Assembly (NCBI RefSeq): GCF_020866905.1
Contig: NZ_JAIVCC010000016.1
Location: 124,001-188,000 of the forward strand
Length of the DNA stretch: 64,000 nucleotides
Reading direction: 5' to 3'
DNA from: Salinimicrobium sediminilitoris
GTDB taxonomy: Bacteria; Bacteroidota; Bacteroidia; Flavobacteriales; Flavobacteriaceae
Below, piece after piece: positions 1-64,000 of the stretch. Positions within the stretch are counted from its first letter, which is position 1; each line of letters opens with the position of its first letter. Both the position numbers and the translations under genes were made by a program. The notes under the pieces are model-generated. The model saw only the letters and a list, made by a program, of their open reading frames with translations. It did no database searches and was not told where the DNA came from.

Positions 1-1024
1 CTTTCACTCCAAGTAACCCAATTAAACCTGCAACTGGCCTAATTATTAGCACAAAGAGAAAAGCGAATACTACTCCTTTCCAATCGGTCAAAGTGAGCAT
101 TCCGTTCATGATGGATCCACCGAATAACAAAATATAGATCACCATGAACAGGTGCTCCATTTCCTGGACGAAATCGTGAAGTTTTTTCTTGTATTTCTGA
201 TCGACTTTTTCATAATATCTAAGGCTGAAACCGGCAAAGAAAACCGCCAGAAAGCCATACCCATGCAGTAGTTCTGTAACACCGTAAGTCATAAAGGTAA
301 GCGAGAGGGCAAGGAAACCAACAAAAGTTTTTACCCCGGCATATTTATGGATCCTATCCATTAAGTGTCCTATTAACCACCCAAGGAATAATCCGCAAAT
401 TACTCCAATGACCACCTTGAGAAGTAATTTATCCCAAAGCCAGTCTGTAAAATTAAATGCGGCCCAGCTTCCCGCCTGTGCTACCAGGACTGCCAGGTAT
501 GAGAAGGGATATGCAATACCATCATTAAGACCTGCTTCGGCAGTGAGGGTGAATCTAATATCATTTGCGAGTTCTTCTTCCTCCATAGGGTCATCCAGTT
601 GCACCTCGGCTGCGAGAACAGGATCTGTAGGAGCCAGTACTGCGGCCAGTAAAAGGCTGGACGGTAAACTGAGTAACAGGAAGTATTGTCCCAATAAAAA
701 AGCCGAGATCATACAAATGGGCATGGTGACAAAAACCAAAAGGAGAGGCTTTCGCCAGGCACGGAGACTGTAATTTGCACCTATTTTAAGACCGGCGCCC
801 ATGAGGGAAATGATAACAAGGGCTTCGGAAAAGTACATAAGATGTTGGTCCTTCCATAGAGGATCTGGCCAGTTTAAAGGCAGTCCCACAGCAAAAAGCC
901 CAAAACCAATTAATAAAAGTACGATTGGAGAGCTTATTTTTAGCTTTTTGGAAAAAGCGGGCAGCCACGCCATTATTATGGTAGCAAATCCAAGGCCGGC
1001 AAGGATCAGGTAATGTTCTTCCAT
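1..1024 (-). CDS. Na+/H+ antiporter, NhaP/CPA1-like (C-terminus cut by window edge)
   Basis: The reading frame starts at the ATG complementary to 1022-1024 and stays open to the window edge, so about 341 residues are visible and the C-terminus is missing. The protein is almost wholly hydrophobic, with about ten membrane spans. It has the cation:proton antiporter signature region: APTDPVLAAE near residue 134, then an acidic stretch and LTAEAGLNDGIAYPF, which matches the NhaP/CPA1 exchange core. By family it exchanges monovalent cations for protons across the inner membrane. It is divergent from the S24 repressor gene across a 141-bp gap. The family is secure; the ion specificity is not. Confidence 0.9.
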   Translation of the reverse strand, partial: MEEHYLILAGLGFATIIMAWLPAFSKKLKISSPIVLLLIGFGLFAVGLPLNWPDPLWKDQHLMYFSEALVIISLMGAGLKIGANYSLRAWRKPLLLVFVTMPICMISAFLLGQYFLLLSLPSSLLLAAVLAPTDPVLAAEVQLDDPMEEEELANDIRFTLTAEAGLNDGIAYPFSYLAVLVAQAGSWAAFNFTDWLWDKLLLKVVIGVICGLFLGWLIGHLMDRIHKYAGVKTFVGFLALSLTFMTYGVTELLHGYGFLAVFFAGFSLRYYEKVDQKYKKKLHDFVQEMEHLFMVIYILLFGGSIMNGMLTLTDWKGVVFAFLFVLIIRPVAGLIGLLGVK

Positions 1025-1152
1025 TACGGGAAAATAGGATTTATTCTTTCTTTCCCTTCATAAAAGAATGTTACTTCTTTATAACCATACCAAAAAACGT
1101 AGTTTTTTAGGATTTTATCCAATGCACAAGTAGGATATTTTCCAAAAAGGAT

Positions 1153-1160
1153 TAAATTTG
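1153..1160 (+). promoter_or_regulatory. Putative -7 promoter element TAAATTTG
   Basis: TAAATTTG matches the Bacteroidota -7 consensus TAnnTTTG. It lies only 5 bases before the ATG of the S24 repressor gene, so the expected start of transcription falls at or within a base or two of the start codon, predicting a leaderless message. I see no convincing -33 TTTG. Confidence 0.45.
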
Positions 1161-1165
1161 TTAGT

Positions 1166-1933
1166 ATGGGAACAGATGTATCACAAGAAATCAAACGGTT
1201 CAAAGAGGTAAGGGATGAAAATAACTTTACCCAAACCGAATTTGCCCAGCTGCTGGGCATTAAGAATTCTACAGCCGATATTGAAAGAGGCCGCACAAAA
1301 CTTTCTGGTAAGGTAGTGGCCGAACTGCTTCGGCAATTCGCGATCAATCCTTTGTGGTTGTTTGGGGAAAGCAATCAAAAATACCTGCAGTTGACTAAGG
1401 GAGATATAAGTCCTAAAGTAGTAAGTCTTAATAGTGCAGAGGAAGAAAACATTGTACTGGTAAATGTAAAGGCAGCGGCGGGATATCCACAAAACGTGCA
1501 GGATGTGGAATGGTACCAGCAGCTTCCGGCTTTTGATATTCCTTTGCCCGAATATCGCAATGCGACCCACCGGGGCTTCCAGGTAGAAGGAGACAGTATG
1601 TTACCAAACTTCAGGCCGGGCGAATGGGTTCTGGGAAAAGCAGTTCCCACCATTGAGGAAGCCAGCAATAACAGGATTTACGTGGTAGTGTTATATGATT
1701 CAGTCCTTGTAAAAAAACTTCAGAAGTTACCCGATCCTTCCAAACTTCTTCTCATCTCTCTTAATGAAGAGTATTTACCTATTGAAGTGAGGGTAAACGA
1801 TATCCAGGAGTTATGGCAGGTGAATTCCAAGCTTACTTTTAATCTCGACGCACCTTCAGAAAGCGGTTTGCTAAAGCAACTCCAGCAGTCTATGGAGGAT
1901 CTAAAAAGTGAGTTTAAAACCCTTAAACATTAA
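1166..1933 (+). CDS. S24 (LexA/CI-like) self-cleaving transcriptional repressor
   Basis: 255 residues. Residues 8-66 form an XRE-type helix-turn-helix. A linker leads to a S24 peptidase domain (about 95-220) with the features needed for self-cleavage: a candidate scissile Ala105-Gly106 bond (AAAGYP), the nucleophile Ser144 in EGDSMLPN and the general base Lys183 in VLVKKL. By family it represses target promoters as a dimer and is inactivated by RecA-stimulated autocleavage after DNA damage. No phage genes lie nearby, so it is probably a chromosomal stress regulator and not a prophage CI. The C-terminal 30 residues look helical. The promoter element abuts the start codon and a strong terminator follows the stop. 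Confidence 0.85.
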   Translation: MGTDVSQEIKRFKEVRDENNFTQTEFAQLLGIKNSTADIERGRTKLSGKVVAELLRQFAINPLWLFGESNQKYLQLTKGDISPKVVSLNSAEEENIVLVNVKAAAGYPQNVQDVEWYQQLPAFDIPLPEYRNATHRGFQVEGDSMLPNFRPGEWVLGKAVPTIEEASNNRIYVVVLYDSVLVKKLQKLPDPSKLLLISLNEEYLPIEVRVNDIQELWQVNSKLTFNLDAPSESGLLKQLQQSMEDLKSEFKTLKH

Positions 1934-1935
1934 AA

Positions 1936-1960
1936 AACGGCCTGAGAACTTCAGGCCGTT
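1936..1960 (+). terminator. Rho-independent terminator of the S24 repressor gene
   Basis: Perfect 10-bp stem (1936-1945 with 1951-1960, arm AACGGCCTGA), 5-base loop, followed by T residues. It begins three bases after the stop codon. Confidence 0.9.
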
Positions 1961-2025
1961 TTCCAGGATCTAAAGATCCTGTGGTTGTTGGTTAGTTGTA
2001 TTAAATTATATTTCTTAATACAAGA

Positions 2026-2196
2026 TTAGACATCATCGTCCATCTCATCATATGCTTCCTCTACTTCATCACCTCTTTCTTCAAGTTCGTCAGTAGCTTC
2101 TTCGATTCTATCTCCTCTGTCCGGCTCATCACGACACGATATGAAAGATGAGCTTACCGTGAAGAGTAGGGAAAAGATTAAAATAAACTTTTTCAT
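2026..2196 (-). CDS. Small acidic lipoprotein (56 aa)
   Basis: A 56-residue frame starting MKKFILIFSLLF with a lipobox ending at Cys21 (SFISC). The mature part is short, highly acidic and helical (EELEERGDEVEEAYDEMDDD). The layout (signal peptide, lipobox, then CRDE and a Glu-rich tail) is the same as in the next gene on this strand and in the N-terminus of the EF-hand lipoprotein at 2744-3358, so the three look like related members of one cluster. No enzymatic domain is visible. It is a membrane-anchored periplasmic or surface lipoprotein of unknown role. Confidence 0.7.
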   Translation of the reverse strand: MKKFILIFSLLFTVSSSFISCRDEPDRGDRIEEATDELEERGDEVEEAYDEMDDDV

Positions 2197-2311
2197 GGTT
2201 GTGTTTTTAAGATTAGTTCTAACAAATTTATAGAAACCTGCTCATAATAAGCATTTTGCTTGCTAAACTTTTCTTAAAACAGCCTTAAAAGCCGTATTTT
2301 AGTGCATATTT

Positions 2312-2548
2312 CTAGTTATCATCTCCTATTTTGTCGATTTCCTCGTTAATCTCTTCATTAACTTCCTGGTCAACTTTTTTACCGGTTCTTTCAATGATTC
2401 CTTCATTGTCCTCTTCCACCTCGACTTCTTCTCTTTCTACTTCCACCTCTGTTTCACGAACAACTTCTCTTTCTGTAACAGTATCACGGCAGGAAGTGAA
2501 CAAAATAGTTCCCATAGCCATTATTGCGAAAAAACTTTTAATCTTCAT
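2312..2548 (-). CDS. Acidic lipoprotein (78 aa), unknown function
   Basis: Signal peptide with lipobox LFTSC (Cys20), then CRDTVTEREVV and a Glu/Val-rich segment of alternating charge, ending in a helix rich in Glu, Asn and Lys. The alternating EVEVE pattern could be an extended strand or coiled coil. It is preceded on the minus strand by the EF-hand lipoprotein gene and followed by the 56-residue lipoprotein. The three share the lipobox-CRD/CKD start and are probably related. I do not recognise a named family. Confidence 0.7.
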   Translation of the reverse strand: MKIKSFFAIMAMGTILFTSCRDTVTEREVVRETEVEVEREEVEVEEDNEGIIERTGKKVDQEVNEEINEEIDKIGDDN

Positions 2549-2642
2549 AATTCAATATTTAATGTTTGAAGGAGCCAATGTATAAAACCCGTTCACGTCA
2601 TTGTCACAATTTTTCAATAATTTAATATAATGTTTAAAAATA

Positions 2643-2680
2643 GTTCTAAAAATGATGCTGTAAAACATCATTTTTAGAAC
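2643..2680 (-). other. Perfect 15-bp inverted repeat between lipoprotein genes
   Basis: Arms 2643-2657 and 2666-2680 (GTTCTAAAAATGATG and its complement) around an 8-base loop. It lies between the EF-hand lipoprotein gene and the 78-residue lipoprotein gene, about 95 bases before the latter. It may be a second terminator (T-rich flank on the minus strand) or an operator. Confidence 0.5.
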
Positions 2681-2694
2681 TTATTTTAAATATC

Positions 2695-2719
2695 AAAGCC
2701 ATCCGAAAAGGATGGCTTT
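2695..2719 (-). terminator. Terminator of EF-hand lipoprotein gene
   Basis: 10-bp perfect stem AAAGCCATCC with a GAAAA loop, directly downstream (minus strand) of the gene ending at 2744. The A/T tails make it work in either direction. Confidence 0.8.
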
Positions 2720-2743
2720 AATTAATCTGACCGAACTCAGGGA

Positions 2744-3358
2744 TTACATTTCCCTGGTTGTACCGGTAAAGTTGTTATATTCATTTTCGTCAAGAAAACC
2801 ATCGTCATTGGCGTCCCAATCGTCAAACAACCCCGAATTCCATTCATTGTTATCTACAAAACGGTCATCATTCTCGTCAAAGTCATTAAACCAGTTGGAA
2901 TTCGCAAAGCCTTCATTCCATTCGTCACTACTTAAAAAACCGTCTTTATCTGTGTCAAACAGGTCCCAGTCTTCTTCACCGGCATAATCTGTATACCAGT
3001 TGTTTCTACCTTCATTCCATTCGTTCTCGTCAATCATGTCATCATCGTTGACATCTGCCACTCCAAATGTTGATTCGTAGAACTCTTCATCATCAAAAGT
3101 AGAACTGTCGTCTTCATCCCATTCAGAAAAAACGGTGTTGTTTGCCTCTCCAAATTCATTCTCATCAAGCATTGAATTATCATCGGCGTCATAAGCTCCA
3201 AAACCTTCGTCCATTACTTCATCCTCTTCGTAAACCTCAGTTTCAAGTTCTTCTTCTATCACCTCTATTTCATCTGCTTCCCTTTCGGCATCTTTACAAG
3301 CCATAAAGGAGGTGCTCACTGTAAATAAAAAAGTGAATACTAAAATTAATCGTTTCAT
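2744..3358 (-). CDS. EF-hand calcium-binding lipoprotein (204 aa)
   Basis: Signal peptide with lipobox FMAC (Cys21), an acidic linker to about residue 50, then six EF-hand-type loops at about residues 57-68, 81-92, 102-113, 135-146, 161-172 and 182-193 (for example DADDNSMLDENE, DTDKDGFLSSDE, DANDDGFLDENE). Each loop has Asp at positions 1, 3 and 5 and Glu at 12, and most are followed by an aromatic residue. By family these loops bind Ca2+. The protein should be a lipid-anchored periplasmic or outer-surface calcium binder. It sits in a cluster of three acidic lipoproteins and is the largest. What it does with calcium cannot be read from the sequence. Confidence 0.85.
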   Translation of the reverse strand: MKRLILVFTFLFTVSTSFMACKDAEREADEIEVIEEELETEVYEEDEVMDEGFGAYDADDNSMLDENEFGEANNTVFSEWDEDDSSTFDDEEFYESTFGVADVNDDDMIDENEWNEGRNNWYTDYAGEEDWDLFDTDKDGFLSSDEWNEGFANSNWFNDFDENDDRFVDNNEWNSGLFDDWDANDDGFLDENEYNNFTGTTREM

Positions 3359-3429
3359 AATATCAAATTTTAATTCGATTTGTTTAAAAGCTGCGGAAGG
3401 ATTTTCCTTATGCAGGTATCTTTAAGCTA

Positions 3430-5121
3430 CTATAGAATTCCTTCAAGTGCAAGCATACCACCAACTGCCGATGCAACGGCGGAAACTATTCCGGTAGCAA
3501 CCAGCCACCATGCAGCGGTTGCGGCTGCTTTTCTGGATTCTTCGGCTGCAATAAGAGCCTTCTCCCTGGCTTCGGCTATTTTCTCATTCACCTTGATCTG
3601 TACTTCATAAGCCTTTTCCAGAACGGAATCTCTTGCGCTTACAATTTTATCAGCGATAGGTTCTGCTTCGCTTCGGCTAAGGGAGGTTCGGTCGGTGATC
3701 ATTATGATCATTTCTTCCTTGTTATAATGTTCAAGTTTATATTTAAGATCGGGACCGGCTCCTGAATCCTGAAAAATAGCAGTGAAATCTGAATAAATCC
3801 TGTTAAGGTCATTTGTCCCGCCGGAGAACATGGCTTTTACTTTTGCCTGCAGGTCACCTTTTTTCTGTTGTAATTCACCTTTTTTCGCCTGTGCATTATC
3901 CTGTCCGTCACTAAAGTAAGCCTGCACCTTATTCAGGACCTTTTCTGCCTGGGAGATCCTTTTATCTGCTTCTCTTTCATCCATGTCCTGAGACGCAAGA
4001 AGTTTTACAAGGGTCTCTCTGTCTATTGCACTTGCTTTTGCTTTAGCAATATTGGTCGCTTGTTTTGGTTCATTGAGAATCTTCTTAAGGTCTTGCTCCA
4101 GTTGGTCTGGTTGTAATTCTTTCTTGTTGGTGTTTTGAAGAGCACCTTTAATTTGATCCTGATATTTATTGATCTGCTCTCTGTCGGCAGGAGTTAGATC
4201 TTCAATTCCGGCCTTAGCTTTATCCTCGGGAGAGGCATCGCTTTGAGCAATATTTTTAATGCTGTTCACATGGTTTTTAACAGCCTCTTTATCTTCTTTG
4301 GAAAGAGTGCTTTTGTCGGCTTCTTCCAGAATCAATTTTTTTACTGAATTTGGATAATCAAAATCGGCTTTTTCTGTTACCTGTAAGTCGGTGATAAGAT
4401 CCTTGATCTGTTTTTTCAGGTTTTGAATATCTACGCGCTGTGGCTTAAGCTGTTTAACGTAGTCATCTACTTTCTTATCTACATCGTGTGTAGAGAAAAG
4501 TTTTTCAAACTGCTTACGCATATCTTTTGCTTCAAATTTCGCCTTTGTTTTTGCGACATCTTTGGCCACGCCTGCATCTGATTTCTGAAAGACAGAACCT
4601 GCAGATGAAAGACTATTTTTAACTGTAGATGCCAGTCCACCTACGAGTGAGGTTACCATATTGATCTCAAGGTATGTAACCACCATAAAAAAAGCTGCCC
4701 AAATTACCAGTCCAAGAGTGGCTCCGATAAAGTTTGCACCTATAAATCCTAATTTTACGGCCAGAAGACTTGCAAAGAACAGGGCGATGGAAGTGGTGAT
4801 CATTGTCCATGCACCAAGACCTGTAGAAACTTTTTGACCCACATTCATACCATCGTCATCGTCATCATGGTCTTCATTTGCTTTTTGCCTGTCTTTGGTG
4901 GAATCACTGTGGCCTTTCTTTCGAATGTTACCTACTGCAGTAATTCCTCCGGCAACAGAAATTGACGTTAATAATAGCTGAAATCCCAAAGCGAGTAGTA
5001 CCCCTGCAACTACTGCAATGAAGAAATTTGTCTCCTCAAGCAGAACGGCTGCTCCCATTCCTTCCTGAGCAAATAAATTCAAAGGGAATAATGCACATAA
5101 TAATAAAGTATACCTCTTCAT
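3430..5121 (-). CDS. Membrane protein with long coiled-coil region (563 aa), unknown
   Basis: Starts with a signal-like segment ending LFAQ (about residue 19), then a hydrophobic helix at about 32-58, a short acidic loop (DHDDDDDG, about 83-91) and two more helices at about 105-155. Residues about 170-530 are Lys/Glu/Gln-rich, heptad-like and almost free of Trp or Cys, consistent with a long coiled coil. The last 30 residues form another hydrophobic, Ala/Gly-rich helix. The result is a coiled-coil domain held at both ends by membrane helices. I do not recognise the family. It is co-directional with the lipoproteins downstream; gaps of 71 bp and more leave co-transcription open. Confidence 0.75.
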   Translation of the reverse strand: MKRYTLLLCALFPLNLFAQEGMGAAVLLEETNFFIAVVAGVLLALGFQLLLTSISVAGGITAVGNIRKKGHSDSTKDRQKANEDHDDDDDGMNVGQKVSTGLGAWTMITTSIALFFASLLAVKLGFIGANFIGATLGLVIWAAFFMVVTYLEINMVTSLVGGLASTVKNSLSSAGSVFQKSDAGVAKDVAKTKAKFEAKDMRKQFEKLFSTHDVDKKVDDYVKQLKPQRVDIQNLKKQIKDLITDLQVTEKADFDYPNSVKKLILEEADKSTLSKEDKEAVKNHVNSIKNIAQSDASPEDKAKAGIEDLTPADREQINKYQDQIKGALQNTNKKELQPDQLEQDLKKILNEPKQATNIAKAKASAIDRETLVKLLASQDMDEREADKRISQAEKVLNKVQAYFSDGQDNAQAKKGELQQKKGDLQAKVKAMFSGGTNDLNRIYSDFTAIFQDSGAGPDLKYKLEHYNKEEMIIMITDRTSLSRSEAEPIADKIVSARDSVLEKAYEVQIKVNEKIAEAREKALIAAEESRKAAATAAWWLVATGIVSAVASAVGGMLALEGIL

Positions 5122-5255
5122 AGTTGATTTTTAATTGGTTATACACCTAAATTAAAGTTTTAAGAAGGGTATTTTTTTAAATTAATCTTAAATCCGGGTT
5201 CTTTTAAGGAGAACTTAGTGTTTAGAACGGGAACCGTATGGAAATGATAAAATAA

Positions 5256-5651
5256 TTAAGAATTCAGCAAAGGAAGAAGTTTAATATAGATATCCTCACA
5301 GTCCTGTTTTGAAAGGGGTTTCTCACGAAAACCAATAACCTGGGGAAATCCTGCAGCTCTTTTTCGGTCACTTTCATTAATTGAGGAGGTGACCATTACT
5401 ACATAAATTTTATCTGCTTTTGGTAAACGCGCCACTTGCTCAAGGAATTCCCAGCCGGTGCATTGTGGCATATTAATATCCAGCAATATTAATAGTGGCT
5501 TGGTAGGGGGATGATTGCTTAAAAATTCCAGTGCTTCCCGGGCATGGAGAAAATCCAAAACATTGGATGGTAACTTACTTTTTTTGATAAGCACCTTGTG
5601 CAGGAATAGGACGACTGCATCGTCATCAATAACAACAAGGTCTAAGTTCAT
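5256..5651 (-). CDS. Stand-alone response regulator receiver protein
   Basis: 131 residues with only a CheY-like receiver domain. The acidic pocket is Asp9-Asp10-Asp11, the phosphoacceptor is Asp58 (LLDINMP), the switch residue is Thr88 (MVTSS) and the conserved Lys is Lys111 (REKPLS). All catalytic positions are present. There is no output domain, so it probably passes phosphate or acts by protein contact, as single-domain regulators do in Bacteroidota. No histidine kinase is encoded nearby, so its partner is unknown. Confidence 0.92.
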   Translation of the reverse strand: MNLDLVVIDDDAVVLFLHKVLIKKSKLPSNVLDFLHAREALEFLSNHPPTKPLLILLDINMPQCTGWEFLEQVARLPKADKIYVVMVTSSINESDRKRAAGFPQVIGFREKPLSKQDCEDIYIKLLPLLNS

Positions 5652-5756
5652 ATAATAAGTAAATCAAAGTAGCGGAGCAACCGGGAATTTTAATAGGAAA
5701 TGAATTCTTTAAACAGGGGCAAAGATATGAAAATAAGTTATCCCTTGATTCACAAT

Positions 5757-6254
5757 TTAAAGGAGCACTGTCCTGAACTCCCATACTTTATAAATATAAA
5801 GCAGAAGAAAAATTGCAGTTACCACAAACTCCATAAATGTAGATGCCAGTAACCCTATAAATGAACCCGATGCTGCCTTGAGGGCGGTTTTTGAATCGGC
5901 CTTGTTCAGGATCTCTCCAATATAGGCGCCAGCGAATGGAGCAATAAGAATAGCAAAGGGGATGGGGATAAAAATTCCCGCAAATAGACCTATTGTCGCT
6001 CCCATCATTCCCTGTTTACTGCCTCCAAGGTATTTTGTGCCCAAAGCCGGTATGGCATATTGAAGTGCAAAAATAATGATGGTTATGATTAAAGTAATCC
6101 CCAGGTAAGCGTAATCCATGGGTATGGCAGATGTTAGATGCAATAATAGTAAACCCGCCCAGCTAACCGGGATACCGGGTAACATCGGGAGAAAACTTCC
6201 AAGAATTCCTACCAACATAAGAATGCCTGCAAGTACTATAAAAATAAGATCCAT
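5757..6254 (-). CDS. DUF456 family membrane protein
   Basis: 165 residues with about four to five membrane helices. The N-terminal FLPMLPGIPVSWAGLLLLHL carries the LPGxP motif of DUF456, and a Gly-rich helical hairpin in the middle (AGIFIPIPFAILIAPFAGAYIGE) is also typical. The family function is unknown. It is divergent from the BlaI gene at 6363, and the 108-bp gap holds palindromic operator-like sites, so the repressor might also affect this gene. Confidence 0.85.
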   Translation of the reverse strand: MDLIFIVLAGILMLVGILGSFLPMLPGIPVSWAGLLLLHLTSAIPMDYAYLGITLIITIIIFALQYAIPALGTKYLGGSKQGMMGATIGLFAGIFIPIPFAILIAPFAGAYIGEILNKADSKTALKAASGSFIGLLASTFMEFVVTAIFLLLYIYKVWEFRTVLL

Positions 6255-6310
6255 AAAACTAATTTTTGGCTAAGATAGAGAAAGAGCAGACATAAAAAAC
6301 AACTAAAAGA

Positions 6311-6334
6311 TTAGTTTAAACTAAATAATTAGTT
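6311..6334. promoter_or_regulatory. Palindromic operator-like sites upstream of the first BlaI gene
   Basis: Two overlapping palindromes: TTAGTTTAAACTAA (6311-6324, perfect) and AACTAAATAATTAGTT (6319-6334, two outer arms perfect). They lie 29-52 bases before the repressor start codon, where BlaI-type repressors bind their own promoter. Assignment to this repressor is inference. Confidence 0.6.
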
Positions 6335-6362
6335 ATATATTAGCGATAACAAAGAAAGAATT

Positions 6363-6722
6363 ATGAAGCAATTGACCAAAGCCGAAGAAGAGATCATGCA
6401 GATCCTTTGGAATTTAAAGGAAGCCAACGTCGCCCTAATAATAGAGGAGATGAAGGAGCCGAAACCGGCTTATAATACAGTTTCCACTATTGTTCGCATC
6501 CTGGAAAGCAAAAAGTTCGTAGACCATCGAAAAAAGGGAAAAGGATATATCTATTTTCCGCTGGTAGATAAGGAGACCTATACTAATCAAAGTATGAATA
6601 AACTCATTGATGGATACTTTAACGGCTCCTTTAAAAGTATGGTTTCCTTCTTTATGAAAGAGAATAAAATGGACACCAAAGAATTGGAATCGATCCTTAA
6701 AGAGATCAACAAAAAGCAATAG
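6363..6722 (+). CDS. BlaI/MecI/CopY family transcriptional repressor
   Basis: 119 residues, full length for the family. The winged helix starts at MKQLTKAEEEIMQILWNL and continues through NTVSTIVRILESKKFVDH (recognition helix, about residues 39-57); a C-terminal helical dimerisation region follows. By family it represses its own operon and is released when the partner M56 protease senses a signal. The stop codon is 2 bases before the start of the M56 gene, so the two are one operon. Palindromes in the upstream gap are its likely operators. Confidence 0.93.
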   Translation: MKQLTKAEEEIMQILWNLKEANVALIIEEMKEPKPAYNTVSTIVRILESKKFVDHRKKGKGYIYFPLVDKETYTNQSMNKLIDGYFNGSFKSMVSFFMKENKMDTKELESILKEINKKQ

Positions 6723-6724
6723 TT

Positions 6725-8095
6725 ATGTTCCACTACATTATACAGGTTGTCGCTTTTCAGCTCTTATTTTTAATAGGTTTCGAGCTGTTTTTAAAGAAAG
6801 AGACCTTTTTCAATTATAATCGTGCTTATCTTTTGATAACTCCGGTACTGGCAATGCTTTTACCATTGCTAAAGATACCCTTCCTTCAGGCTGCAATTCC
6901 TACGGAAGACTTTGTGATGCTGCCGGAAGTATTAATAGGTGCAAGCAGTGAATCACCTGTAACTTTAAATTCTGAAACTCCTGAAGCTGTTCAAACCATC
7001 AATTGGTGGCTTCTGGCTTACAGCGGCGGATTTATTTTTAGCCTCGGGATTTTCTTCAATAAGTTCAGAGTTTTAAAACAGCTTTTTACTCATAAACCAG
7101 TTCGCCAAAACCACGGGATGAAGATCGTGGAGGTGCCCCAATCAAAAATTGCCTGTACTTTTTATAAAACTATATTTCTGGGAGCCGAACTTTCAGAAAA
7201 AGAGCGGGAACAGATCCTTTCTCACGAACTGGTTCATGTGAAACAAAAACATACGCTGGATCTTTTACTGTTTGAATTTTTGAAGATCATTTTCTGGTTC
7301 AATCCGCTTATCTACATCTATCAATCAAAAATTTCAGCCATACATGAATATATCGCTGATGCCGGGGTAGTAAAAAATGTCAAAAAACAGGATTATTTCC
7401 AGCAGCTCCTCAATTCAGCTTTTAATACCGAGGATATTTCATTTGTCAATCAATTTTTTAATCATTCAATCATCAAAAAACGAATAGTTATGTTACAAAA
7501 AAACAGATCAAGATCAATTTCAAAGTTTAAATTTTTAATCATTCTGCCGCTTATGGCAGTAATGCTGACTTATGTTTCCTGTAGTTCGACACAATCTCCG
7601 AATAGAGAAGTTGCAGCCCCGGAAACTCCGCAACCGCCATCAACTCCTCCTTCAGCAGTGGTTACAGAAAAACAAAAGGACAATGATCCAGGCCTGGCCA
7701 TTCCATTTGCGGTGGTTGAACAGGTTCCCGTTTTTCCGGGGTGCGAAGGATTGGAAACAATGGAGGAACAAAAAGAATGTATGGCCAGGAATATAAACAT
7801 GCATGTCAATAGAAATTTCAATGTAGGTTTAGGGAAAGAATTAGGATTAACAGGTATCAACAGGGTTTACGTTCAATTTAAGGTTTCGAAAAAAGGAGAA
7901 GTTACCGAGGTAAGATCGAGAGCACCACATCCCGAGCTGGGTGCAGAGGCCGAAAGAGTAGTAAACGATTTACCAGATATGGAACCGGCCATTCATGGTG
8001 GAAAAGAGGTAGCAGTACTTTATTCTCTTCCTATAACATTTCAGGTTGCCGAGCCTGAACCTACAGAAGAAGGGAAGGAAGAAGATCAGAATTAA
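6725..8095 (+). CDS. M56 (BlaR1-like) membrane metallopeptidase with TonB-C-like C-terminal domain
   Basis: 456 residues. The N-terminal half has four membrane helices and the zinc protease motif HELVH (His167, Glu168, His171) typical of BlaR1/MecR1. A further helix near residue 270 ends in a Cys-Ser-Ser run. After a Pro-rich linker (about 290-315), residues about 330-445 resemble the TonB C-terminal fold (FPGCEG, then VQFKVSKKGEVTEV and a final LPITFQV strand) and no penicillin-binding sensor is present. By family the protease relays an envelope signal to the co-transcribed BlaI repressor. The TonB-like domain presumably acts in the periplasm as the sensing or contact part. A lipoprotein with a similar domain is encoded at 8436. 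Confidence 0.9.
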   Translation: MFHYIIQVVAFQLLFLIGFELFLKKETFFNYNRAYLLITPVLAMLLPLLKIPFLQAAIPTEDFVMLPEVLIGASSESPVTLNSETPEAVQTINWWLLAYSGGFIFSLGIFFNKFRVLKQLFTHKPVRQNHGMKIVEVPQSKIACTFYKTIFLGAELSEKEREQILSHELVHVKQKHTLDLLLFEFLKIIFWFNPLIYIYQSKISAIHEYIADAGVVKNVKKQDYFQQLLNSAFNTEDISFVNQFFNHSIIKKRIVMLQKNRSRSISKFKFLIILPLMAVMLTYVSCSSTQSPNREVAAPETPQPPSTPPSAVVTEKQKDNDPGLAIPFAVVEQVPVFPGCEGLETMEEQKECMARNINMHVNRNFNVGLGKELGLTGINRVYVQFKVSKKGEVTEVRSRAPHPELGAEAERVVNDLPDMEPAIHGGKEVAVLYSLPITFQVAEPEPTEEGKEEDQN

Positions 8096-8141
8096 AATTT
8101 AAACAAAAAATTCATTTTATTTAATATTATTTTCAGCCACT

Positions 8142-8167
8142 AAAGCCGAAGCTCAGCCTTCGGCTTT
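8142..8167 (+). terminator. Terminator of the BlaI-M56 operon
   Basis: 10-bp stem (AAAGCCGAAG, 8142-8151, with 8158-8167), 6-base loop. It is 46 bases after the stop. The rest of the 340-bp gap up to 8436 holds no gene that I can see, only the promoter element listed next. Confidence 0.8.
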
Positions 8168-8410
8168 ATCTATTCTGGAGTAAATTTTTCCGAAGCCATT
8201 GATAGTATTTCAACAGTCCGAAACATCAAAATTTATGCTTTGAGTGAAAGAGAAATAAAACGAGAGGGAGAAAATGAATTTTTTGAAAGCCCATGACAGA
8301 TCTTTCCTTTTTAATTTGATTAGGGCTGTCCTAAATTAGGTTAAGATCGTAATGACTTAATTATGTCATATCCACGGGAGAAAACTTTTCCTCAAACTCC
8401 TTAAATTCAC

Positions 8411-8418
8411 TATTTTTG
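8411..8418 (+). promoter_or_regulatory. Putative -7 promoter element TATTTTTG
   Basis: Matches TAnnTTTG, 17 bases before the ATG of the lipoprotein gene at 8436, with a T-rich stretch about 21 bases upstream in place of a -33 TTTG. Confidence 0.45.
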
Positions 8419-8435
8419 AAAAGTTTCTGTCCCGA

Positions 8436-8915
8436 ATGAAGAAAATTCTACTCTTACTGCTGTTGCCTTTTCTGTTTGTCTCCTGTGAGGAGTTTCAGAC
8501 GCGAAAGATATCTTCGGAAGAAATACTTTCAGAAGAGACCCGCGATTTTAACTGGCATGAGGTAGATCAATATCCGGCCTTTGAGGAATGCCGGAATATT
8601 ATGGAAGTTGAAGCTGCAAAAGCCTGTTTTGGCAATAAAGTCGCACAATACTTCTATTCCAGGCTCGAAGCCAAACAACCTGTTGTGACCGAAGCTTTGA
8701 ATGATACCCTTTACCTCTACTTAAAAATTTCTGAAAAAGGAAAACCGGCCATAGACTCCATGGAAATAGACTCCCTGGTGCTGGACCAGCTGCCCGGGAT
8801 AAAGAACTGGCTTTCCCAAAGTGTGGATTCCCTGCCAAAGATCTATCCGGCCACTAAACGCGGTATTCCGGTGAAAACTACCTTTAGAATGCCGGTGGTT
8901 ATTAAGGCGGAGTAG
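8436..8915 (+). CDS. Lipoprotein related to the TonB-C-like domain of the upstream M56 protein
   Basis: 159 residues: signal peptide with lipobox FVSC (Cys17), then a domain whose landmarks follow in the same order as in the C-terminus of the M56 protein at 6725: YPAFEEC against FPGCEGL, KACFGNKVAQYF against KECMARNINMHV, LYLKISEKGK against VQFKVSKKGE, and SLPKIYPATKRG with a closing strand against DLPDMEPAIHGG. Both have a pair of Cys residues at similar spacing. It is probably a lipid-anchored paralogue of that domain. It has its own promoter element and could be a partner or decoy for the sensor; that is inference. Confidence 0.75.
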   Translation: MKKILLLLLLPFLFVSCEEFQTRKISSEEILSEETRDFNWHEVDQYPAFEECRNIMEVEAAKACFGNKVAQYFYSRLEAKQPVVTEALNDTLYLYLKISEKGKPAIDSMEIDSLVLDQLPGIKNWLSQSVDSLPKIYPATKRGIPVKTTFRMPVVIKAE

Positions 8916-8974
8916 TGGTCAGTGATCGGTGAGAAAAATGGATGCAGTACGCCGCCGGATTCCAGCCAGTCCAA

Positions 8975-9862
8975 TTAAAGATTGTACTTATATCCCACGG
9001 TAAAATCAACAGGAAACCTGCCGTTACTGTCAAGAACAATGGCAAAAATGTCATTATACCCAACAGTGATAAAACTGTTAGGGGTGACCTTAATGTCGCT
9101 GCCTATTCCAAAACTTAAGGGTGCAGTAAAGGTGAAGCCGCTGTCATCTTTTACGGCGACTACTTCCCCTGTATCATTGGTGATTGTAATGGTCTCTTCG
9201 GAATAGAACAAACTTGCCAGCCGGGCGTCCACATGGATGTCAAAATATTTTAAATAAAGCGCCTTGAATCGGTAATTAATGGACAACTGAGTAGAGGTGT
9301 AGCGGTAATCATTCCCTTTGAAGCTATGCCGCAACTGGAGAAATGCAGAGTGACGCGGCGCCAGATTAGGATCATAAAATTCATATTCCAGGCCTGCCAC
9401 CGGCACAAGAATATTTTCAGGATTATCGGTGTAAATATTATTGGAAAATCCCGCAAAAAAGGCAATTCTCTGTTTGATGTTTTTGGTGGATTCATTCTTT
9501 ACATAATCCTCCTGGACCAGGGAATTATAGGTGTTAGTAAAATGCCGCAGGCTGTAAAGTACAAATAGAACATCTTGCGTCCTTATTTTCGCATCTGTAG
9601 TTAATTGAAGAAGCTGTTCTTTATATTTCCCGTTCCCATTAGGGTTGAGCAATTCTACCATGCGATTGCCCTTTTGCATAAAGTACCTGTAGTTATGATC
9701 TTCTTCTGACCAAAAGAGGCTAAGAGGTCCTTTAACTTCCCGGTTAAGTTGCAGCGTATCATTATTAATAATATAGGTTTCCTGCGCAGCCATGGGGAGT
9801 GCGAGACAAAAGAATAAACCGAATAAGAAGGCTTTTATTTGTTGCATTTTAAGGGAAAACAA
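8975..9862 (-). CDS. Putative outer-membrane barrel protein, unknown
   Basis: 295 residues with a signal peptide ending AAQ; the internal Met six codons in (MQQIK) is an equally good start. Residues 30-135 are mixed. From about residue 140 to the end the sequence shows alternating hydrophobic and polar strands (GLEYEFYDP, FLQLRHSFK, QLSINYRFKALYLKYFDIHVDARLA, FTAPLSFGIGSD) closing with VGYKYNL, the C-terminal aromatic/hydrophobic strand expected of an outer-membrane beta-barrel. No named family recognised. It lies downstream of, and on the same strand as, the glycosyltransferase pair, 39 bp away. Confidence 0.65.
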   Translation of the reverse strand: MFSLKMQQIKAFLFGLFFCLALPMAAQETYIINNDTLQLNREVKGPLSLFWSEEDHNYRYFMQKGNRMVELLNPNGNGKYKEQLLQLTTDAKIRTQDVLFVLYSLRHFTNTYNSLVQEDYVKNESTKNIKQRIAFFAGFSNNIYTDNPENILVPVAGLEYEFYDPNLAPRHSAFLQLRHSFKGNDYRYTSTQLSINYRFKALYLKYFDIHVDARLASLFYSEETITITNDTGEVVAVKDDSGFTFTAPLSFGIGSDIKVTPNSFITVGYNDIFAIVLDSNGRFPVDFTVGYKYNL

Positions 9863-9901
9863 TAAAATTAAAGATAAGAAAAAATCGGGTGTGCCTTATT
9901 T

Positions 9902-11029
9902 TTAAAAGTTGCGGCCTTTCCATTTATAACCGGAGAATAAAGAAAATATTGCCACAGCACTGCTAAAGAAGGGATAAAGTAAGCTGCTTAACACATAGGT
10001 TTTCATGGCTCTTTCCCGGTTAAAGAACTTTGCGCTGCTGTAAATGAGATAAAAATCAACATTAAACTTGAGCAGGAAACAAATGAGCAGCAATATAGGT
10101 TGTATAAGGCCCAAAAGCACAAGAATGCTAAAGGTGACAATTAATAGATTCATTAGGAACACAAGCATACCCAGGCCCCTGGAGAAAAAACTTTTATAGG
10201 CAGTAGTTTTTGAAGCCCATCTTACCCGTTGGAAGAATAGTTCTGTCCAGGAGCCGGTTGAGGTCGTCAATACCACTGCTTCCCGGGATCTTAAAAATGC
10301 GGTTTTTAAACCTGATTCTTGAAATTTCTCCAGCAGGAAAACATCATCGCCACTCGCCACCTCTCTATTTCCTTCGAAACCATTCACCTTCAAGAATGCC
10401 TCTTTTGAGTAGCAAAAGTTAGCGCCGTTGCACATAAATGGGAGGTCTACGCCAAATCCTCCAATGGTGGCAGCCTGCAAACTAAAAATATCCAACTCCT
10501 GAAAGTGGTCCAAAAATGTCATTTTTGACCCTTCAGTCTTTAAAGCGACCGGGGCGGCAATGGCAGCTGCACTGGACTCTATGATCAGGGAATTGTATTC
10601 CTTAAGCCATTCCTGCGGCACCTCACAATCGGCATCTGTGGTTAAGATGTATTCATTTCCTGAAGTCGAAATCGCCAGCTCAATCCCATCTTTTTTGGGA
10701 CTGCCAGATTTCCGGATATTCTCCAATAACCCGATGTTGAGTTGAGGGTGCTCCTTCAGGAATTCCTGCCATAATTCTGCTGAATTATCTTCGGAAGCAT
10801 CATTGACTGCGATGATCTCAAACAGTTCCGGGGGATAATTCAGCTTCAGAAGAGATTTAAATAACAGCGGAAGATTTTCAGATTCATTGCGGTAAACTAT
10901 GACAATTGAAAAAGTGGTTTCTGGAGCTGAATCTTTTCCGGAGAAATTTGGCACATGAGTGAAACCGTACAGGAGAAACAACATGGTTAGGACGTAGAGT
11001 AGCGTGATAACTACAACTCCCGCGATCAT
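9902..11029 (-). CDS. Family 2 glycosyltransferase, membrane-bound
   Basis: 375 residues. One N-terminal membrane helix, then a GT-A domain with the expected motifs: SIVIVYRNE, VNDASED, TTDADCEVP (DxD-type metal site, about residue 134), GDDVFLLEKF (catalytic acid) and QRVRWASK (QxxRW). About three membrane helices close the protein, as in processive or lipid-linked GT2 enzymes. It presumably transfers a sugar from a nucleotide donor to a lipid or polymer at the inner membrane. Its start overlaps the end of the next gene upstream by 4 bases (ATGA), so the two are translationally coupled. Confidence 0.9.
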   Translation of the reverse strand: MIAGVVVITLLYVLTMLFLLYGFTHVPNFSGKDSAPETTFSIVIVYRNESENLPLLFKSLLKLNYPPELFEIIAVNDASEDNSAELWQEFLKEHPQLNIGLLENIRKSGSPKKDGIELAISTSGNEYILTTDADCEVPQEWLKEYNSLIIESSAAAIAAPVALKTEGSKMTFLDHFQELDIFSLQAATIGGFGVDLPFMCNGANFCYSKEAFLKVNGFEGNREVASGDDVFLLEKFQESGLKTAFLRSREAVVLTTSTGSWTELFFQRVRWASKTTAYKSFFSRGLGMLVFLMNLLIVTFSILVLLGLIQPILLLICFLLKFNVDFYLIYSSAKFFNRERAMKTYVLSSLLYPFFSSAVAIFSLFSGYKWKGRNF

Positions 11030-11994
11030 GCTATGGCGTGCTTGGACTTTTTGTACCTAAGGATGTAGTAACTTCCGGCAAGACCGGGCAGGCCAAAATT
11101 GAGGATCCACACGGTAAGAACTATCGTAAACACAATGATTTGTGGCACTTGCAATAATCCGAAGATCCACACCGCAAATCCACCTTTTATAAAGGCATCA
11201 AAAATGATCATGGTGGGAATGATGGAAGCCAGAATATAGGTGCTGAATACAGCCGAAATTAGTAATGGATAAGAGACATCAACCTTAAATTGCAGCAGCA
11301 GGAAATAGAACTGGTGGGTAAATATCAGGAATCTTATGCTGGCAAAAATGAGGGTGTTCCACCGAATTTTTTCAGAAACATTGTGAAAAGATTCTTCCAG
11401 TCTTTGAATGGAATAGCCTTTGATCCGAATCCTGAATTTCTTCATAACCACATATAGAATAAATGGCGCAAACAACAAACCCGTTACCAGGATGATATTG
11501 AACACGGGAAGGGCAAGATGATCCAGCGAAGTGATGAGAAACAGAAGTCCTGCAATTCCAAAGAAATAAGTAGCGAAAAGTTGAGCGGTATTCCCAAGAA
11601 AGTTGAGAAATATGATCTTCCTCCAGGACGAGCGGGTATAGTAAAGACACTTAGCCCCGTACTCCCCTATGCGGCTGGGGGTAAAAATAGCAGCAGTGAA
11701 AGAAGCCAGACTTTCGCGTGTGGCAGCTTTAAATGAATTCTCCCGCACATGGGAGCTTAAATTTTGCCATTTCAGGATCTCGAAGTACCAGTTAAGTACG
11801 GTGAGAATTATCAAAACCATTATATTGGTAAAGGAAAATATCCTGTAATCATTGAGTATATCAACAAAACTGTCAAAATCCATGGCCTCATCATTGGTCA
11901 CTTTATACCAGATGAACGATACTGCTGCCAGGACCACCAGGATCTTGATTACTAGTGAGAAGAATTGATTAGCTTTGTGCGAGGTTATTCGCAT
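11026..11994 (-). CDS. Lysylphosphatidylglycerol-synthase TM-region (UPF0104/flippase-like) protein
   Basis: 322 residues with about eight membrane helices. It matches the LPG_synthase_TM/UPF0104 pattern: ESLASFTAAIFTPSRIGEYGAK (conserved Pro-x-Arg-x-Gly-Glu near residue 107) and a Gly-rich last third (PGLAGSYYILRYK). By family such proteins lack the aminoacyl-transferase half and are thought to move lipids or lipid-linked sugars. The ATGA overlap with the GT2 gene suggests that the pair makes and handles a glycolipid or surface polysaccharide precursor; that part is inference. Confidence 0.85.
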   Translation of the reverse strand: MRITSHKANQFFSLVIKILVVLAAVSFIWYKVTNDEAMDFDSFVDILNDYRIFSFTNIMVLIILTVLNWYFEILKWQNLSSHVRENSFKAATRESLASFTAAIFTPSRIGEYGAKCLYYTRSSWRKIIFLNFLGNTAQLFATYFFGIAGLLFLITSLDHLALPVFNIILVTGLLFAPFILYVVMKKFRIRIKGYSIQRLEESFHNVSEKIRWNTLIFASIRFLIFTHQFYFLLLQFKVDVSYPLLISAVFSTYILASIIPTMIIFDAFIKGGFAVWIFGLLQVPQIIVFTIVLTVWILNFGLPGLAGSYYILRYKKSKHAIA

Positions 11995-12070
11995 GGATTT
12001 ATTTAAGAACCGGTTGAATTTCCCGGCATTTCATCACCGGCAGGTTTGATCTTGCAATATTACGAAGCTT

Positions 12071-12628
12071 TTGAATACCGAAAAAATCATTTTAGGCATT
12101 GATCCCGGAACCACGATCATGGGCTTTGGGCTAATTAAGGTTGTGAACCGCAAAATGTCTTTCCTGCAACTTAACGAACTGCACCTGCAAAAGTATGATG
12201 ATCCTTATATCAAGCTGAAGCTCATCTTTGAGCGAACAGTAGAACTTATTGACACCTGGCATCCCGATGAAATTGCTATTGAAGCCCCTTTCTTCGGAAA
12301 AAATGTACAATCCATGCTCAAGCTGGGGCGGGCACAGGGAGTCGCCATGGCAGCGGGATTGAGTAGGGAAGTGCCGGTAACCGAATATTCTCCGAAAAAG
12401 ATAAAAATGGCCATCACCGGAAACGGAAATGCCAGCAAGGAACAAGTCGCCGGAATGCTGCAGAGCCTTCTTTCACTTAAATCCCTCCCCAAGAACCTCG
12501 ATGCCACCGACGGACTCGCAGCTGCGGTCTGCCACTTCTATAACTCCGGAAAAGTGGAGATCGGAAAAAATTATTCGGGTTGGGCGGCTTTTGTAAAGCA
12601 GAATCCGGATAAACTCAATAAACAATGA
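12071..12628 (+). CDS. ruvC: Holliday junction resolvase RuvC
   Basis: 185 residues. The four acidic catalytic residues are all present: Asp11 (GIDPGTT), Glu71 (AIEAPFFG), Asp144 and Asp147 ([11 protein letters not shown]). It resolves Holliday junctions together with RuvAB during recombination. The start codon is TTG, the only start that keeps the usual N-terminus just before the first catalytic Asp. It is slightly longer at the C-terminus than E. coli RuvC. A degenerate heptamer array straddles the stop codon (about 12611-12645). Confidence 0.95.
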
Positions 12629-12657
12629 TCAATTAGCAATAATCAGAAAGTTTTGCA

Positions 12658-13000
12658 ATGGAAAGAAAAGAAAATGTTCTGGATGAGAAATCCTTTGAAT
12701 TTGCGGTTAAAACCGTGAAGCTCTATAAGAAGATCATTAAGGAAGAAAAAGAATACGTTCTGCCTAAGCAATTTCTGAGATCGGGGACATCAATTGGTGC
12801 AAATGTAGCCGAAGCGAATGGAGCAATATTAACTGCAGATTTTTCTTCAAAAGTATCCATAGCTTACAAAGAAAGTCTGGAGACCAAATTCTGGCTAAGG
12901 TTGTTCGAAGCTACAGATTACATTGAACGTACAGAATTTGAGGAAATGTTCGGGAAAAGCTGATGAACTCTCCAGGATAATGTACAGTATTTTGAAATAG
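12658..13000 (+). pseudogene. Four-helix-bundle (23S rRNA IVP-like) protein, frameshifted near its end
   Basis: The frame from ATG 12658 gives 101 residues of the four-helix-bundle family (KTVKLYKKI, LRSGTSIGANVAEAN, KESLETKFWLRLF) and stops at 12961. Reading one frame over from the run GGGAAAA (12953-12959) restores the usual family ending, ADELSRIMYSILK, then a stop at 12998-13000. A single-base change in that run therefore removed or replaced the last 13 residues. It may be a real mutation, programmed slippage or a sequencing error. The family is widespread in Bacteroidota as a stand-alone gene; its function is unknown. It sits between ruvC and hemW and is not essential to either. Confidence 0.8.
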
Positions 13001-13048
13001 ACCAGAATGAACAAGTAAGTTATTAAATGATAACTGAAATACTTCAAC

Positions 13049-13111
13049 TGGTTGTTGTTAATTGCTAATTGGCTCCTGATAATTGGTTATTGTTAATTGT
13101 TAATTGTTAAT
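13049..13111. repeat. Degenerate heptamer array upstream of hemW
   Basis: Nine consecutive 7-base units with no phase break: four exact copies of TGTTAAT plus TGGTTGT, TGCTAAT, TGGCTCC, TGATAAT and TGGTTAT. The array runs directly into the hemW start codon (the next heptamer contains it). See the findings for the wider family. Confidence 0.9.
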
Positions 13112-13113
13112 TG

Positions 13114-14235
13114 ATGTATATACACATTCCATTTTGTAAACAAGCCTGTCACTACTGTGATTTTCATTTCTCGACTTCCGTAAAAAAGAAACCGGAAATG
13201 GTGGAGGCCATTTGCAAAGAACTTCAGCTGCGAAAAAGTGAAATTTCGGACGAGGTGGAGACGATCTATTTTGGAGGGGGAACTCCGTCGTTACTTTCTG
13301 CTGAAGAATTGCAGCAGATCTTCACTGTTATTCATGACCAGTTTAAGGTCACTAAAGATCCGGAAATCACTTTGGAAGCTAACCCCGATGATCTCTCAGA
13401 AGAAAAATTAAAGATGCTGGCAGCTTCTCCTGTGAACCGGCTGAGTATTGGAGTGCAGTCATTTTTTGAAGCAGACCTGAAACTGATGAACCGGGCACGT
13501 AATTCAGCTGAAGCTTTGGAGTCGATTAAGATGGCAAAAAGGTATTTTGAGAATATCTCCATTGATCTCATTTACGGTATCCCCGGGATGAGCAACGATC
13601 GCTGGAGGGAAAATCTCAATATTGCCCTTGAGCTTGGAGTTCCACATATTTCCAGTTATGCCCTCACCGTTGAACCGCGAACGGCATTGAAAAGCATGAT
13701 CGAAAAAGGGAAGGTCGCTCCGGTAGAGGAAGAGGCTGCAAAAGAGCAGTACGAGATCATGATCGACATCTTATCTGCTGCCGGCTTCGACAATTATGAA
13801 TTCTCCAACTTCGGAAAACCCGGCTACTTTTCCCGGAACAATACCGCATACTGGTTTGGGAAACCTTATCTGGGGATAGGGCCTTCGGCACACTCTTTTG
13901 ATGGATTTCACAGAAAATGGAATGTTAGTAATAACACACTCTACATCAAGGCGCTTCAAAAAGGGGAAATTCCGGCAGAGGTTGAGAAACTTTCTGTTTC
14001 AGACCGGTACAACGAACTTGTTATGACCCGCCTGCGAACCAGGTGGGGGATTTTAGTAGATGAGGTGGAAAGGAGCTTTGGGAAAAAATATAAAGATTAC
14101 CTGCTTCGGGAAGCTGCCGCTTTAGTTGATAGCGGAATGCTGGAGTGGGATCAGGAAAGGCTGCAGGTTTCCAAAAAAGGGAAATTTTTGAGTGATGGTA
14201 TTGCCTCGGAGCTATTTTGGGTGGAGGAGAACTAA
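13114..14235 (+). CDS. hemW: HemW-type radical SAM protein (haem chaperone)
   Basis: 373 residues from ATG 13114; a TTG one codon earlier is also possible but weaker. The radical SAM cluster motif is Cys8-x3-Cys12-x2-Cys15 (FCKQACHYCDF), followed by YFGGGTPSLL (SAM-binding Gly motif), EANPDDL, RLSIGVQSF and DLIYGIPGM. The later RNNTAYW...GIGPSAHSF segment is typical of HemW and distinguishes it from true oxygen-independent coproporphyrinogen oxidase HemN, whose extra N-terminal region is absent. By family HemW binds haem and helps insert it into cytochromes. The gene ends tail to tail with the toxin gene (3-base overlap). Confidence 0.92.
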   Translation: MYIHIPFCKQACHYCDFHFSTSVKKKPEMVEAICKELQLRKSEISDEVETIYFGGGTPSLLSAEELQQIFTVIHDQFKVTKDPEITLEANPDDLSEEKLKMLAASPVNRLSIGVQSFFEADLKLMNRARNSAEALESIKMAKRYFENISIDLIYGIPGMSNDRWRENLNIALELGVPHISSYALTVEPRTALKSMIEKGKVAPVEEEAAKEQYEIMIDILSAAGFDNYEFSNFGKPGYFSRNNTAYWFGKPYLGIGPSAHSFDGFHRKWNVSNNTLYIKALQKGEIPAEVEKLSVSDRYNELVMTRLRTRWGILVDEVERSFGKKYKDYLLREAAALVDSGMLEWDQERLQVSKKGKFLSDGIASELFWVEEN

Positions 14236-14543
14236 ATCTTCTTTAAAAACCGGAGTAATTTTGCAGGATCCTTTCTGTTATCCCAAAAACCGGTAATAAA
14301 AATTTTAGGCAGATTAATTTTGTAAATGATACTGTAATGCCTCAAAATTAAGACGCGGGAATAGGGAAAACTAGTTGGCTTACCTACCTCCGGATTTGAT
14401 CTAAGAATTTCAAGCCTTTCCCTTATTGCGAGGTTTAATTTTCGGGAATAGTTGGTATTTTCATTTCTCTCGTTCCAGTACTGAAAGACTTCATCTCTCT
14501 GTGCTTTAGCCGTAAAAGTCCAGAGGATTTCTATTTCATCCAT
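14232..14543 (-). CDS. RelE/ParE family toxin
   Basis: 103 residues with the RelE/ParE fold signature: FTAKAQRDEVFQYW at the start, a helical middle (AIRERLEILRSNPEVGKP), then YSRVLILRHYSIIYKI and IFITGFWDNRKDP, the beta-hairpin and catalytic/binding C-terminus of the family. By family it is an mRNA interferase or a gyrase poison, neutralised by the antitoxin encoded just upstream. Its start overlaps the antitoxin frame by 13 bases, which is typical of translationally coupled toxin-antitoxin pairs. Confidence 0.9.
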   Translation of the reverse strand: MDEIEILWTFTAKAQRDEVFQYWNERNENTNYSRKLNLAIRERLEILRSNPEVGKPTSFPYSRVLILRHYSIIYKINLPKIFITGFWDNRKDPAKLLRFLKKI

Positions 14544-14764
14544 TCGTCGTCCTGTTTCATCAAATCTTTTTCAGAAATAAGTCTATCCTCTTTGATGTCC
14601 ACTTCACTCATTTGAAGCATCTCAATTTGTTCAGAAGTTAAATTTATCTCTTCCTTCTCCTGAGTAGCGCTAAAAAGAACTTCAATGGCATTTAATAGCT
14701 GTTCATTTTCGCTTACCATAATCCGATCGATCAGTCTACTTTTTATTTTTTGAATTGTATCCAT
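14531..14764 (-). CDS. Antitoxin partner of the RelE/ParE toxin
   Basis: 77 residues, acidic, helical, with a short N-terminal segment (MDTIQKIKSRLIDRIM) followed by a region rich in Glu and a C-terminal tail (EKDLMKQDDEWMK) that would wrap the toxin. It is upstream of and overlaps the toxin gene, the usual antitoxin-first order. It resembles the short addiction-module antitoxins of Bacteroidota; no clear DNA-binding motif is visible. Confidence 0.85.
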   Translation of the reverse strand: MDTIQKIKSRLIDRIMVSENEQLLNAIEVLFSATQEKEEINLTSEQIEMLQMSEVDIKEDRLISEKDLMKQDDEWMK

Positions 14765-14934
14765 TGCCTTCTCTAATTAATTCCGCCTAGTAAAGATAAT
14801 AATTATTAAAGGTTTAAACTTTAAATACTATTGATTGAGACTTCTATCCCTAGGAAAGATTGTTCTTTGGAATAGTAAATATTGATAATCAGAAAAACGT
14901 TCTATTTTTACAACATCCCAAAGTAACATTTTCA

Positions 14935-15687
14935 ATGCAGGCAAGCATTCAGTACAACAATCAAAACTACCAAGTCAACCTCTCCAAACCCCTGGATATC
15001 TCCCTGAGTTTACGGGGAGACGACAAAAATCCCGTTGTCTGGTATCTAAAAGCACCAAAAATTGCACCTGTACAGGAAGGAAACTGGATTGGGAAAGTGA
15101 GCAAAGGTGGATCTGTCAACTTCAATAATATTTATTTCAATCCCCACGGGCATACTACCCACACCGAATGCGTGGGGCATATCACCCCCGAATTCCACAG
15201 CATCAACGAAAGTCTCAAAACCTTCTTTTTTGCTGCTAAACTGGTCTCAGTGGAGCCTGTTAAGATTAACGGGGATGAGGTGATAACTAAAGAGCAAATA
15301 AAAGCACATTTTAGTAAAGGGGAAGCCCAGGCGCTTATCATTCGTACGCTCCCTAACAGCATTGCCAAGCGCAGTAAACACTATTCCCATACCAACTGGC
15401 CTTACTTGCAGGAAGAAGCGGCAATTTACATCCGGGAATGCGGCGTGGAGCATTTATTGATCGATCTGCCTTCTGTTGACAGGGAAGAAGACGGCGGAAA
15501 GCTGCTGGCGCATAAAGCCTTTTGGAATTATCCAAAAAATGTCCGACTTAATGCGACTATAACAGAGCTTGTTTACGCTCCTTCAAGAATTGAGGACGGA
15601 TTCTATTTCCTCAACCTCCAACCCGCATCTTTTGAAAATGATGCTGCACCTTCCAAACCAGTACTTTATAAACCTGAATTAATATGA
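14935..15687 (+). CDS. Cyclase family protein (kynurenine formamidase-like)
   Basis: 250 residues from ATG 14935; an in-frame TTG at 14860 would add 25 residues unlike the family. The metal-binding motif appears as HGHTTHTECVGH (about residues 76-87), a variant of the family's HxGTHxDxPxH, and the second signature LLIDLPSVDREEDGG...AHKAFW is present. By family these are Zn- or Mn-dependent hydrolases acting on cyclic or formyl amides; the substrate here is unknown, and the Asp in the first motif is replaced by Glu, which is unusual. The stop overlaps the next start by 4 bases (ATGA). Confidence 0.85.
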   Translation: MQASIQYNNQNYQVNLSKPLDISLSLRGDDKNPVVWYLKAPKIAPVQEGNWIGKVSKGGSVNFNNIYFNPHGHTTHTECVGHITPEFHSINESLKTFFFAAKLVSVEPVKINGDEVITKEQIKAHFSKGEAQALIIRTLPNSIAKRSKHYSHTNWPYLQEEAAIYIRECGVEHLLIDLPSVDREEDGGKLLAHKAFWNYPKNVRLNATITELVYAPSRIEDGFYFLNLQPASFENDAAPSKPVLYKPELI

Positions 15688-16073
15688 AAGCAACTATAAA
15701 ACTTGAGGAGCTTGCAATGCTCCTTCTGGGAATCTATGCCTTCGGATTTCTGCATTACGAATGGTGGTGGTTTTTGGTATTGTTCCTGGGGCCAGATCTC
15801 GGGATGATTGGTTATGCCTTTGGGAATAAAGCCGGAGCCGTTTTATACAATCTTTTTCATCACAGAGGATTGGCTATTATGATCTACCTCGCGGGTGCCT
15901 TTTTTCTTATTCCGGTGTTGCAGTTGGCTGGTGTCATTTTGTTCTCCCACGCTGCTTTTGACAGAATGCTGGGCTACGGACTTAAGTACAAAAAAGGCTT
16001 TAAATATACACACCTGGGGGAAATTGGAAAAGAGAAAATGACAAAGAAGGAACAGGGTCCTCAACTGTCCTGA
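15684..16073 (+). CDS. DUF4260 membrane protein
   Basis: 129 residues with about three to four membrane helices and the DUF4260 landmarks GPDLGMIGYAFG, LYNLFHH and FSHAAFDRMLGYGLKY. The conserved Asp and His residues within membrane-proximal segments suggest a metal or catalytic site, but no function is established for the family. It is translationally coupled to the cyclase gene upstream. Confidence 0.88.
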   Translation: MKATIKLEELAMLLLGIYAFGFLHYEWWWFLVLFLGPDLGMIGYAFGNKAGAVLYNLFHHRGLAIMIYLAGAFFLIPVLQLAGVILFSHAAFDRMLGYGLKYKKGFKYTHLGEIGKEKMTKKEQGPQLS

Positions 16074-16079
16074 AGTTCT

Positions 16080-16087
16080 TATCTTTG
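16080..16087 (+). promoter_or_regulatory. Putative -7 element TATCTTTG before the MmcQ/YjbR gene
   Basis: Matches TAnnTTTG and ends 4 bases before the ATG at 16092. The expected transcription start would then fall at or just inside the start codon, a leaderless arrangement like that at 1153. Confidence 0.4.
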
Positions 16088-16091
16088 GGCT

Positions 16092-16448
16092 ATGGATATT
16101 GAGGCCGTTAGAACTTATTGTTTAGCTAAAAGGGGCGTGACCGAAGAATTGCCTTTTGGTCCCGATGTTCTTGTATTCAAAGTGGCGGGGAAAATGTTTG
16201 CACTGGCAGCCCTGGAGACGATTCCTTTTCGGGTAAGTCTTAAATGTGATCCCGAAAAAGCGCTCTCACTTAGGGATGAATATCCAGATCATATTGAAGG
16301 CGCCTATCACATGAGTAAAAAGCATTGGAATAGCCTACAAACAGAGAGCCTTCCGCCAAAATTAGTCAAAGAACTTATTGATCATTCATATTCGCTGGTG
16401 GTCTCCGGTCTTTCAAATAAACTTCAGCAGGAATTACAAAATTTATAG
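16092..16448 (+). CDS. MmcQ/YjbR family DNA-binding-like protein
   Basis: 118 residues, full length. The family pattern is clear: a start helix (IEAVRTYCLAKRGVTEELPFG), then VFKVAGKMFALAAL, VSLKCDPEKALSLRDEYP and AYHMSKKHWNSL. The family has the YjbR fold, related to the CyaY fold, and is annotated as DNA-binding from structure; its cellular role is not settled. It ends 6 bases before the MutS-like gene, so the two are likely co-transcribed. Confidence 0.93.
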   Translation: MDIEAVRTYCLAKRGVTEELPFGPDVLVFKVAGKMFALAALETIPFRVSLKCDPEKALSLRDEYPDHIEGAYHMSKKHWNSLQTESLPPKLVKELIDHSYSLVVSGLSNKLQQELQNL

Positions 16449-16454
16449 ATTTAG

Positions 16455-18227
16455 ATGCAGGATCCCGCCATTTTTTATAATACCCAGATAGAGAAATATC
16501 GTAGTCAGCTTCATGCTGCTTCCCGCAAACTAGGTTTATCCAGTTTATTGCGACTCCTTATATTTTTGGCGGTGGCCTATGCTGTTTACGCCTTTTGGGG
16601 AAATTCTACTGCTGTTATTGCTTCCATTCTTGTTGGGATCGCAATCTTCATACTTCTTGTTTCCCGGCATTCCGATCTGCGGTACGAGCGGGATAAGTTC
16701 CGGGAGTTAATAAGGATCAATGAGACCGAGCTGGAGGTCCTTAAGAGGAATTTTCATCAATTACCCACAGGAACTGAGTTCGCCGATCCATTACATCCAT
16801 ACAGTCAGGATATTGATCTCTTCGGAAAAGGTTCCTTTTTTCAGTATTTGAATCGTACCACGCTTTTGGAAGGAAAGGATAAACTTGCGCAACTGCTGAT
16901 TTCAAATGATATTGATAATATCAACCTGAAGCAGGATGCTGTAAAAGAGCTGGCTGAAAAAGCCGACTGGCGACAGAATTTCTCTGCCCTGGCCACGCTT
17001 GTAAAAACTGAATCAAGAACAGCTGTAATAACGGGCTGGCTTAACAACTACAAAGGTTTTGTTCCCGGCCTTATGAAGTGGCTTCCTTTACTTTTCTCTA
17101 CCATTTCGGGGATTGTCATAGCTGCTTATTTTCTTGATTTGATTGGGGGAATTGAACTGGCGTTATGGTTTTTTGCAGGCCTGCTCATCACAGGATTTTT
17201 CCTAAAGCGCATTAACCTGCTCTCTTCCAGTGTAAGCAAGGTGCAGGATACTTTTCACCAGTATTACCAATTGCTCGGCCTTATTGAGAACACCACTTTT
17301 GAATCTGAATTGCTACGGAAGAACAAGGATGAGATAGCTTCCGAAAAACAGAAGGCTTCTGCCATCCTTAAGAAATTTTCCAAAGCTATAGATTCTTTGG
17401 ACCAACGCAACAACATGATCTTTGGAGTTCTTGGGAATGGTTTTTTGCTGTGGGACCTGTGTTATTCCTGGAAACTGGAAAAGTGGATCCAGGAACATGG
17501 ACAGGTGGTCCAAAAATGGTTCCGCGCGATAGAATTTCTGGATGCCTATAATTCCCTTGGGAATTTTGCCTTCAATCATCCCGCTTATGTTTTTCCCGAA
17601 CTGCATCACGACTCCCATATTTCTGATGCCACTCAACTCGCACATCCTCTTTTAGATCCCCAAAAGCGGATTGCCAATAACTTTTCTATAGAAAAAGAAC
17701 AATTTTTCATCATCACGGGTGCGAACATGGCCGGGAAAAGCACCTTTTTAAGAACCGTAAGCCTGCAGATCCTCATGGGGAATGTTGGCCTTCCGGTTTG
17801 TGCCACTTCCTGTCATTACACACCTATAAAGCTTATCACCAGTATGCGTACAACAGACTCGCTTACAGATGATGAATCCTATTTCTTTTCTGAATTAAAG
17901 CGACTGAAGTTTGTAGTGGACGAGATCAAAACCGATAAATATTTCATTATTCTCGATGAGATCCTGAAGGGAACTAACAGCACGGATAAGGCAATCGGCT
18001 CGAGAAAATTCATTGAAAAGCTCGTTCGCTCCAATTCCACCGGAATTATCGCTACTCATGATCTTAGCCTTTGTGAAGTGACAGAAGAGCTGCCGCAGGT
18101 AAAAAACTACTATTTTGATGCCGAGATCATCAACGACGAATTAAATTTCGACTACCGCTTTAAGGAAGGCGTTTGCCAAAATATGAATGCTTCTTTCCTG
18201 CTGAAAAAGATGGAAATTGTGGACTGA
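16455..18227 (+). CDS. MutS-like ATPase with N-terminal membrane helices
   Basis: 590 residues. Unlike true MutS it lacks the mismatch-recognition domain. It begins with a pair of hydrophobic helices (about residues 28-68), has another hydrophobic pair at about 210-250, and then a MutS core with lever/clamp helices and a C-terminal ABC-type ATPase: Walker A GANMAGKST (about residue 420), a conserved MRTTDSLTDDES stretch, Walker B FIILDEILKGTNS and IIATHDLSL. This matches the Bacteroidota MutS-related family often found beside MmcQ. It is probably membrane-attached; its DNA substrate, if any, is unknown. A heptamer array begins at its stop codon. Confidence 0.88.
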   Translation: MQDPAIFYNTQIEKYRSQLHAASRKLGLSSLLRLLIFLAVAYAVYAFWGNSTAVIASILVGIAIFILLVSRHSDLRYERDKFRELIRINETELEVLKRNFHQLPTGTEFADPLHPYSQDIDLFGKGSFFQYLNRTTLLEGKDKLAQLLISNDIDNINLKQDAVKELAEKADWRQNFSALATLVKTESRTAVITGWLNNYKGFVPGLMKWLPLLFSTISGIVIAAYFLDLIGGIELALWFFAGLLITGFFLKRINLLSSSVSKVQDTFHQYYQLLGLIENTTFESELLRKNKDEIASEKQKASAILKKFSKAIDSLDQRNNMIFGVLGNGFLLWDLCYSWKLEKWIQEHGQVVQKWFRAIEFLDAYNSLGNFAFNHPAYVFPELHHDSHISDATQLAHPLLDPQKRIANNFSIEKEQFFIITGANMAGKSTFLRTVSLQILMGNVGLPVCATSCHYTPIKLITSMRTTDSLTDDESYFFSELKRLKFVVDEIKTDKYFIILDEILKGTNSTDKAIGSRKFIEKLVRSNSTGIIATHDLSLCEVTEELPQVKNYYFDAEIINDELNFDYRFKEGVCQNMNASFLLKKMEIVD

Positions 18228-18260
18228 AGTTAGACTTTAGAAGTACGATTTTAGAAGGGA
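18226..18260. repeat. Heptamer array at the MutS-like gene stop
   Basis: Five 7-base units of the GAAGTTA/GACTTTA/GATTTTA type starting inside the TGA stop codon. Confidence 0.8.
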
Positions 18261-18269
18261 AATTTATAT

Positions 18270-18302
18270 AAACCTCACAGGTTTCCAAAACCTGTGAGGT
18301 TT
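18270..18302 (+). terminator. Terminator-like hairpin of the AAACCTCACAGG family
   Basis: 15-bp stem (18270-18284 with 18288-18302), 3-base loop. Related hairpins occur at 23489, 25607 and 25657, so this is both the probable terminator of the MutS-like gene and a dispersed repeat. Confidence 0.8.
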
Positions 18303-18394
18303 GATTGAATAGCGGAGAATACAATGGTGTGGACTTGAAATCCGTGCCGCCTAATTTTGTCAGGTCGAGCGAAGTCGAGACCTCTGGAATAATT

Positions 18395-18422
18395 TTGAAC
18401 CTTGAATTTTGAATCTTGAATT
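18395..18422. repeat. Heptamer array before the 18428 gene
   Basis: Four 7-base units (TTGAACC, TTGAATT, TTGAATC, TTGAATT) ending 5 bases before the ATG at 18428. Just upstream, 18360-18383 holds a GTCGAGCGAAGTCGAG near-palindrome, another intergenic element. Confidence 0.85.
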
Positions 18423-18427
18423 AAAAG

Positions 18428-19429
18428 ATGGATAGTTTAACTCAAATAGTACTCGGTGCGGCAGTAGGCGAAGCAGTTCTTGGACGTAAAGTGGGGAATA
18501 AAGCGATGTTGTATGGAGCCATTGCCGGTACCATCCCCGATCTCGATGCACTTGCAGGAAATTTTACAGACACTATTACTGCGATCGAGGTCCATAGAGG
18601 ATTTTCACATTCCATAGTTTTTGCAGTACTGGCAGCACCTGTTTTTGGTTACCTTATCTCCAGGATCGAAAGGAAGAGCGGCTTAGGCTGGAAAGACTGG
18701 TCATGGCTTATGTTCTGGGGACTGTTCACACACCCTATTCTCGATTCATTCACGACCTGGGGAACGCAGCTATTCTGGCCGCTGGACATAAGGCTTGCAT
18801 TTAAAAGCATCTTTGTAATTGACCCTTTATATACCCTTCCCTTTCTTACTTTTCTCATTCTGGCCATGCGCAGGAAAAAAGAGGATCCAAAAAGGGCAAA
18901 ATTCAATCGTTTTGGTTTAATAGTAAGTACGGGTTATTTAATGCTTACCCTGGTTTTAAAATTCACGGCTCATCAACAGTTTAAAGAAAGCCTGGAGCAG
19001 CAGGGAATGTTTTATTCCCGGCTTGATACACGTCCCACGCCTCTTAATACCATTTTATGGGCGGCCAATGCCGAAGCAGAGAACGATTTTCTCATTGGCT
19101 ATTATTCTTTTTTTGATGAGGAGATGATAAGGTTTGAGGCGGTGCCAAAGAACTGGCATTATCTTGGGAGTCTCAAAAAGGATAAAAATGTGCAACGTTT
19201 AATTGAAATCTCAAAAGGCTGGTACACCATTTCAGAAAAGGACGGATTTTTATATTTTAATGACCTGCGTTTCGGAAAGCTGAATCCTTCAGACGAAGAT
19301 TCGAACTTCGCCTTTAGCTATAAGCTAATTCCGGAGGGAGGGACCATAAGGGCTGAAGAAGAGCCGAAAAGTCCTGGCGATGGAAAACAGATCCTTCTTG
19401 ATCTTTGGGAAAGGATCAAGGGTAATTAA
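18428..19429 (+). CDS. YdjM/DUF457-type membrane-bound metal-dependent hydrolase
   Basis: 333 residues. Starts MDSLTQIVLGAAVGEAVLG, then GAIAGTIPDLDAL and HRGFSHSIVFA: the Asp and His residues are the metal-binding signature of the family. THPILDSFTTWGTQLFWP adds the second motif. About five membrane helices lie in the first 185 residues, with a soluble C-terminal domain of about 140 residues. By family it is an inner-membrane hydrolase of unknown substrate. No operon partner: the next gene is 55 bases away on the same strand. Confidence 0.88.
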   Translation: MDSLTQIVLGAAVGEAVLGRKVGNKAMLYGAIAGTIPDLDALAGNFTDTITAIEVHRGFSHSIVFAVLAAPVFGYLISRIERKSGLGWKDWSWLMFWGLFTHPILDSFTTWGTQLFWPLDIRLAFKSIFVIDPLYTLPFLTFLILAMRRKKEDPKRAKFNRFGLIVSTGYLMLTLVLKFTAHQQFKESLEQQGMFYSRLDTRPTPLNTILWAANAEAENDFLIGYYSFFDEEMIRFEAVPKNWHYLGSLKKDKNVQRLIEISKGWYTISEKDGFLYFNDLRFGKLNPSDEDSNFAFSYKLIPEGGTIRAEEEPKSPGDGKQILLDLWERIKGN

Positions 19430-19484
19430 ATTTAAGTAACTGCAAATGCAATAGGCTGTATTTAATCTTCTAAAAAATTTGATT

Positions 19485-21197
19485 ATGAAATACCCTTTTT
19501 GGAGCCTCATACTTTTTGTCTTTTTAAATTTTCAGGTCTTTAGTCAGAATTTTTCCAAAGCCCTTGACCAGGTGATCGAAAAGGTGGATGGACACGAGGG
19601 TTATGATCAAAAAGCTTATCCCTTGGGCCTGTATACTGAAGAATATTATAAGAATGAAGCAGAATTTGCGCAGGAGAGGCTAAAAGAGCTGGAGAAGATC
19701 AATAGAGAGGAATTATCTGAAACCGAAAATATCTCTGCTGAACTCTTGAGGTACAAGCTTCAGGAAACTGTGGATTTTTATGAGTATGAGGCGTATTTAA
19801 ATCCACTTTTATCAGATGCCGGGTTTCATGTGAGCTTACCTTATCATGTGAGGGATTTCAGTAATTATAAGCAGGTGAAAGAATACCTGGATAAGCTAAA
19901 TGCAATTCCTGCTTACGTAGATCAACATCTTGTGTTGCTTAGAAAAGGGATCAAAAAAGGTATTTTGCAGCCAGCTGTAATATTTAAGGGTTATGAATCA
20001 ACTTACAACGACCAGCTCGTTGATGATCCCAAAGAAAGCTATTATTATTCACCATTTCTAAACCTTCCGTCAATTCTTACGCAGAAACAAAAGGATTCAG
20101 TTTTAGCTGCGGCTGAAAAAGCAGTTGCAACGAATGTGATCCCACAATTCAGGCGCATAAAGACCTTTTTTGAGACTGAATATCTTCCGGCAGGAAGAAA
20201 GAGTATAGGTGTTTCAGAAGCTCCTCGCGGCAGGGAATATTATCAAAATCGCCTGAACTATTATACTACCCTGGATCTTTCCGCAGAAGAGATCCACCAG
20301 ATGGGTCTTGAAGAAGTGACCAGGATCAATGCCGAAATGAAGAAGATCATTGCCGAAGTTAGTTTTGAAGGCAGTTTTGAGGATTTTATCCACTATCTAC
20401 GGACAGATGAACAGTTCTATGCAGAGACAGGAGAAGAGCTGCTTAAGGAAGCCAGAGACATTTCAAAACGAATTGACGCCCAGCTCCCCGCTTTCTTTAA
20501 CACGCTCCCCAGAAGACCTTACGGAGTGGCGCCGGTGCCCGATGCTATTGCACCAAAATATACTACCGGGCGTTATATTGGCGGGGGAGATGATACACAA
20601 CCCGGGTATTATTGGGTGAATACTTATAACCTCCAGAACCGGCCGCTATACGTGCTTCCGGCATTGACAGCGCATGAAGCAGTACCCGGTCACCATCTTC
20701 AAATATCACTCAACAAGGAACTGGGGGATAGTATTCCAAAATTCAGAAGGAACTTCTATTTATCGGCTTTTGGAGAAGGTTGGGGTTTATATTCTGAAGC
20801 TTTAGCCGAGGAAATGGGTATTTATAGAACTCCGTATGAACGTTTTGGCAAACTCACTTACGAACAATGGCGCGCCGGCCGACTAGTAGTGGACACCGGA
20901 ATTCATGCTTTAGGCTGGACCAGGGAGCAAGCGGTGGAATTCCTTCGCTCAAACACAGCCCTTTCCATGCACAACATCAATACAGAAGTGGACCGTTATA
21001 TCTCCTGGCCGGGACAGGCAGTTTCTTATAAGATTGGTGAAATGAAAATAAGGGAGCTGAGAAAAAGGGCTGAAGCAGCTTTGGGACCTGACTTCAATAT
21101 CAGGGAATTTCATGAAGTGATCCTGGAGCAGGGAACTGTTACTTTACCTATTATGGAAGAAAGGGTTGAGGCTTATATTGAGAGAAGTTTAAAATAG
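19485..21197 (+). CDS. DUF885 peptidase-like protein, exported
   Basis: 570 residues from ATG 19485 (an in-frame TTG lies two codons upstream). Signal peptide ending in FSQ. The conserved zinc-peptidase-like motif HEAVPGHH (about residue 405) is followed by FYLSAFGEGWGLYSEALAEEMG, with the Glu residues typical of DUF885, and VDRYISWPGQAVSYKIGEM near the end. The family is related to carboxypeptidases and is presumed to cleave peptides in the periplasm. Full length; all landmark residues kept. Confidence 0.9.
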   Translation: MKYPFWSLILFVFLNFQVFSQNFSKALDQVIEKVDGHEGYDQKAYPLGLYTEEYYKNEAEFAQERLKELEKINREELSETENISAELLRYKLQETVDFYEYEAYLNPLLSDAGFHVSLPYHVRDFSNYKQVKEYLDKLNAIPAYVDQHLVLLRKGIKKGILQPAVIFKGYESTYNDQLVDDPKESYYYSPFLNLPSILTQKQKDSVLAAAEKAVATNVIPQFRRIKTFFETEYLPAGRKSIGVSEAPRGREYYQNRLNYYTTLDLSAEEIHQMGLEEVTRINAEMKKIIAEVSFEGSFEDFIHYLRTDEQFYAETGEELLKEARDISKRIDAQLPAFFNTLPRRPYGVAPVPDAIAPKYTTGRYIGGGDDTQPGYYWVNTYNLQNRPLYVLPALTAHEAVPGHHLQISLNKELGDSIPKFRRNFYLSAFGEGWGLYSEALAEEMGIYRTPYERFGKLTYEQWRAGRLVVDTGIHALGWTREQAVEFLRSNTALSMHNINTEVDRYISWPGQAVSYKIGEMKIRELRKRAEAALGPDFNIREFHEVILEQGTVTLPIMEERVEAYIERSLK

Positions 21198-21251
21198 TTA
21201 AGACAGGAGATCGCTGCGCTGCTAGAATCAAGAACCAAGACTAAAAATTCA

Positions 21252-21583
21252 CGCTATCAAAATTTGGAAACAGAGCTGGCGCGGATCTGTGATCCGTGAC
21301 GAGTTTTATTCTTTTTTTGTACTCAGCACGGATTGCAAATCTGCGCTATCAAAATTTGGAAACAGAGCTGGCGCGGATCTGCGATCCGTGACGTGATTTC
21401 AATTGAGTTAACTCAGCACGGATTGCAAATCCGCGCTATCGAAATTTGGAAACAGAGTTGGCGCAGATCTGTGATCCGTGACGTGATTTTAATTGAGTTA
21501 ACTCAGCACGGATTACAAATCCGCGCTATCGTAATTTGAGAATGGGTTGGCGCAGATCTGTGATCCGTGACGGTTATGCTATC
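21252..21583. repeat. Tandem REP-like repeat, ~90-bp unit, about 3.5 copies
   Basis: The landmark CGCTATC recurs at 21252, 21344, 21434 and 21524, giving a 90-92 bp unit in direct tandem; the fourth copy is partial. Each unit holds two small palindromes, CGGATCTGTGATCCG and CGGATTGCAAATCCG, and the second, read on the other strand, resembles the first, so each unit is itself a large imperfect inverted repeat. This resembles REP/BIME-type elements. No transposase gene is in the window. An apparent 68-codon frame through the array reflects the unit length being a multiple of three. Confidence 0.9.
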
Positions 21584-21642
21584 CAAAATTTTACAGGCAA
21601 ATAACATTTATAAAAATCTTTTTCCACTTTGCTAAAATAGCC

Positions 21643-21650
21643 TACTTTTG
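21643..21650 (+). promoter_or_regulatory. Putative -7 element TACTTTTG before the DMT transporter
   Basis: Matches TAnnTTTG and is followed by CACCCGC, similar to the TATATTTG-CATCCGC upstream of the tRNA gene. It predicts an 80-base leader before ATG 21739. The 541-bp gap before that start otherwise holds the tandem repeat. Confidence 0.45.
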
Positions 21651-21738
21651 CACCCGCAAAAAAAAATTGCTATACACTGGTTTTTCCAGATACTTCCAAT
21701 CCTTAAAATCACTTGCAGACCTACTGCAATCTCTATTT

Positions 21739-22638
21739 ATGAATAACTCTTTACTTAAAGGCAGCCTTTTTGTTGCACTTGGGGCGATTAGCTATGGAAT
21801 GCTTACCACTTTCGTTAAACTGGCCTATGCCGAAGGATATACCTCTCATGAGATCACTTTTTCACAAATGGCACTGGGCCTTGTGGGATTAGTTATCATA
21901 AACTTTTTTATCGGCAAAAACAAAGATGCGGCTCCTGTTCAAAATAAGTCAAAAAGCATCTTAAAGCTTATGGCCGCAGGCACTTCGCTGGGGCTTACCA
22001 GTACTTTTTACTATCTGGCCGCCAAATACATCCCGGTTTCCATTGGTATTGTGCTGTTAATGCAAAGCGTTTGGATGGGGGTAGTACTGGAGGCAATTCT
22101 CGACAAGAAAACTCCTGGGGCTAAAAAAATATTTGCAGTAGTTGCCATTCTTGCTGGAACCGTGCTGGCTACCAATCTTATGGCCGATTCTTTCCAGCTG
22201 GACTGGAGAGGAATGGGGTGGGGACTGCTTGCTGCCATGTCCTATACTGTGACTATTTACACTTCCAATACTGTTTCATTGCACCTGCATCCTTTAAGGA
22301 GGAGTCTGTGGATGATGGTTGGGGGTACTCTAATTGTCGGGATCATTTCCTTCCCTTTCCTAATAGAACAGTTTGATTTGACGATATTTCAGAAATGGGG
22401 ATTGATCCTTGCCCTTTTTGGAACCATTCTCCCCCCCATTCTCTACACCCGGGGAATGCCCATCACAGGGGTGGGGCTGGGAGCCATTGTTTCCTCCATT
22501 GAATTGCCTGCAGCGGTACTCATGGCCTATTTCCTTTTAAGTGAAAGAGTGGATGTTTTTCAATGGGCAGGTATTGTCTTGATCCTCATAGCCGTAATCC
22601 AGATGAATTTGCGAGGTTTTAGACAAAAAGAAGAGTAA
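21739..22638 (+). CDS. DMT (EamA) family transporter
   Basis: 299 residues from ATG 21739; an in-frame TTG at 21667 would add 24 residues with no family match. Ten membrane helices in two EamA halves: the first from GSLFVALGAISYGMLTTFVK to VLATNLMA, the second from GMGWGLLAAMSYTVTIY to IVLILIAVIQMNL. Typical Pro and Gly residues are kept (KYIPVSIGIVLLMQ; LGAIVSSIELPAAVLMAYF). It is an inner-membrane exporter or importer of small metabolites; the substrate cannot be read from sequence. Confidence 0.92.
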   Translation: MNNSLLKGSLFVALGAISYGMLTTFVKLAYAEGYTSHEITFSQMALGLVGLVIINFFIGKNKDAAPVQNKSKSILKLMAAGTSLGLTSTFYYLAAKYIPVSIGIVLLMQSVWMGVVLEAILDKKTPGAKKIFAVVAILAGTVLATNLMADSFQLDWRGMGWGLLAAMSYTVTIYTSNTVSLHLHPLRRSLWMMVGGTLIVGIISFPFLIEQFDLTIFQKWGLILALFGTILPPILYTRGMPITGVGLGAIVSSIELPAAVLMAYFLLSERVDVFQWAGIVLILIAVIQMNLRGFRQKEE

Positions 22639-22800
22639 GAGCTTCTGAATAGGTGGAGGTATGGAGGTTTCTAAATAGTTTTTACTTCGGAAGCCTGGGG
22701 TCTATTTAATTTTTCAACAATCTTTTTTCCTGAATTTTTCAGCAGAACAAAAAGGAAGTTTCAATAAACCTGAAGCTGCCTTATTACGCAGGGAAAACAG

Positions 22801-22808
22801 TACCTTTG
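22801..22808 (+). promoter_or_regulatory. Putative -7 element TACCTTTG before the PhnA-domain gene
   Basis: Matches TAnnTTTG, 18 bases before ATG 22827. Confidence 0.4.
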
Positions 22809-22826
22809 GCTTAAAATTTTCTTAAA

Positions 22827-23402
22827 ATGAGCTTGGAGCAGGATTTATTTCAAAGAAGCGGATCCCAGTGTGAACTTTGCGGTTCAAAAGATGATCTACA
22901 AGTATACGCAGTTCCGGATTCTCCCGATGGTGTAGAAAATCACATCCTTATTTGCGGTATCTGCAAAGAACAGATAGAAGATCCTGAAAAAACAAACCCC
23001 AATCACTGGCGTTGCCTTAATGATAGTATGTGGAGCCCTGTGCCGGCAGTACAGGTGATGGCGTGGAGAATGCTCAACAGGTTAAAAGCCGAAGGATGGC
23101 CGCAGGACCTGCTGAACATGATGTATATTGGAGAGGATCAATTGACATGGGCCAAAGCGGGACAGGCAACCGGAGAAACATCCGGGGGAGTGGAGCACAA
23201 AGATAGCAATGGTGTTACAATTGAAGCAGGGGATACTGTTGTTTTGATAAAAGATCTTCCGGTGCGGGGTTCCAGCCTTGTAGCCAAAAGAGGAACTTCG
23301 GTGAGAAGGGTTTCTCTGGTGCACGACAATCCGGAGCAGATAGAAGGGAAAGTTGAGGGTCAACAGATCGTTATCCTTACGAAGTACGTCAAAAAGGTAT
23401 AA
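22827..23402 (+). CDS. PhnA domain (YjdM-like) zinc-ribbon protein
   Basis: 191 residues. A zinc ribbon at the N-terminus: CELC (Cys15, Cys18) and a second pair CGIC near residue 45. The C-terminal 70 residues form the PhnA domain (GVTIEAGDTVVLIKDLPVRG, then KRGTSVRRVSLV and a basic end). Bacteroidota versions have this longer form with a central linker (NHWRCLNDSMWSPVPAVQVMAWRML). Despite the historic name it is not needed for phosphonate use; its role is unknown. A single-gene unit with a strong terminator. Confidence 0.9.
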   Translation: MSLEQDLFQRSGSQCELCGSKDDLQVYAVPDSPDGVENHILICGICKEQIEDPEKTNPNHWRCLNDSMWSPVPAVQVMAWRMLNRLKAEGWPQDLLNMMYIGEDQLTWAKAGQATGETSGGVEHKDSNGVTIEAGDTVVLIKDLPVRGSSLVAKRGTSVRRVSLVHDNPEQIEGKVEGQQIVILTKYVKKV

Positions 23403-23455
23403 TGTAGCAATGCGGGATTCCGCAGCTCTAATTGTGAAGAAGATATAAAAACAGA

Positions 23456-23474
23456 GGCGCGGAATATCCGCGCC
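23456..23474 (+). terminator. Terminator of the PhnA-domain gene
   Basis: 8-bp GC-rich stem GGCGCGGA/TCCGCGCC with a 3-base loop, followed by TTTACT. Confidence 0.85.
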
Positions 23475-23488
23475 TTTACTACTAACAG

Positions 23489-23519
23489 GACCTCACATGT
23501 CTCCGACATCTGTGAGGTC
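23489..23519 (-). terminator. Terminator-like hairpin downstream of the second M56 gene
   Basis: Stem GACCTCACA (23489-23497) with 23511-23519, interrupted inner pairing. It is 9 bases past the stop of the gene on the minus strand and belongs to the dispersed ACCTCACAGG hairpin family. Confidence 0.7.
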
Positions 23520-23527
23520 TGTCTTTT

Positions 23528-25054
23528 TTATCTTTTTTTATCTGATAATCTTACTATTTTTCCTGAAGCATTTTCTTCCACCTGTACGCTCAGATTTTTA
23601 CCATTACTTTCTTTTACTACCTCAAGTGCCGTTTCGCCGGTGACTTTCTTTCCGTTGAGGTAAAATTCAGCTCCCTCTTCCATCCAGGTTTTCATAGACT
23701 CTATGGGAGAAGGCGGAGGTGGCGGCGGCATAGGCACATCAATATTTTGTGGAACCGAAGGTGGGGACGGAGGAAGAGGTGTTTCGATCTCCTTTGGAGT
23801 AGGGGGAGCAGGTGGTGCCGGGGGTGGAGGTACCTGCCTTTGTCTTTCTCTTCTTTCGACCTGCATTTCACGGCGTTCAGTCTTTTCAACTTCCCGTTCT
23901 TCTCTTTGTTCTTTTCTTTCTTTGCGAATGACCTCCCTTTCCTGTCTTACTGCAGCCCGATTTTTATCACTGTCTTTATTTTCCACAACAGTTAGAATTT
24001 GTTGTGGATTTAAAGAAGGAAATTCTTCAGCTCCTTTTCTTTGGTCAGGAGTCATGATTCTATAGATATATTTCATTCTATCCCAGACCTTTTTTTGAAT
24101 CAGAGCATCTTCATTATTGCTATAATGCTTTGCCCATTTATTGTATTCGGCTAACATTTTGGGGGTCGCTTTTTCCTGAAATAATTCCTCGTTCGGCTTA
24201 TTATCTTCTAACACTACTGTTTCGCGGCTACTAAAGCTGTAGAGAAGCACGGCCAGAAGGGGCAGGAAAATAAATGTCCGCACCAAAATGGCTTTTTGAG
24301 AGGGTTGTTTTTTCATAACTGTAAATCGTTTTTTGATTGATTGATAATTAATTGAATTGACAAGTTCATTCTGCTCCTGCGATGAGAATGAAAGCAGGAT
24401 CTGTTGATAAAGGCCGATATTTTCTGTTTTACGCAATGCTGCGCTATCGGCTAAAAATTCATGATTTAGTTTAACAGCCTTTTTTAGCAGGTATATTAAA
24501 GGGAGGAACCAAAATAGGACCTGCAGTATCTCCATAAACAGAATATCGGCGGTATGTTTTTGCCTTACGTGGGCCAGTTCGTGGTCCATAACTTCCTGTG
24601 GAATTTGTTTTTCCACAAACTTCTTCTTGTTGAGGTATATGTAGCTCCAGAAGGTATGAGGAATGACTTGCTCTTTTAAAAGTACATGAGTTGCCCCGGT
24701 AGCTTCTACTTTAGGATTATTTCTGGCCCGCTTCAATAGAGATCTCAGGTTAATTACAAACCTGCTTCCGAAAAAAAGAATTCCAAAAATGTAAATGCTG
24801 CTCACCAGGGTTTCAAAAAGGGGAAATTCATCTGCTGTTTCAGAGACTGAAATCGAATTGAAGGTGGCTGTGCCTTCAGAAGTAACTGTAATATATTCAG
24901 GAAAACTAATGACCGGAATTCCGAAAGAAATCATCGGTACGGCGAGCAGATAGAATCTTTTTAGCACATGCATATTCTCTTTCTCCAGCAGCAGCTTATA
25001 AAAGAGCAGTAAAAATGACATACAGGCGGCCGATTTCAACAGGTACATTTCCAT
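23528..25054 (-). CDS. M56 (BlaR1-like) membrane metallopeptidase with charged and Pro-rich tail
   Basis: 508 residues. Four N-terminal membrane helices with the zinc motif HELAH (His158, Glu159, His162), then a fifth helix near residue 270. The periplasmic part is unusual: a stretch of about 45 residues almost wholly Glu/Arg/Lys (about 370-410), a Pro-rich linker (about 412-455), and a C-terminal segment (about 460-508, EGAEFYLNGKKVTGETALEVV) that resembles small periplasmic repeat domains. No penicillin-binding domain. It is coupled to the BlaI repressor gene directly upstream (2-base gap), so it should relay an envelope signal to that repressor. Confidence 0.9.
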   Translation of the reverse strand: MEMYLLKSAACMSFLLLFYKLLLEKENMHVLKRFYLLAVPMISFGIPVISFPEYITVTSEGTATFNSISVSETADEFPLFETLVSSIYIFGILFFGSRFVINLRSLLKRARNNPKVEATGATHVLLKEQVIPHTFWSYIYLNKKKFVEKQIPQEVMDHELAHVRQKHTADILFMEILQVLFWFLPLIYLLKKAVKLNHEFLADSAALRKTENIGLYQQILLSFSSQEQNELVNSINYQSIKKRFTVMKKQPSQKAILVRTFIFLPLLAVLLYSFSSRETVVLEDNKPNEELFQEKATPKMLAEYNKWAKHYSNNEDALIQKKVWDRMKYIYRIMTPDQRKGAEEFPSLNPQQILTVVENKDSDKNRAAVRQEREVIRKERKEQREEREVEKTERREMQVERRERQRQVPPPPAPPAPPTPKEIETPLPPSPPSVPQNIDVPMPPPPPPSPIESMKTWMEEGAEFYLNGKKVTGETALEVVKESNGKNLSVQVEENASGKIVRLSDKKR

Positions 25055-25056
25055 AA

Positions 25057-25422
25057 TTATTTATTTTCTATTTCACGGTCTATAAGACTTCGCAATTCCT
25101 CCAGTTCCTCCTTACTCAGGTTTGTTTCCCTGGTAAAGAAAGAGGCGAATTGCGAAGCAGAATCGTTGAAAAAATTCTTGATCATGCCATTTACTTGCTT
25201 TGAGAAGTAATCTTTCTTTTTCACAAGCGGAAAATATTCCCGTGACCTGCCGTATTGTTTGTAATCGACAAAGTTTTTATCCTGCATCCGCTTCAGCAGT
25301 GTTGCAACAGTGGTTTGGGCAGGTTTTGGATCGGGATATGCGTCGATGAGATCTTTCATAAATGCTTTATCCTTCTTCCAGAGGATCTGCATGAGTTGTT
25401 CTTCGGCCTTTGATAACTGCAT
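25057..25422 (-). CDS. BlaI/MecI/CopY family repressor
   Basis: 121 residues from the ATG at 25420-25422. A longer frame upstream (to 25554) would run through the operators and lacks family similarity, so I chose the shorter start. Winged helix: MQLSKAEEQLMQILWKKDKA then TTVATLLKRMQDKNFVDYK. The C-terminal half carries the dimerisation helices and ends in Glu-rich sequence. It controls its own operon with the M56 sensor and is the second such pair in the window. The proteins resemble those at 6363/6725 but the operators differ. Confidence 0.93.
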   Translation of the reverse strand: MQLSKAEEQLMQILWKKDKAFMKDLIDAYPDPKPAQTTVATLLKRMQDKNFVDYKQYGRSREYFPLVKKKDYFSKQVNGMIKNFFNDSASQFASFFTRETNLSKEELEELRSLIDREIENK

Positions 25423-25447
25423 TTGTTCTACAACTTTAGATGGATAT

Positions 25448-25488
25448 CTACAAATGTAGAATAAATATTTAATTCTACAAACATAGAA
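25448..25488. promoter_or_regulatory. Two BlaI-type operators
   Basis: CTACAAATGTAG (25448-25459) contains TACA-AA-TGTA, the BlaI/MecI operator core; TTCTACAAACATAGAA (25473-25488) is a second, less perfect palindrome. Centre spacing is about 27 bases. They lie 26-66 bases upstream of the repressor start. Confidence 0.75.
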
Positions 25489-25606
25489 GGTGAAATTTTC
25501 GAAGAATGATCTGCGATATTTTCCTGGTCTAATGTTTATCAGGCTGTAACACAAAGCCCTGAAGGCTTAAATAAGATCTTGCAGGTGAGGAATGAAAAAA
25601 AATAGA

Positions 25607-25640
25607 AACCCTGTCAGCGGCTTTATGCCCTGACAGGGTT
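25607..25640. terminator. Terminator-like hairpin (AACCCTGTCAG family)
   Basis: 11-bp perfect stem, 12-base loop, followed by T-rich sequence. It lies in the 161-bp gap between the repressor upstream region and the end of the dipeptidase gene. Confidence 0.65.
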
Positions 25641-25656
25641 ATTTTAATCAATAAAA

Positions 25657-25689
25657 AAACCTAACAGGTCTCCCAGACCTGTTAGGTTT
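25657..25689. terminator. Terminator of the M20 dipeptidase gene
   Basis: 15-bp perfect stem (25657-25671 with 25675-25689) and a 3-base loop, 27 bases past the stop of the minus-strand gene. The minus strand continues with T residues. Confidence 0.8.
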
Positions 25690-25715
25690 GAATTTAGTTT
25701 TTATAAAACTGATTA

Positions 25716-27113
25716 CTATTTTTCAGCTTGTTTTAGCTTTGTAAAATGCTTGTAGAAAAGTGGAATGGTCTCAATTCCCCTTAAATAATTCCATATTCCG
25801 AAGTGCTCATTTGGAGAGTGAATGGCATCTGTATCCAGTCCGAAGCCCATTAGAATGGTCTTGCTCTTTAATTCCTTTTCAAAAAGGGCAACTATGGGAA
25901 TGCTTCCGCCACTGTGCTGCGGAATTGGATCTTTCCCAAAGGCTTCAGCATAAGCGTCATTTGCAGCCTGATATTCCAGGGTGTCAATAGGAGTTACATA
26001 AGCCTGACCGCCATGGTGTGTATTCACCTCGACTTTTACACTTTTTGGAGCGATATTTTCAAAATGTGCTTTAAACAGAGCGCTGATCTCTTTCCAGTCC
26101 TGATCTGAAACCAGTCTCATGGAAATTTTTGCATAAGCTTTTGAAGGTAACACTGTTTTGGCTCCTTCGCCGGTATAGCCGCCCCAGATCCCGTTTACAT
26201 CAAGAGTTGGACGAATAGAAGCACGTTCCAGAGTGGAGTAGCCGGCCTCGCCATGAACATCATCAATATTCAGTTTTTCTTTATATTCCTTAAGGTCAAA
26301 AGGTGCTTCGGCCATTTTGTTGCGCTCCTCTTCACTATACTCCCGTACTTTATCATAAAACCCGGGAATGGTGATGCGGTTGTTCTCATCCTGCAGGGAG
26401 GCGATCATCTTCGCAAGCACGTTTATAGGATTGGCAACGGCTCCTCCGTAAAGTCCGCTATGAAGATCCCGGTTAGGTCCGGTAACTGCCACTTCCATAT
26501 AACTTAATCCTCGTAATCCTGTAGTAATAGAAGGAGTGTCTTTGGCGATCATCCCGGTATCGCTAATGAGAATTACATCATTCTGCAGCTTTTTCCTGTT
26601 CTTTTCTATGAACCAGCCCAGGTTTTCACTGCCCACTTCTTCTTCCCCTTCGATCATGAACTTCACGTTGCACGGAAGCTTATCGTTTTTTGTCATATAC
26701 TCCAGGGCTTTGACGTGCATGTACATCTGGCCTTTGTCGTCACAGGCTCCCCGGGCAAATATGGCACCTTCGGGATGAATTTTAGTTTCCTTTATTACCG
26801 GCTCAAAAGGCGGACTCTCCCAGAGCTCCACTGGATCTGGGGGTTGCACATCGTAATGCCCATAGACCAGGACAGTAGGAAGGTTTTTGTCGATGATCTT
26901 TTCCCCATAAACTACAGGGTGACCGGGAGTTTCATGAAGCTCTGCCACATCGCAACCGGCATCGAGTAAGCTTTGCTTAACAGCTTCGGCAGTATTTAAA
27001 AGGTCCTTTTTATACTTGGAATCGGCACTTATAGAAGGTATTTTCAGTAATTGTATCAACTCATCAATAAAGCGCTCTTTATTGTTTTCAACGTATTCTT
27101 TTATTTCTTGCAT
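25716..27113 (-). CDS. M20/M25/M40 family dipeptidase
   Basis: 465 residues. Metal-binding motifs of the M20 family are intact: VYGHYDVQP (His86, Asp88), ARGACDDKGQ, IEGEEEVGSEN (catalytic Glu-Glu) and a late His in DAIHSPNEHFG. A lid/dimerisation domain lies at about 190-330. By family it is a di-zinc cytosolic dipeptidase acting on short peptides, like the Xaa-dipeptidases of Bacteroidota. It is monocistronic, ending at a strong hairpin. Confidence 0.93.
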   Translation of the reverse strand: MQEIKEYVENNKERFIDELIQLLKIPSISADSKYKKDLLNTAEAVKQSLLDAGCDVAELHETPGHPVVYGEKIIDKNLPTVLVYGHYDVQPPDPVELWESPPFEPVIKETKIHPEGAIFARGACDDKGQMYMHVKALEYMTKNDKLPCNVKFMIEGEEEVGSENLGWFIEKNRKKLQNDVILISDTGMIAKDTPSITTGLRGLSYMEVAVTGPNRDLHSGLYGGAVANPINVLAKMIASLQDENNRITIPGFYDKVREYSEEERNKMAEAPFDLKEYKEKLNIDDVHGEAGYSTLERASIRPTLDVNGIWGGYTGEGAKTVLPSKAYAKISMRLVSDQDWKEISALFKAHFENIAPKSVKVEVNTHHGGQAYVTPIDTLEYQAANDAYAEAFGKDPIPQHSGGSIPIVALFEKELKSKTILMGFGLDTDAIHSPNEHFGIWNYLRGIETIPLFYKHFTKLKQAEK

Positions 27114-27216
27114 GTTGTGTCTTTTGGTTAAAAGTAAAGGTAAAAAATAGATTTCAGATATGGAGGGTGAGACCGGAGAGAAGCTCTCAATCCTCTAATC
27201 TCGGAGCTCACATCTG

Positions 27217-27257
27217 AAACGAATTTTTTTTGCTGTTGACAGAAAAAAAATTCGTTT
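27217..27257. other. Large perfect hairpin upstream of the tRNA promoter
   Basis: 15-bp perfect inverted repeat (27217-27231 with 27243-27257) made of AAACGAA plus a run of T, around an 11-base loop. It lies in the divergent gap between the dipeptidase start and the tRNA-Leu promoter and overlaps the region just before the -33 element. Confidence 0.6.
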
Positions 27258-27262
27258 TCCTA

Positions 27263-27292
27263 TTTGCAGATTCAAACTTATACTTATATTTG
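27263..27292 (+). promoter_or_regulatory. Promoter of tRNA-Leu
   Basis: TTTG at 27263-27266, an 18-base spacer, then TATATTTG at 27285-27292: a good fit to the Bacteroidota TTTG/TAnnTTTG promoter. The tRNA starts 40 bases downstream. Confidence 0.8.
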
Positions 27293-27331
27293 CATCCGCT
27301 TACAACAAGCAAACATATTGAAATTACCAAC

Positions 27332-27413
27332 GCGGGCGTGGTGGAATTGGTAGACACGCTAGACTTAGGATCTAGTGCCTCACGGTGTGAAGGTTCGAGT
27401 CCTTTCGCCCGCA
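27332..27413 (+). tRNA. tRNA-Leu (anticodon UAG)
   Basis: Acceptor stem GCGGGCG pairs with CGCCCGC at 27406-27412, discriminator A at 27413. Anticodon stem CTAGA/TCTAG with loop CTTAGGA gives anticodon TAG at 27366-27368. A long variable arm is present, as expected for tRNA-Leu, and the T-loop reads GGTTCGAGTCC. CCA is not encoded. Length 82 bases. Confidence 0.97.
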
Positions 27414-27417
27414 CAGA

Positions 27418-27447
27418 AAGCCTCTCAGAAATGAGAGGCTTTTTTAT
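27418..27447 (+). terminator. Terminator of tRNA-Leu
   Basis: 10-bp stem AAGCCTCTCA, GAAA loop, then a T run. Confidence 0.92.
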
Positions 27448-27798
27448 TTCCGATAAATTGTAAAAAAGTGGGTCCAAAGGACGGGAAGGTTGTCCTGCGA
27501 ACAGTGGGGAACTTTGCAATTCCAATTTCCAAATATTCTGCAGTAAATTATATTTTCATTGACCTGACCAGGGAAATTTCGAAACCCCGTGAGGGTGACT
27601 CTATGTGTTTAGGGATGAAATACTGAACTAAAATTTTCATTTGAAAATATTAGATGATAAATGTGAATTGTCTTGTAAGAAAACTATCCCTTCTTTATTT
27701 TTGGCAACTTATCTCGGGAGAGACTTATTCTAAAATGTTAATTTTCGAGAGGATTCATAAGAATGACATAACCCTTCTAATGCTGAAAAAGAAATAAT
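27448..27798. other. Gene-free stretch
   Basis: About 350 bases between the tRNA terminator and the AraC-type gene. I see no ORF of note, no strong hairpin and no clear promoter in it. Confidence 0.6.
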
Positions 27799-28959
27799 TT
27801 GATCCTTATCCTACTGATAGCCGCCATCTTTGGCCTGGTCTTATCTACTACATTATTTTTTAAAAGGTCAACTAATACTGTTGCAACTAAAATTTTAGGA
27901 AGTTTTTATTTCCTTTTATCTATATATGCATTACAGGCTTTTATTATTGACGGGGGTTATTTAGAACACTTTACCTGGTTTTTCCTTTGGCCATTGCTCC
28001 CTTATCACCTGATTTTTATTCCAATCTATTATTATTTTAAAGTCATACTTACAGATCAGCTGAAATGGCATAATGCTGAAATCATTCTTTTCATTCCTTT
28101 CTTTTTAGGTTTGATAGACATTATTTACGTCTATCTCCAGCCGGAAGCTTTCTATAATAATATTATTTCCCAAACGATTTCCAATCCCGAGAAAAGATTG
28201 AATGTTCATTACTGGCTTTTAGATCTTGATCAACACCTGCTTATACGACATGTTTGGCAATTAGGTATTTTAGTAGTACTACTACCTCAAGTCTGGAGCT
28301 TTATCAAAAAAGGGAAGAATGATGAACTAAAATCTATACTTAATAAATGGCTCATCACTTTCTGGAGCATATTAACAGTTATGGCAATCTTGGCTATACT
28401 TTATGCTTTTGAAAAAATGTTCCAGGAGAACTTGTTTCACTCTTTGTTGGTCATAGGCAAAGGTGGAGGTATTATTACTTTCTTTCTCTATATCGCGTTA
28501 TTCCTTATTGGAATCATCCCTATTTATTTTCCCAGTATTTTATATGGATATCCGCAGCAGGTAAAACCTTCTTCAAACCCCGTTGCAAAAGAACAAACTG
28601 ATGACCTGAAGTTTGGACTGGACGAGCAGGAGGTAAAATTAAAACTTGAAGGTCTTAAAAAAAGTAAATCTTACCTAAATCAAAGTTTCACTCTCACTGA
28701 ATGTGCTCAGGAACTTGGAATGCCCTCACATCATATTTCCTATTTCCTTAAAAGCTATTATGGGCTGAGTTTTTCTTCCTTTAAGAATAACTTGCGAATG
28801 GATCATGCAAAAAAATTAATAGAAGATGGCTACCTCCAAAATAATACTATTGAAGCTTTGGCCGGGGAATGTGGATTCGCCAGCAGGACCTCTTTTAGTA
28901 AAGCCTTTAAAAATGCATCAGATGTAAGTCCCAGTCAATACGCTCTGGAAACAAGATAG
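27799..28959 (+). CDS. AraC-family regulator with seven-helix membrane domain
   Basis: 386 residues from a TTG codon; an in-frame stop lies 13-15 bases upstream, and no ATG gives the full first helix. Residues 1-250 hold about seven membrane helices; residues about 275-386 are an AraC-type DNA-binding domain with two helix-turn-helices (FTLTECAQELGMPSHHISYF and NTIEALAGECGFASRTSFSKAFK). This layout is common in Bacteroidota and suggests that it senses a membrane or envelope signal and regulates nearby genes directly. The next two genes share a duplicated upstream region with an inverted repeat, the obvious candidate targets. Confidence 0.88.
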   Translation: MILILLIAAIFGLVLSTTLFFKRSTNTVATKILGSFYFLLSIYALQAFIIDGGYLEHFTWFFLWPLLPYHLIFIPIYYYFKVILTDQLKWHNAEIILFIPFFLGLIDIIYVYLQPEAFYNNIISQTISNPEKRLNVHYWLLDLDQHLLIRHVWQLGILVVLLPQVWSFIKKGKNDELKSILNKWLITFWSILTVMAILAILYAFEKMFQENLFHSLLVIGKGGGIITFFLYIALFLIGIIPIYFPSILYGYPQQVKPSSNPVAKEQTDDLKFGLDEQEVKLKLEGLKKSKSYLNQSFTLTECAQELGMPSHHISYFLKSYYGLSFSSFKNNLRMDHAKKLIEDGYLQNNTIEALAGECGFASRTSFSKAFKNASDVSPSQYALETR

Positions 28960-29024
28960 GCACTGTTACTCCCTAAAAACCTATTCTTAATCCCTTTCTT
29001 CTTCAAATTTGGGCTGTTGAGTTC

Positions 29025-29047
29025 GTATCCAAATACAATTTGGACAC
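29025..29047. promoter_or_regulatory. Inverted-repeat operator candidate, copy 1
   Basis: 23 bases with arms GTATCCAAATA and (complement) GTGTCCAAATT around one central base, 9 of 11 positions matching. It lies 156 bases before ATG 29181. A 105-bp region around it (about 29003-29110) resembles 29900-30010, upstream of the giant gene. Confidence 0.6.
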
Positions 29048-29180
29048 CATAAGGCCTTCGTTCTATCCTGATTTTTATTCGTTTTAACCTTCTTTTGTAG
29101 CCTGTGAAGAATTATTCATAAAATACAGGCAAAGTTTTAAAATCGTGGGATAAAAGCTCAATTATAAAAATGTGGCAGGG

Positions 29181-29741
29181 ATGAATATTAGTGACATGAA
29201 AATAGAGAAGTGGGGAGAAATTCCTGCCCAATTGGAAAAAGGCCATCACGAGATTATCAGGAAATCCTGGAACATTTATGATAAAAGATGGATTGGGCTG
29301 CTGGTGTTAGGTGCTGCAGTAATAATACTGGGGATCTTCTTTTTTTACATTTCCACCTATATAAATAGTAAAGCTTTTAGAGGGTTGGGGATCATGGCGG
29401 GCGCCTTGGTGCTGAATATTTGTATGGAGTTTGCGATGATCAAAAAGAGAAGGTTTCCAATAAATGAAGCTCTAACGAATTACAGGCAGCAGTTGATTAG
29501 TTATTATGAGACGAGGAAATATCTGCATTTCATTATGGCTCCTTTGTTGTTGATTTCCTATATCTACGGATTCTCTATGCTGCTCTCTATTTTCGAACAG
29601 GAGCTATTGGGGGAGTCCCATTCCTACATCATTTATTTATCGTGGGTTGTTTTCTTTGGATTGGTCGTTTTAATTGACATACAATTAAGAAAAGAGCTTG
29701 AGATCCTGAAACTGTTAATTGGAGATAATAGTCTTTCTTAG
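29181..29741 (+). CDS. Small membrane protein, unknown
   Basis: 186 residues from ATG 29181; a GTG at 29172 would add three. Four membrane helices in two pairs (about 37-60 and 66-85; 118-138 and 150-170), with cytoplasm-type charged loops (KKRRFPINEALTNYRQQ). No named family recognised. It stands between the AraC-type regulator and the giant surface protein gene, and its upstream region is a diverged duplicate of that gene's, which suggests common control. Confidence 0.65.
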   Translation: MNISDMKIEKWGEIPAQLEKGHHEIIRKSWNIYDKRWIGLLVLGAAVIILGIFFFYISTYINSKAFRGLGIMAGALVLNICMEFAMIKKRRFPINEALTNYRQQLISYYETRKYLHFIMAPLLLISYIYGFSMLLSIFEQELLGESHSYIIYLSWVVFFGLVVLIDIQLRKELEILKLLIGDNSLS

Positions 29742-29928
29742 GTCTTCCTGATAGATTTCCGGAAAGAATGTACTGCTGAAGATTTTTATGAGTGGGAGCC
29801 TGAAAGATTCATAGCTCTCAGAACCCCCAAAATGGAATGCATCTGAATTTCCAGTTCAAACCTGTTGAACATTGCGCCATCAAATCATACTTATTCACTT
29901 CCTTCCTTAAATTCAAACTGTTAAGTGC

Positions 29929-29951
29929 GTGTCCAAATCGCATATGGATAC
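29929..29951. promoter_or_regulatory. Inverted-repeat operator candidate, copy 2
   Basis: 23 bases with arms GTGTCCAAATC and (complement) GTATCCATATG. It is in the same position relative to shared flanking sequence (CTGTT-AGT-CGT before, ATCCTG-TTTTTATTC-TTTTAAC after) as copy 1. It lies 146 bases before the giant gene. The 355-bp gap 29742-30096 holds nothing else that I can support. Confidence 0.6.
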
Positions 29952-30096
29952 GATTATACCTGTATTTCATCCTGTTTTTTATTCCTTTTAACGTTTTTTT
30001 GCAGGAAAATTACATTCCCTTTAACAGGTTTTTCTCTCGACGAGAAAGAGGGAATAATATGAATTTATCGCTCTTAATCTACCAACCTATTTTTAC

Positions 30097-33000
30097 ATGA
30101 AACAAAACTACGTTACAAAGATTCTAATTTTATTCAGTTTATGCCTGGGAAGTAAAATGGCCTTTGCGCAGACTTTTGAACAGATACTGCCTCCCCCACC
30201 TGCCCCACAGATCCTTCCTACCTTTGAAGGAGTGCAGAACAGTTCCATTGCTTTTGCCGATGTAGATCGAGATGGCGACCAGGATGTTTTGATAACCGGC
30301 GGTTCTGGTGATATGAACGGGGGTACGATGGATGGCGAAGGAGCTAAAGCTATTCTCTATCTCAATGACGGCACCGGAAATTACATTGAGGACACAGGAA
30401 CTCCATTTGAGGGAGTACAAAATGGTTCCATAGCTTTTGCCGATGTAGATGGAGATGGAGACCAGGATGTGTTGATCACAGGTGGTACTGGTGGTGGAAT
30501 GGATTCGACAATGGGTGGAGGTGAGCCTATTGCAAAGCTCTATGTCAATGATGGATTTGGCAAATTCACCGAACTTTTAGACACCCCTTTCGAACCAGTG
30601 CAAAATAGTTCCATTGCCTTTGCCGATGTTGATGGGGATAATGACCAGGATGTGTTGATAACAGGATTTTCAGGTGATCCCTGGAACGGGGTTGCCATTT
30701 CTAACCTCTATCTGAATGATGGTTTTGGTAACTATATTAAAGACAACAGTAATTTCTTTGATGGAGTGCAGTATGGCTCCATAGCTTTTGCCGATGTAGA
30801 TAGAGATGGCGACCAGGATGTGCTTATTACCGGAATAGCCGGTAGTGAGTGGCAGGGAGTTCCCGGCTCCAAGCTTTATATTAACGACGGTTTCGGAAAT
30901 TTTTTGGAAAATATAAATACTCCTTTCCCGGGTGTAGGAAATAGTTCTATTGCTTTTGCCGATATAGATGGAGATAATGATCAGGATGTATTGATCACAG
31001 GCAGGGATAATAATTACAATTCTATCGCCAAATTTTATAAAAATGACGGTGCGGGTAATTATTCAGAATCCACAGAAACTTTTTTCGAAGGAGTGCAAAA
31101 TGGTTCCGTGGCTTTTGCTGATATAGATGGAGATGGCGATCAGGACGTTTTCATCACAGGTAGGGATCATTCTTATAATAGTATCGCTAAACTTTATAAA
31201 AATGATGGTTCTGGAAATTACTTGGAAGAAGTAAATAATTCCTTCGCAGGAGTGCAAAATGGTTCCATTGCTTTTGCCGATATAGATGGAGATAATGATC
31301 AGGATTTATTTATTACGGGTGGGGGTGACTCCCATAACTCTATGGCCAACCTATACGTTAATGATGGTACCGGTAATTGTGTAGAACCCACAGGAACGTT
31401 TTTCACAGGAGTGCAGAATAGTTCTATAGCTTTTGCCGATATTGATGGAGATGGTGACCGGGATGTTTTGATCACAGGCCAGGACAAAAACTATAATAGT
31501 TTTGCTAAAATTTACGAAAATGACGGCTCGGGGAATTATTCCGAAATTACAGGAACGCCTTTCCCAGGAGTGTCTGATGGTTCCATAGCTCTCGCCGACA
31601 TAGATGACGATGGTGACCAGGATGTGTTGATCACAGGCCGGGATAAAAATTATAATCGCATTGCAAAACTTTATAAAAATGACGGCTCCGGCCATTATTC
31701 CGAAGTCACGGGAACAACTTTCACAGGAGTGGAGGATAGTTCCATAGCTTTTGCTGATGTAGATAAAGATGGTGATCAGGATGTAATGATCGTTGGTAGG
31801 TGGGGTAACTCGTCCTCCAATGTCAGCGCTAAAATTTATAAAAATGACGGTTCCGGCAATTATTCAGAAGTTACAGGGACATCCTTTACAGGAGTGCAGC
31901 AAAGTTCCATAGCTTTTGCAGATGTAGATAAAGATGGTGACCAGGATGTGTTGATCACCGGCTATAGTTACACCTACAGAATACCCATTGCCAATCTTTA
32001 TAAAAATGATGGTGCCGGTAACTATTTGGAAGTAGCAGACACTCCTTTCTTAGGAGTATATGATGGTTCTATTGCTTTTTCTGATGTAGATGGAGATAAT
32101 GACCAGGATCTTTTAATCACCGGCTATAGTAACACTTCCCATAGACCTACCGCCAAACTCTATAAAAATGATGGTGCCGGCAATTACATAGAATCCACAG
32201 AAGCACCTTTTGAGGGAGTGCAAAATAGTTCGGTGGCTTTTGCTGATGTAGATGGAGATAGAGATCAGGATGTATTGATTGCAGGCTATAGTTACAACTC
32301 CAATGAAGCTATCGCCAAACTTTATAAGAATGATGGTGTCGGTAATTACGCTGAAGTTTTAGGCCTCCCTTTCTCGGGAGTGCAATATGGTTCCCTCGCT
32401 TTTGCCGATATTGATGGAGATAATGACCAGGATGTGCTTATTACAGGTAACACTAGCGAAGGTCCCGTATCAATGCTGTACAGAAATACAAGTATTACAA
32501 CCATACCCCCTGTGGTAGATGAAACTGGACCGGTTGCGCAGACTTTTTCTCCAGCTCATCAAGCTACAGGTGTGCCACTGCAACCTACTTTATCGGTCAC
32601 TTTTGACGAAGCGGTAGAGCTGAATTCAAGTGGCACCTTTACCCTGAAAGATGCTACTGGAGTGGAACAAACCTATGATCTTTCGGTTCAGGATGACCGG
32701 GAAAAATTTCTCTTTTCTGAAGATAAGTTGACCTTATCACTTAATATTGATGAGAACCTTCCTGCAAATACCACTCTTTCTGTGGGAATCAGTAACAGTT
32801 TTGTAAAAGATGAATCTGGTAACGGTAATGAGGCATTAGATGCAAGTAGCAATTCATGGACGTTCACTACAACTAAGCTGGATCAAACCATTACTTTCCC
32901 AGAAATTTCTGCAAAAACCTACGGAGATGATGAATTTATCCTTGGAGATGAAAAAACTAATAAGGATCTGGTTGTTACTTATACTGCTCAGGATCCTGAT

Positions 33001-36000
33001 ATAGTATCAATTTCGGGTAACACGGCTACAATTTTAAGAGCCGGAACTACAAAAATTACGGCAACACAGGCAGGAGATGACACTCATTTTGCAGCTACAC
33101 CGGTAATACAAACTTTAACAGTAAATAAAGCAGCGATCACTGTTGTGGTAGATGCGAAATCCAAAGTATATGGAGAAGAAGATCCCGAGCTTACTTACGA
33201 GATTACTTCGGGTGCTTTAGTAGGAGAAGATTCTTTTTCAGGAGCACTGACTCGATTTACAGGTGAGGATGCAGGTGCCTACCTTATTGAACAGGGAACT
33301 CTTGCCTTAAACAGCAACTATAATCTTACTTATAACAGTGCAGATCTTACTATCAACAAAGCGGAAGGCATAATCACTGCGGAAGCTATTCAGACTTCTA
33401 CTTACGATGGTTCTGTAAAGAACGTTGAAGCTACGCTGAATCATTCAGAAACTGGATTGATGTACGCTCCGGCGCAAGGCTACACCGATGCAGGAACTTA
33501 TAAAGTGACTGTGGCTTCAGCAGAAACTGACAATTATTTGTCCGCTTCAAAAGAAGTGTCGTTGGTCATTGAAAATGCAGAAATCACAGGATTGGCTTTT
33601 GCTGGCGACACTTTCATTTACGACGGAACTCCGCACAGCATTTTTATAACAGGACTTTCTGAGGGAGCGACAGTAACGTATGCCGATAATGGGCAAATTA
33701 GCGCAGGGACTTATACAGTGACCGCAACCGTAAGCCAGGAAAACTACAATGATAAAATCCTGACTGCTGATCTTGTGATCAAAAAAGCCGAAGCAATAAT
33801 CACTGCAGATGCCACCCAGACATTCACTTATGATGGAACTGTTAAGAATGTTGATGCAAGTCTGAACCATGAGGAAACTACGTTGAAGTATGCTCCTGCA
33901 CAAGGATTTACCAATGCAGGAACTCATCCAGTAACAATTTCTTCGGAAGCAACCGACAACTACTTATCAGCTTCAAAAGAATTTTCTCTGGTCATCGAAA
34001 ATGCAGAAATCACAGGAGTAACCTTTGAAGGTGATACTTTCACTTATGATGGAACTGCACACAGCATTGCCGTTACCGGACTTCCGGAAGGCGCCACCGT
34101 AAAATATGTCGATAATGGGCAAATTAATGCAGGGACTTATACAGTAACCGCCACGGTAAGCCAGGAAAACTATAATGATAAAGTACTGACTGCTGATCTT
34201 GTGATTAAAAAGGCTGAAGCCATAATTACTGCTGAAGCTCTTCAGATTTTTACTTATGATGGTACTGTGAAGCATGTTGTAGCTAGCCTGAACCATTCAG
34301 AAATAGCATTGACTTACGCTCCTCAACAAAGTTATACCCCTGCAGGAACATATGAAGTAACGATTTCTTCCGAAGAAACTGACAATTATTTGTCCGCTTC
34401 AAAAGAAGTGTCGTTGGTCATTGAAAATGCAGAAATCACAGGAGTGGCTTTTGAAGGAGCTACTTTCACTTATGATGGCACTTCGCACAGCATCTCCGTT
34501 ACCGGCCTTTCTGAAGGAGCTACAGTAAAGTATACCGATAATGGGCAAACCAATGCAGGAACTTATACCGTGACTGCAACCGTAAGCCAGGATAACTATA
34601 ATGATCAGGTGCTGACTGCAGATCTTATTATTGAGAAAGCAGAAACCATCATCATTGCGGAAGCTATTCAGAATGCTACTTATGATGGAACTTTAAAGAA
34701 CGTTGAAGCTGCTCTGAATCATTCAGAAACTGAATTGACGTACGCTCCGGCGCAAGGTTATACTAATGCAGGAACTTATAAGGTGACTGTGGCCTCCGAG
34801 GAAACTGATAACTATCTGTCGGCTTCCAAAGAGGTGTCTTTAGTGATCGAAAATGCAGAAATCACAGGAGTGGCTTTTGAAGGTGATACCTTCATATATG
34901 ATGGAACTCAGCACAGTATTTTTGTAACGGGTCTTCCGGAAGGAGCGACCGTAGAGTATGCCAATAACGGACAAATTAATGCAGGTGCTTATGCAGTGAC
35001 TGCAACTATCAGCCAGGAAAACTATAATGATCAAGTTCTGACTGCCAATCTTGTTATCGAGAAAGCTGAAGCCGTAATCACTGCAGACCCTGTTCAGACT
35101 TTTACTTACGATGGTACTGTGAAGAATGTGGCGGCGAGCCTGAATCATGAAGAAACTACATTGACGTTTGCTCCACAACAAGGCTATACCAATGCAGGTA
35201 ATTATTCTGTTACTGTTGCTTCATCCGAAACCGGCAATTATTTGTCAGCTTCAAAAGAAGTGTCTCTGGTTATTGAAAATGCAGAAATCACAGGAGTGGC
35301 TTTTGCTGGCGACACTTTCATTTACGACGGAAATGCGCACAGCATTTTTGTAACAGGACTTGCGGAAGGAGCGACCGTAAAGTATGCTGATAATGGCCAA
35401 ATTAATGCAGAGATCTATACCGTGACTGCAACCGTAAGTCAGGACAATTTCAATGATAAAGTGCTGACTGCAGATCTCATCATCAACAAAGCGGAAGGCA
35501 TAATCACTGCGGAAGCTGTTCAGACTTCTACTTACGATGGTTCTGTAAAGAACGTTGAAGCTACTCTGAATCATTCAGAAACTGAATTGACGTACGCTCC
35601 GGCGCAAGGTTATACTAATGCAGGAACTTATGCTGTGACTGTGGCTTCCGAAGAAACTGACAATTATTTGTCCGCTTCCAAAGAGGTGTCTTTAGTGATC
35701 GAAAATGCTGAAATTACCGGAGTTGATTTTGAAGAAGATACTTATTCTTTCACCTATGACGGAAGCGAGCACAGTATTTTTGTAACCGGATTGCCTGAAG
35801 GTGCGACAGTAACCTATGAGAACAATGGGCAAACCAATGCCGGAACTTATAAAGTGACTGCAACCGTAAGTCAGGAAAACTATAATGATAAAGTCCTGAC
35901 TGCTGATCTTGTCATCAACAAAGCAGAAGCCCTAATCACTGCGGAAGCTATTCAGACTACTACTTACGATGGTTCTGTAAAGAACGTTGAAGCTACTCTG

Positions 36001-37392
36001 AATCATTCAGAAACTGAATTGATGTACGCTCCGGCACAAGGCTACACCGATGCAGGAACTTATAAGGTGACTGTGGCTTCCGAAGAAACTGATAACTACT
36101 TATCGGCTTTCAAAGAGGTGTCTTTAGTGATCGAAAATGCGGAAATTACTGGAGTTGCTTTTGAAGAAGATACTTATACTTTCACCTATGACGGAACTGA
36201 ACACAGTATTTTTGTAACCAGTCTGCCTGAAGGTGCGACAGTAACCTATGAGAACAATGGGAAAACCAATGCAGGAACTTATACAGTAACTGCGACCGTT
36301 AGCCGGGAGAACTATGATGACAAGGTACTCACAGCAATTCTTGTGATCGATAAGGCTGCGCAAAACATCACTTTTGATGCGCCTGAGGATAGGATCCTTG
36401 AGACAGATGAGAATTTCCTGCTCGATGCTGCTACAACTTCAGGCTTAGCTGTGACCTATTCATATTCTTATGAAGATGCAGAACCCGCAGCTACAGTTAG
36501 TACGTCTGGATTTGTAAACCTGCTTGCAGCAGGGGAAATTAGTATTACAGCTAAACAGCAAGGAAACCAGAATTATGAAGCTGCAGCTCCTGTGACCAGG
36601 ACCCTGAACATAAAAAGTAGTAAGGCAAGGTTGAACGAGGTGGTTATCAACGGTACCTCCTACTCAAATCCATCTGAAGAGATTTACTACCTTATTGGTT
36701 GTGGTAGTGATGAGAATGAGGTGCAAATACAATTGGAGCCAAACAGAGGTTCTTCTGTAGACCATGCAGAAATGTTCACAATCGCAGCACCTGCTCCCGG
36801 AATTTATCGCGAAACCATAACCGTAACTTCAGGAGACCAGACCACTAAGAAAGTGTACCATATCACAGTTGAGAAAACTTTCAATTTTGATGACATCGTG
36901 GTCCAGAAATTTAATAATGTGTTGCTGGTAAACAATAACCCCCAAACTAATGGAGGCTATAAATTCACTAGCTATAAGTGGTACAAAAACGGCTCGGTAA
37001 TTGGCACCGGACAATATTTCTCTGAAGGTGATCATGCCAGCGATCAACTGGATACCGAAAGCAGTTACTACATTGAAGTGGTTACTGAAGACGGAGAAGT
37101 ACTGAAAACCTGTTCTACAGTTATTCAGCTTCAAGAGTCTTCTACTGTAAAATTGGCTCGTAACCCTATAAGATTAGGAGAGCGATTAGAACTTCTTGCT
37201 GATTTCCCTCAGGAAGAACTGGAAACAATGCAGCTTTCTATTCATGATCTAAATGGTATACTAATTAAAACGATCAGGTCAAACAGCAAAACCACTAGAA
37301 TTGAATTGCCATTCAACATTCAGTCGGGAGTATATATTCTCAATTGCAGAACAAAAACGCACAGTAAATCTTTAAAGTTTATTGTTCACTAA
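30097..37392 (+). CDS. Giant secreted FG-GAP/MBG repeat protein with probable T9SS sorting tail (2431 aa)
   Basis: Signal peptide ending FAQ (residue 25). Residues about 40-790: fourteen FG-GAP/VCBS-type repeats, each with a FADVDGDGDQDVLITG-like calcium-binding core. About 812-930: a Big_5/SbsA-like Ig domain (PVAQTFSPAHQATGVPLQPT, then VTFDEAVEL). About 930-1090: MBG/Ig-like modules. About 1089-2085: seven near-identical units of about 142 residues, each made of two MBG-like domains (TYDGSVKNVEATLNHSET and TYDGTEHSIFVTGLPEG). The last 80 residues (ARNPIRLGERLELL to GVYILNCRTKTHSKSLKFIVH) fit a type IX secretion C-terminal signal. By family it is a cell-surface or released adhesin; the ligand is unknown. 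The next gene encodes an outer-membrane barrel. Confidence 0.92.
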   Translation: MKQNYVTKILILFSLCLGSKMAFAQTFEQILPPPPAPQILPTFEGVQNSSIAFADVDRDGDQDVLITGGSGDMNGGTMDGEGAKAILYLNDGTGNYIEDTGTPFEGVQNGSIAFADVDGDGDQDVLITGGTGGGMDSTMGGGEPIAKLYVNDGFGKFTELLDTPFEPVQNSSIAFADVDGDNDQDVLITGFSGDPWNGVAISNLYLNDGFGNYIKDNSNFFDGVQYGSIAFADVDRDGDQDVLITGIAGSEWQGVPGSKLYINDGFGNFLENINTPFPGVGNSSIAFADIDGDNDQDVLITGRDNNYNSIAKFYKNDGAGNYSESTETFFEGVQNGSVAFADIDGDGDQDVFITGRDHSYNSIAKLYKNDGSGNYLEEVNNSFAGVQNGSIAFADIDGDNDQDLFITGGGDSHNSMANLYVNDGTGNCVEPTGTFFTGVQNSSIAFADIDGDGDRDVLITGQDKNYNSFAKIYENDGSGNYSEITGTPFPGVSDGSIALADIDDDGDQDVLITGRDKNYNRIAKLYKNDGSGHYSEVTGTTFTGVEDSSIAFADVDKDGDQDVMIVGRWGNSSSNVSAKIYKNDGSGNYSEVTGTSFTGVQQSSIAFADVDKDGDQDVLITGYSYTYRIPIANLYKNDGAGNYLEVADTPFLGVYDGSIAFSDVDGDNDQDLLITGYSNTSHRPTAKLYKNDGAGNYIESTEAPFEGVQNSSVAFADVDGDRDQDVLIAGYSYNSNEAIAKLYKNDGVGNYAEVLGLPFSGVQYGSLAFADIDGDNDQDVLITGNTSEGPVSMLYRNTSITTIPPVVDETGPVAQTFSPAHQATGVPLQPTLSVTFDEAVELNSSGTFTLKDATGVEQTYDLSVQDDREKFLFSEDKLTLSLNIDENLPANTTLSVGISNSFVKDESGNGNEALDASSNSWTFTTTKLDQTITFPEISAKTYGDDEFILGDEKTNKDLVVTYTAQDPDIVSISGNTATILRAGTTKITATQAGDDTHFAATPVIQTLTVNKAAITVVVDAKSKVYGEEDPELTYEITSGALVGEDSFSGALTRFTGEDAGAYLIEQGTLALNSNYNLTYNSADLTINKAEGIITAEAIQTSTYDGSVKNVEATLNHSETGLMYAPAQGYTDAGTYKVTVASAETDNYLSASKEVSLVIENAEITGLAFAGDTFIYDGTPHSIFITGLSEGATVTYADNGQISAGTYTVTATVSQENYNDKILTADLVIKKAEAIITADATQTFTYDGTVKNVDASLNHEETTLKYAPAQGFTNAGTHPVTISSEATDNYLSASKEFSLVIENAEITGVTFEGDTFTYDGTAHSIAVTGLPEGATVKYVDNGQINAGTYTVTATVSQENYNDKVLTADLVIKKAEAIITAEALQIFTYDGTVKHVVASLNHSEIALTYAPQQSYTPAGTYEVTISSEETDNYLSASKEVSLVIENAEITGVAFEGATFTYDGTSHSISVTGLSEGATVKYTDNGQTNAGTYTVTATVSQDNYNDQVLTADLIIEKAETIIIAEAIQNATYDGTLKNVEAALNHSETELTYAPAQGYTNAGTYKVTVASEETDNYLSASKEVSLVIENAEITGVAFEGDTFIYDGTQHSIFVTGLPEGATVEYANNGQINAGAYAVTATISQENYNDQVLTANLVIEKAEAVITADPVQTFTYDGTVKNVAASLNHEETTLTFAPQQGYTNAGNYSVTVASSETGNYLSASKEVSLVIENAEITGVAFAGDTFIYDGNAHSIFVTGLAEGATVKYADNGQINAEIYTVTATVSQDNFNDKVLTADLIINKAEGIITAEAVQTSTYDGSVKNVEATLNHSETELTYAPAQGYTNAGTYAVTVASEETDNYLSASKEVSLVIENAEITGVDFEEDTYSFTYDGSEHSIFVTGLPEGATVTYENNGQTNAGTYKVTATVSQENYNDKVLTADLVINKAEALITAEAIQTTTYDGSVKNVEATLNHSETELMYAPAQGYTDAGTYKVTVASEETDNYLSAFKEVSLVIENAEITGVAFEEDTYTFTYDGTEHSIFVTSLPEGATVTYENNGKTNAGTYTVTATVSRENYDDKVLTAILVIDKAAQNITFDAPEDRILETDENFLLDAATTSGLAVTYSYSYEDAEPAATVSTSGFVNLLAAGEISITAKQQGNQNYEAAAPVTRTLNIKSSKARLNEVVINGTSYSNPSEEIYYLIGCGSDENEVQIQLEPNRGSSVDHAEMFTIAAPAPGIYRETITVTSGDQTTKKVYHITVEKTFNFDDIVVQKFNNVLLVNNNPQTNGGYKFTSYKWYKNGSVIGTGQYFSEGDHASDQLDTESSYYIEVVTEDGEVLKTCSTVIQLQESSTVKLARNPIRLGERLELLADFPQEELETMQLSIHDLNGILIKTIRSNSKTTRIELPFNIQSGVYILNCRTKTHSKSLKFIVH
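30214..32443 (+). repeat. Intragenic FG-GAP repeat array, 14 units
   Basis: Units of about 140-190 bases, each beginning at the GGAGTGCA(A/G)-type junction and coding GVQNSSIAFADVDGDGDQDV-like sequence. Unit length varies by inserted loop residues. Confidence 0.9.
33360..36352 (+). repeat. Intragenic tandem repeat, seven ~427-bp units
   Basis: Unit starts code KAEGIITAEA or variants (KAEAIITADA, KAETIIIAEA, KAEAVITADP, KAEALITAEA). Several units are almost identical at the DNA level over 100 bases or more (for example 33367 onward against 35499 onward), which indicates recent duplication or gene conversion. Confidence 0.92.
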
Positions 37393-37431
37393 TGAATGAT
37401 GGCATAAAATTAAATTATCAAACAAAGAATA

Positions 37432-38319
37432 ATGAAAATTAATAATAATAGTTCCAGGCCTCCATATAACTGGCAAATTTTACTAGTCTTACTAATTTGC
37501 GGTGCGATAAGCAGTTCTTATGGACAATCCAAAAATGAAGTTTCTGTATACCTAACGGGAGCCTTTTCCAAGCTCGATTATGAAGTCCTGCAGGAGAAAA
37601 GCGATATGGAAAACGGCTTTAGTATTGGAGCGGGATATTCCTATTATCTTTCCCACAACTGGAGTATAGGTACAGGTGCCGAAATGCAGTACACAGAGGG
37701 TTCAGCTTATCTTTCCTTTTTTGGAGATGCGTATCAAACAGCCGACATGGAGGGAGAAGAGTTTGAATTTAGATACAACCTGGAAAATTTGCGGGAAAAA
37801 CAGTCTGCCTATTTCTTAAATATACCTTTAAAAATTCAGTATGAAACCGGGGGCATTATCCGATTTTATGCCGCTGCTGGCGCAAAAGTTGGTTTTGTAG
37901 TGGAGTCCGAATATGATCTGGAGGCTTCTTCTTTGACAACCAGTGGATATTACGAGCAGTATGATGTAGAGCTTAGCGATCCAAAGTTTGCCGGCTTTGG
38001 AGATTACGGTAATATCAAGACCTCTAAATCTAAACTTGGGCTTCAAACGAACTTTGTGCTCAACCTGGAAACAGGCGTTAAGTTTAAGCTGAAAAATGAG
38101 CAGGCATTTTACATGGGCTTGTTTGCAGACTATGGTTTGAAAAATATACAACCGGAAGAAAGTCAGCAAAACTTAATCAACTATAACAATGAAGACCCAG
38201 GAAACTTCATTAGGAATAGTCTGCTCACTTCGGCAAGTAATTCTAACGATACATCCTATGTGGATGAAGTAAAAACCCTTGCGTTAGGTCTCAAAATTCA
38301 GTACGCTTTCCAGTTCTAG
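37432..38319 (+). CDS. Outer-membrane beta-barrel protein
   Basis: 295 residues. A longer N-terminus than usual precedes the hydrophobic signal core (ILLVLLICGAISSSYGQ). The rest shows alternating strands of an eight- to ten-stranded barrel (SVYLTGAFSKLDYEV, GFSIGAGYSYYLS, WSIGTGAEMQY, IRFYAAAGAKVGF, QAFYMGLFADYGL) ending in LGLKIQYAFQF with a terminal Phe. It resembles the PorT/OmpA-like barrels of Bacteroidota. Only 39 bases separate it from the giant gene and a strong terminator follows, so the two probably form one transcript, and the barrel may anchor or help display the surface protein. Confidence 0.85.
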   Translation: MKINNNSSRPPYNWQILLVLLICGAISSSYGQSKNEVSVYLTGAFSKLDYEVLQEKSDMENGFSIGAGYSYYLSHNWSIGTGAEMQYTEGSAYLSFFGDAYQTADMEGEEFEFRYNLENLREKQSAYFLNIPLKIQYETGGIIRFYAAAGAKVGFVVESEYDLEASSLTTSGYYEQYDVELSDPKFAGFGDYGNIKTSKSKLGLQTNFVLNLETGVKFKLKNEQAFYMGLFADYGLKNIQPEESQQNLINYNNEDPGNFIRNSLLTSASNSNDTSYVDEVKTLALGLKIQYAFQF

Positions 38320-38342
38320 AGTAAGTGAAATAGGTAACTTTG

Positions 38343-38375
38343 AAACAGCCCCTTCACAAAATGAAGGGGCTGTTT
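38343..38375 (+). terminator. Terminator of the giant-protein operon
   Basis: 14-bp perfect stem (38343-38356 with 38362-38375), 5-base loop, T-rich tail. Confidence 0.92.
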
Positions 38376-38518
38376 TATTCAATCTACAGACTTTTTTTAA
38401 GAAAATTAAAAGTTTTCTTCTTCAGGAATTATGTAGTAGAAAACCGGGTTACTTGTTAGTGTCCCGACGCAGCAGTAGGAGAAGGAGCATCCCGGGAGTG
38501 CTTTTCGCCGGGCTTATG

Positions 38519-40519
38519 TTAAAAAACTACATAATTAAGGTTTACAAAAAGGTTGCGTCCCCTTCTTGGGATGTTGTTCCAGTCCGAAAAAGTTGAATAA
38601 TAGGTATCAAATAAATTTTCCGCACCTACCTTAATGGTCATTTTTTGCTGATTAAGATAAAGGATTTGAGAAGCCGATAAATTAACCATGGCATAAGCGG
38701 GAGTTTCGTTTTCGCCAAATTCCCGACTAAATTCCGATTGTTTTAAAGCCCCTTCAACCGAAGCTTCGGCAGAGAAGAAGCCTTTCTGAAATTGCAAAGC
38801 CGAATAATAGGTAAAAGGCTGTACCAAAGGAAGGTTTTCTTTATTGTAATCCTTACCATAATTGTAAATAACCTTTCCATTAAAATTCCAGTTCTGGTCT
38901 ATCAAAAAATCCAGGGATAAATCGGTATTAAAAAGACTGGCATATTCCAATTGTTCATATACCTTGACCCCATTTGCTCCTATTGTCATTGGACTTAAGG
39001 TGGGATCGGGTTTCCCAAGGATGTAGTTGCTAATATGAAAATAAGAACCCGATGCTATTATGCTCCATCGTTCTTTATTGATACCTGCAGAAGTATTAAG
39101 TTCTACAGATCTTTCATTGAGTAAATCGGGTTTCCCTATGTAATCAAAACCATCAAAACTATTAAAAAGATAAAAACCATAACCTTCAGAAACCGAAGGT
39201 GCACGTTCTCCATAACCTAATCCCATTGCATAAACAAAATCCTTATGGTGCAACTGTAGCTTTGAAGACAACCCCGTAAGAATTCGCTGTTTTTCTTCAG
39301 CCATTTCAGGATAAAAGATCCTTAGGCTTTGAAGCCCGGATTTACTTTCTACCGAATTGGTGTGGGAGCCAAGACTTCCTGAAAGGTTTAGATGAAGGTA
39401 GTCGGTTAGCCTTATCCGATCTTCCAGGAATATTCCGGTGTAGAATGTGCGAACATCTGGCCAGGTATACATGAACATCTCCTTTTCATTAGGATCGTTA
39501 GGGTACATGGTCATCTCTGCCAGGGATTTATTGTAAAAGCTGCTGAGGTTCACTTTTATCTCATGCCGTTGAAGGGAAGTACTTATTTTCGAATAAAAGC
39601 CATAGGTGTCACTCCAGCCGGGCATATCCATACGAATAGGAACATCAGGTCTTTTTGAATCATCCATTATATGTTCAATGCTGTTGAAATAGATCTTTGT
39701 TTCCCAGTGATCTATGTAGTTTATTGGTTTATGGTGCTCATACTTTAAGGAGGTGATCACTGCCTCTGCCGAGGATACATCCATAGGAAGGGCAGGATAA
39801 CCCACATCTGTAGCTTTATCAAAAATGAGCGATCCCTGCAGAGTTTGATGTTCTGAAAGCCGGACCCCCGAGACGGCAGAAAAATTATATTTTGTGAACT
39901 GGGAGTACTGTACTTCTTGATTTCCGCCTGCGTAATAATTTTCGGCGTCCCGGTACATAAAGTCGGTATTCAAGAAGAAAGAGTCTTCTGCATAATCCAA
40001 TTTGGCTCCTGCTATTTTTTGTTCCCCATTGGACTCCAGCCCCGAGCTTAAACCTATATTCCAGCCCGATTCTGTAAATCCTGTTTTATGGAGCTCCATG
40101 TTAACGGCTCCGCCTATTGTAGCACCATATTCGGCGCCTTCCTGTCCGCTTGAGATCGAAGCTTCAGATAAGTTGGAGATCTCAACATATGAAGTTACAG
40201 GATCCATTTTATCTGTACATGCACTAAAGATCCTCATCCCGTCAATGGTTATCACCGTACGTTCTGTAGCCATTCCGTTAATCATAGGTTCCCAGGCGTA
40301 AGCTCCTCTCTTGATCATGGAGATTTTTGACGATCTTTCTAGGTATTCATCTACAGTTGCCAGAGACTTTACTGCTTTTTGTGAGACTGCTCTTTTATCT
40401 CCTATTACAATGATCTCCTTCATTGGAATATAATTCGTGGTATCAATTTCTTTTTGCTGAGCAATAAGTTCATTTCCGAGGAAAGGGCACAGTAAAAGAA
40501 TAAATGCTAATTTTTTCAT
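38519..40519 (-). CDS. TonB-dependent outer-membrane receptor, OprC/NosA-like (probable copper importer)
   Basis: 666 residues. Signal peptide ending AQ (residue 21); plug domain with TVITIDGMRIF and a barrel closing in FVNLNYVVF. The plug carries Cys101 and Met105 in FSACTDKMDP, and the barrel carries His283 and Met285 in SIEHIMDD. This CxxxM...HxM pair, with the same spacing (about 180 residues), is the copper site described for Pseudomonas OprC. By family it takes up Cu across the outer membrane with TonB energy. The upstream operon genes encode Met/His-rich and CxxxC proteins, which supports this. No carboxypeptidase-like (SusC) extension is present. Confidence 0.88.
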   Translation of the reverse strand: MKKLAFILLLCPFLGNELIAQQKEIDTTNYIPMKEIIVIGDKRAVSQKAVKSLATVDEYLERSSKISMIKRGAYAWEPMINGMATERTVITIDGMRIFSACTDKMDPVTSYVEISNLSEASISSGQEGAEYGATIGGAVNMELHKTGFTESGWNIGLSSGLESNGEQKIAGAKLDYAEDSFFLNTDFMYRDAENYYAGGNQEVQYSQFTKYNFSAVSGVRLSEHQTLQGSLIFDKATDVGYPALPMDVSSAEAVITSLKYEHHKPINYIDHWETKIYFNSIEHIMDDSKRPDVPIRMDMPGWSDTYGFYSKISTSLQRHEIKVNLSSFYNKSLAEMTMYPNDPNEKEMFMYTWPDVRTFYTGIFLEDRIRLTDYLHLNLSGSLGSHTNSVESKSGLQSLRIFYPEMAEEKQRILTGLSSKLQLHHKDFVYAMGLGYGERAPSVSEGYGFYLFNSFDGFDYIGKPDLLNERSVELNTSAGINKERWSIIASGSYFHISNYILGKPDPTLSPMTIGANGVKVYEQLEYASLFNTDLSLDFLIDQNWNFNGKVIYNYGKDYNKENLPLVQPFTYYSALQFQKGFFSAEASVEGALKQSEFSREFGENETPAYAMVNLSASQILYLNQQKMTIKVGAENLFDTYYSTFSDWNNIPRRGRNLFVNLNYVVF

Positions 40520-40534
40520 TGAGTTGTAGTATTA

Positions 40535-40581
40535 AAAAGCTGCCTAAGCACAGATGTTCTCCAGGTTCTCAGGCAGCTTTT
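40535..40581 (-). terminator. Intercistronic terminator or attenuator before the copper receptor gene
   Basis: 11-bp perfect stem AAAAGCTGCCT (40535-40545) with 40571-40581, 25-base loop, T run on the minus strand. It lies between the Met/His-rich lipoprotein gene and the receptor gene, so it may lower receptor expression relative to the upstream genes. Confidence 0.65.
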
Positions 40582-40588
40582 GAATGTT

Positions 40589-41431
40589 TTAAAATTCCAG
40601 TTCAAAGAAGATACTGCTGGCTTCATTCGTGCCCTCTACCTTTTCACCTTTCATTACTTCTCCTTCCGGATTTTCCACCTGCAGGTTGATCTTCCAGTAG
40701 CCCGACATGGTGAGGTTAAGTTTTCCCTCATACAATTCACCTGCCCCACTTTGTGTTAGAGGTACATTATTTGGGGAGCTGTGGTTGTCCATTCCGGGCA
40801 TTCTTGGATCAATTAAGATTCTGTAGTTATTAACAACAGGAAAGCTTTGCATATTTTCCATTCGAAAAAGAGCAGCGCTAATATCATTGGTGGCGATCTT
40901 CGGGGTAGTGGGTTCGACCAGGGCCAAAATATACTTGACATCATCGGTGCCCAGGAATACTGCTACTCTTCTTTTTTCGGAAGCAGGAACACTTATTTTA
41001 TCTCCCATACTGTAATCATTTCCGTCAAGGGAGTAATTGAGAGTAAGGCGCCAGAATTCTATTTCATTCTCCGGCATCTGGAAGACGATATATCCTTCAA
41101 AAAGGGTGTTTGTGCCGGGGATTTTTAAGACTTCAGATTTTGGTGCAGAATGTTGCTTTGTTTCCATATGCATCATCGGGTTCCACTCGATATCGGCATC
41201 CTGAACAAATTCCTTAGTGCTTTTATCCATAAGACGTAACACCATTTTATTGTATCCTGTTTGTAAACCGCCACTTTCAGAATATAATTCTGCCTCGTGG
41301 GTCTCATTTTCTATGGTCTGTATTTTTATAAGACCTTCAGTTTCATTTACCGGTTTTAGATCTTCAGAATCTGTTGAACAAGAGGTGACTGCAGCCACTA
41401 AAAGGAGGCTGATATATTTAAATAATTTCAT
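40589..41431 (-). CDS. Met/His-rich lipoprotein, FixH/YtkA-like, in copper operon
   Basis: 280 residues. Signal peptide with lipobox VTSC (Cys18). Two related halves of Ig-like fold, each with a cluster of metal-ligand residues: WNPMMHMETKQHSAPK (about residue 83) and DPRMPGMDNHSSPNN (about residue 210), each followed by a strand ending in a YEG or FEGYI turn and a W-containing strand. This is the FixH/YtkA-type pattern linked to copper handling. It is upstream of the OprC-like receptor and is probably a periplasmic or outer-membrane copper-binding partner. The family call is moderate; the metal-ligand clusters are clear. Confidence 0.72.
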   Translation of the reverse strand: MKLFKYISLLLVAAVTSCSTDSEDLKPVNETEGLIKIQTIENETHEAELYSESGGLQTGYNKMVLRLMDKSTKEFVQDADIEWNPMMHMETKQHSAPKSEVLKIPGTNTLFEGYIVFQMPENEIEFWRLTLNYSLDGNDYSMGDKISVPASEKRRVAVFLGTDDVKYILALVEPTTPKIATNDISAALFRMENMQSFPVVNNYRILIDPRMPGMDNHSSPNNVPLTQSGAGELYEGKLNLTMSGYWKINLQVENPEGEVMKGEKVEGTNEASSIFFELEF

Positions 41432-41516
41432 TTTTTGTTATTTAGAATTAAGGCAATACTTCTCTGCATTCAGTATTAAAACTGAATGGAATCCTTGAGA
41501 ATGTTTTTTTTTGAAA

Positions 41517-41900
41517 TTAGGAAATCCTCATTGGAGGATGGGCGATTTGCCTTGTGAAAAGAAAAGAATAATCATTTAAATACCGATAGGTTGGAAAGTG
41601 GTTTGTCTTACCAGAAAAACTCTCTACCGGCATGGAGAAATCTACGTAAAAGGTAATTTCCTTTTGAAAAAAATTGAGGGTTAGATCATTTTTTTCCTGA
41701 TTTATGTCTTTACTTGCTTTGGTAATGGCGCATTTACCATTACACTCCATTTCAGGCTTATCCTGATTTTCACAAAACAGTTCTGTAAAACTTTTGTTGT
41801 TGAAAGTGTAAAAACTAACCAGGTAGGTAAACCTTAAATTGTAGAATAAGGTTGCGATTAAGAAGGTAAAGAGCAGACCATATTTTAGTACGGTATTCAA
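41517..41900 (-). CDS. Small exported protein with CxxxC motif, copper-operon first gene
   Basis: 127 residues: one N-terminal hydrophobic helix (about 5-20), then Cys43, and Cys53/Cys57 in MECNGKCAITK, then a strand-rich region ending FLFTRQIAHPPMRIS. The CNGKC motif and the HPP ending recur in small Bacteroidota proteins encoded beside copper receptors, as I recall the family. It is first in a three-gene set with the Met/His-rich lipoprotein and the receptor (gaps of 85 and 69 bp). A role in metal delivery is inference. Confidence 0.65.
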   Translation of the reverse strand: MNTVLKYGLLFTFLIATLFYNLRFTYLVSFYTFNNKSFTELFCENQDKPEMECNGKCAITKASKDINQEKNDLTLNFFQKEITFYVDFSMPVESFSGKTNHFPTYRYLNDYSFLFTRQIAHPPMRIS

Positions 41901-42035
41901 TGCCTGATTTGTTTTTGCAAAGATACTTAGTTTTTTATGCCTAATTGTATGATCCAGATCATTTTAATGCCTCCTCTAAGTCTTTAATTATTTCTGAATT
42001 TACCATACCTAATCTGCTTCCTTTTTCTAAAATTG

Positions 42036-42043
42036 TATTTTTG
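42036..42043 (+). promoter_or_regulatory. Putative -7 element TATTTTTG before the methyltransferase-like gene
   Basis: Matches TAnnTTTG and ends 7 bases before ATG 42051, so the expected transcription start is at the start codon (leaderless). Confidence 0.45.
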
Positions 42044-42050
42044 CATTGCT

Positions 42051-42713
42051 ATGAAAAAATCACTCAGTTACCTGTGGCCACTTACTAAAAAATTAGAATC
42101 AAAATACAGCGGAAGCCTTGAAGTTACGTGGGTCAACGGCCGCAAGGTACTGGACAGCTCCAATGCAAATTACTCCTTTGGTGCCCTGCAGGAAGTGCTC
42201 GACCTTGGAATCGCAGAAGTGCGTGCAGATCGCGGTGCACCTGTTCTCCTCCTGGGCCTCGGCGGGGGAAGTGCTATTCATTTGCTTCGGAAGAAATACC
42301 ATTACTACGGAAAGATCACAGCTGTAGAGATCGATCCTGCTGTCATTGATGTGGCATACAGGGAGTTTGAACTGGGGGAGCATGAACCTCTGGAGATCAT
42401 TTGTATCGATGCGCTCGAGTTCGTAAAGAACTCATCTGAAGAATTTGGGCTTATAATTATTGATCTTTTCCTGGACCTGGACGTGCCGGTCCAGTTCTTT
42501 ACTGTTGATTTTTGGGAGGATATTTCAGCTCTGCTGTCTGCTGAAGGTAAGTTGCTTTTCAATGCCGGCATCAATTCAGCAAACGAAGAGGAAATAGATT
42601 TCCTACTTAAATATGAGCGTCTGGGAATAAAATTCCGGAAGAAAGAAGATGTCTATGGCAGCAATACCCTTCTCTTGGGTGAAAAAGCTGAAATTGGGGA
42701 ATTGTATAGCTGA
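42051..42713 (+). CDS. Spermidine-synthase-like SAM-dependent methyltransferase
   Basis: 220 residues from ATG 42051; a TTG six codons upstream overlaps the promoter element. Rossmann fold with the SAM/dcSAM motif LLLGLGGGSAIHLLRKKY, acidic strand end AVEIDPAVIDVAYREF and LEIICIDALEFV. These match the spermidine synthase-like family, but the protein is short and lacks the N-terminal beta domain, so it is more likely a methyltransferase or aminopropyltransferase of unknown substrate. Monocistronic. Confidence 0.85.
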   Translation: MKKSLSYLWPLTKKLESKYSGSLEVTWVNGRKVLDSSNANYSFGALQEVLDLGIAEVRADRGAPVLLLGLGGGSAIHLLRKKYHYYGKITAVEIDPAVIDVAYREFELGEHEPLEIICIDALEFVKNSSEEFGLIIIDLFLDLDVPVQFFTVDFWEDISALLSAEGKLLFNAGINSANEEEIDFLLKYERLGIKFRKKEDVYGSNTLLLGEKAEIGELYS

Positions 42714-42903
42714 AATTTCTTTATTCGGGCATTTGGGGTGTGATCTTAAAATTAATTCTTTGTATAACAACCGGGATATTTTGGGAAAAATATCTACCTG
42801 AAATGGATGAGATATAACAGAAACCTGATATATCTCATAGCCTAAGAACTATATTTTTGATACATTTCTCACTTCCATCTTAGAACACTTTTATATTTAT
42901 GTC

Positions 42904-42993
42904 ATGGAATATAAGATCTATATAGCGGGAGGAATTTTGACCATTCTAGTTGTCGCCCTTTACTGGATCTTTATCAACAGGAACAGTAAATAA
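42904..42993 (+). CDS. Possible 29-residue single-helix membrane protein
   Basis: ATG 42904 to TAA 42991-42993: MEYKIYIAGG followed by one hydrophobic helix with a central Trp and a basic end (FINRNSK). This is the typical form of a small membrane protein. There is no homology evidence, only form; the rest of the 458-bp gap 42714-43171 holds nothing I can support. Confidence 0.4.
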   Translation: MEYKIYIAGGILTILVVALYWIFINRNSK

Positions 42994-43171
42994 AAATCTT
43001 CCTTTTATTAATCAGGTTGGCATTCGCCTGCTTTTATTGGTTGCGGGTTTGGATTTTGAGTTTAACAAAATCAAAGTTCCGGAGGAGGGGCAAAAATGTT
43101 ATTTTTGAATCACTTCCTTAAACAGAAGCAGACTTTCGGTAGTAAATGCTGTTGTTAGCAGAGAAAGAGCT

Positions 43172-43813
43172 TTAGTTATTAGCACTTAGGGCTGGTACAA
43201 ATCTGTCTCTTAAGAGACCAAAAATATGCCCTATTCCTATCCCCACGTAAACCTTGTCTTTATTGAGTTGAACCATTGGGGAAACAGACAAACCGTAAAA
43301 TCTGGTGAGCGGAAATTCAATTTTAGGATTTATAATTAAGCTTATCGTGTGATATTTGTCATAGTCCCAGGTATAGTTCTCCTTTAGCAGGTGGCTGCCG
43401 GTTCTTTGCCAGTTTCCCGGTTCCTTGATTGTGGTGTAGCCGAGTCCTAAAGATAGATTGGCTCGAATCGTTCCCTTATTATTCAGTTTATAGATTCTGC
43501 CTGCAGCCAGTTGTAAATTCCCCAATTGGTCAGCGGGACTGCCCAGTCCCAGGAGCATAGTTTTAAAAAATCCAGCAGAATAATCATATGGTTGGGTCTC
43601 AGCTTTTCTAACGTTCCAGCTATATCCTAATCTAAGGGAGTATTTTTCCAGATAGGCATAATTCACATTGAAATCCAGGCCAAGGTAGTTTCCAGCGTTA
43701 ATGTCATTACCAATATATATGGCATGATTTGATTCAGATTGTGGATGTGCCGTATTGCACCAGGTGATCAAAATTAAAAGAACAAGTACCTTCCTCAAGT
43801 AATTTTTCATCAT
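43172..43813 (-). CDS. Exported protein, probable small barrel, unknown
   Basis: 213 residues. Two Met codons at the start (MMKNYL); signal peptide ending AHPQ. The mature part has alternating strands (AIYIGNDINAGNYLGLDFNVNYAYL, YSLRLGYSWNV, LGNLQLAAGRIYKL, TIRANLSLGLGYTTI, YGLSVSPMVQL, VYVGIGIGHIFGL) of an outer-membrane barrel of about eight strands. No named family recognised. Its last codons fall in a heptamer-like TTAGTTA/TTAGCAC stretch, so the exact C-terminus may have been changed by repeat growth. Confidence 0.65.
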   Translation of the reverse strand: MMKNYLRKVLVLLILITWCNTAHPQSESNHAIYIGNDINAGNYLGLDFNVNYAYLEKYSLRLGYSWNVRKAETQPYDYSAGFFKTMLLGLGSPADQLGNLQLAAGRIYKLNNKGTIRANLSLGLGYTTIKEPGNWQRTGSHLLKENYTWDYDKYHTISLIINPKIEFPLTRFYGLSVSPMVQLNKDKVYVGIGIGHIFGLLRDRFVPALSANN

Positions 43814-43937
43814 TTGCTAAATTTCTTCTATAGTTTCTCTGAGGTGATGTAGAATAATGTTCAATTTATGTAAATCTATTAATTTCAGTGGGTATTCTGC
43901 CGTTGGAAAATAATATAAAGCAACGGTAAAGGAATCT

Positions 43938-44339
43938 CTATTTGGGCCTATCGTACAATTCGTAAAAAGATTTCTGGTATATCATCCAGGGGGTGTCACC
44001 CAATATCAAATCTCCATTTGCTGAAATCTGAAAAATCAAATCCCTGGAAAACTCGTATGTTTCAGGTGAGGATTCTACGATTAATTGTCCGTTTTTTATA
44101 TAGAAGGTAGTGGTGTAGAGAATATCTGTGACCATAATCTCAACTTCAGAATCACTGATGATCTCTAAGGTCTGGGCACAATTCATGAAATATTTCTCCC
44201 AGGAAGCTTCACATTCTTCACGGGTATCAAAGAGTAAATTAGCGTACTTATTGCCAACAAATTTTTCCTCCAGGTTATCCTCTTTAGAACATCCTGTGAA
44301 AACTAAAAAGGAGAACAGAGCTATAAAAAGACGTTTCAT
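43938..44339 (-). CDS. Lipoprotein, lipocalin-like size, unknown
   Basis: 133 residues from the second in-frame Met (MKRLFIALFSF), lipobox VFTGC (Cys17). The mature part alternates short strands (LEIISDSEVEIMVTDI, TTFYIKNGQLIVES, DLIFQISANGDLILGD) as in small lipocalin-like or immunoglobulin-like lipoproteins. Two Cys in EECEASWEKYFMNC could form a disulphide. Function unknown. It is 124 bp upstream of the 43172 gene on the same strand. Confidence 0.65.
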   Translation of the reverse strand: MKRLFIALFSFLVFTGCSKEDNLEEKFVGNKYANLLFDTREECEASWEKYFMNCAQTLEIISDSEVEIMVTDILYTTTFYIKNGQLIVESSPETYEFSRDLIFQISANGDLILGDTPWMIYQKSFYELYDRPK

Positions 44340-44600
44340 AAACACATTTTATTATTAAAGATCATTGTTTGTCACTGTTACCCCCAGTCGACCAGAAGCA
44401 AAATGTTTTTTAACCAGCACAACTAAAGAATGTTTTTATAAATCTATAAAAATCTTACAGTAAATTAACTGCATATCAGGGAAATAAAACATGTAAGGTG
44501 CTGAAAATGACATTTTGGAGAAGAAATTTTCTGGTTTTTTTCAGCCCATCTGGAAGTTACTGCCAGATAATTGTTGCAAATAATTTTAATAAGATTGTTA

Positions 44601-45719
44601 TTAAATTTTTTTAGAGTTTTTGACCGGAGCTTTGACATTGTAGTCAATGTTTTTAATGTCCAGTTTCAACCAGGTCCAGTCTTGGTTTTCCAGCTTCCAG
44701 GTGGCAGTCATTTTCGACGGAACCCTTATGTCTTCAAAACTTTTATGTTCCTGCACTTTTAAGACCCACGGGTAACGTTTGGCATCGGCTTCGTTACCCT
44801 TAAATCGCATTGCTGAAAATATGGTGAAGTCTCCGTCGCTATTGAAAGTAAAAGTACCGCTGCCTTTGGTGCCCATATAATCCAGTGTAGCAATTGCTGT
44901 ACAGTCATTCACTTCTTCCCAACTTACGTGCGGACTAAGGGCTAGAGTTGGGAGCCACACCATTTCCCCCAGATATCGCTGCAGGCTTCCCTCGTCAAGT
45001 TTCTCTCCTTTTTCATCCACCACATTCACCAGTCCCTCCAATTTGATCAACATTTCCCCTTTTCCTCCTTCGAATTTATCCCTGCCTTTGAAACCGATAA
45101 GACTGTTCATCCTTGCATCTACACTCCAGATAAATGCAGGGACATCTACCGTGGAATATTGAACTGCAGTTGCCTGTAGCCATTTCTCCTGGCCGGGCTT
45201 CATTTTCATTTTAAGATCTTGCAGAATTTTGCCATTACTTATAAAAGGTTTCCCGATGATCCCGGAATGGCGGAGCCATTTTTGTACGGGTTGAGGTAAG
45301 CCTTCAAGATCCTTTTTAGAAACTACTTTTTCATTAACTACTTTATTCCCGTAAAGGATTCGGTTAGTATCTGTCTGCACCATCTTATTAAAATTGTAGG
45401 AGCCAAGGGAAACGATTGCCACAACAAGAATAATAAGATTAGGAAGGGTGGCTGCTTTGGCATCTTTCCAGTAGAGAATTACAAGCACCTGGGAAACAAC
45501 CACAGCTATAAAAGCGAGAAGCCAGCTGAATTTATAACCGGTCCACCAGGAAATTCCGTATACCAGGAAGAGGAGCCCTGTCGCCAGCCAAATTAGGCCT
45601 ACAGGTTTAGAAATTGTAAGACTGAGTTCTTTTATGTCAGCAATGCCGAAGCCTTTTAAAAATCCCAAAAAATGGATTAGACCGTGTAAAATTATAAGTA
45701 CTAAAAAGGCAATTCTCAT
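44601..45719 (-). CDS. DUF6544-like membrane protein
   Basis: 372 residues from the Met at MRIAFLVLIIL; eight codons more are possible from 45743. Four membrane helices in the first 125 residues (with HGLIHFLGFLKGFG, a conserved His-rich first helix), then a soluble domain of about 245 residues with LPQPVQKWLRHSGIIGKPFI, GRDKFEGGKGEMLIKLEGLV and a late CTAIATLDYMGTKGSGTF. I recall this as the DUF6544 pattern (moderate certainty); function unknown. The C-terminal domain reads like a lipid- or sterol-binding half-barrel. It is downstream of, and co-directional with, the cytochrome gene, separated by a terminator. Confidence 0.7.
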   Translation of the reverse strand: MRIAFLVLIILHGLIHFLGFLKGFGIADIKELSLTISKPVGLIWLATGLLFLVYGISWWTGYKFSWLLAFIAVVVSQVLVILYWKDAKAATLPNLIILVVAIVSLGSYNFNKMVQTDTNRILYGNKVVNEKVVSKKDLEGLPQPVQKWLRHSGIIGKPFISNGKILQDLKMKMKPGQEKWLQATAVQYSTVDVPAFIWSVDARMNSLIGFKGRDKFEGGKGEMLIKLEGLVNVVDEKGEKLDEGSLQRYLGEMVWLPTLALSPHVSWEEVNDCTAIATLDYMGTKGSGTFTFNSDGDFTIFSAMRFKGNEADAKRYPWVLKVQEHKSFEDIRVPSKMTATWKLENQDWTWLKLDIKNIDYNVKAPVKNSKKI

Positions 45720-45890
45720 GGAGTGATTTTTTCTGCCAATCATAAGCCGATTGGCTGCTACCTTTTGCTGTATAAATTTATCAAATCTTTACTTGTTACA
45801 ACTGGGATTGATATTATTTATTCAGTAAAAAACAATTAAGAAGAGGCAACCAGCAGGAATTTACCAGGCAAGGAAATGATATAATAAAAA

Positions 45891-45923
45891 AAGCCCCTCC
45901 AAAAATGACATTTTTGAAGAGGC
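45891..45923 (-). terminator. Terminator downstream of the cytochrome/DUF3365 gene
   Basis: Long, nearly perfect hairpin centred on AAAATGACATTTT with flanks GCCCCTC/GAGGC, and a run of T on the minus strand. It ends the RND efflux cluster 21 bases past the last stop. Confidence 0.8.
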
Positions 45924-45944
45924 TCAAAGGAAGAATTTTTTCAT

Positions 45945-46985
45945 CTACCTCCTGTTCTCAAATTCAATCATCCAGATCCCGCGCACCTCATTTTCGGAAT
46001 AACCTATCGCCTTGTCCTGCGGATAAAGTTTCAGGATCTTTTCTTTTACCTGCGACTCAATGTCCCCTGGCTTTCCGTGGCATTGCAGGCACATGCTGTT
46101 GGTGACTATAGGATAATAGAAGCGGGTAGTACCATTTTCAGGAATCAAGACCGGCTGCGGATCTTTACCTGCGTTTAACTGTGCTGTGAAAAGATCAATG
46201 ATTTCTGCTTCTTCGGGAGTGGCTTGATTCTGCGGATTCCGGTACTTGTCTGAAACCCTTTGCACAGAGGCGTTGTACTTTTCTGCCATGGAAGCGGTGA
46301 GCGGGAGTGCTTCGACATTGCAGAATTCCAGAGCATGCAGAGTCCCTTCTTTCTGAATTGCCTGCATAAGGTTCTTACCCAGCAGCTGTTTGGTTTCCAG
46401 CGCGATCTCCAGCCCTTTATCTGCCGGATTCTGCCGCTGCATACCCATTCCTCTGCCCATCTTGCCCGGACCTTTTCCCTGTCCCATTCCTTTTCCCATT
46501 TGTTGGCCCTGCTGGCGATACTGGCCTTTCCCGGGGCCCTGTTTCCAATGTTCGGCGAACCATTCGGGTTCTTCGATCTGATATTCATATAGATATTCAG
46601 CGATCTGTTCAACGGCCCCATCTGGAAATTCCTGGTACGGCATAAGTCCGAAGCGGTTAATTGCTCCCCGCATTTGGGATTTTTCTGCAGATGGTTCATC
46701 CACAAAGGAGACGATTTGTTGTACAAATTCCTCCCGGGACGGTTCACTCATTAAATAATGCGCTTTTACCGCAGCCATAGGTGGGCCAATCCTGCCTTCA
46801 TTCATAGGAGCACTTGGACTATGACAGGTATAACAGTAGGTCTCCATTAGCTTTTTACCAGGATGCTCCTGCTGTGCGGTTGCAATTTGCATTTCAGCTT
46901 TTGCAGGTGTAGTGTAGTCTGTCTTCTTTTCCTGGCAGCCGGCGAGGAAAAAAAGAGCAAAAACAGGAAGGAGGAGATTTTTCAT
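45945..46985 (-). CDS. Lipid-anchored cytochrome c fused to DUF3365 (Tll0287-like) domain
   Basis: 346 residues. Lipobox LAGC (Cys17). A class I cytochrome c domain with haem site CYTCH (Cys51, Cys54, His55) to about residue 135. Then a 45-residue Gly/Met/Gln/Lys-rich low-complexity linker (about 145-188, repeated MGKGMGQGKG-like). Then a DUF3365 domain (about 188-346) with a second haem site CLQCH and PLTASMAEKYNASVQRVSDKYRNP. By family DUF3365 is a haem-binding sensor or redox domain in the periplasm. It is the last gene of the RND efflux cluster, so it may sense or respond to redox or metal stress handled by that pump. Confidence 0.85.
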   Translation of the reverse strand: MKNLLLPVFALFFLAGCQEKKTDYTTPAKAEMQIATAQQEHPGKKLMETYCYTCHSPSAPMNEGRIGPPMAAVKAHYLMSEPSREEFVQQIVSFVDEPSAEKSQMRGAINRFGLMPYQEFPDGAVEQIAEYLYEYQIEEPEWFAEHWKQGPGKGQYRQQGQQMGKGMGQGKGPGKMGRGMGMQRQNPADKGLEIALETKQLLGKNLMQAIQKEGTLHALEFCNVEALPLTASMAEKYNASVQRVSDKYRNPQNQATPEEAEIIDLFTAQLNAGKDPQPVLIPENGTTRFYYPIVTNSMCLQCHGKPGDIESQVKEKILKLYPQDKAIGYSENEVRGIWMIEFENRR

Positions 46986-47080
46986 AAGAAATGATTAATC
47001 AGATAAATGTATGAATCTGCCTGTTCCCTTAACATGCTATTTGTCATGTCCGGGAAATTTCAGCTGTACCTTTTAAAACC

Positions 47081-47305
47081 CTATGCTTTTGAACGGGAAT
47101 CTTTCAAAGATGTCTGTTTCTCATCCTTTATCCCGAATTTCTTCAGAATGTCCTCCATCAAACACCAGCGGGTCATTGAAGATTGCAATAAGTTCACCCC
47201 CACAAAGGCTGTAAACCAAAGCCAGTTGATGTTTACATATACTGCCAGTAAAAGGCTTATCAAAATAAATGTTCCGGCGATGCCGCGTATGACTCTGTTT
47301 AGCAT
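47081..47305 (-). CDS. DUF2892 (YgaP-like) inner-membrane protein
   Basis: 74 residues with two membrane helices: MLNRVIRGIAGTFILISLLLA and WLWFTAFVGVNLLQSSMTRWC, then the conserved CLMEDILKKFGI end. This is the YgaP membrane part without the rhodanese domain; the conserved Cys lies at the membrane surface. By family it binds or oligomerises in the membrane; the role is unclear, but it is often found in metal and sulphur stress clusters. It is the fifth gene of the efflux cluster. Confidence 0.88.
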   Translation of the reverse strand: MLNRVIRGIAGTFILISLLLAVYVNINWLWFTAFVGVNLLQSSMTRWCLMEDILKKFGIKDEKQTSLKDSRSKA

Positions 47306-47323
47306 AATCTTTAAATTTTAGTG

Positions 47324-47351
47324 TTAATTGTTAATTGATCATTGTTCATTG
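47324..47351. repeat. Heptamer array between efflux-cluster genes
   Basis: Four 7-base units (TTAATTG twice, ATCATTG, TTCATTG), ending exactly at the stop codon of the minus-strand gene at 47352. Confidence 0.85.
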
Positions 47352-47660
47352 TTAGATCGATTGTTCTATAGGTACTACCACCGCGCGAACGGGGTTATTG
47401 GTCTCCAGTTTATTATTGAATTCCCGTACATGATTAAAGAACTCGGTGATCTTCTCCTCATCTGTAAAAGAGAAAAACATGGAGGACTCGTTTCCTCCTT
47501 TTTCCCCGGGGAACCAGCTTTGAGTAGCGATTAGGGAATTCGTGTTTTTGTAGCCGTCAATTTCCGAAGAACTGAAGGCTTCGATTTTAGCTTTTTTGAA
47601 TAGTTTCAGAACATCCTTCTGGTATTCGGAAACTGTAGTGACTAATAATAGTTTCATCAT
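47352..47660 (-). CDS. PII-like small protein in RND efflux cluster
   Basis: 102 residues from the Met-Met at 47658-47660 (six more codons are possible). Pattern beta-alpha-beta: MKLLLVTTVSEYQKDVLKLF, a strand-turn (FSSSEIDGYKN), SMFFSFTDEEKITEFFNHV and the closing RAVVVPIEQSI. The fold reads like the PII/CutA/DUF3240 ferredoxin-like family, trimeric and usually a metal or nucleotide sensor. It sits between the RND pump gene and DUF2892, which fits a regulatory or metal-sensing role in the cluster. The family call is by pattern, not by strong motif. Confidence 0.7.
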   Translation of the reverse strand: MMKLLLVTTVSEYQKDVLKLFKKAKIEAFSSSEIDGYKNTNSLIATQSWFPGEKGGNESSMFFSFTDEEKITEFFNHVREFNNKLETNNPVRAVVVPIEQSI

Positions 47661-47672
47661 TATTGGTTTAAG

Positions 47673-47728
47673 GTTCAAAGTTTTCGGTTCTCAGTTCTCA
47701 GTTTTCGGTTCTCAGTTTTTGGTTAAGG
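47673..47728. repeat. Heptamer array, GTTCTCA type
   Basis: Eight 7-base units in unbroken phase (GTTCTCA three times, GTTTTCG twice, GTTCAAA, GTTTTTG, GTTAAGG), starting 12 bases upstream of the PII-like gene start. The rest of the 380-bp gap 47679-48058 holds short GC-rich inverted stretches and the array listed next, and no gene. Confidence 0.9.
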
Positions 47729-47993
47729 ATTTGTCCTAAATCTCTTTTTTCGTTTTGCCCCGTCCTAAAGGGAGCCGAAAAAAGTATTTTGATAAAAAGT
47801 TTTTATTTTTTCATTCCTGCGTACTTTTAAACACGTACTTCGTTTAATCCCCGGCCCCCAAAAGGGGGAGGAGGGGATTTTTTTAACTTTTTAAAGACAA
47901 CTGTTGCAACCGGGGCAGATCTCTCGTCGCATCTCCTTTCTGCCGAAAGAAGATGCTCTGTCGAGATGACATCGTGCAAATTTTAGAGTCTTC

Positions 47994-48053
47994 AAGTCAC
48001 AACCCGCAACCCGCAACCCGCAACTTGCAACCTGCAACCTGCAACCTGCAACC
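47994..48053. repeat. Heptamer array, AACCTGC type
   Basis: Eight full 7-base units plus part (AAGTCAC once, AACCCGC three times, AACTTGC once, AACCTGC three times), ending 5 bases before the stop of the RND permease gene. Confidence 0.92.
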
Positions 48054-48058
48054 GTTAT

Positions 48059-51000
48059 TTACTCAACTTTCTCAGTTTCTCTTTCTTCCAAAACCTCCGG
48101 TTTCTCCTCCCTGTCCTCATACTTCTTTCTCTCGATCATGTAGTACACCAACGGCACTACCAGCAACGTAAGGAAGGTGGAGACTATGGTTCCTCCCATC
48201 AGAGATATTGCGAGTCCCTGGAAAATTGGGTCGAAGAGGATCACGAAGGCTCCTATCACTACCGTACCTGCAGTCAAGAGGATAGGAGTGGTCCGTACAG
48301 CTCCGGCTTCGATCACCGCCTGCTTCAACGGAATTCCATCTTCCAATCTCAGATTTACAAAGTCGATGAGCAGCACCGAGTTCCGCACCATGATCCCGGC
48401 CAGCGCGATCATCCCGATAAAGGAGGTGGCGGTAAAGAAGGCGCCCATGATCCAGTGGCCCAGCACGATCCCTATCAGCGATAGCGGAATAGCTACCATC
48501 ATCACAATAGGAGCTCTAAAGTTCTGGAACCAGCCTACGATGAGGATGTAAATGATCACGATCACTCCCAAAAATGCGATCCCAAGGTCACGGAATACTT
48601 CTAAAGTGATCTGCCACTCTCCGTCCCATTTCACGGTATAGTCATCTTCGTATTGTGGCTGACCCATATACAGGTCACTGATCTCATAACCTGCCGGCAT
48701 ATCAATTTCCTTCAGCTTATCTTCCATTCCGAGGATAGCATACACCGGACTCTCCAGTTCTCCGGCCATATCGGCCAGCACATAAACCACTCGTTTCTGA
48801 TTCTTACGATAGATGCTCTTGTCCCTTATAACTTCCGTCGGCGTTACCAGATCGGCTATTGGGATCATTTGACCACTTTGGGAAGCGATCTGGATATTCA
48901 TGATATCCTCAACCGAAGATTTTTCCTCTTCATCCAGGGTCAGCACGATACCCACTCTTTGGGTAGCTTCTTCATCATAAAGCTGCGTAATGGCTCTTTC
49001 CCCCATCGCAGAGTTCAGGGTATAAACGATCTGCTGGGGAGCAATGCCATTGAGCATGGCTTTTTCCTTATCTATTTCGAATTCGTACTCTTTTTGATCG
49101 GCTTCGACCATCCAGTCTATGTCCACCACGTCCGCTGTGTTATGAAGGATAGTCTGGATACTGTCAGCAAGTGCGATCTGTGTCTCATAATCGGGTCCGT
49201 AGACTTCCGCGACTATGGTAGACAATACCGGAGGTCCCGGAGGAACTTCCACCAGCTTGATGTTGGCACCATATTTATCTCCTATCGCCTGGATATCCGG
49301 ACGCAGCAGTTTCGCGATGTCGTGACTCTGCAGGCTTCGGTCGCCTTTAGGAAGCAGGTTCACCTGAATATCGGCAGTGTTGCTCGCTCCGCGCAGGTCA
49401 TAGTGACGTACGAGTCCGTTGAAGGTGATAGGGGCAGAGGTTCCAATGTAAGTCTGGTAATTCACTACCTGCTCGCTTCCGCTCAGGTATTGACCTATCT
49501 CTTTAGTCACTACCGCTGTTCTCTCTAGAGTTGTTCCTTCAGGCATGTCTATGACCACCTGGAATTCATTCTTGTTATCGAAAGGCAGCATTTTCACGGC
49601 CACATCTTCCGTAAAGAACAAGGCAACAGATCCCAATAGAAGGACAATTGTAATTCCGAGGAAGGACCAGCGGATCTTTTTATTATCGATAAGTGGTTCT
49701 TCAAAGCGCTTATAGATACGGTAGATCATGGAATCTTCAATCTTCTCTTCAGGCTTTTCAGGTGCTCCTTTTTTGGTCTTTTCCCTAAGAAAAATAAATC
49801 CAAGGTATGGCGTGATGGTAAGTGCCACGAATAGTGACAGGATCATCGCGATAGAAGCTCCAATCGGCATCGGACTCATATAAGGCCCCATCAGTCCGCT
49901 TACGAAAGCCATCGGCAGTACCGAAGCAATTACCGTAAAAGTTGCAAGGATAGTTGGGTTCCCCACTTCGTTGATGGCATAGAGCGCAGCCTGTTTAAAC
50001 GGCAGGCGTTTCATCTTGAAGTGCCGGTGCATATTCTCGGCAATAATGATCGAGTCATCCACCACAATACCGGTAACGAATACTAGTGCGAACAAGGTGA
50101 TCCTGTTCAGGGTGTAATCCAGCATATAATAACTCAGCAGGGTAAGGGCAAAGGTGATAGGTACCGAAAGGAATACTACCAGTCCGCCGCGCCAGCCCAT
50201 TGCCAGCATTACCACAAGCGTTACTGCTATGATCGCACCTATAAGGTGCAGCAATAGTTCCCCTACTTTGTGCGAAGCAGTTTCCCCGTAGTTACGGGTT
50301 ACTTCCACGTGCACATCTTCAGGAATTAGGTTCGTTTGCAGGTGTTCCACTTTTTCAAGGATCACATCGGCGATCTTCATCGCATCGGCTCCTTTGCGTT
50401 TTGCTACAGATAATGTCACCGCAGGATATTCCCCGGGATATTCCGAAGCACCTATTGCCTGTCCAAATCCAAAATTCACGTAAGATTTAGAGATCTCAGG
50501 CCCATCCTGTACCGTGGCAATTTGCTTCAGGTACACCGGTTGCCCGTCATTCACTCCCACGATGAGGTTCTCCACATCCTGTGGGGATTCCAAAAAGCTT
50601 CCGGAGCTAACCAAAACTTCACTGTCGTTACGGTCAAAACTTCCGGAGGAAAGCTGTTGATTGGAAGCCTTTATCTTTTCAGAAACTCCGAGAAAATCCA
50701 CTCCACTGGCAGCCATCCTGTCCTTGTCGAGCACCACGCGCAGTTGCCTGTCACGCCCCCCAATAGTGTTCACAATAGAAACATCCTCGACCTTTTCGAT
50801 CTCATGCCGCAGCTCGTTGGCCATTTGCCGAAGCTGGTAATCATCATAATTTTCGCTCCACAGGGTGAGCCCCAGTACCGGAACATCGTCAATAGCCCGG
50901 GTCTTCACCAGCGGCTGACTCACATTGGGCGGGAACTGGTCCATGTTCTTCATGAGCTCGTTGTAGAGTTTCACATACGAACGTTCAATATCCTCGCCCA

Positions 51001-51304
51001 CGTAGAACTGCACGATCAACATTCCCTGTTCCTCCATGGAGGTAGAGTAGACATACTCCACACCCGGAATGTTGGAAACCATCTTTTCCAGGGGTTTGAT
51101 AATACGCTGTTCCACCTCGGTAGGGCTGGCACCCGGGTAGCCAACAAAAATGTCGGCCATGGGCACATCGATCTGCGGCTCTTCCTCGCGTGGAATTAAA
51201 AATGACGCGTACACACCCACGATCATGAACACGATCATGAGCAACACCGTCAATTTCGAATTTATAAAGCCTTTGGCAATCTTGCCTGCTAATCCTTCTT
51301 TCAT
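48059..51304 (-). CDS. RND efflux transporter permease subunit
   Basis: 1081 residues, full length for the AcrB/CusA superfamily, with twelve membrane helices and two large periplasmic loops. The proton-relay acidic pair is present in TM4 (VTGIVVDDSIIIAENMHRH). N-terminal YASFLIPREEEPQIDVPMADI and VGYPGASPTEVEQRIIKPLE are typical of the family. It exports drugs or metals from periplasm to outside with the adaptor and TolC partner encoded directly upstream. The C-terminus ends in a Glu-rich tail. Heavy-metal or hydrophobe specificity cannot be decided by eye. Confidence 0.95.
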   Translation of the reverse strand: MKEGLAGKIAKGFINSKLTVLLMIVFMIVGVYASFLIPREEEPQIDVPMADIFVGYPGASPTEVEQRIIKPLEKMVSNIPGVEYVYSTSMEEQGMLIVQFYVGEDIERSYVKLYNELMKNMDQFPPNVSQPLVKTRAIDDVPVLGLTLWSENYDDYQLRQMANELRHEIEKVEDVSIVNTIGGRDRQLRVVLDKDRMAASGVDFLGVSEKIKASNQQLSSGSFDRNDSEVLVSSGSFLESPQDVENLIVGVNDGQPVYLKQIATVQDGPEISKSYVNFGFGQAIGASEYPGEYPAVTLSVAKRKGADAMKIADVILEKVEHLQTNLIPEDVHVEVTRNYGETASHKVGELLLHLIGAIIAVTLVVMLAMGWRGGLVVFLSVPITFALTLLSYYMLDYTLNRITLFALVFVTGIVVDDSIIIAENMHRHFKMKRLPFKQAALYAINEVGNPTILATFTVIASVLPMAFVSGLMGPYMSPMPIGASIAMILSLFVALTITPYLGFIFLREKTKKGAPEKPEEKIEDSMIYRIYKRFEEPLIDNKKIRWSFLGITIVLLLGSVALFFTEDVAVKMLPFDNKNEFQVVIDMPEGTTLERTAVVTKEIGQYLSGSEQVVNYQTYIGTSAPITFNGLVRHYDLRGASNTADIQVNLLPKGDRSLQSHDIAKLLRPDIQAIGDKYGANIKLVEVPPGPPVLSTIVAEVYGPDYETQIALADSIQTILHNTADVVDIDWMVEADQKEYEFEIDKEKAMLNGIAPQQIVYTLNSAMGERAITQLYDEEATQRVGIVLTLDEEEKSSVEDIMNIQIASQSGQMIPIADLVTPTEVIRDKSIYRKNQKRVVYVLADMAGELESPVYAILGMEDKLKEIDMPAGYEISDLYMGQPQYEDDYTVKWDGEWQITLEVFRDLGIAFLGVIVIIYILIVGWFQNFRAPIVMMVAIPLSLIGIVLGHWIMGAFFTATSFIGMIALAGIMVRNSVLLIDFVNLRLEDGIPLKQAVIEAGAVRTTPILLTAGTVVIGAFVILFDPIFQGLAISLMGGTIVSTFLTLLVVPLVYYMIERKKYEDREEKPEVLEERETEKVE

Positions 51305-51424
51305 ATTTTCTATGGTTCTTTGGGCGTTTCCCCACCTTCGCTAAAGCTTCGGTGGGGTCAGGCTTTCGGCGCTATCTCCCTTCCTCCGGTCGGGAGGATA
51401 ACTGCCTCAATCCTTAACGCATCT

Positions 51425-52507
51425 TTACTCCTTTACACTAATTTTTGCTCCGTTGAACAATTTTCCGTCTGCCGAAACTATATAGGCCTCATCGGGATTG
51501 AGCCCGCTAAGAACTTCTACACGGTCTCCGTATGTTCTTCCAAGTCTTAGCCATCTCAGCATCGCGGTATTCTGTTGACTCACGGTATAAACTCCTTTCA
51601 GGTCGCCTCGGGTCACAATTGCTTCTGTGGGGATCATTACCGCTTCAGCAGTGTTTTCCTGCTTCTCTACCGGAAATCTCACTGTAGCATACATCCCCGA
51701 TTTCAAATCTGCTTCAGTATCTTCAAGAGCTACTTTCACCAGGTATTGTCCGCCGGTGTTACTGGCCGAAGTACTAACTTCCGCCACGGTGCCGGGAACA
51801 GTCTGCTCAACAGACTTTACAATGACGTCCACTTTGGTTCCTGTTTCTATCCTTGAGATATTGGACTCCGCAACTCTTGCGGTTACTTCAAAATTCCCCG
51901 GAGCTTCTACGGCTAAAAGCGGCTGACCCGGATTGGCCATAGTACCTTCCTCGGCAAATTTGTTAGTGATGACTCCGCTAAAGGGAGCACGTATGTTCAC
52001 ATAGGCGAACTGGGAGTTCACCTCATTTCTCATTTGTTTGGCTGCTTCAAGTCTGGCCTGAGCCATTTCAAAACGGGCGGTCTGGTCATCCATCTCTTTT
52101 TGGGAAGCCGACTGCTCTTCGAAAAGGGCCTTAAAACGCTCGTAATCTTTTTTAGCATTATTGTAGGCGGCTTCAGCTTCGGTGATTCCGGCGTTTACCT
52201 GGGCACGTTTGGCCTGCAGGTCAGAGTTGTTGATGGAAACCAGTAACTGGCCTTTTTCCACCTTATCTCCCACATTTACGTGAATATCATCGACAAAGCC
52301 CATCATACGGGTACTCAGGGTGGCGCTGTTTACCGCTTCAATTTGTCCGCTGGCAGTGAGAAAACGGTCTCCCGTCCCCGATGGTGTTTCCACCTGCACG
52401 GGCACTACCGGCCCCTCATTCACTGCCTGCTTTTTATCATCGCTGCCGCAGCTCGTCGCGAATAATCCCAGGGAAGCTAATGCTATTGTGTATATTGTTT
52501 TTTTCAT
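51425..52507 (-). CDS. RND efflux periplasmic adaptor (membrane fusion protein)
   Basis: 360 residues. Lipobox FATSC (Cys20), so it is a lipid-anchored adaptor. Domains in order: lipoyl-like half (VGDKVEKGQLLVSIN), alpha-hairpin (about 95-165, rich in Ala/Glu/Lys), second lipoyl half (IRAPFSGVITNKFAEEGTM), beta-barrel (VEAPGNFEVTARVAESNI) and membrane-proximal domain. It links the pump to the TolC channel. The 120-bp gap to the permease gene contains a short palindromic stretch and no gene. Confidence 0.94.
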   Translation of the reverse strand: MKKTIYTIALASLGLFATSCGSDDKKQAVNEGPVVPVQVETPSGTGDRFLTASGQIEAVNSATLSTRMMGFVDDIHVNVGDKVEKGQLLVSINNSDLQAKRAQVNAGITEAEAAYNNAKKDYERFKALFEEQSASQKEMDDQTARFEMAQARLEAAKQMRNEVNSQFAYVNIRAPFSGVITNKFAEEGTMANPGQPLLAVEAPGNFEVTARVAESNISRIETGTKVDVIVKSVEQTVPGTVAEVSTSASNTGGQYLVKVALEDTEADLKSGMYATVRFPVEKQENTAEAVMIPTEAIVTRGDLKGVYTVSQQNTAMLRWLRLGRTYGDRVEVLSGLNPDEAYIVSADGKLFNGAKISVKE

Positions 52508-52520
52508 TTTCTATGGTTTG

Positions 52521-52548
52521 TTGTTCGTTGTTTCTTGTTTGTTGTTCG
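52521..52548. repeat. Heptamer array, TTGTTCG type
   Basis: Four 7-base units (TTGTTCG twice, TTGTTTC, TTGTTTG), just upstream of the adaptor gene start. Confidence 0.85.
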
Positions 52549-52679
52549 GAGTTTTGTACTCTTCACTCCCTTTTTCCCCCCGCCCGATAGCTATCGGGAC
52601 TAAAGGGGGAGAAGGGCATTGTTATTCTAATTTTATTTTCGTTTCCTATTTACCTCTCGACTCCGCTTGAGGTGACACG

Positions 52680-52742
52680 TTGGAGCTTGGAATTTGGTGT
52701 TTGGTGCCTGGAATTTTTCCTGTCCACTGTCCACTGTCCACT
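52680..52742. repeat. Heptamer array, TTGGAAT-to-GTCCACT transition
   Basis: Nine unbroken 7-base units: TTGG-type words (TTGGAGC, TTGGAAT, TTGGTGT, TTGGTGC), then CTGGAAT and TTTTCCT, then GTCCACT three times, ending at the TolC gene stop. Two word families share one phase. The TTGGAAT words are the complement of the AAATTCC words at 60469 and 63165. Confidence 0.92.
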
Positions 52743-52744
52743 CT

Positions 52745-54061
52745 TTATTCAATACTACTCGTTAAAAACTCCACATACGCTAATGCGTAATTATATTCAT
52801 ACACCGTCTGGTAATACTCCAGTCGTTTTTCAGAAAATTGTGTTTCGGCGCCTAGCAGGTCCGTGGTTTTTTCGAGGCCTTGCTCGTATCGGTTGTTGCG
52901 AATTCGCAGGGCTTCTTTGGATTGTTCCAGTGCCAGCCTGGTAAGGTTCAGTTTGTTCTCTGCATCCCTAAGGGCACGGGTGGCGCGGTTTAATTCCAGC
53001 TGACTCTGTTGTACGTGTTGTTGGAGTTCTAGTTGTGACTTTTCAAATTCAGCTTTGGACTCCTGTGTTTTTCCGAAGCGCTTGCTTCCGTCAAAAAGAT
53101 CCCAGGTCAAAGCGACTCCTGCGAGATAACCGGTGGCATCTCCCTGGAAGATCTCATCATCATAAAGCTCATAACTTCCGAAGGCATTAAGTCGGGGCAA
53201 AAATGACATTTTATCGGCCCTGTACATTTTCCTGCGGGCCTCGGTAGCCAGTTCCATCGCCCGTATATCTGCACGGTCGCCGGGAAGGGCTGGTGTGGAA
53301 ACGGAATTTATTTGTACGCTTAGGGAATCCTTTGGGACCAATACCACATCAAGGGAATCTCCCATTAGGAACATGAGGTAATCACCGGCGTTTTTGACAT
53401 TGCTCCTGGCGTACTGCAGCTGATTATCCACCTCGGTCACGCGGACTTCCACCGCGAGCACGTCACTCTGTTGCAGGTATCCCTGCTTAAAATTGTTTTC
53501 TGCCAGCCTCAAGTTGGCCTGTGCTGTTTCCAAAGCCTGCTCCAGTACTGCTACCGCTTTATGGGCCAATTGCAGCTGCATATAAGCTTTGTTGGTTTCC
53601 AGTTTCATATGGTCCCCGGTTCGCACGCCTTGCAGTTCTGTAGCCTGCATTTTGCTCTTTGCAGCGCCTCTTTGGTAGATCCCGTCAAGGTTTACCAGAG
53701 GTTGCTGAACTTCCACTTTGGTAGCGAAATTGTCGATACGATCGGGATCATTGAGCCTTGCCGGATCAAAATCGCTTTGGGTGACGATCTCCTGGTTTAG
53801 CTTTGACCCGAAAGCCATTAATGGATTATTGGTGGTCATCCCGGTGTGGGATGCGCTTATGTTAGGTAAAAAGACCGCATTGGTCTGCCGGTATTGGGCA
53901 CGGGCTGCCAGGAATTCCTGTTGGGAGATCTTTAGCTGGCTGTTATTCTCCTGTACCCGTTCCTGGACTTCTTCTTTCCCAATGGTAACTGTCTCCTGTG
54001 CCGAAAGCATCCAGGAAAAAAGTATTGCCGGAAGTAGAAAGATAAGTTGCTGTTTCTTCAT
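52745..54061 (-). CDS. TolC family outer-membrane efflux channel
   Basis: 438 residues, full length. Signal peptide ending SAQ. Two repeats of the TolC helical barrel: QEFLAARAQYRQTNAVFLPNI and QLQLAHKAVAVLEQALETAQANL, then the second half with RKMYRADKMSFLPRLNAFGSYEL and QSKEALRIRNNRYEQGLEKTTDLL. It forms the outer-membrane exit duct for the RND pump. It is first in the cluster; the order TolC, adaptor, permease, PII-like, DUF2892, cytochrome is one strand throughout. Confidence 0.95.
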   Translation of the reverse strand: MKKQQLIFLLPAILFSWMLSAQETVTIGKEEVQERVQENNSQLKISQQEFLAARAQYRQTNAVFLPNISASHTGMTTNNPLMAFGSKLNQEIVTQSDFDPARLNDPDRIDNFATKVEVQQPLVNLDGIYQRGAAKSKMQATELQGVRTGDHMKLETNKAYMQLQLAHKAVAVLEQALETAQANLRLAENNFKQGYLQQSDVLAVEVRVTEVDNQLQYARSNVKNAGDYLMFLMGDSLDVVLVPKDSLSVQINSVSTPALPGDRADIRAMELATEARRKMYRADKMSFLPRLNAFGSYELYDDEIFQGDATGYLAGVALTWDLFDGSKRFGKTQESKAEFEKSQLELQQHVQQSQLELNRATRALRDAENKLNLTRLALEQSKEALRIRNNRYEQGLEKTTDLLGAETQFSEKRLEYYQTVYEYNYALAYVEFLTSSIE

Positions 54062-54602
54062 TTCTTAAATTTTATGGTACAAAAGTACTCTCAGAATTGG
54101 GCGTGGTCAGTAACCATTGTTACCAAGTGTTAAAACTCTCCCGGAAGTTTATTTTAATAGGAGAGGAGGATCGAGGGGGGAAGACGGTGACTTAGAAGCT
54201 GTGATATTTCATAGGCCTCCTTTTAAAGCTCCTTTAAAGGTCTGGACTTTTTTGAAGAAAAAGAATGACATATGTCAGCATGCCGGAGTAGAATTGCGGC
54301 TGCACTTTGAAGCTAAAGTAATCTTAGAGAAGGTGGTGGGCAGTAAGAATGGTTAACTGCCGGTGTGGGATTAGTTATAGAAGGGGTGTCAAAAATGGGT
54401 TTTTTGGCGTGGGGATATTGGGAAGGAGATTTCGGGCCTGATTAGGTGAGATTTCTAGTATTTGTCAACGGTTTCAATTATCGCAAGTTGGCGGATTTGG
54501 GGAGGAGGCTTTGCCGACTTAGACTTGGTTTGTTGGTGAATTTAATTATTTTCTTACTAGCGGTGCCGTCTATTTGCGATGAATAGTTGTTAGCTGTAGG
54601 CC
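54062..54602. other. Gene-free stretch between the efflux cluster and the defence pair
   Basis: About 540 bases. A 79-codon frame at 54117-54356 has no recognisable family and poor composition, so I do not call it. No strong hairpin or repeat apart from the array that follows. Confidence 0.5.
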
Positions 54603-54623
54603 ATTACTCATTACTCATTACTC
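54603..54623. repeat. Heptamer array at the helicase gene stop
   Basis: Three exact units ATTACTC followed by a degenerate AATACTA. The array runs into the stop codon (54618-54620) of the minus-strand helicase gene. Confidence 0.85.
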
Positions 54624-56576
54624 AATACTAATTACATTTTCAACTCCAAACCAGTCTTTAGCTTTTACTATAACTTCATCACTTGGACTATGAAAGAAAA
54701 CTGCTAAATTTTCTTTGGCTCTCGTACAGCAAACGTAAAATATCTTTTGTGTTCTATCCATTACAGATTCAGAGGCTGTGCCTAAAAACATTTTTTCAAA
54801 ATTGTAATTATTCCAACCACCATTATCGAGAAGCACTAGGATATTGTCCAATTCTGCTCCTTTAGTTTTATGTTGTGTTGAAAAGGGTGTTTGCCCTTCT
54901 AAATATTCATATAACTTTTGAAATTCGCTAAATTTGACATCTTTCACACGATTATACAAATACTCCTTTTTCTCTTTAAAATCATTTAGCTTATCATCAA
55001 TAATACAAATACCCTTCTCATTAGCATCAGTAATTACTTCCTCAATTGTCTTATCGCCTACTGCAATGAGGCTTTCAATATTTTCTTTTAAAGTTCTTTT
55101 GCTGGCTATGCTAGTAATTTTATAACGAAAATCTGTTGCTCTCAAAAACTCGTTATATCTCTTATTTTGATATAAGGAAATATTATTTTGAATTTTGAAT
55201 AAGTGTTTAATCAAACTATCTCTTTTTGAGTCTTTCTTATTCTCATCATCCTCATCTTGTTTTTTATCATCAAGCAGTTGGTCCTTATCAACGTAGATTT
55301 TTGAAAATTTAGAGTAATTTAAAGTTTTGGCATAATTGAACAATTCTTCATTATCATCAATAAAGGCTTGCATAGTATTAGTAGGACTTACTTTTTTCAA
55401 ATCCGGCCCTGTTTTTCCTTGCTGTAAAGTATTAATTACTTCCCCAAAACTATTTTCAGAAAAATCTGTTGAAATTCCTTTGTCTTTTATGTAATTTTTA
55501 ATTCTGTCTTTAAAACTTAAAATATGATCTTTGTCGTAAATAAGCATTAATGATTTAAAACCCGCTTTTCCAGCTATTAAATTGTGGGTAAGATTCAGTT
55601 CCTTTGTATCTTTTGAATTTTTAAAATCCCAACCATAATTTACTTCCAGAAATTTTTCAACTTTACTAATATCATTATCATTAGAATGCAAAAACAATAG
55701 AGTACCCGGCTTTACTACACCTTCTTCCATATTGGGTGCATTGGGATCGGTAGAAGGTTCTTGAGTAATCCCGTCAGTCCGAAGTTTATTTGCCAAATCA
55801 ATAATGAGTTGGGGATTTCTTCTATTTTGTTTCTTTGCAATTTTCTTAATTACATCATCATCATATGCATCTAAATTCCCGACAGTATCTGGATAAATGT
55901 TTTGCATAGCATCCCCAAAAAAACCTATTATATTTTTCCTTTTACTTTTTTTAAAATGAGTTAGGAATGTTTCCACAACCATCCCACTAGTATCTTGATA
56001 CTCATCTAAAAAAATGAATTTGTATTTATCTTTTACGACACTATTAAGTTTAGGGTATTTCTGAAAGAGATAATTTGCAACAATAATTAACTCATCATGA
56101 GAGATTATACCTTCTCTTATCCTTACAAATTCTTTGTATTTTATTTTTTCTTCTAGGTCATCAAAAAAATTATCTGGTACAGGATTTAAATCATTAATTT
56201 TTATTCTAGTAATATTTTCATCGTTTGCCAGTGTTATAATAGCCTCTTTAAGCTCTTTTTGAAAGTGCTTAATGTTATCCCATAGGAAGTCGTGGATGGT
56301 TGATACATTAAGGTTTTTGTGATTTACTCTTTCTTCGATTTCCTTTACTGCGGCATTAGTGTATGTCATACAGGCAACTTTAATAGTTGGATTTTCAGCT
56401 ATTACCTGACGAATAACACTTACCAAAGAGTAAGTCTTACCACTTCCTGCACCTCCACTTAGAAGAAAGTTTTTCCCATCATCAATTAATTTAAAAATTT
56501 CCCGCACTTCAGGCTCTAACTCTAATCTTCCTTCAACCATAGTAAGCCATTTTTGATGTACTCTGGAATATTCCAA
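54618..56576 (-). CDS. gajB: UvrD/Rep-like helicase, GajB-type partner of the OLD nuclease
   Basis: 652 residues from 56576, or 640 from the Met at 56540. SF1 helicase motifs: Walker A GGAGSGKT (residues 41-48), motif Ia TYTNAAVKE, motif II DEYQDT (191-196), a GDAMQNIY motif III-type segment, motif V STQHKTKGAELDNI and motif VI VCCTRAKENLAVF. It starts inside the 3' end of the OLD nuclease gene (overlap 19-55 bases), so the two are coupled. A UvrD-like helicase beside an OLD-type nuclease defines the Gabija antiphage system. It is longer than the first described GajB (about 500 residues). The coding DNA is clearly AT-richer than its neighbours. Confidence 0.85.
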   Translation of the reverse strand: MEYSRVHQKWLTMVEGRLELEPEVREIFKLIDDGKNFLLSGGAGSGKTYSLVSVIRQVIAENPTIKVACMTYTNAAVKEIEERVNHKNLNVSTIHDFLWDNIKHFQKELKEAIITLANDENITRIKINDLNPVPDNFFDDLEEKIKYKEFVRIREGIISHDELIIVANYLFQKYPKLNSVVKDKYKFIFLDEYQDTSGMVVETFLTHFKKSKRKNIIGFFGDAMQNIYPDTVGNLDAYDDDVIKKIAKKQNRRNPQLIIDLANKLRTDGITQEPSTDPNAPNMEEGVVKPGTLLFLHSNDNDISKVEKFLEVNYGWDFKNSKDTKELNLTHNLIAGKAGFKSLMLIYDKDHILSFKDRIKNYIKDKGISTDFSENSFGEVINTLQQGKTGPDLKKVSPTNTMQAFIDDNEELFNYAKTLNYSKFSKIYVDKDQLLDDKKQDEDDENKKDSKRDSLIKHLFKIQNNISLYQNKRYNEFLRATDFRYKITSIASKRTLKENIESLIAVGDKTIEEVITDANEKGICIIDDKLNDFKEKKEYLYNRVKDVKFSEFQKLYEYLEGQTPFSTQHKTKGAELDNILVLLDNGGWNNYNFEKMFLGTASESVMDRTQKIFYVCCTRAKENLAVFFHSPSDEVIVKAKDWFGVENVISIE

Positions 56577-58600
56577 TTACTAAAACTCTCATTGCTATGA
56601 TATAAAATATCTAATGCAAAATGAGTTTTCTTTTTAATACATGAATCAGCTAACACATAGGCATTTGCACCATCATCAAATAACTTTCTATTTTGTAAGC
56701 CTCTAAATTCATCTTTTTTGCCGTCTATAAACGCTCGATTTATATGAATAAAAGCATCTTCAAAGCTCCTTGCATGATAATTATCTTCTTCTTGTTGATA
56801 GCATATACAAACGTTAGATGACCCAACAAGGATTGTTCTATCAGGAACTGGCAGGGCTTTTAAATTATTCCAAGTAATTTCTTTTAGAAAATGATTAATT
56901 GCCGAATTACTTGTTTTTGTACCCTCATTAACAGGACAAGCACCCCAAACGTCTTGTCCTTTCTCGTTTTGTTTTATTACCTTGATAGCATCAATATCCG
57001 TTAGAACCAAAGATTTAATTCCCAAAAACTCGATAAACTTCTCAAAGATTTGTGAATAAGCCCCAACTTCAATGGTAGATATATTCTGTGACAATAATGG
57101 AAGAAAGTCATCAGCTTTCCCTTCTGCTTTTAATCGTTCTTCTTCCTCAATATCAACTTTTCGCATAAAAGTCGGTATCAAAATTCTTTCTGTATCTCCT
57201 TCGATAAGAACCGCTTTGTCTGCAAAGAATATTTTTGCCCTGCTTATGGTTAAATATTGTTTAAGGAATTGGTATTGATTTGGGTCGGTATCATATTCTT
57301 TTTTTAAATCGATAAGATTTTTTGATACAACATTATTTTTATCTTCACTTTTTAAGTACTTAATATCATTGAAATCACTATCGGCAACTATGTGAGATGA
57401 ATGTGTAGTTATTATATACTGCAGAGGTCTATTTATTCCATCTTCTCGTTCAACACCTTCTGCAAGCAAAGTTTTGATATTTTTTATAAAAACATATTGC
57501 ATTTGAGGATGGGTATGGGCTTCTGGCTCCTCAATCACAAGTAAATTAATATCCGATGGTTTCTCATCTTTTTTTCTTTTAAATTCTTGTCTAAGTATTT
57601 CAATTTCAAAAATCATACTTATCAAATTCATATACCCAAGACCATTGTATTGTTCGGGCAGTTTATCAATATCGTGATTATAAACTACAGTGGTGTTGCC
57701 TTCTAGTAGATCTCGATGTTGAAGTGTAGAGATTATATCTATAGTTGTTTCATTAAGTTTTACACCTCCAAAAGTGCTCACGTTTTTTACAACATCTTTA
57801 AACAAGTCAGAATAAATGCTACTCAATTTTAAATCAGTTTCTGATAGCTGGTCTATAAAATCTTCTGTCGCCTGGACTTTTTCTTCACTATCTTCATTCT
57901 TATTGTATAAACTAGAAGTTTGTCTAGAAAGAGTATTGTCTCTATCCTTATTTGTCACGTCCCTTCTCGCGGGAATATGTTTAAATGAGATTATATCAGA
58001 GATACTAATTTTCTGCTCAACTAAATCTATGTATTTTTCTTCATTGACTTCATTTCTGGCCAAAACATAATCAAAAGACAATTTCCGAATAGTAAAATAT
58101 CTATTCAATCTTTGCTTTAAAAAATTTTTAATATCTCTTGCTATAGTTTTAGTTCCGCCCTCTACCTTTTTTTTCTCTTCTACTGCAAAACTATTGTAGT
58201 CTGTTCTTAATTCTAAATACTTTGAATATGTAAGAACATATTCAAAACCCAATACAATATTATTATTATCAGGATCTAAATCCATCAAAACTCGACTAAC
58301 ATTAGATAAATCATCTTCATCATCATATTCTATAAAAATTTTTAATTTGAGTCCTTTAGCAGAAAAATCTTCAGGAGGATCAGATAATTTTATTAAGTCT
58401 TCCAACTCTTTTTTAAAGTCAATATTAAAATCATCATAAGTGAACTTGGCTTTTTCGTTTAAGAATTTATCTAGAACCGAAAGAATTGATGTTTTTCCTG
58501 TATTATTTTTTCCAATAACTAAGGAAAGTTCTTTTTCCAAATCCATAGAAAATCTTTTTAGTAACCTGAAATTCTCAACTTCTAATTTTTTTATTTTCAT
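56522..58600 (-). CDS. gajA: OLD-family ATPase/Toprim nuclease, GajA-type
   Basis: 692 residues. ABC-type ATPase with Walker A GKNNTGKTS (residues 30-38), an interrupted signature (YNGLGYMNLI, about 318-327), Walker B LLVIEEPEAHTHP (353-365) and the His switch TTHSSH (398-403). Then a Toprim domain with VLIEGDTE (Glu467) and LTDIDA (Asp535, Asp537), all metal-binding acids kept. By family GajA is a sequence-specific DNA nickase restrained by nucleotides and activated when phage depletes NTPs. It exceeds the first described GajA (about 580 residues), with a longer insert before the Toprim part. The AT-rich base composition and the repeat-flanked location suggest horizontal transfer. Confidence 0.87.
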   Translation of the reverse strand: MKIKKLEVENFRLLKRFSMDLEKELSLVIGKNNTGKTSILSVLDKFLNEKAKFTYDDFNIDFKKELEDLIKLSDPPEDFSAKGLKLKIFIEYDDEDDLSNVSRVLMDLDPDNNNIVLGFEYVLTYSKYLELRTDYNSFAVEEKKKVEGGTKTIARDIKNFLKQRLNRYFTIRKLSFDYVLARNEVNEEKYIDLVEQKISISDIISFKHIPARRDVTNKDRDNTLSRQTSSLYNKNEDSEEKVQATEDFIDQLSETDLKLSSIYSDLFKDVVKNVSTFGGVKLNETTIDIISTLQHRDLLEGNTTVVYNHDIDKLPEQYNGLGYMNLISMIFEIEILRQEFKRKKDEKPSDINLLVIEEPEAHTHPQMQYVFIKNIKTLLAEGVEREDGINRPLQYIITTHSSHIVADSDFNDIKYLKSEDKNNVVSKNLIDLKKEYDTDPNQYQFLKQYLTISRAKIFFADKAVLIEGDTERILIPTFMRKVDIEEEERLKAEGKADDFLPLLSQNISTIEVGAYSQIFEKFIEFLGIKSLVLTDIDAIKVIKQNEKGQDVWGACPVNEGTKTSNSAINHFLKEITWNNLKALPVPDRTILVGSSNVCICYQQEEDNYHARSFEDAFIHINRAFIDGKKDEFRGLQNRKLFDDGANAYVLADSCIKKKTHFALDILYHSNESFSNWNIPEYIKNGLLWLKED

Positions 58601-58761
58601 GATTTTAAATATTCCTAGATGATTTTACGGCTTACAGCAAACGTCCTATATCACTTAAATCCTCAGTTATTATCGAATTCAGCGGCGGGATAACAGCAGG
58701 ATTTGTGGTTCTTCCGTAAATCTATTAAAATTCTGTTAAAGGAAGTTACGGGAAACCGTAA

Positions 58762-59211
58762 AATCAACGACCAATTATCAATGAACAGTGAACAGAAATT
58801 CTTCTTGGCCGGGAGATTTTTCTGTCGCCCAAAACCTTATTGAAAATGACATTTTTGGCACCTTTTCTTTGTGAGCTTAGTGTGAAAGTAGTCGGGAGAC
58901 TTTAGACGGTAGTCAGTAGTTGAGATTTGACTACGTCGAAGCTGCGCTTTCTCAGTCGCAAAAAAGCTCCTTCGAAATGACATTTTGAGCAAATCCCAAA
59001 TTACAAGTACCAAATACCAAAATTGATTTGAAAATGTGAGGGTTTGAAAATTTGAAAATGAGAGGAAGAGGAGTATGATTAAAAAAAATATCTGTGCATC
59101 CGTGGCTTTTTAAATAGACGAGAGACGGTAGGAGGTAGTCGTAGTTGAGATTTTTAAGTCCCAAAAAAGCTCCTCTGCCCGTCCGGCAGGTGGGTTCAAA
59201 ATGACATTTTT
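58762..59211. repeat. Composite intergenic repeat block 1
   Basis: Fills most of the 778-bp gap between the defence pair and the alcohol dehydrogenase. In order: heptamer array 58762-58796 (GACCAAT, TATCAAT, GAACAGT type); spacer with AAAATGACATTTT at 58843; heptamer array 58887-58921 (AGTAGTC, GGGAGAC type); dispersed element without insert 58948-58988 (TTTCTCAGTCGC...TTCGAAATGACA); heptamer array 58991-59018 (AAATCCC, AAATTAC, AAGTACC); octamer array 59035-59074 (ATTTGAAA type); heptamer array 59115-59149; partial dispersed element with the 21-base insert 59161-59211. No gene seen. Confidence 0.85.
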
Positions 59212-59378
59212 AGCCCTCAATATAAATCCACTCTCGCGTCGCAGCACTGGGCTTCAGCATTACATGTTATTTGTTTAAGGCATAACGGGCTACAAAATTT
59301 TTTTTCAGAACTACGCTCCTATGCCGGGTCCAGATGTCCTTTCTTTTATTTAACTTAGATAAATTTAACTTATTGATT

Positions 59379-60434
59379 ATGAGTAAAGTAAAATCGTTTG
59401 CGGCCCGGGAAGTGGGAGCACCGCTCAAACCCTTTGAAATTGAGAGAAGAGCGGTACATGAAAATGATGTCCTTATTGACATTGAATACTGCGGCGTATG
59501 TCATTCAGATCTTCATTTCGTAAGGAATGACTGGGGAATGTCTGAATATCCTCTTGTACCCGGGCATGAAATTATTGGAAGGGTAGTCCAGGTGGGTGAA
59601 AAAGTGAAAGACTTTAAAGTCGGTGAAAAGGTAGGAGTGGGCTGCATGGTCGATTCCTGCAGGGAATGTAGCGCCTGTGATGAAGGGCTGGAGCAGTATT
59701 GCGAAAGAGGTTCGACTTTTACTTACAACGGGCCCGACAAATATTTAGGCGGAATGACCTTTGGCGGATATTCACAAAAAATTGTGGTCGATAAGGATTT
59801 TGTTCTTCATGTTCCTGAACATCTGGACAGCAAAGCTGCTGCACCTCTGCTCTGTGCGGGGATCACCACATACTCTCCTCTTAAGTACTGGAATGTGAAG
59901 AAAGGGGATAAAGTAGGAGTTATCGGCCTCGGTGGACTTGGGCACATGGGAGTCAAATTTGCCAGTGCCATGGGAGCCGAGGTGGTGATGATCACTTCCT
60001 CTCCTTCAAAGACAAAAGATGCCGAAGAATTGGGTGCAGACCATGTGCTCATCTCAACAGATGAAGGACAAATGGCAAGTCACGCCAATACCTTTGAGTT
60101 CTTGCTGAATACCATTCCGGTAGGTCATGATGTGAATCCTTATGTGAGCCTTTTAAAACGCGACGCTACCATGGTGATAGTGGGAGCAGTAGAACCGGTT
60201 GACCCCGTTCACGGTGGACAATTGATCTTCCAGAGAAAAAGTATTGCAGGTTCGTTGATTGGCGGGATCAAAGAGACCCAGGAAATGCTGGACTTTTGTG
60301 GAGAACACAATATTGTCTGCGATGTTGAAATCATTCCTATGCAGGACATCAATACTGCATATGAGAGAATGCTAAAGAGCGATGTGAAATACAGATTCGT
60401 TATTGATACTAAATCTCTGGAGAGAGAAAATTGA
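59379..60434 (+). CDS. Zinc-dependent NAD(P) alcohol dehydrogenase, CAD/YahK-like
   Basis: 351 residues from ATG 59379; the frame continues 15 codons upstream but without family similarity. Catalytic zinc ligands Cys41 (CGVCHSD), His63-Glu64 (PGHE) and the Cys in LLCAGITTY; structural zinc Cys94, 97, 100 and 108. Rossmann nucleotide motif GLGGLGHMGVKFA. This is the cinnamyl-alcohol-dehydrogenase/YahK group, usually NADPH-dependent aldehyde reductases with broad substrate range. Monocistronic, flanked by repeat blocks on both sides. Confidence 0.92.
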   Translation: MSKVKSFAAREVGAPLKPFEIERRAVHENDVLIDIEYCGVCHSDLHFVRNDWGMSEYPLVPGHEIIGRVVQVGEKVKDFKVGEKVGVGCMVDSCRECSACDEGLEQYCERGSTFTYNGPDKYLGGMTFGGYSQKIVVDKDFVLHVPEHLDSKAAAPLLCAGITTYSPLKYWNVKKGDKVGVIGLGGLGHMGVKFASAMGAEVVMITSSPSKTKDAEELGADHVLISTDEGQMASHANTFEFLLNTIPVGHDVNPYVSLLKRDATMVIVGAVEPVDPVHGGQLIFQRKSIAGSLIGGIKETQEMLDFCGEHNIVCDVEIIPMQDINTAYERMLKSDVKYRFVIDTKSLEREN

Positions 60435-60461
60435 TCTTCAAAAAGATCCAAAAACTAGGTT

Positions 60462-60626
60462 CAAGCACCAAATTCCAAATTCCAAATTCCAAAAGTGGAA
60501 ATTGGGGATTGGTTAATTAGTGATTAGTTAATCGGATTAGATTGTCAAAAAAAAGTTTCCCGAAGATATGCGTGATCTTCGGGAAAGATTTTCAATTTGC
60601 ATTGATCAATAACCAATGGACAGGAT
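60462..60626. repeat. Composite intergenic repeat block 2
   Basis: Heptamer array of eleven units (60462-60538: AAGCACC, AAATTCC three times, AAAAGTG, GAAATTG, GGGATTG, GTTAATT, AGTGATT, AGTTAAT, CGGATTA). Then a 12-bp-stem hairpin (60556-60567 with 60575-60586) around ATGCGTG, which may also end the upstream transcript. Then a second array 60592-60626 (TCAATTT, GCATTGA, TCAATAA type). The hairpin and following array recur at 62179-62244. The rest of the gap to 60813 holds no gene. Confidence 0.9.
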
Positions 60627-60812
60627 TTCTTCGGGGCCTGGAGATTTTTCAGTGGCGGAAAAACTTTTGACAATTTAATATTCCGGGACTTAAGGTGAAA
60701 CCAACCCCTAATTCGTTCTTCTTCATGACAAATCTCATTGTTCCTGGTTTTGATAGTTCTTAATTTGATTTGTCCATAAAACCTTTTAGGGGTTAATTAA
60801 AAAACAATAGCA

Positions 60813-61436
60813 ATGAGAAATTTTAATTGTACAAATCTACATCAGCGCAACGGAAAAGGTTTTTTCGTTTTATTGCTGATCGTTATGTTCTGGTTTGCGG
60901 GCTCGCAGGATGTTTATGCTCATTGTGACAGAGAGAATGGGCCTGTGGCAGTTGCTGCAAAAGATGCTTTAAAGACCGGAGATTTTAAAAAGATCCTGAT
61001 TTGGGTAGGTGAAGATCAGGAGCAGGAGTTGCGGGAGAAATTTCAGCAGAGTCTTGAAGTTTTCCAAAATGGAGGAAAGTCAGCTCAATTGGCGGAGAAG
61101 TACTTCATGGAAACCGCGGTTAGATTACACCGTGCGGCAGAAGGAATGCCCTTTGAAGGCCTTAAACCGGCCAGTCCTAATCCACCTGATATAGAAAGTG
61201 CGGAGAGTGCATTGGAAACCGGAGACTTTGAGCCGGTCAAAGTTTTGCTGTGTGAAAAATTAGAAAAGGAAGCACTAAAGTGGTTCGAGGAGACCAGGGC
61301 TAAAGCAGAAAATAAGGATGACAGTGTTGCTGCAGGAAGAGTTTGGGTAAACAACTATGTTAAATATATTACTTATATCCATACCCTTTATAAGGCAATC
61401 GAGGCAGGACCGCCACACGGCGTTGATGTACACTAG
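60813..61436 (+). CDS. DUF6448-like exported protein
   Basis: 207 residues. Signal-like hydrophobic segment at about 17-34, then HCDRENGPVAVAAKDALKTGDFKKILIWV: the AHCD...GPV start of the mature protein is typical of a Bacteroidota family that I recall as DUF6448 (moderate certainty). The rest is helical, with FMETAVRLHRAAEGMPFEGLKP and a second repeat-like half (ESALETGDFEPVKVLL), ending GPPHGVDVH. His and acidic residues at the mature N- and C-termini could bind metal. Function unknown. Confidence 0.75.
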   Translation: MRNFNCTNLHQRNGKGFFVLLLIVMFWFAGSQDVYAHCDRENGPVAVAAKDALKTGDFKKILIWVGEDQEQELREKFQQSLEVFQNGGKSAQLAEKYFMETAVRLHRAAEGMPFEGLKPASPNPPDIESAESALETGDFEPVKVLLCEKLEKEALKWFEETRAKAENKDDSVAAGRVWVNNYVKYITYIHTLYKAIEAGPPHGVDVH

Positions 61437-61570
61437 GTCACTAAGTGGAAATGTTTAAACATTCCTCAATAGTGGAAGACCGGTTCATCAATGGAAATTG
61501 GAGATTCACGAATTCCGGAAGAAATAGAAAGCTATGAGTAAAAAGAACAGAGACCGTTGTTAAAGCATGA

Positions 61571-62383
61571 GATTTCTCAGTCGCAGAAATGCTCCCCTGC
61601 CCGTCCGGCAGGCGGGTTCGAAATGACATTTTTAGAAAAAATTTCAAATTCAAGCACCAAATTTTTACCCGCCGGAGCTTTTTAGCGGAGGAGGGCCAAA
61701 ATGTTCTGTTCTCGATACAAATCCGCCCCTGCTCCCGCAGGTCCGGATTCACCTTCCTAGCGGCAGGCAGGCTCGAACTGACGGGGAATAATTCTCAATT
61801 CAACCTGTATATTTTCGAGATTTTAAGCGGCCTATCGAAAATTGATCGTCAAATTCGAAGTGAGATGACGTTTAAATTTTCTGCTGTTTGAGCGAAACGC
61901 ACCTTTATCGTCCTAAAAATTTTTCCCGCGAGTTCAGAAAATTTAGGCATTGAACGAAAAATTTAGATCCATTTTCGTAAGCCTAGATTTTTTGGTTCTT
62001 TTTCATCAATGGAAAAAGAACAGGAGATAAAGATTTCTCAGTCGCAAAAATGCTCCCCTGCCCGTCCGGCAGGCGGGTTCGAAATGACATTTTTAAAAAA
62101 ATCCCAAATTACAAGCACCAAATTTCAAATTAGTTAATTGGGGATTGGTCAAATAGTTAATGGAGATTAGTCGTTCTGCGAAGATATGCGTGATCTTCGG
62201 GAAAGATTTTCAATTAGCAATGATCAACTAATAATGAACAGAATTTTCTTAATGGACTTTGCAGATTTTCTTTGGGGCCTTTGCGTGAAAATAGTTAGTA
62301 GTCAGTTGATTTAGACAATAATCATCAGTCAGAAATAAGATTTCTCAGTCGCTAAAAATAGCTCCTTCGAAATGACATTTTGA
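61571..62383. repeat. Composite intergenic repeat block 3
   Basis: Most of a 960-bp gap. In order: dispersed element with 21-base insert 61571-61634 (insert 61596-61616); degenerate AAATTTC/AAGCACC words 61638-61665; a decayed GC-rich stretch 61735-61790; an unassigned stretch; dispersed element with insert 62032-62094; heptamer array of ten units 62099-62168; hairpin region 62179-62204; heptamer array 62210-62244; spacer ending TTTGCGTGAAA; heptamer array 62291-62332 (ATAGTTA, GTAGTCA type); dispersed element without insert 62339-62383. Apparent frames in it are low-quality. Confidence 0.85.
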
Positions 62384-62396
62384 TAAGCTGTTTGTC

Positions 62397-62876
62397 CTAT
62401 TCTACCTCCTCGCCTGAACCGGGAATCGATTCCGGCCAACCTTTCTTGTAGTCTTCCCTGGACTTCTTATAGTTTTCGGCAAGCTCTTCGCTCTCTTTTT
62501 GGGTGTAGACCTTTTTTGCCTTTCCAAAGAATTCCTCCTCCTCGTCCTCCAAATGGTGGTGCACCTTATCGCTCAATTTCTTCATGGTTGCCAGCCAGTG
62601 AGGAGAATCCATTTTAGTGGCCTCCAGTTCCTGAATAAGTTCATCGATCTCATGGTGCTCTGCCATCCCATGACGTGCATCTTCCTGCATGCTGTCGGTG
62701 TCAATGAGGGGTGAATAAAAGTAGCGTTCTTCGGCTACTTCATGGACTTCCAATTCTTTTCTAAGCTCAGGCCAAAGCTCTTTACGCTCTTTAGACTCCC
62801 CCGAAGTTTTTAATAATTTGTCACAAAGATCTCTTTGTATATCGTGGTCTTCCTTAATTGCTTTGTAGATGTTCAT
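62397..62876 (-). CDS. Hemerythrin-domain protein
   Basis: 159 residues. The HHE pattern is complete: KEDHDIQRDLCDKL (His11), HEVAEERYFYSPL, HGMAEHHEIDELI and HHLEDEEEEFFGKAKKV give the His and Glu/Asp ligands of a di-iron site in a four-helix bundle. By family it binds O2 or NO, or stores iron, in the cytoplasm; in many bacteria it protects from oxidative stress. The C-terminus (GWPESIPGSGEEVE) is an extra short tail. Monocistronic. Confidence 0.93.
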   Translation of the reverse strand: MNIYKAIKEDHDIQRDLCDKLLKTSGESKERKELWPELRKELEVHEVAEERYFYSPLIDTDSMQEDARHGMAEHHEIDELIQELEATKMDSPHWLATMKKLSDKVHHHLEDEEEEFFGKAKKVYTQKESEELAENYKKSREDYKKGWPESIPGSGEEVE

Positions 62877-63032
62877 CGTGTTAGAAAGTTTATAGTTGGT
62901 AAGGCTTTTTGATCAGGTTTTTCCTGAAAATCCTAATTTACCCATTTTTGGCCAAATGCCGCGTGTGCAGATGGATCTTTCGTAGAGATTTAGCTGAATT
63001 TATTGTTTTCCGGAAAAATTCTGTGGCATTTT

Positions 63033-63251
63033 TCAATTAACAATGATCAATTAGCAATGAACAGGATTTCTTTGTAAGAAATTTTCATAGCACATGATGA
63101 GATTTCTCAGTCGCAAAAAGCTCCCCTGCCCGTCCGACAGGCGGGTTCGAAATGATATTTTTAAAAATTCCAAATAACAAGCGCCAAATTCCAATTTGAG
63201 ACAAAAATCTTCGCGGCCTTTGCTGATCTTCTTTGCGGCTTTGCGTAAAAC
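63033..63251. repeat. Composite intergenic repeat block 4
   Basis: Heptamer array 63033-63067 (TCAATTA twice, ACAATGA, GCAATGA, ACAGGAT); dispersed element with insert 63101-63163 (one base changed in the insert, ATATTTT ending); heptamer array 63165-63192 (AAATTCC twice, AAATAAC, AAGCGCC); then GCGGCTTTGCGTAAAAC, related to the TTTGCGTGAAA spacer of block 3. It fills the 433-bp gap between the hemerythrin and GNAT genes. No gene. Confidence 0.88.
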
Positions 63252-63309
63252 ATTTGAAGCCAAACATGAAATTTTCCGTGGCCTCTTTTTTTTTCAGGTG
63301 TGAGATTTT

Positions 63310-63876
63310 TTACTTCCTCAAAAAATCCTTCTCCAGCAAAGAATAGATCTCGCTGTCCAGGAACTTTCCATTGTAGTAATAATTCTCCCTGAAGTAAGCC
63401 TCCTTTATAAAACCCATTTTTAGGAGGAGGGCGCGGGAGGTGTCATTAGCGGGATTGATATTGGCTTCGATGCTATGGAGAGCGAGGTCATTAAATCCAA
63501 AAGAGATCACTGCACGCATGGCTTCTTTCATATAACCGTGGCCCCAGTAATCGGGATGAAGGGTGTAGCCAATCTCGGCGCGGGCATTGGTCCTGTCGAT
63601 CTTGTGTAAAATGATATCTCCCATAAAATTTCCGGACTCCCTCTCCGTGATCACCCAGAAAAATCCGCTTTTCTTTTCATAGGTTTCGAGGTTCCTTCCT
63701 ATAAAAGCTTCCGAAGTTTTAGTATCAAGATGCTTATCTGAATCCATGAATTTCATCACTGCATCGTTGGAACGCAATTGCTGCAGCGAAGCCGCATCCT
63801 TCAGCTCCTGCTTCCGAAGAAACAGCCTTTGGGTCTTTAGCTGGGGAAATTCCTGAAAATATTGCTCGTTGATCAT
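63310..63876 (-). CDS. GNAT family N-acetyltransferase (RimJ/RimL-like)
   Basis: 188 residues. Starts with LKTQRLFLRKQELKDAASL, then FFWVITERESGNFMGDIILHKI, AEIGYTLHPDYWGHGYMKEAM (acetyl-CoA loop) and ANINPANDTSRALLLKMGF, the order and motifs of the RimJ/RimL group. By family it acetylates a protein N-terminus or a small amine; the substrate is unknown. Stand-alone gene. Confidence 0.93.
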   Translation of the reverse strand: MINEQYFQEFPQLKTQRLFLRKQELKDAASLQQLRSNDAVMKFMDSDKHLDTKTSEAFIGRNLETYEKKSGFFWVITERESGNFMGDIILHKIDRTNARAEIGYTLHPDYWGHGYMKEAMRAVISFGFNDLALHSIEANINPANDTSRALLLKMGFIKEAYFRENYYYNGKFLDSEIYSLLEKDFLRK

Positions 63877-63947
63877 AAGGAGATAAAGATAATGTTAATC
63901 CAATTTGAAGTTGTGGTGATTTGAAAATTTGATGATGAAGGGAAAAA

Positions 63948-63968
63948 GTGGTCAGTGGTCGGTGGTCA
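63948..63968. repeat. Heptamer array, GTGGTCA type
   Basis: Three 7-base units (GTGGTCA, GTGGTCG, GTGGTCA). The same words occur as GTGGTCA, GTGATCG at 8915-8928, directly at the stop codon of the lipoprotein gene. Upstream, 63909-63940 holds octamer words (ATTTGAAA, ATTTGATG). Confidence 0.85.
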
Positions 63969-64000
63969 GAAACGAGGAAAACAGAAAAAGAACACAGCCT

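What the first reader, a model, noticed from the sequence alone, without database searches (positions are those of the whole stretch)
13049..63968. Degenerate tandem arrays with a strict 7-base period in over twenty intergenic sites
Seen directly: at least 21 spots hold 3-11 consecutive heptamers in unbroken phase. Examples: 8915, 12611, 13049, 18226, 18395, 47324, 47673, 47994, 52521, 52680, 54603, 58762, 58887, 58991, 59115, 60462, 60592, 62099, 62210, 62291, 63033, 63165, 63948. Each has its own word family (TGTTAAT, TTGAATT, GTTCTCA, AACCTGC, TTGTTCG, GTCCACT, ATTACTC, AAATTCC, TCAATTA, GTGGTCA), and neighbouring units differ by one to three bases, so the period is kept while the word drifts. 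In 52680-52742 two word families share one phase. Many arrays start or end exactly at a stop codon; one ends at a start codon. Simple slippage would give exact copies; keeping phase through heavy divergence suggests an active templated or iterative process, or selection for the 7-base period. Cyanobacterial heptanucleotide STRRs are the nearest known comparison. I know of no described function in this group.
Basis: partly seen in the sequence, partly recalled or inferred. Interest (0 to 1): 0.85.

Follow-up and report, generated by a model that had tools for sequence, protein, structure and literature searches.

The report
Seven-base repeats capping gene ends
In this marine bacterium, short DNA words repeated every seven bases sit at the ends of many genes and nearly always read away from the gene, which looks more like directional punctuation than random stutter, although what it does is unknown.

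Summary
The seven-base arrays are real. The window lies in a Salinimicrobium genome (Flavobacteriaceae). In 1.92 Mb from four genomes of the genus, gaps between genes hold 132 lag-7 arrays against 7-24 at lags 5, 6, 8, 9 and 10.

The claim that each array has its own word fails: about ten word families recur.

New facts: (1) 47% of arrays lie within 5 bp of a gene, 12% expected. (2) Near genes, words read outward at both ends: own genome 36 out/0 in after stops, 13/3 before starts; six species not used to define the words 63/6 and 21/0. The bias weakens farther off (64/43). (3) Variation concentrates in the same columns across loci in 5 of 7 families. (4) Arrays are rare at edges of divergent gaps (2 of 400). 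(5) Hairpin pairing within a gap is not supported.

Similar placement was reported for quadruplex-forming heptamers in Xanthomonas and Nostoc; here only 2 of 116 arrays could form one. Best reading: slippage-grown repeats kept as polar gene-end elements; a new variant of a known kind, function unproven.

The parts
8914..8932 (+). AGTGGTC-family array at the 3' end of ORF 8436-8915
   Evidence: score 8, p 0.007
12616..12645 (+). CAATTAA-family array overlapping the 3' end of ruvC (12071-12628)
   Evidence: score 11, 0 of 400 shuffles; the script assigned it to the start at 12658, where it would count as inward; RuvC domain
13055..13113 (-). CAATTAA-family array upstream of ORF 13111/13198-14235 (start codon uncertain)
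   Evidence: TRF period 7; score 22; orthologous arrays in G009 and G011
18228..18260 (+). GAAGTTA-type words after the stop of ORF 16455-18227; not significant alone
   Evidence: p 0.24 in the window; related words, by eye, at the orthologous place in G011
18395..18421 (-). ATTCAAG/GTTCAAG array just before ORF 18428-19429
   Evidence: score 14
47305..47353 (-). CAATGAT/CAATTAA array at the 3' end of ORF 47352-47678
   Evidence: score 22; also in G011, G004 and G005, absent in G007
47665..47724 (+). GGTTTAA to GTTCTCA array at the 5' end of ORF 47352-47678
   Evidence: score 23; orthologous arrays in several congeners with changed words
47993..48053 (-). GGTTGCA/GGTTGCG array after the stop of the RND permease 48059-51304
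   Evidence: score 42; orthologous arrays in several congeners
52516..52553 (+). GTTTGTT/GTTCGTT array upstream of the membrane-fusion gene 51425-52507
   Evidence: TRF; nearly identical in G007, other words elsewhere
52680..52742 (-). AGTGGAC then CCAAACA array, one phase, after the stop of the TolC-like gene 52745-54061
   Evidence: score 20; same composite in G003 and G010, swapped in G011, lost in G007
54602..54635 (-). AGTAATG array overlapping the 3' end of gajB (54618-56576)
   Evidence: score 21; ORF limits; GajB
58765..58795 (+). CAATKAN array far from gene edges, in the divergent gap 58601-59378
   Evidence: p 0.003
60468..60528 (+). CCAAATT array 33 bp after ORF 59334-60434
   Evidence: score 24
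63027..63063 (+). CAATTAA/CAATGAT alternating 14-mer array, mid-gap
   Evidence: score 12; TRF period 14
63947..63967 (+). AGTGGTC array 70 bp from the start of ORF 63310-63876
   Evidence: p 0.003

Best explanation
These are polar, gene-edge heptamer arrays. Shown: many sit at gene ends, near genes they read outward at both the 3' and the 5' edge, they use about ten recurring words, and most families keep a largely fixed core with two or three freer positions per unit. Inferred: arrays grow and shrink by tandem duplication in 7- and 14-base steps (strand slippage), words pass between gene ends by recombination or gene conversion, and the arrays that survive are those away from divergent promoters, in outward orientation and with an intact core. 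I think the likeliest reason for the polarity and the core is that a factor reads them in DNA or in nascent RNA as polymerase leaves a gene in either direction, that is, directional punctuation. No step of that function is shown.
For: Period and gene-edge position. Recurring words (genus-wide patterns against the pattern read backwards: 80/0, 143/4, 134/0, 114/6 and 309/38 register matches). Polarity: prediction written first, then 54 out/4 in within 60 bp of genes and 8/7 farther off, some of these loci lying in the stretches that gave the prediction; six species not used to define the families 63/6 and 21/0, pattern loci alone 38/4 and 11/0. Fixed and free columns, without pattern-chosen loci: 0 of 2000 permutations for 4 of 7 families, 0.03 for one, 0.09 and 0.15 for AGTG and CCAA. 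Persistence: of 110 matched gaps, 11 of the 17 with an array in G005 also hold one in G000 at 79% gene identity, and none of the other 93 does. Duplication: similarity decay, unit-number difference, 14-mer alternation. Array-bearing 3' edges in co-directional gaps have fewer terminator-like hairpins, 3 of 42 against 146 of 565 (p 0.005).
Against: No binding factor, transcript or phenotype is known. Several families in one genome would need several factors or one of loose specificity. G002 (one match) and G008 (none; 74% complete) do almost without the five words searched, so arrays are not essential. The terminator deficit could mean that the gaps lie inside operons, and it is absent in convergent gaps (6 of 23 against 75 of 223). 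In other Flavobacteriaceae the polarity was weaker: 17 out/8 in near genes; by likeness to Salinimicrobium words 31/15 near and 3/9 far. Core conservation could partly reflect recent copying from a shared pool. At 5' edges, general depletion of G in leaders may favour one orientation of most words.
Confidence: 0.42

Rival explanations
1. Neutral slippage plus tolerance: polymerase slips in 7-base steps, arrays accumulate wherever harmless, and polarity is a by-product of what each gene edge tolerates (G-poor leaders upstream, something similar downstream).
For: Arrays avoid the edges of divergent, promoter-bearing gaps (2 of 400 edges); upstream leaders are G-poor in general; slippage signatures; rapid turnover between species.
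Against: Downstream of stops the general G/C skew is near zero, yet polarity there is 162/9; CAATTAA and CCAAATT obey the rule there (26/3 and 15/1) although they carry more C than G in the outward strand; words recur and vary mainly in set columns.
Confidence: 0.33
2. The arrays are ends of dispersed mobile or REP-like elements copied between gaps.
For: Families recur; in gaps of 350 bp or more, 12 of 20 array gaps hold dispersed repeats against 11 of 61 others; Y1 transposase genes occur in 9 of 12 genomes of the genus.
Against: In gaps of 40-350 bp only 3 of 25 array gaps hold such repeats, against 21 of 385; spacers between arrays in G110 and G133 show no likeness by eye; G009 has words but no Y1 transposase match; flanks are little conserved.
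Confidence: 0.1
3. The two arrays of one gap pair as an RNA or DNA hairpin.
For: Outward polarity at both edges makes them inverted; paired arrays in distant genomes G110 and G133, which I chose as such pairs; in co-directional gaps arrays at both edges co-occur (23 against 2.9 expected, inflated by orthologous RND gaps).
Against: Same-gap complementarity is not above other gaps (24 gaps, p 0.79); same family in 9 of 26 two-edge gaps against 8.7 expected; duplex energy -31.8 against -32.4 for swapped pairs.
Confidence: 0.05
4. Fail-safe stop codons: units such as TGAGA/TTAGA or CAATGA put stops into all three frames after the gene.
For: In GAGA, CAAT and AGTATT families many allowed variants keep TAA, TAG or TGA (read by eye).
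Against: AAGA, AGTGGTC and GGTTGC words carry no stops; the same words lie antisense before starts. A paper reports no evidence for selected extra stops in eubacteria (PMC6764699, title and start of abstract in a search listing only).
Confidence: 0.04
5. A telomere-like or other templated 3'-end addition laid the same strand outward on both ends of DNA pieces carrying a gene.
For: Same strand polarity at both gene ends, fixed unit length and degenerate units; in the 4 genes with arrays on both edges mean likeness is 8.0 against 4.5 for other genes.
Against: Only 4 such genes, and their words are mixed; no enzyme candidate was sought; mid-gap arrays exist.
Confidence: 0.03

Closest known systems
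GGGAATC / GGGGA(C/T)T heptamer repeats of Xanthomonas and Nostoc (Rehm et al. 2015, PMC4692102; abstract, passages and the Discussion section seen)
   Different: One G-rich, quadruplex-forming word type there; about ten words here, only 2 of 116 arrays with four or more GGG or CCC runs, and column-structured degeneracy. The authors could not identify a role.
TAACTGA direct repeats of Beggiatoaceae, cyanobacteria and five Bacteroidetes (MacGregor 2015, PMC4679880; abstract, passages, sections 7 and 12 seen)
   Same: Period 7, mostly intergenic, mostly oriented toward a start codon (147 of 170 sets in its Table 1); in F. litoralis one set after a stop in reverse orientation, which fits outward polarity. 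Other heptamer repeats noted in the same gaps of Gramella and Aequorivita.
   Different: A single word there; related heptamers were reported as rarely or never repeated in the main genome. AGTTATC/AGTTGTC-type words here are close relatives of its reverse complement.
Long simple sequence repeats (Mrazek et al. 2007; not read, as described in passages of PMC4679880)
   Same: Heptamers the most abundant class in most genomes; slippage proposed, with 7 nt as a length touching the polymerase.
   Different: No polarity, word recurrence or core/free columns in that description.
Cyanobacterial STRRs (recalled; STRR fingerprinting named in the search listing of PMC5088731)
   Same: Heptanucleotide arrays (recalled).
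   Different: Not compared with sequence here.

Membership tests
GGGAATC-type G-quadruplex heptamer repeats | G-tracts able to form quadruplexes | tested here: not met
   2 of 116 arrays have four or more GGG or CCC runs; 27 have any
GGGAATC-type G-quadruplex heptamer repeats | outward polarity close to ORFs, rare between divergent ORFs | tested here: met
TAACTGA repeats | the word TAACTGA in tandem | not tested
   no count of this word was made; related AGTTATC/AGTTGTC words seen
Simple sequence repeats grown by slippage | tandem units whose number differs between relatives | tested here: met
   AGTATTG type 3 against 6 units; similarity decay
Simple sequence repeats grown by slippage | mutations spread evenly over the unit | tested here: not met
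   5 of 7 families reject it at p 0.03 or less without pattern-chosen loci; AGTG 0.09 and CCAA 0.15 do not
REP/MITE-like mobile elements | conserved body or termini shared by copies | tested here: not met
   flank information mostly below 0.35 bits past the first partial unit, a few positions to about 0.6; an AAGACTT end in 14 of 42 AAGA arrays is the exception
Intergenic hairpins | arms complementary beyond chance | tested here: not met

The most novel reading that the evidence does not exclude
Bacteria of at least three phyla carry a common, unrecognised class of polar punctuation: heptad-spaced recognition arrays that cap both ends of genes and read outward whatever the word, served by dedicated heptad-binding factors, with G-quadruplex heptamers and TAACTGA repeats as local dialects.
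Probability: 0.2. Interest if true: 0.88.

Novelty: new variant of a known kind. Interest (0 to 1): 0.63.

Why it matters
It argues against G-quadruplex formation as the general reason for the placement of heptamer repeats, because the same rule holds for words that cannot form one. It links scattered reports through a single testable rule (outward from the gene at both ends) and turns 'why seven?' into a question that reporter assays, pull-downs and comparative genomics can answer.

Tried and rejected
Hairpin between the two arrays of a gap: not supported in two tests. Base composition as the cause of polarity: not sufficient. A mid-gap palindrome or Y1 transposase anchor: weak. Defined element ends: only the AAGA family shows a hint. 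Same words on both ends of one gene: too few cases, 4. Stop codons as the unit's purpose: fails for several families. Cyanobacterial plasmid comparison: accession not held and a word query found nothing (low-complexity filtering may hide matches). Phylum-wide counts are only loosely specific: AGTGNTC matched 46 times in 11 of 296 genomes, its reversed control 16 times in 4; KAGAYDT matched in 35, but its reversed control matched in 26 by my count, largely because TAGATTT equals its own reversal.

Limits: gene calls are my own hexamer-based calls, not curated annotation; shuffles are approximate. Ortholog copies enter; pattern-chosen loci enter (column test) leaves the pattern loci out, and splits own genome from other species. 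In one search the RND-region stretches of the six species had been seen by eye before the families were fixed; the figures without them are 38/4 and 11/0. One search removed duplicate hits and set aside 9 that lay inside a called gene (4) or lacked a called gene on one side (5); one search set aside 35 hits inside called genes. Pattern counts are register matches, not distinct arrays; notebook entry 5 gives some of them slightly wrong, the figures here are recounted. The terminator comparison does not correct for gap length. That the polarity is unreported for such multi-word arrays rests on the searches only.
Full report
What the window is. Homologues of the RND permease at 48059-51304 place it in Salinimicrobium, Flavobacteriaceae (best named hits S. 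sediminis 98% and S. nanhaiense 96%); the own genome has 3.59 Mb in 18 contigs, the window being G000:C16:124001-188000, and 12 genomes of the genus are held.

The period is real and specific. In window gaps the plain lag-7 match fraction (0.297) barely exceeds other lags from 2 to 13 (0.269-0.296), but dense stretches occur 9 times at lag 7 and not once at any other lag from 2 to 13. With a segment score of 10 or more, gaps hold 11 (window), 50 (own contig C10, 795 kb), 9 (G007), 38 (G005) and 24 (G010) lag-7 arrays, 132 in all, against 7, 13, 24, 9 and 8 at lags 5, 6, 8, 9 and 10. Multiples 14 and 21 are also raised, shuffled gaps give 0-4, and coding sequence shows no excess at 7. Other Bacteroidota loci peak at 7 too.

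Words recur. Arrays from different gaps of one genome share words well above a null that permutes the seven columns of each array (148 against 35 same-orientation pairs). Genus-wide patterns against the same pattern read backwards give 80/0 (GAGAYDTK), 143/4 (AAGANNC), 134/0 (AGTGNNC), 114/6 (CAATKAN) and 309/38 (GTTYAAR) register matches in 12 genomes. Over these five searches G008 (74% complete) has none and G002 one, so the trait is patchy. Across 296 Bacteroidota genomes AGTGNTC occurs in 11 (reversed control in 4) and KAGAYDT in 35 (reversed control in 26, mostly a symmetric AT-rich form).

Position and polarity. Nearly half of the arrays hug gene edges: 47% within 5 bp, 12% expected. Reading away from the nearest gene, word orientation is consistent (flip test 102 against 0.4 with s.d. 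13, 0 of 5000; alignment by gene sense or plus strand scores 34 and 22). I wrote the predicted orientation of each family down and then tested four families genus-wide: 54 outward and 4 inward within 60 bp, 8 and 7 farther off; some loci lie in stretches already scanned. All held Salinimicrobium DNA gives 162/9 at 3' edges and 55/6 at 5' edges, ortholog copies included, and 64/43 farther than 60 bp. Own genome alone: 36/0 and 13/3. Six species not used to define the words: 63/6 and 21/0; their pattern loci alone 38/4 and 11/0. In that set 5' arrays 61-150 bp off still read outward (19/1), so the decay with distance is not uniform. Eight small stretches come from three genomes of other families, six of them (G110, G133) picked because plus and minus matches lay close together. 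In five of these six, arrays read into the gap from both sides at the gene edges; in the sixth (L374) the right-hand array falls inside the ORF as I called it; the two of G303 have a near-edge or 71-bp-off outward array on the left. Other Flavobacteriaceae loci are weaker, 17/8 near edges and 5/5 far.

Where arrays are not. Within 40 bp of gene edges, divergent gaps carry arrays at 2 of 400 edges, upstream edges of co-directional gaps at 27 of 607, downstream edges at 65 of 853. Two arrays of the window do lie in a divergent gap (58601-59378), but far from its edges. Array-bearing downstream edges in co-directional gaps show fewer terminator-like hairpins (3 of 42 against 146 of 565, p 0.005); in convergent gaps there is no clear difference (6 of 23 against 75 of 223).

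Structure of the unit. Without pattern-chosen loci, variation concentrates in the same columns across runs for AAGAGCC, CAATTAA, GTTTAAG, GAGATTT (0 of 2000 permutations each) and GTTGCGG (0.03), but not clearly for AGTGGTC (0.09) or CCAAATT (0.15). Free columns resemble their neighbours more than after within-run shuffling in AGTG (0.595 against 0.518, s.d. 0.022), GTTGC (0.697 against 0.590, s.d. 0.023) and, less, AAGA (0.487 against 0.419, s.d. 0.031) and GTTYAA (0.546 against 0.512, s.d. 0.020). CAAT alternates with a 14-base step (0.53 at one unit, 0.61 at two). GAGA shows nearly no neighbour effect (0.474 against 0.461). So duplication is at work, and something else keeps the core.

Evolution. 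At 94% gene identity (G000 against G007) 6 matched gaps have arrays in both, 1 in one only, 129 in neither. At 79% (G000 against G005) 11 both, 0 and 6 one-sided, 93 neither. Within shared gaps I see unit-number differences, unit exchange at nearly constant length, and wholesale word swaps such as AGAACCA for CAATTAA. At the TolC-side edge of the gap 52508-52744, nine genomes show, by eye, AGTGGAC-type words (five), AGTATT-type (two), AGTTGTC (one) or no array (one).

Reading. Simple slippage gives neither recurring words, fixed columns nor polarity. Pure tolerance explains the avoidance of promoters and perhaps the upstream polarity, but not the downstream polarity, where general composition is unskewed. 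I therefore favour arrays that grow by duplication and are kept as polar gene-end elements, with a transcription-exit role as the likeliest and unproven function.

Known work. Rehm et al. (PMC4692102) found the same placement for G-rich heptamers in Xanthomonas and Nostoc, under-representation between divergent ORFs, and changed lengths at the same gaps; they could not assign a role. MacGregor (PMC4679880) found TAACTGA sets mostly before start codons. Read outward, both fit the rule found here; that link is my inference from their text. What is added here is that the rule holds for many non-quadruplex words in one genome, with core and free columns, and in a few stretches of further families of Bacteroidota.

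Noticed in passing
window 54618-58600 (-): A Gabija defence pair: GajB (E 9.7e-236) and GajA (E 4.5e-280) by PADLOC models; a heptamer array overlaps the 3' end of gajB.
   Followed up: partly
window 30097-37392 (+): A 2431-codon ORF built of 159-bp (9.4 copies) and 426-bp (7 copies) internal repeats.
   Followed up: no
window 21245-21572: A 90-bp tandem repeat, 3.6 copies, 88% matches, between ORFs.
   Followed up: no
window 58600-63310: Long non-coding gaps share repeated segments containing AAATGACATTTT; palindromes like CAAAAATGNCATTTTTGA recur in gaps of the genome.
   Followed up: partly
window 16455-18227 (+): A 590-aa protein with a MutS-like C-terminal ATPase region, far below the MutS cut-off.
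   Followed up: no
genomes G003 and G004: Long runs of identical GTTTAAG units at several places, as if one word were expanding now.
   Followed up: no
genomes G002 and G008: Congeners almost without the heptamer words searched, useful for a gene-content contrast; G008 is only 74% complete.
   Followed up: no
L221, L238 and others: AAGANNC arrays often end in AAGACTT, a possible terminal unit (14 of 42).
   Followed up: no
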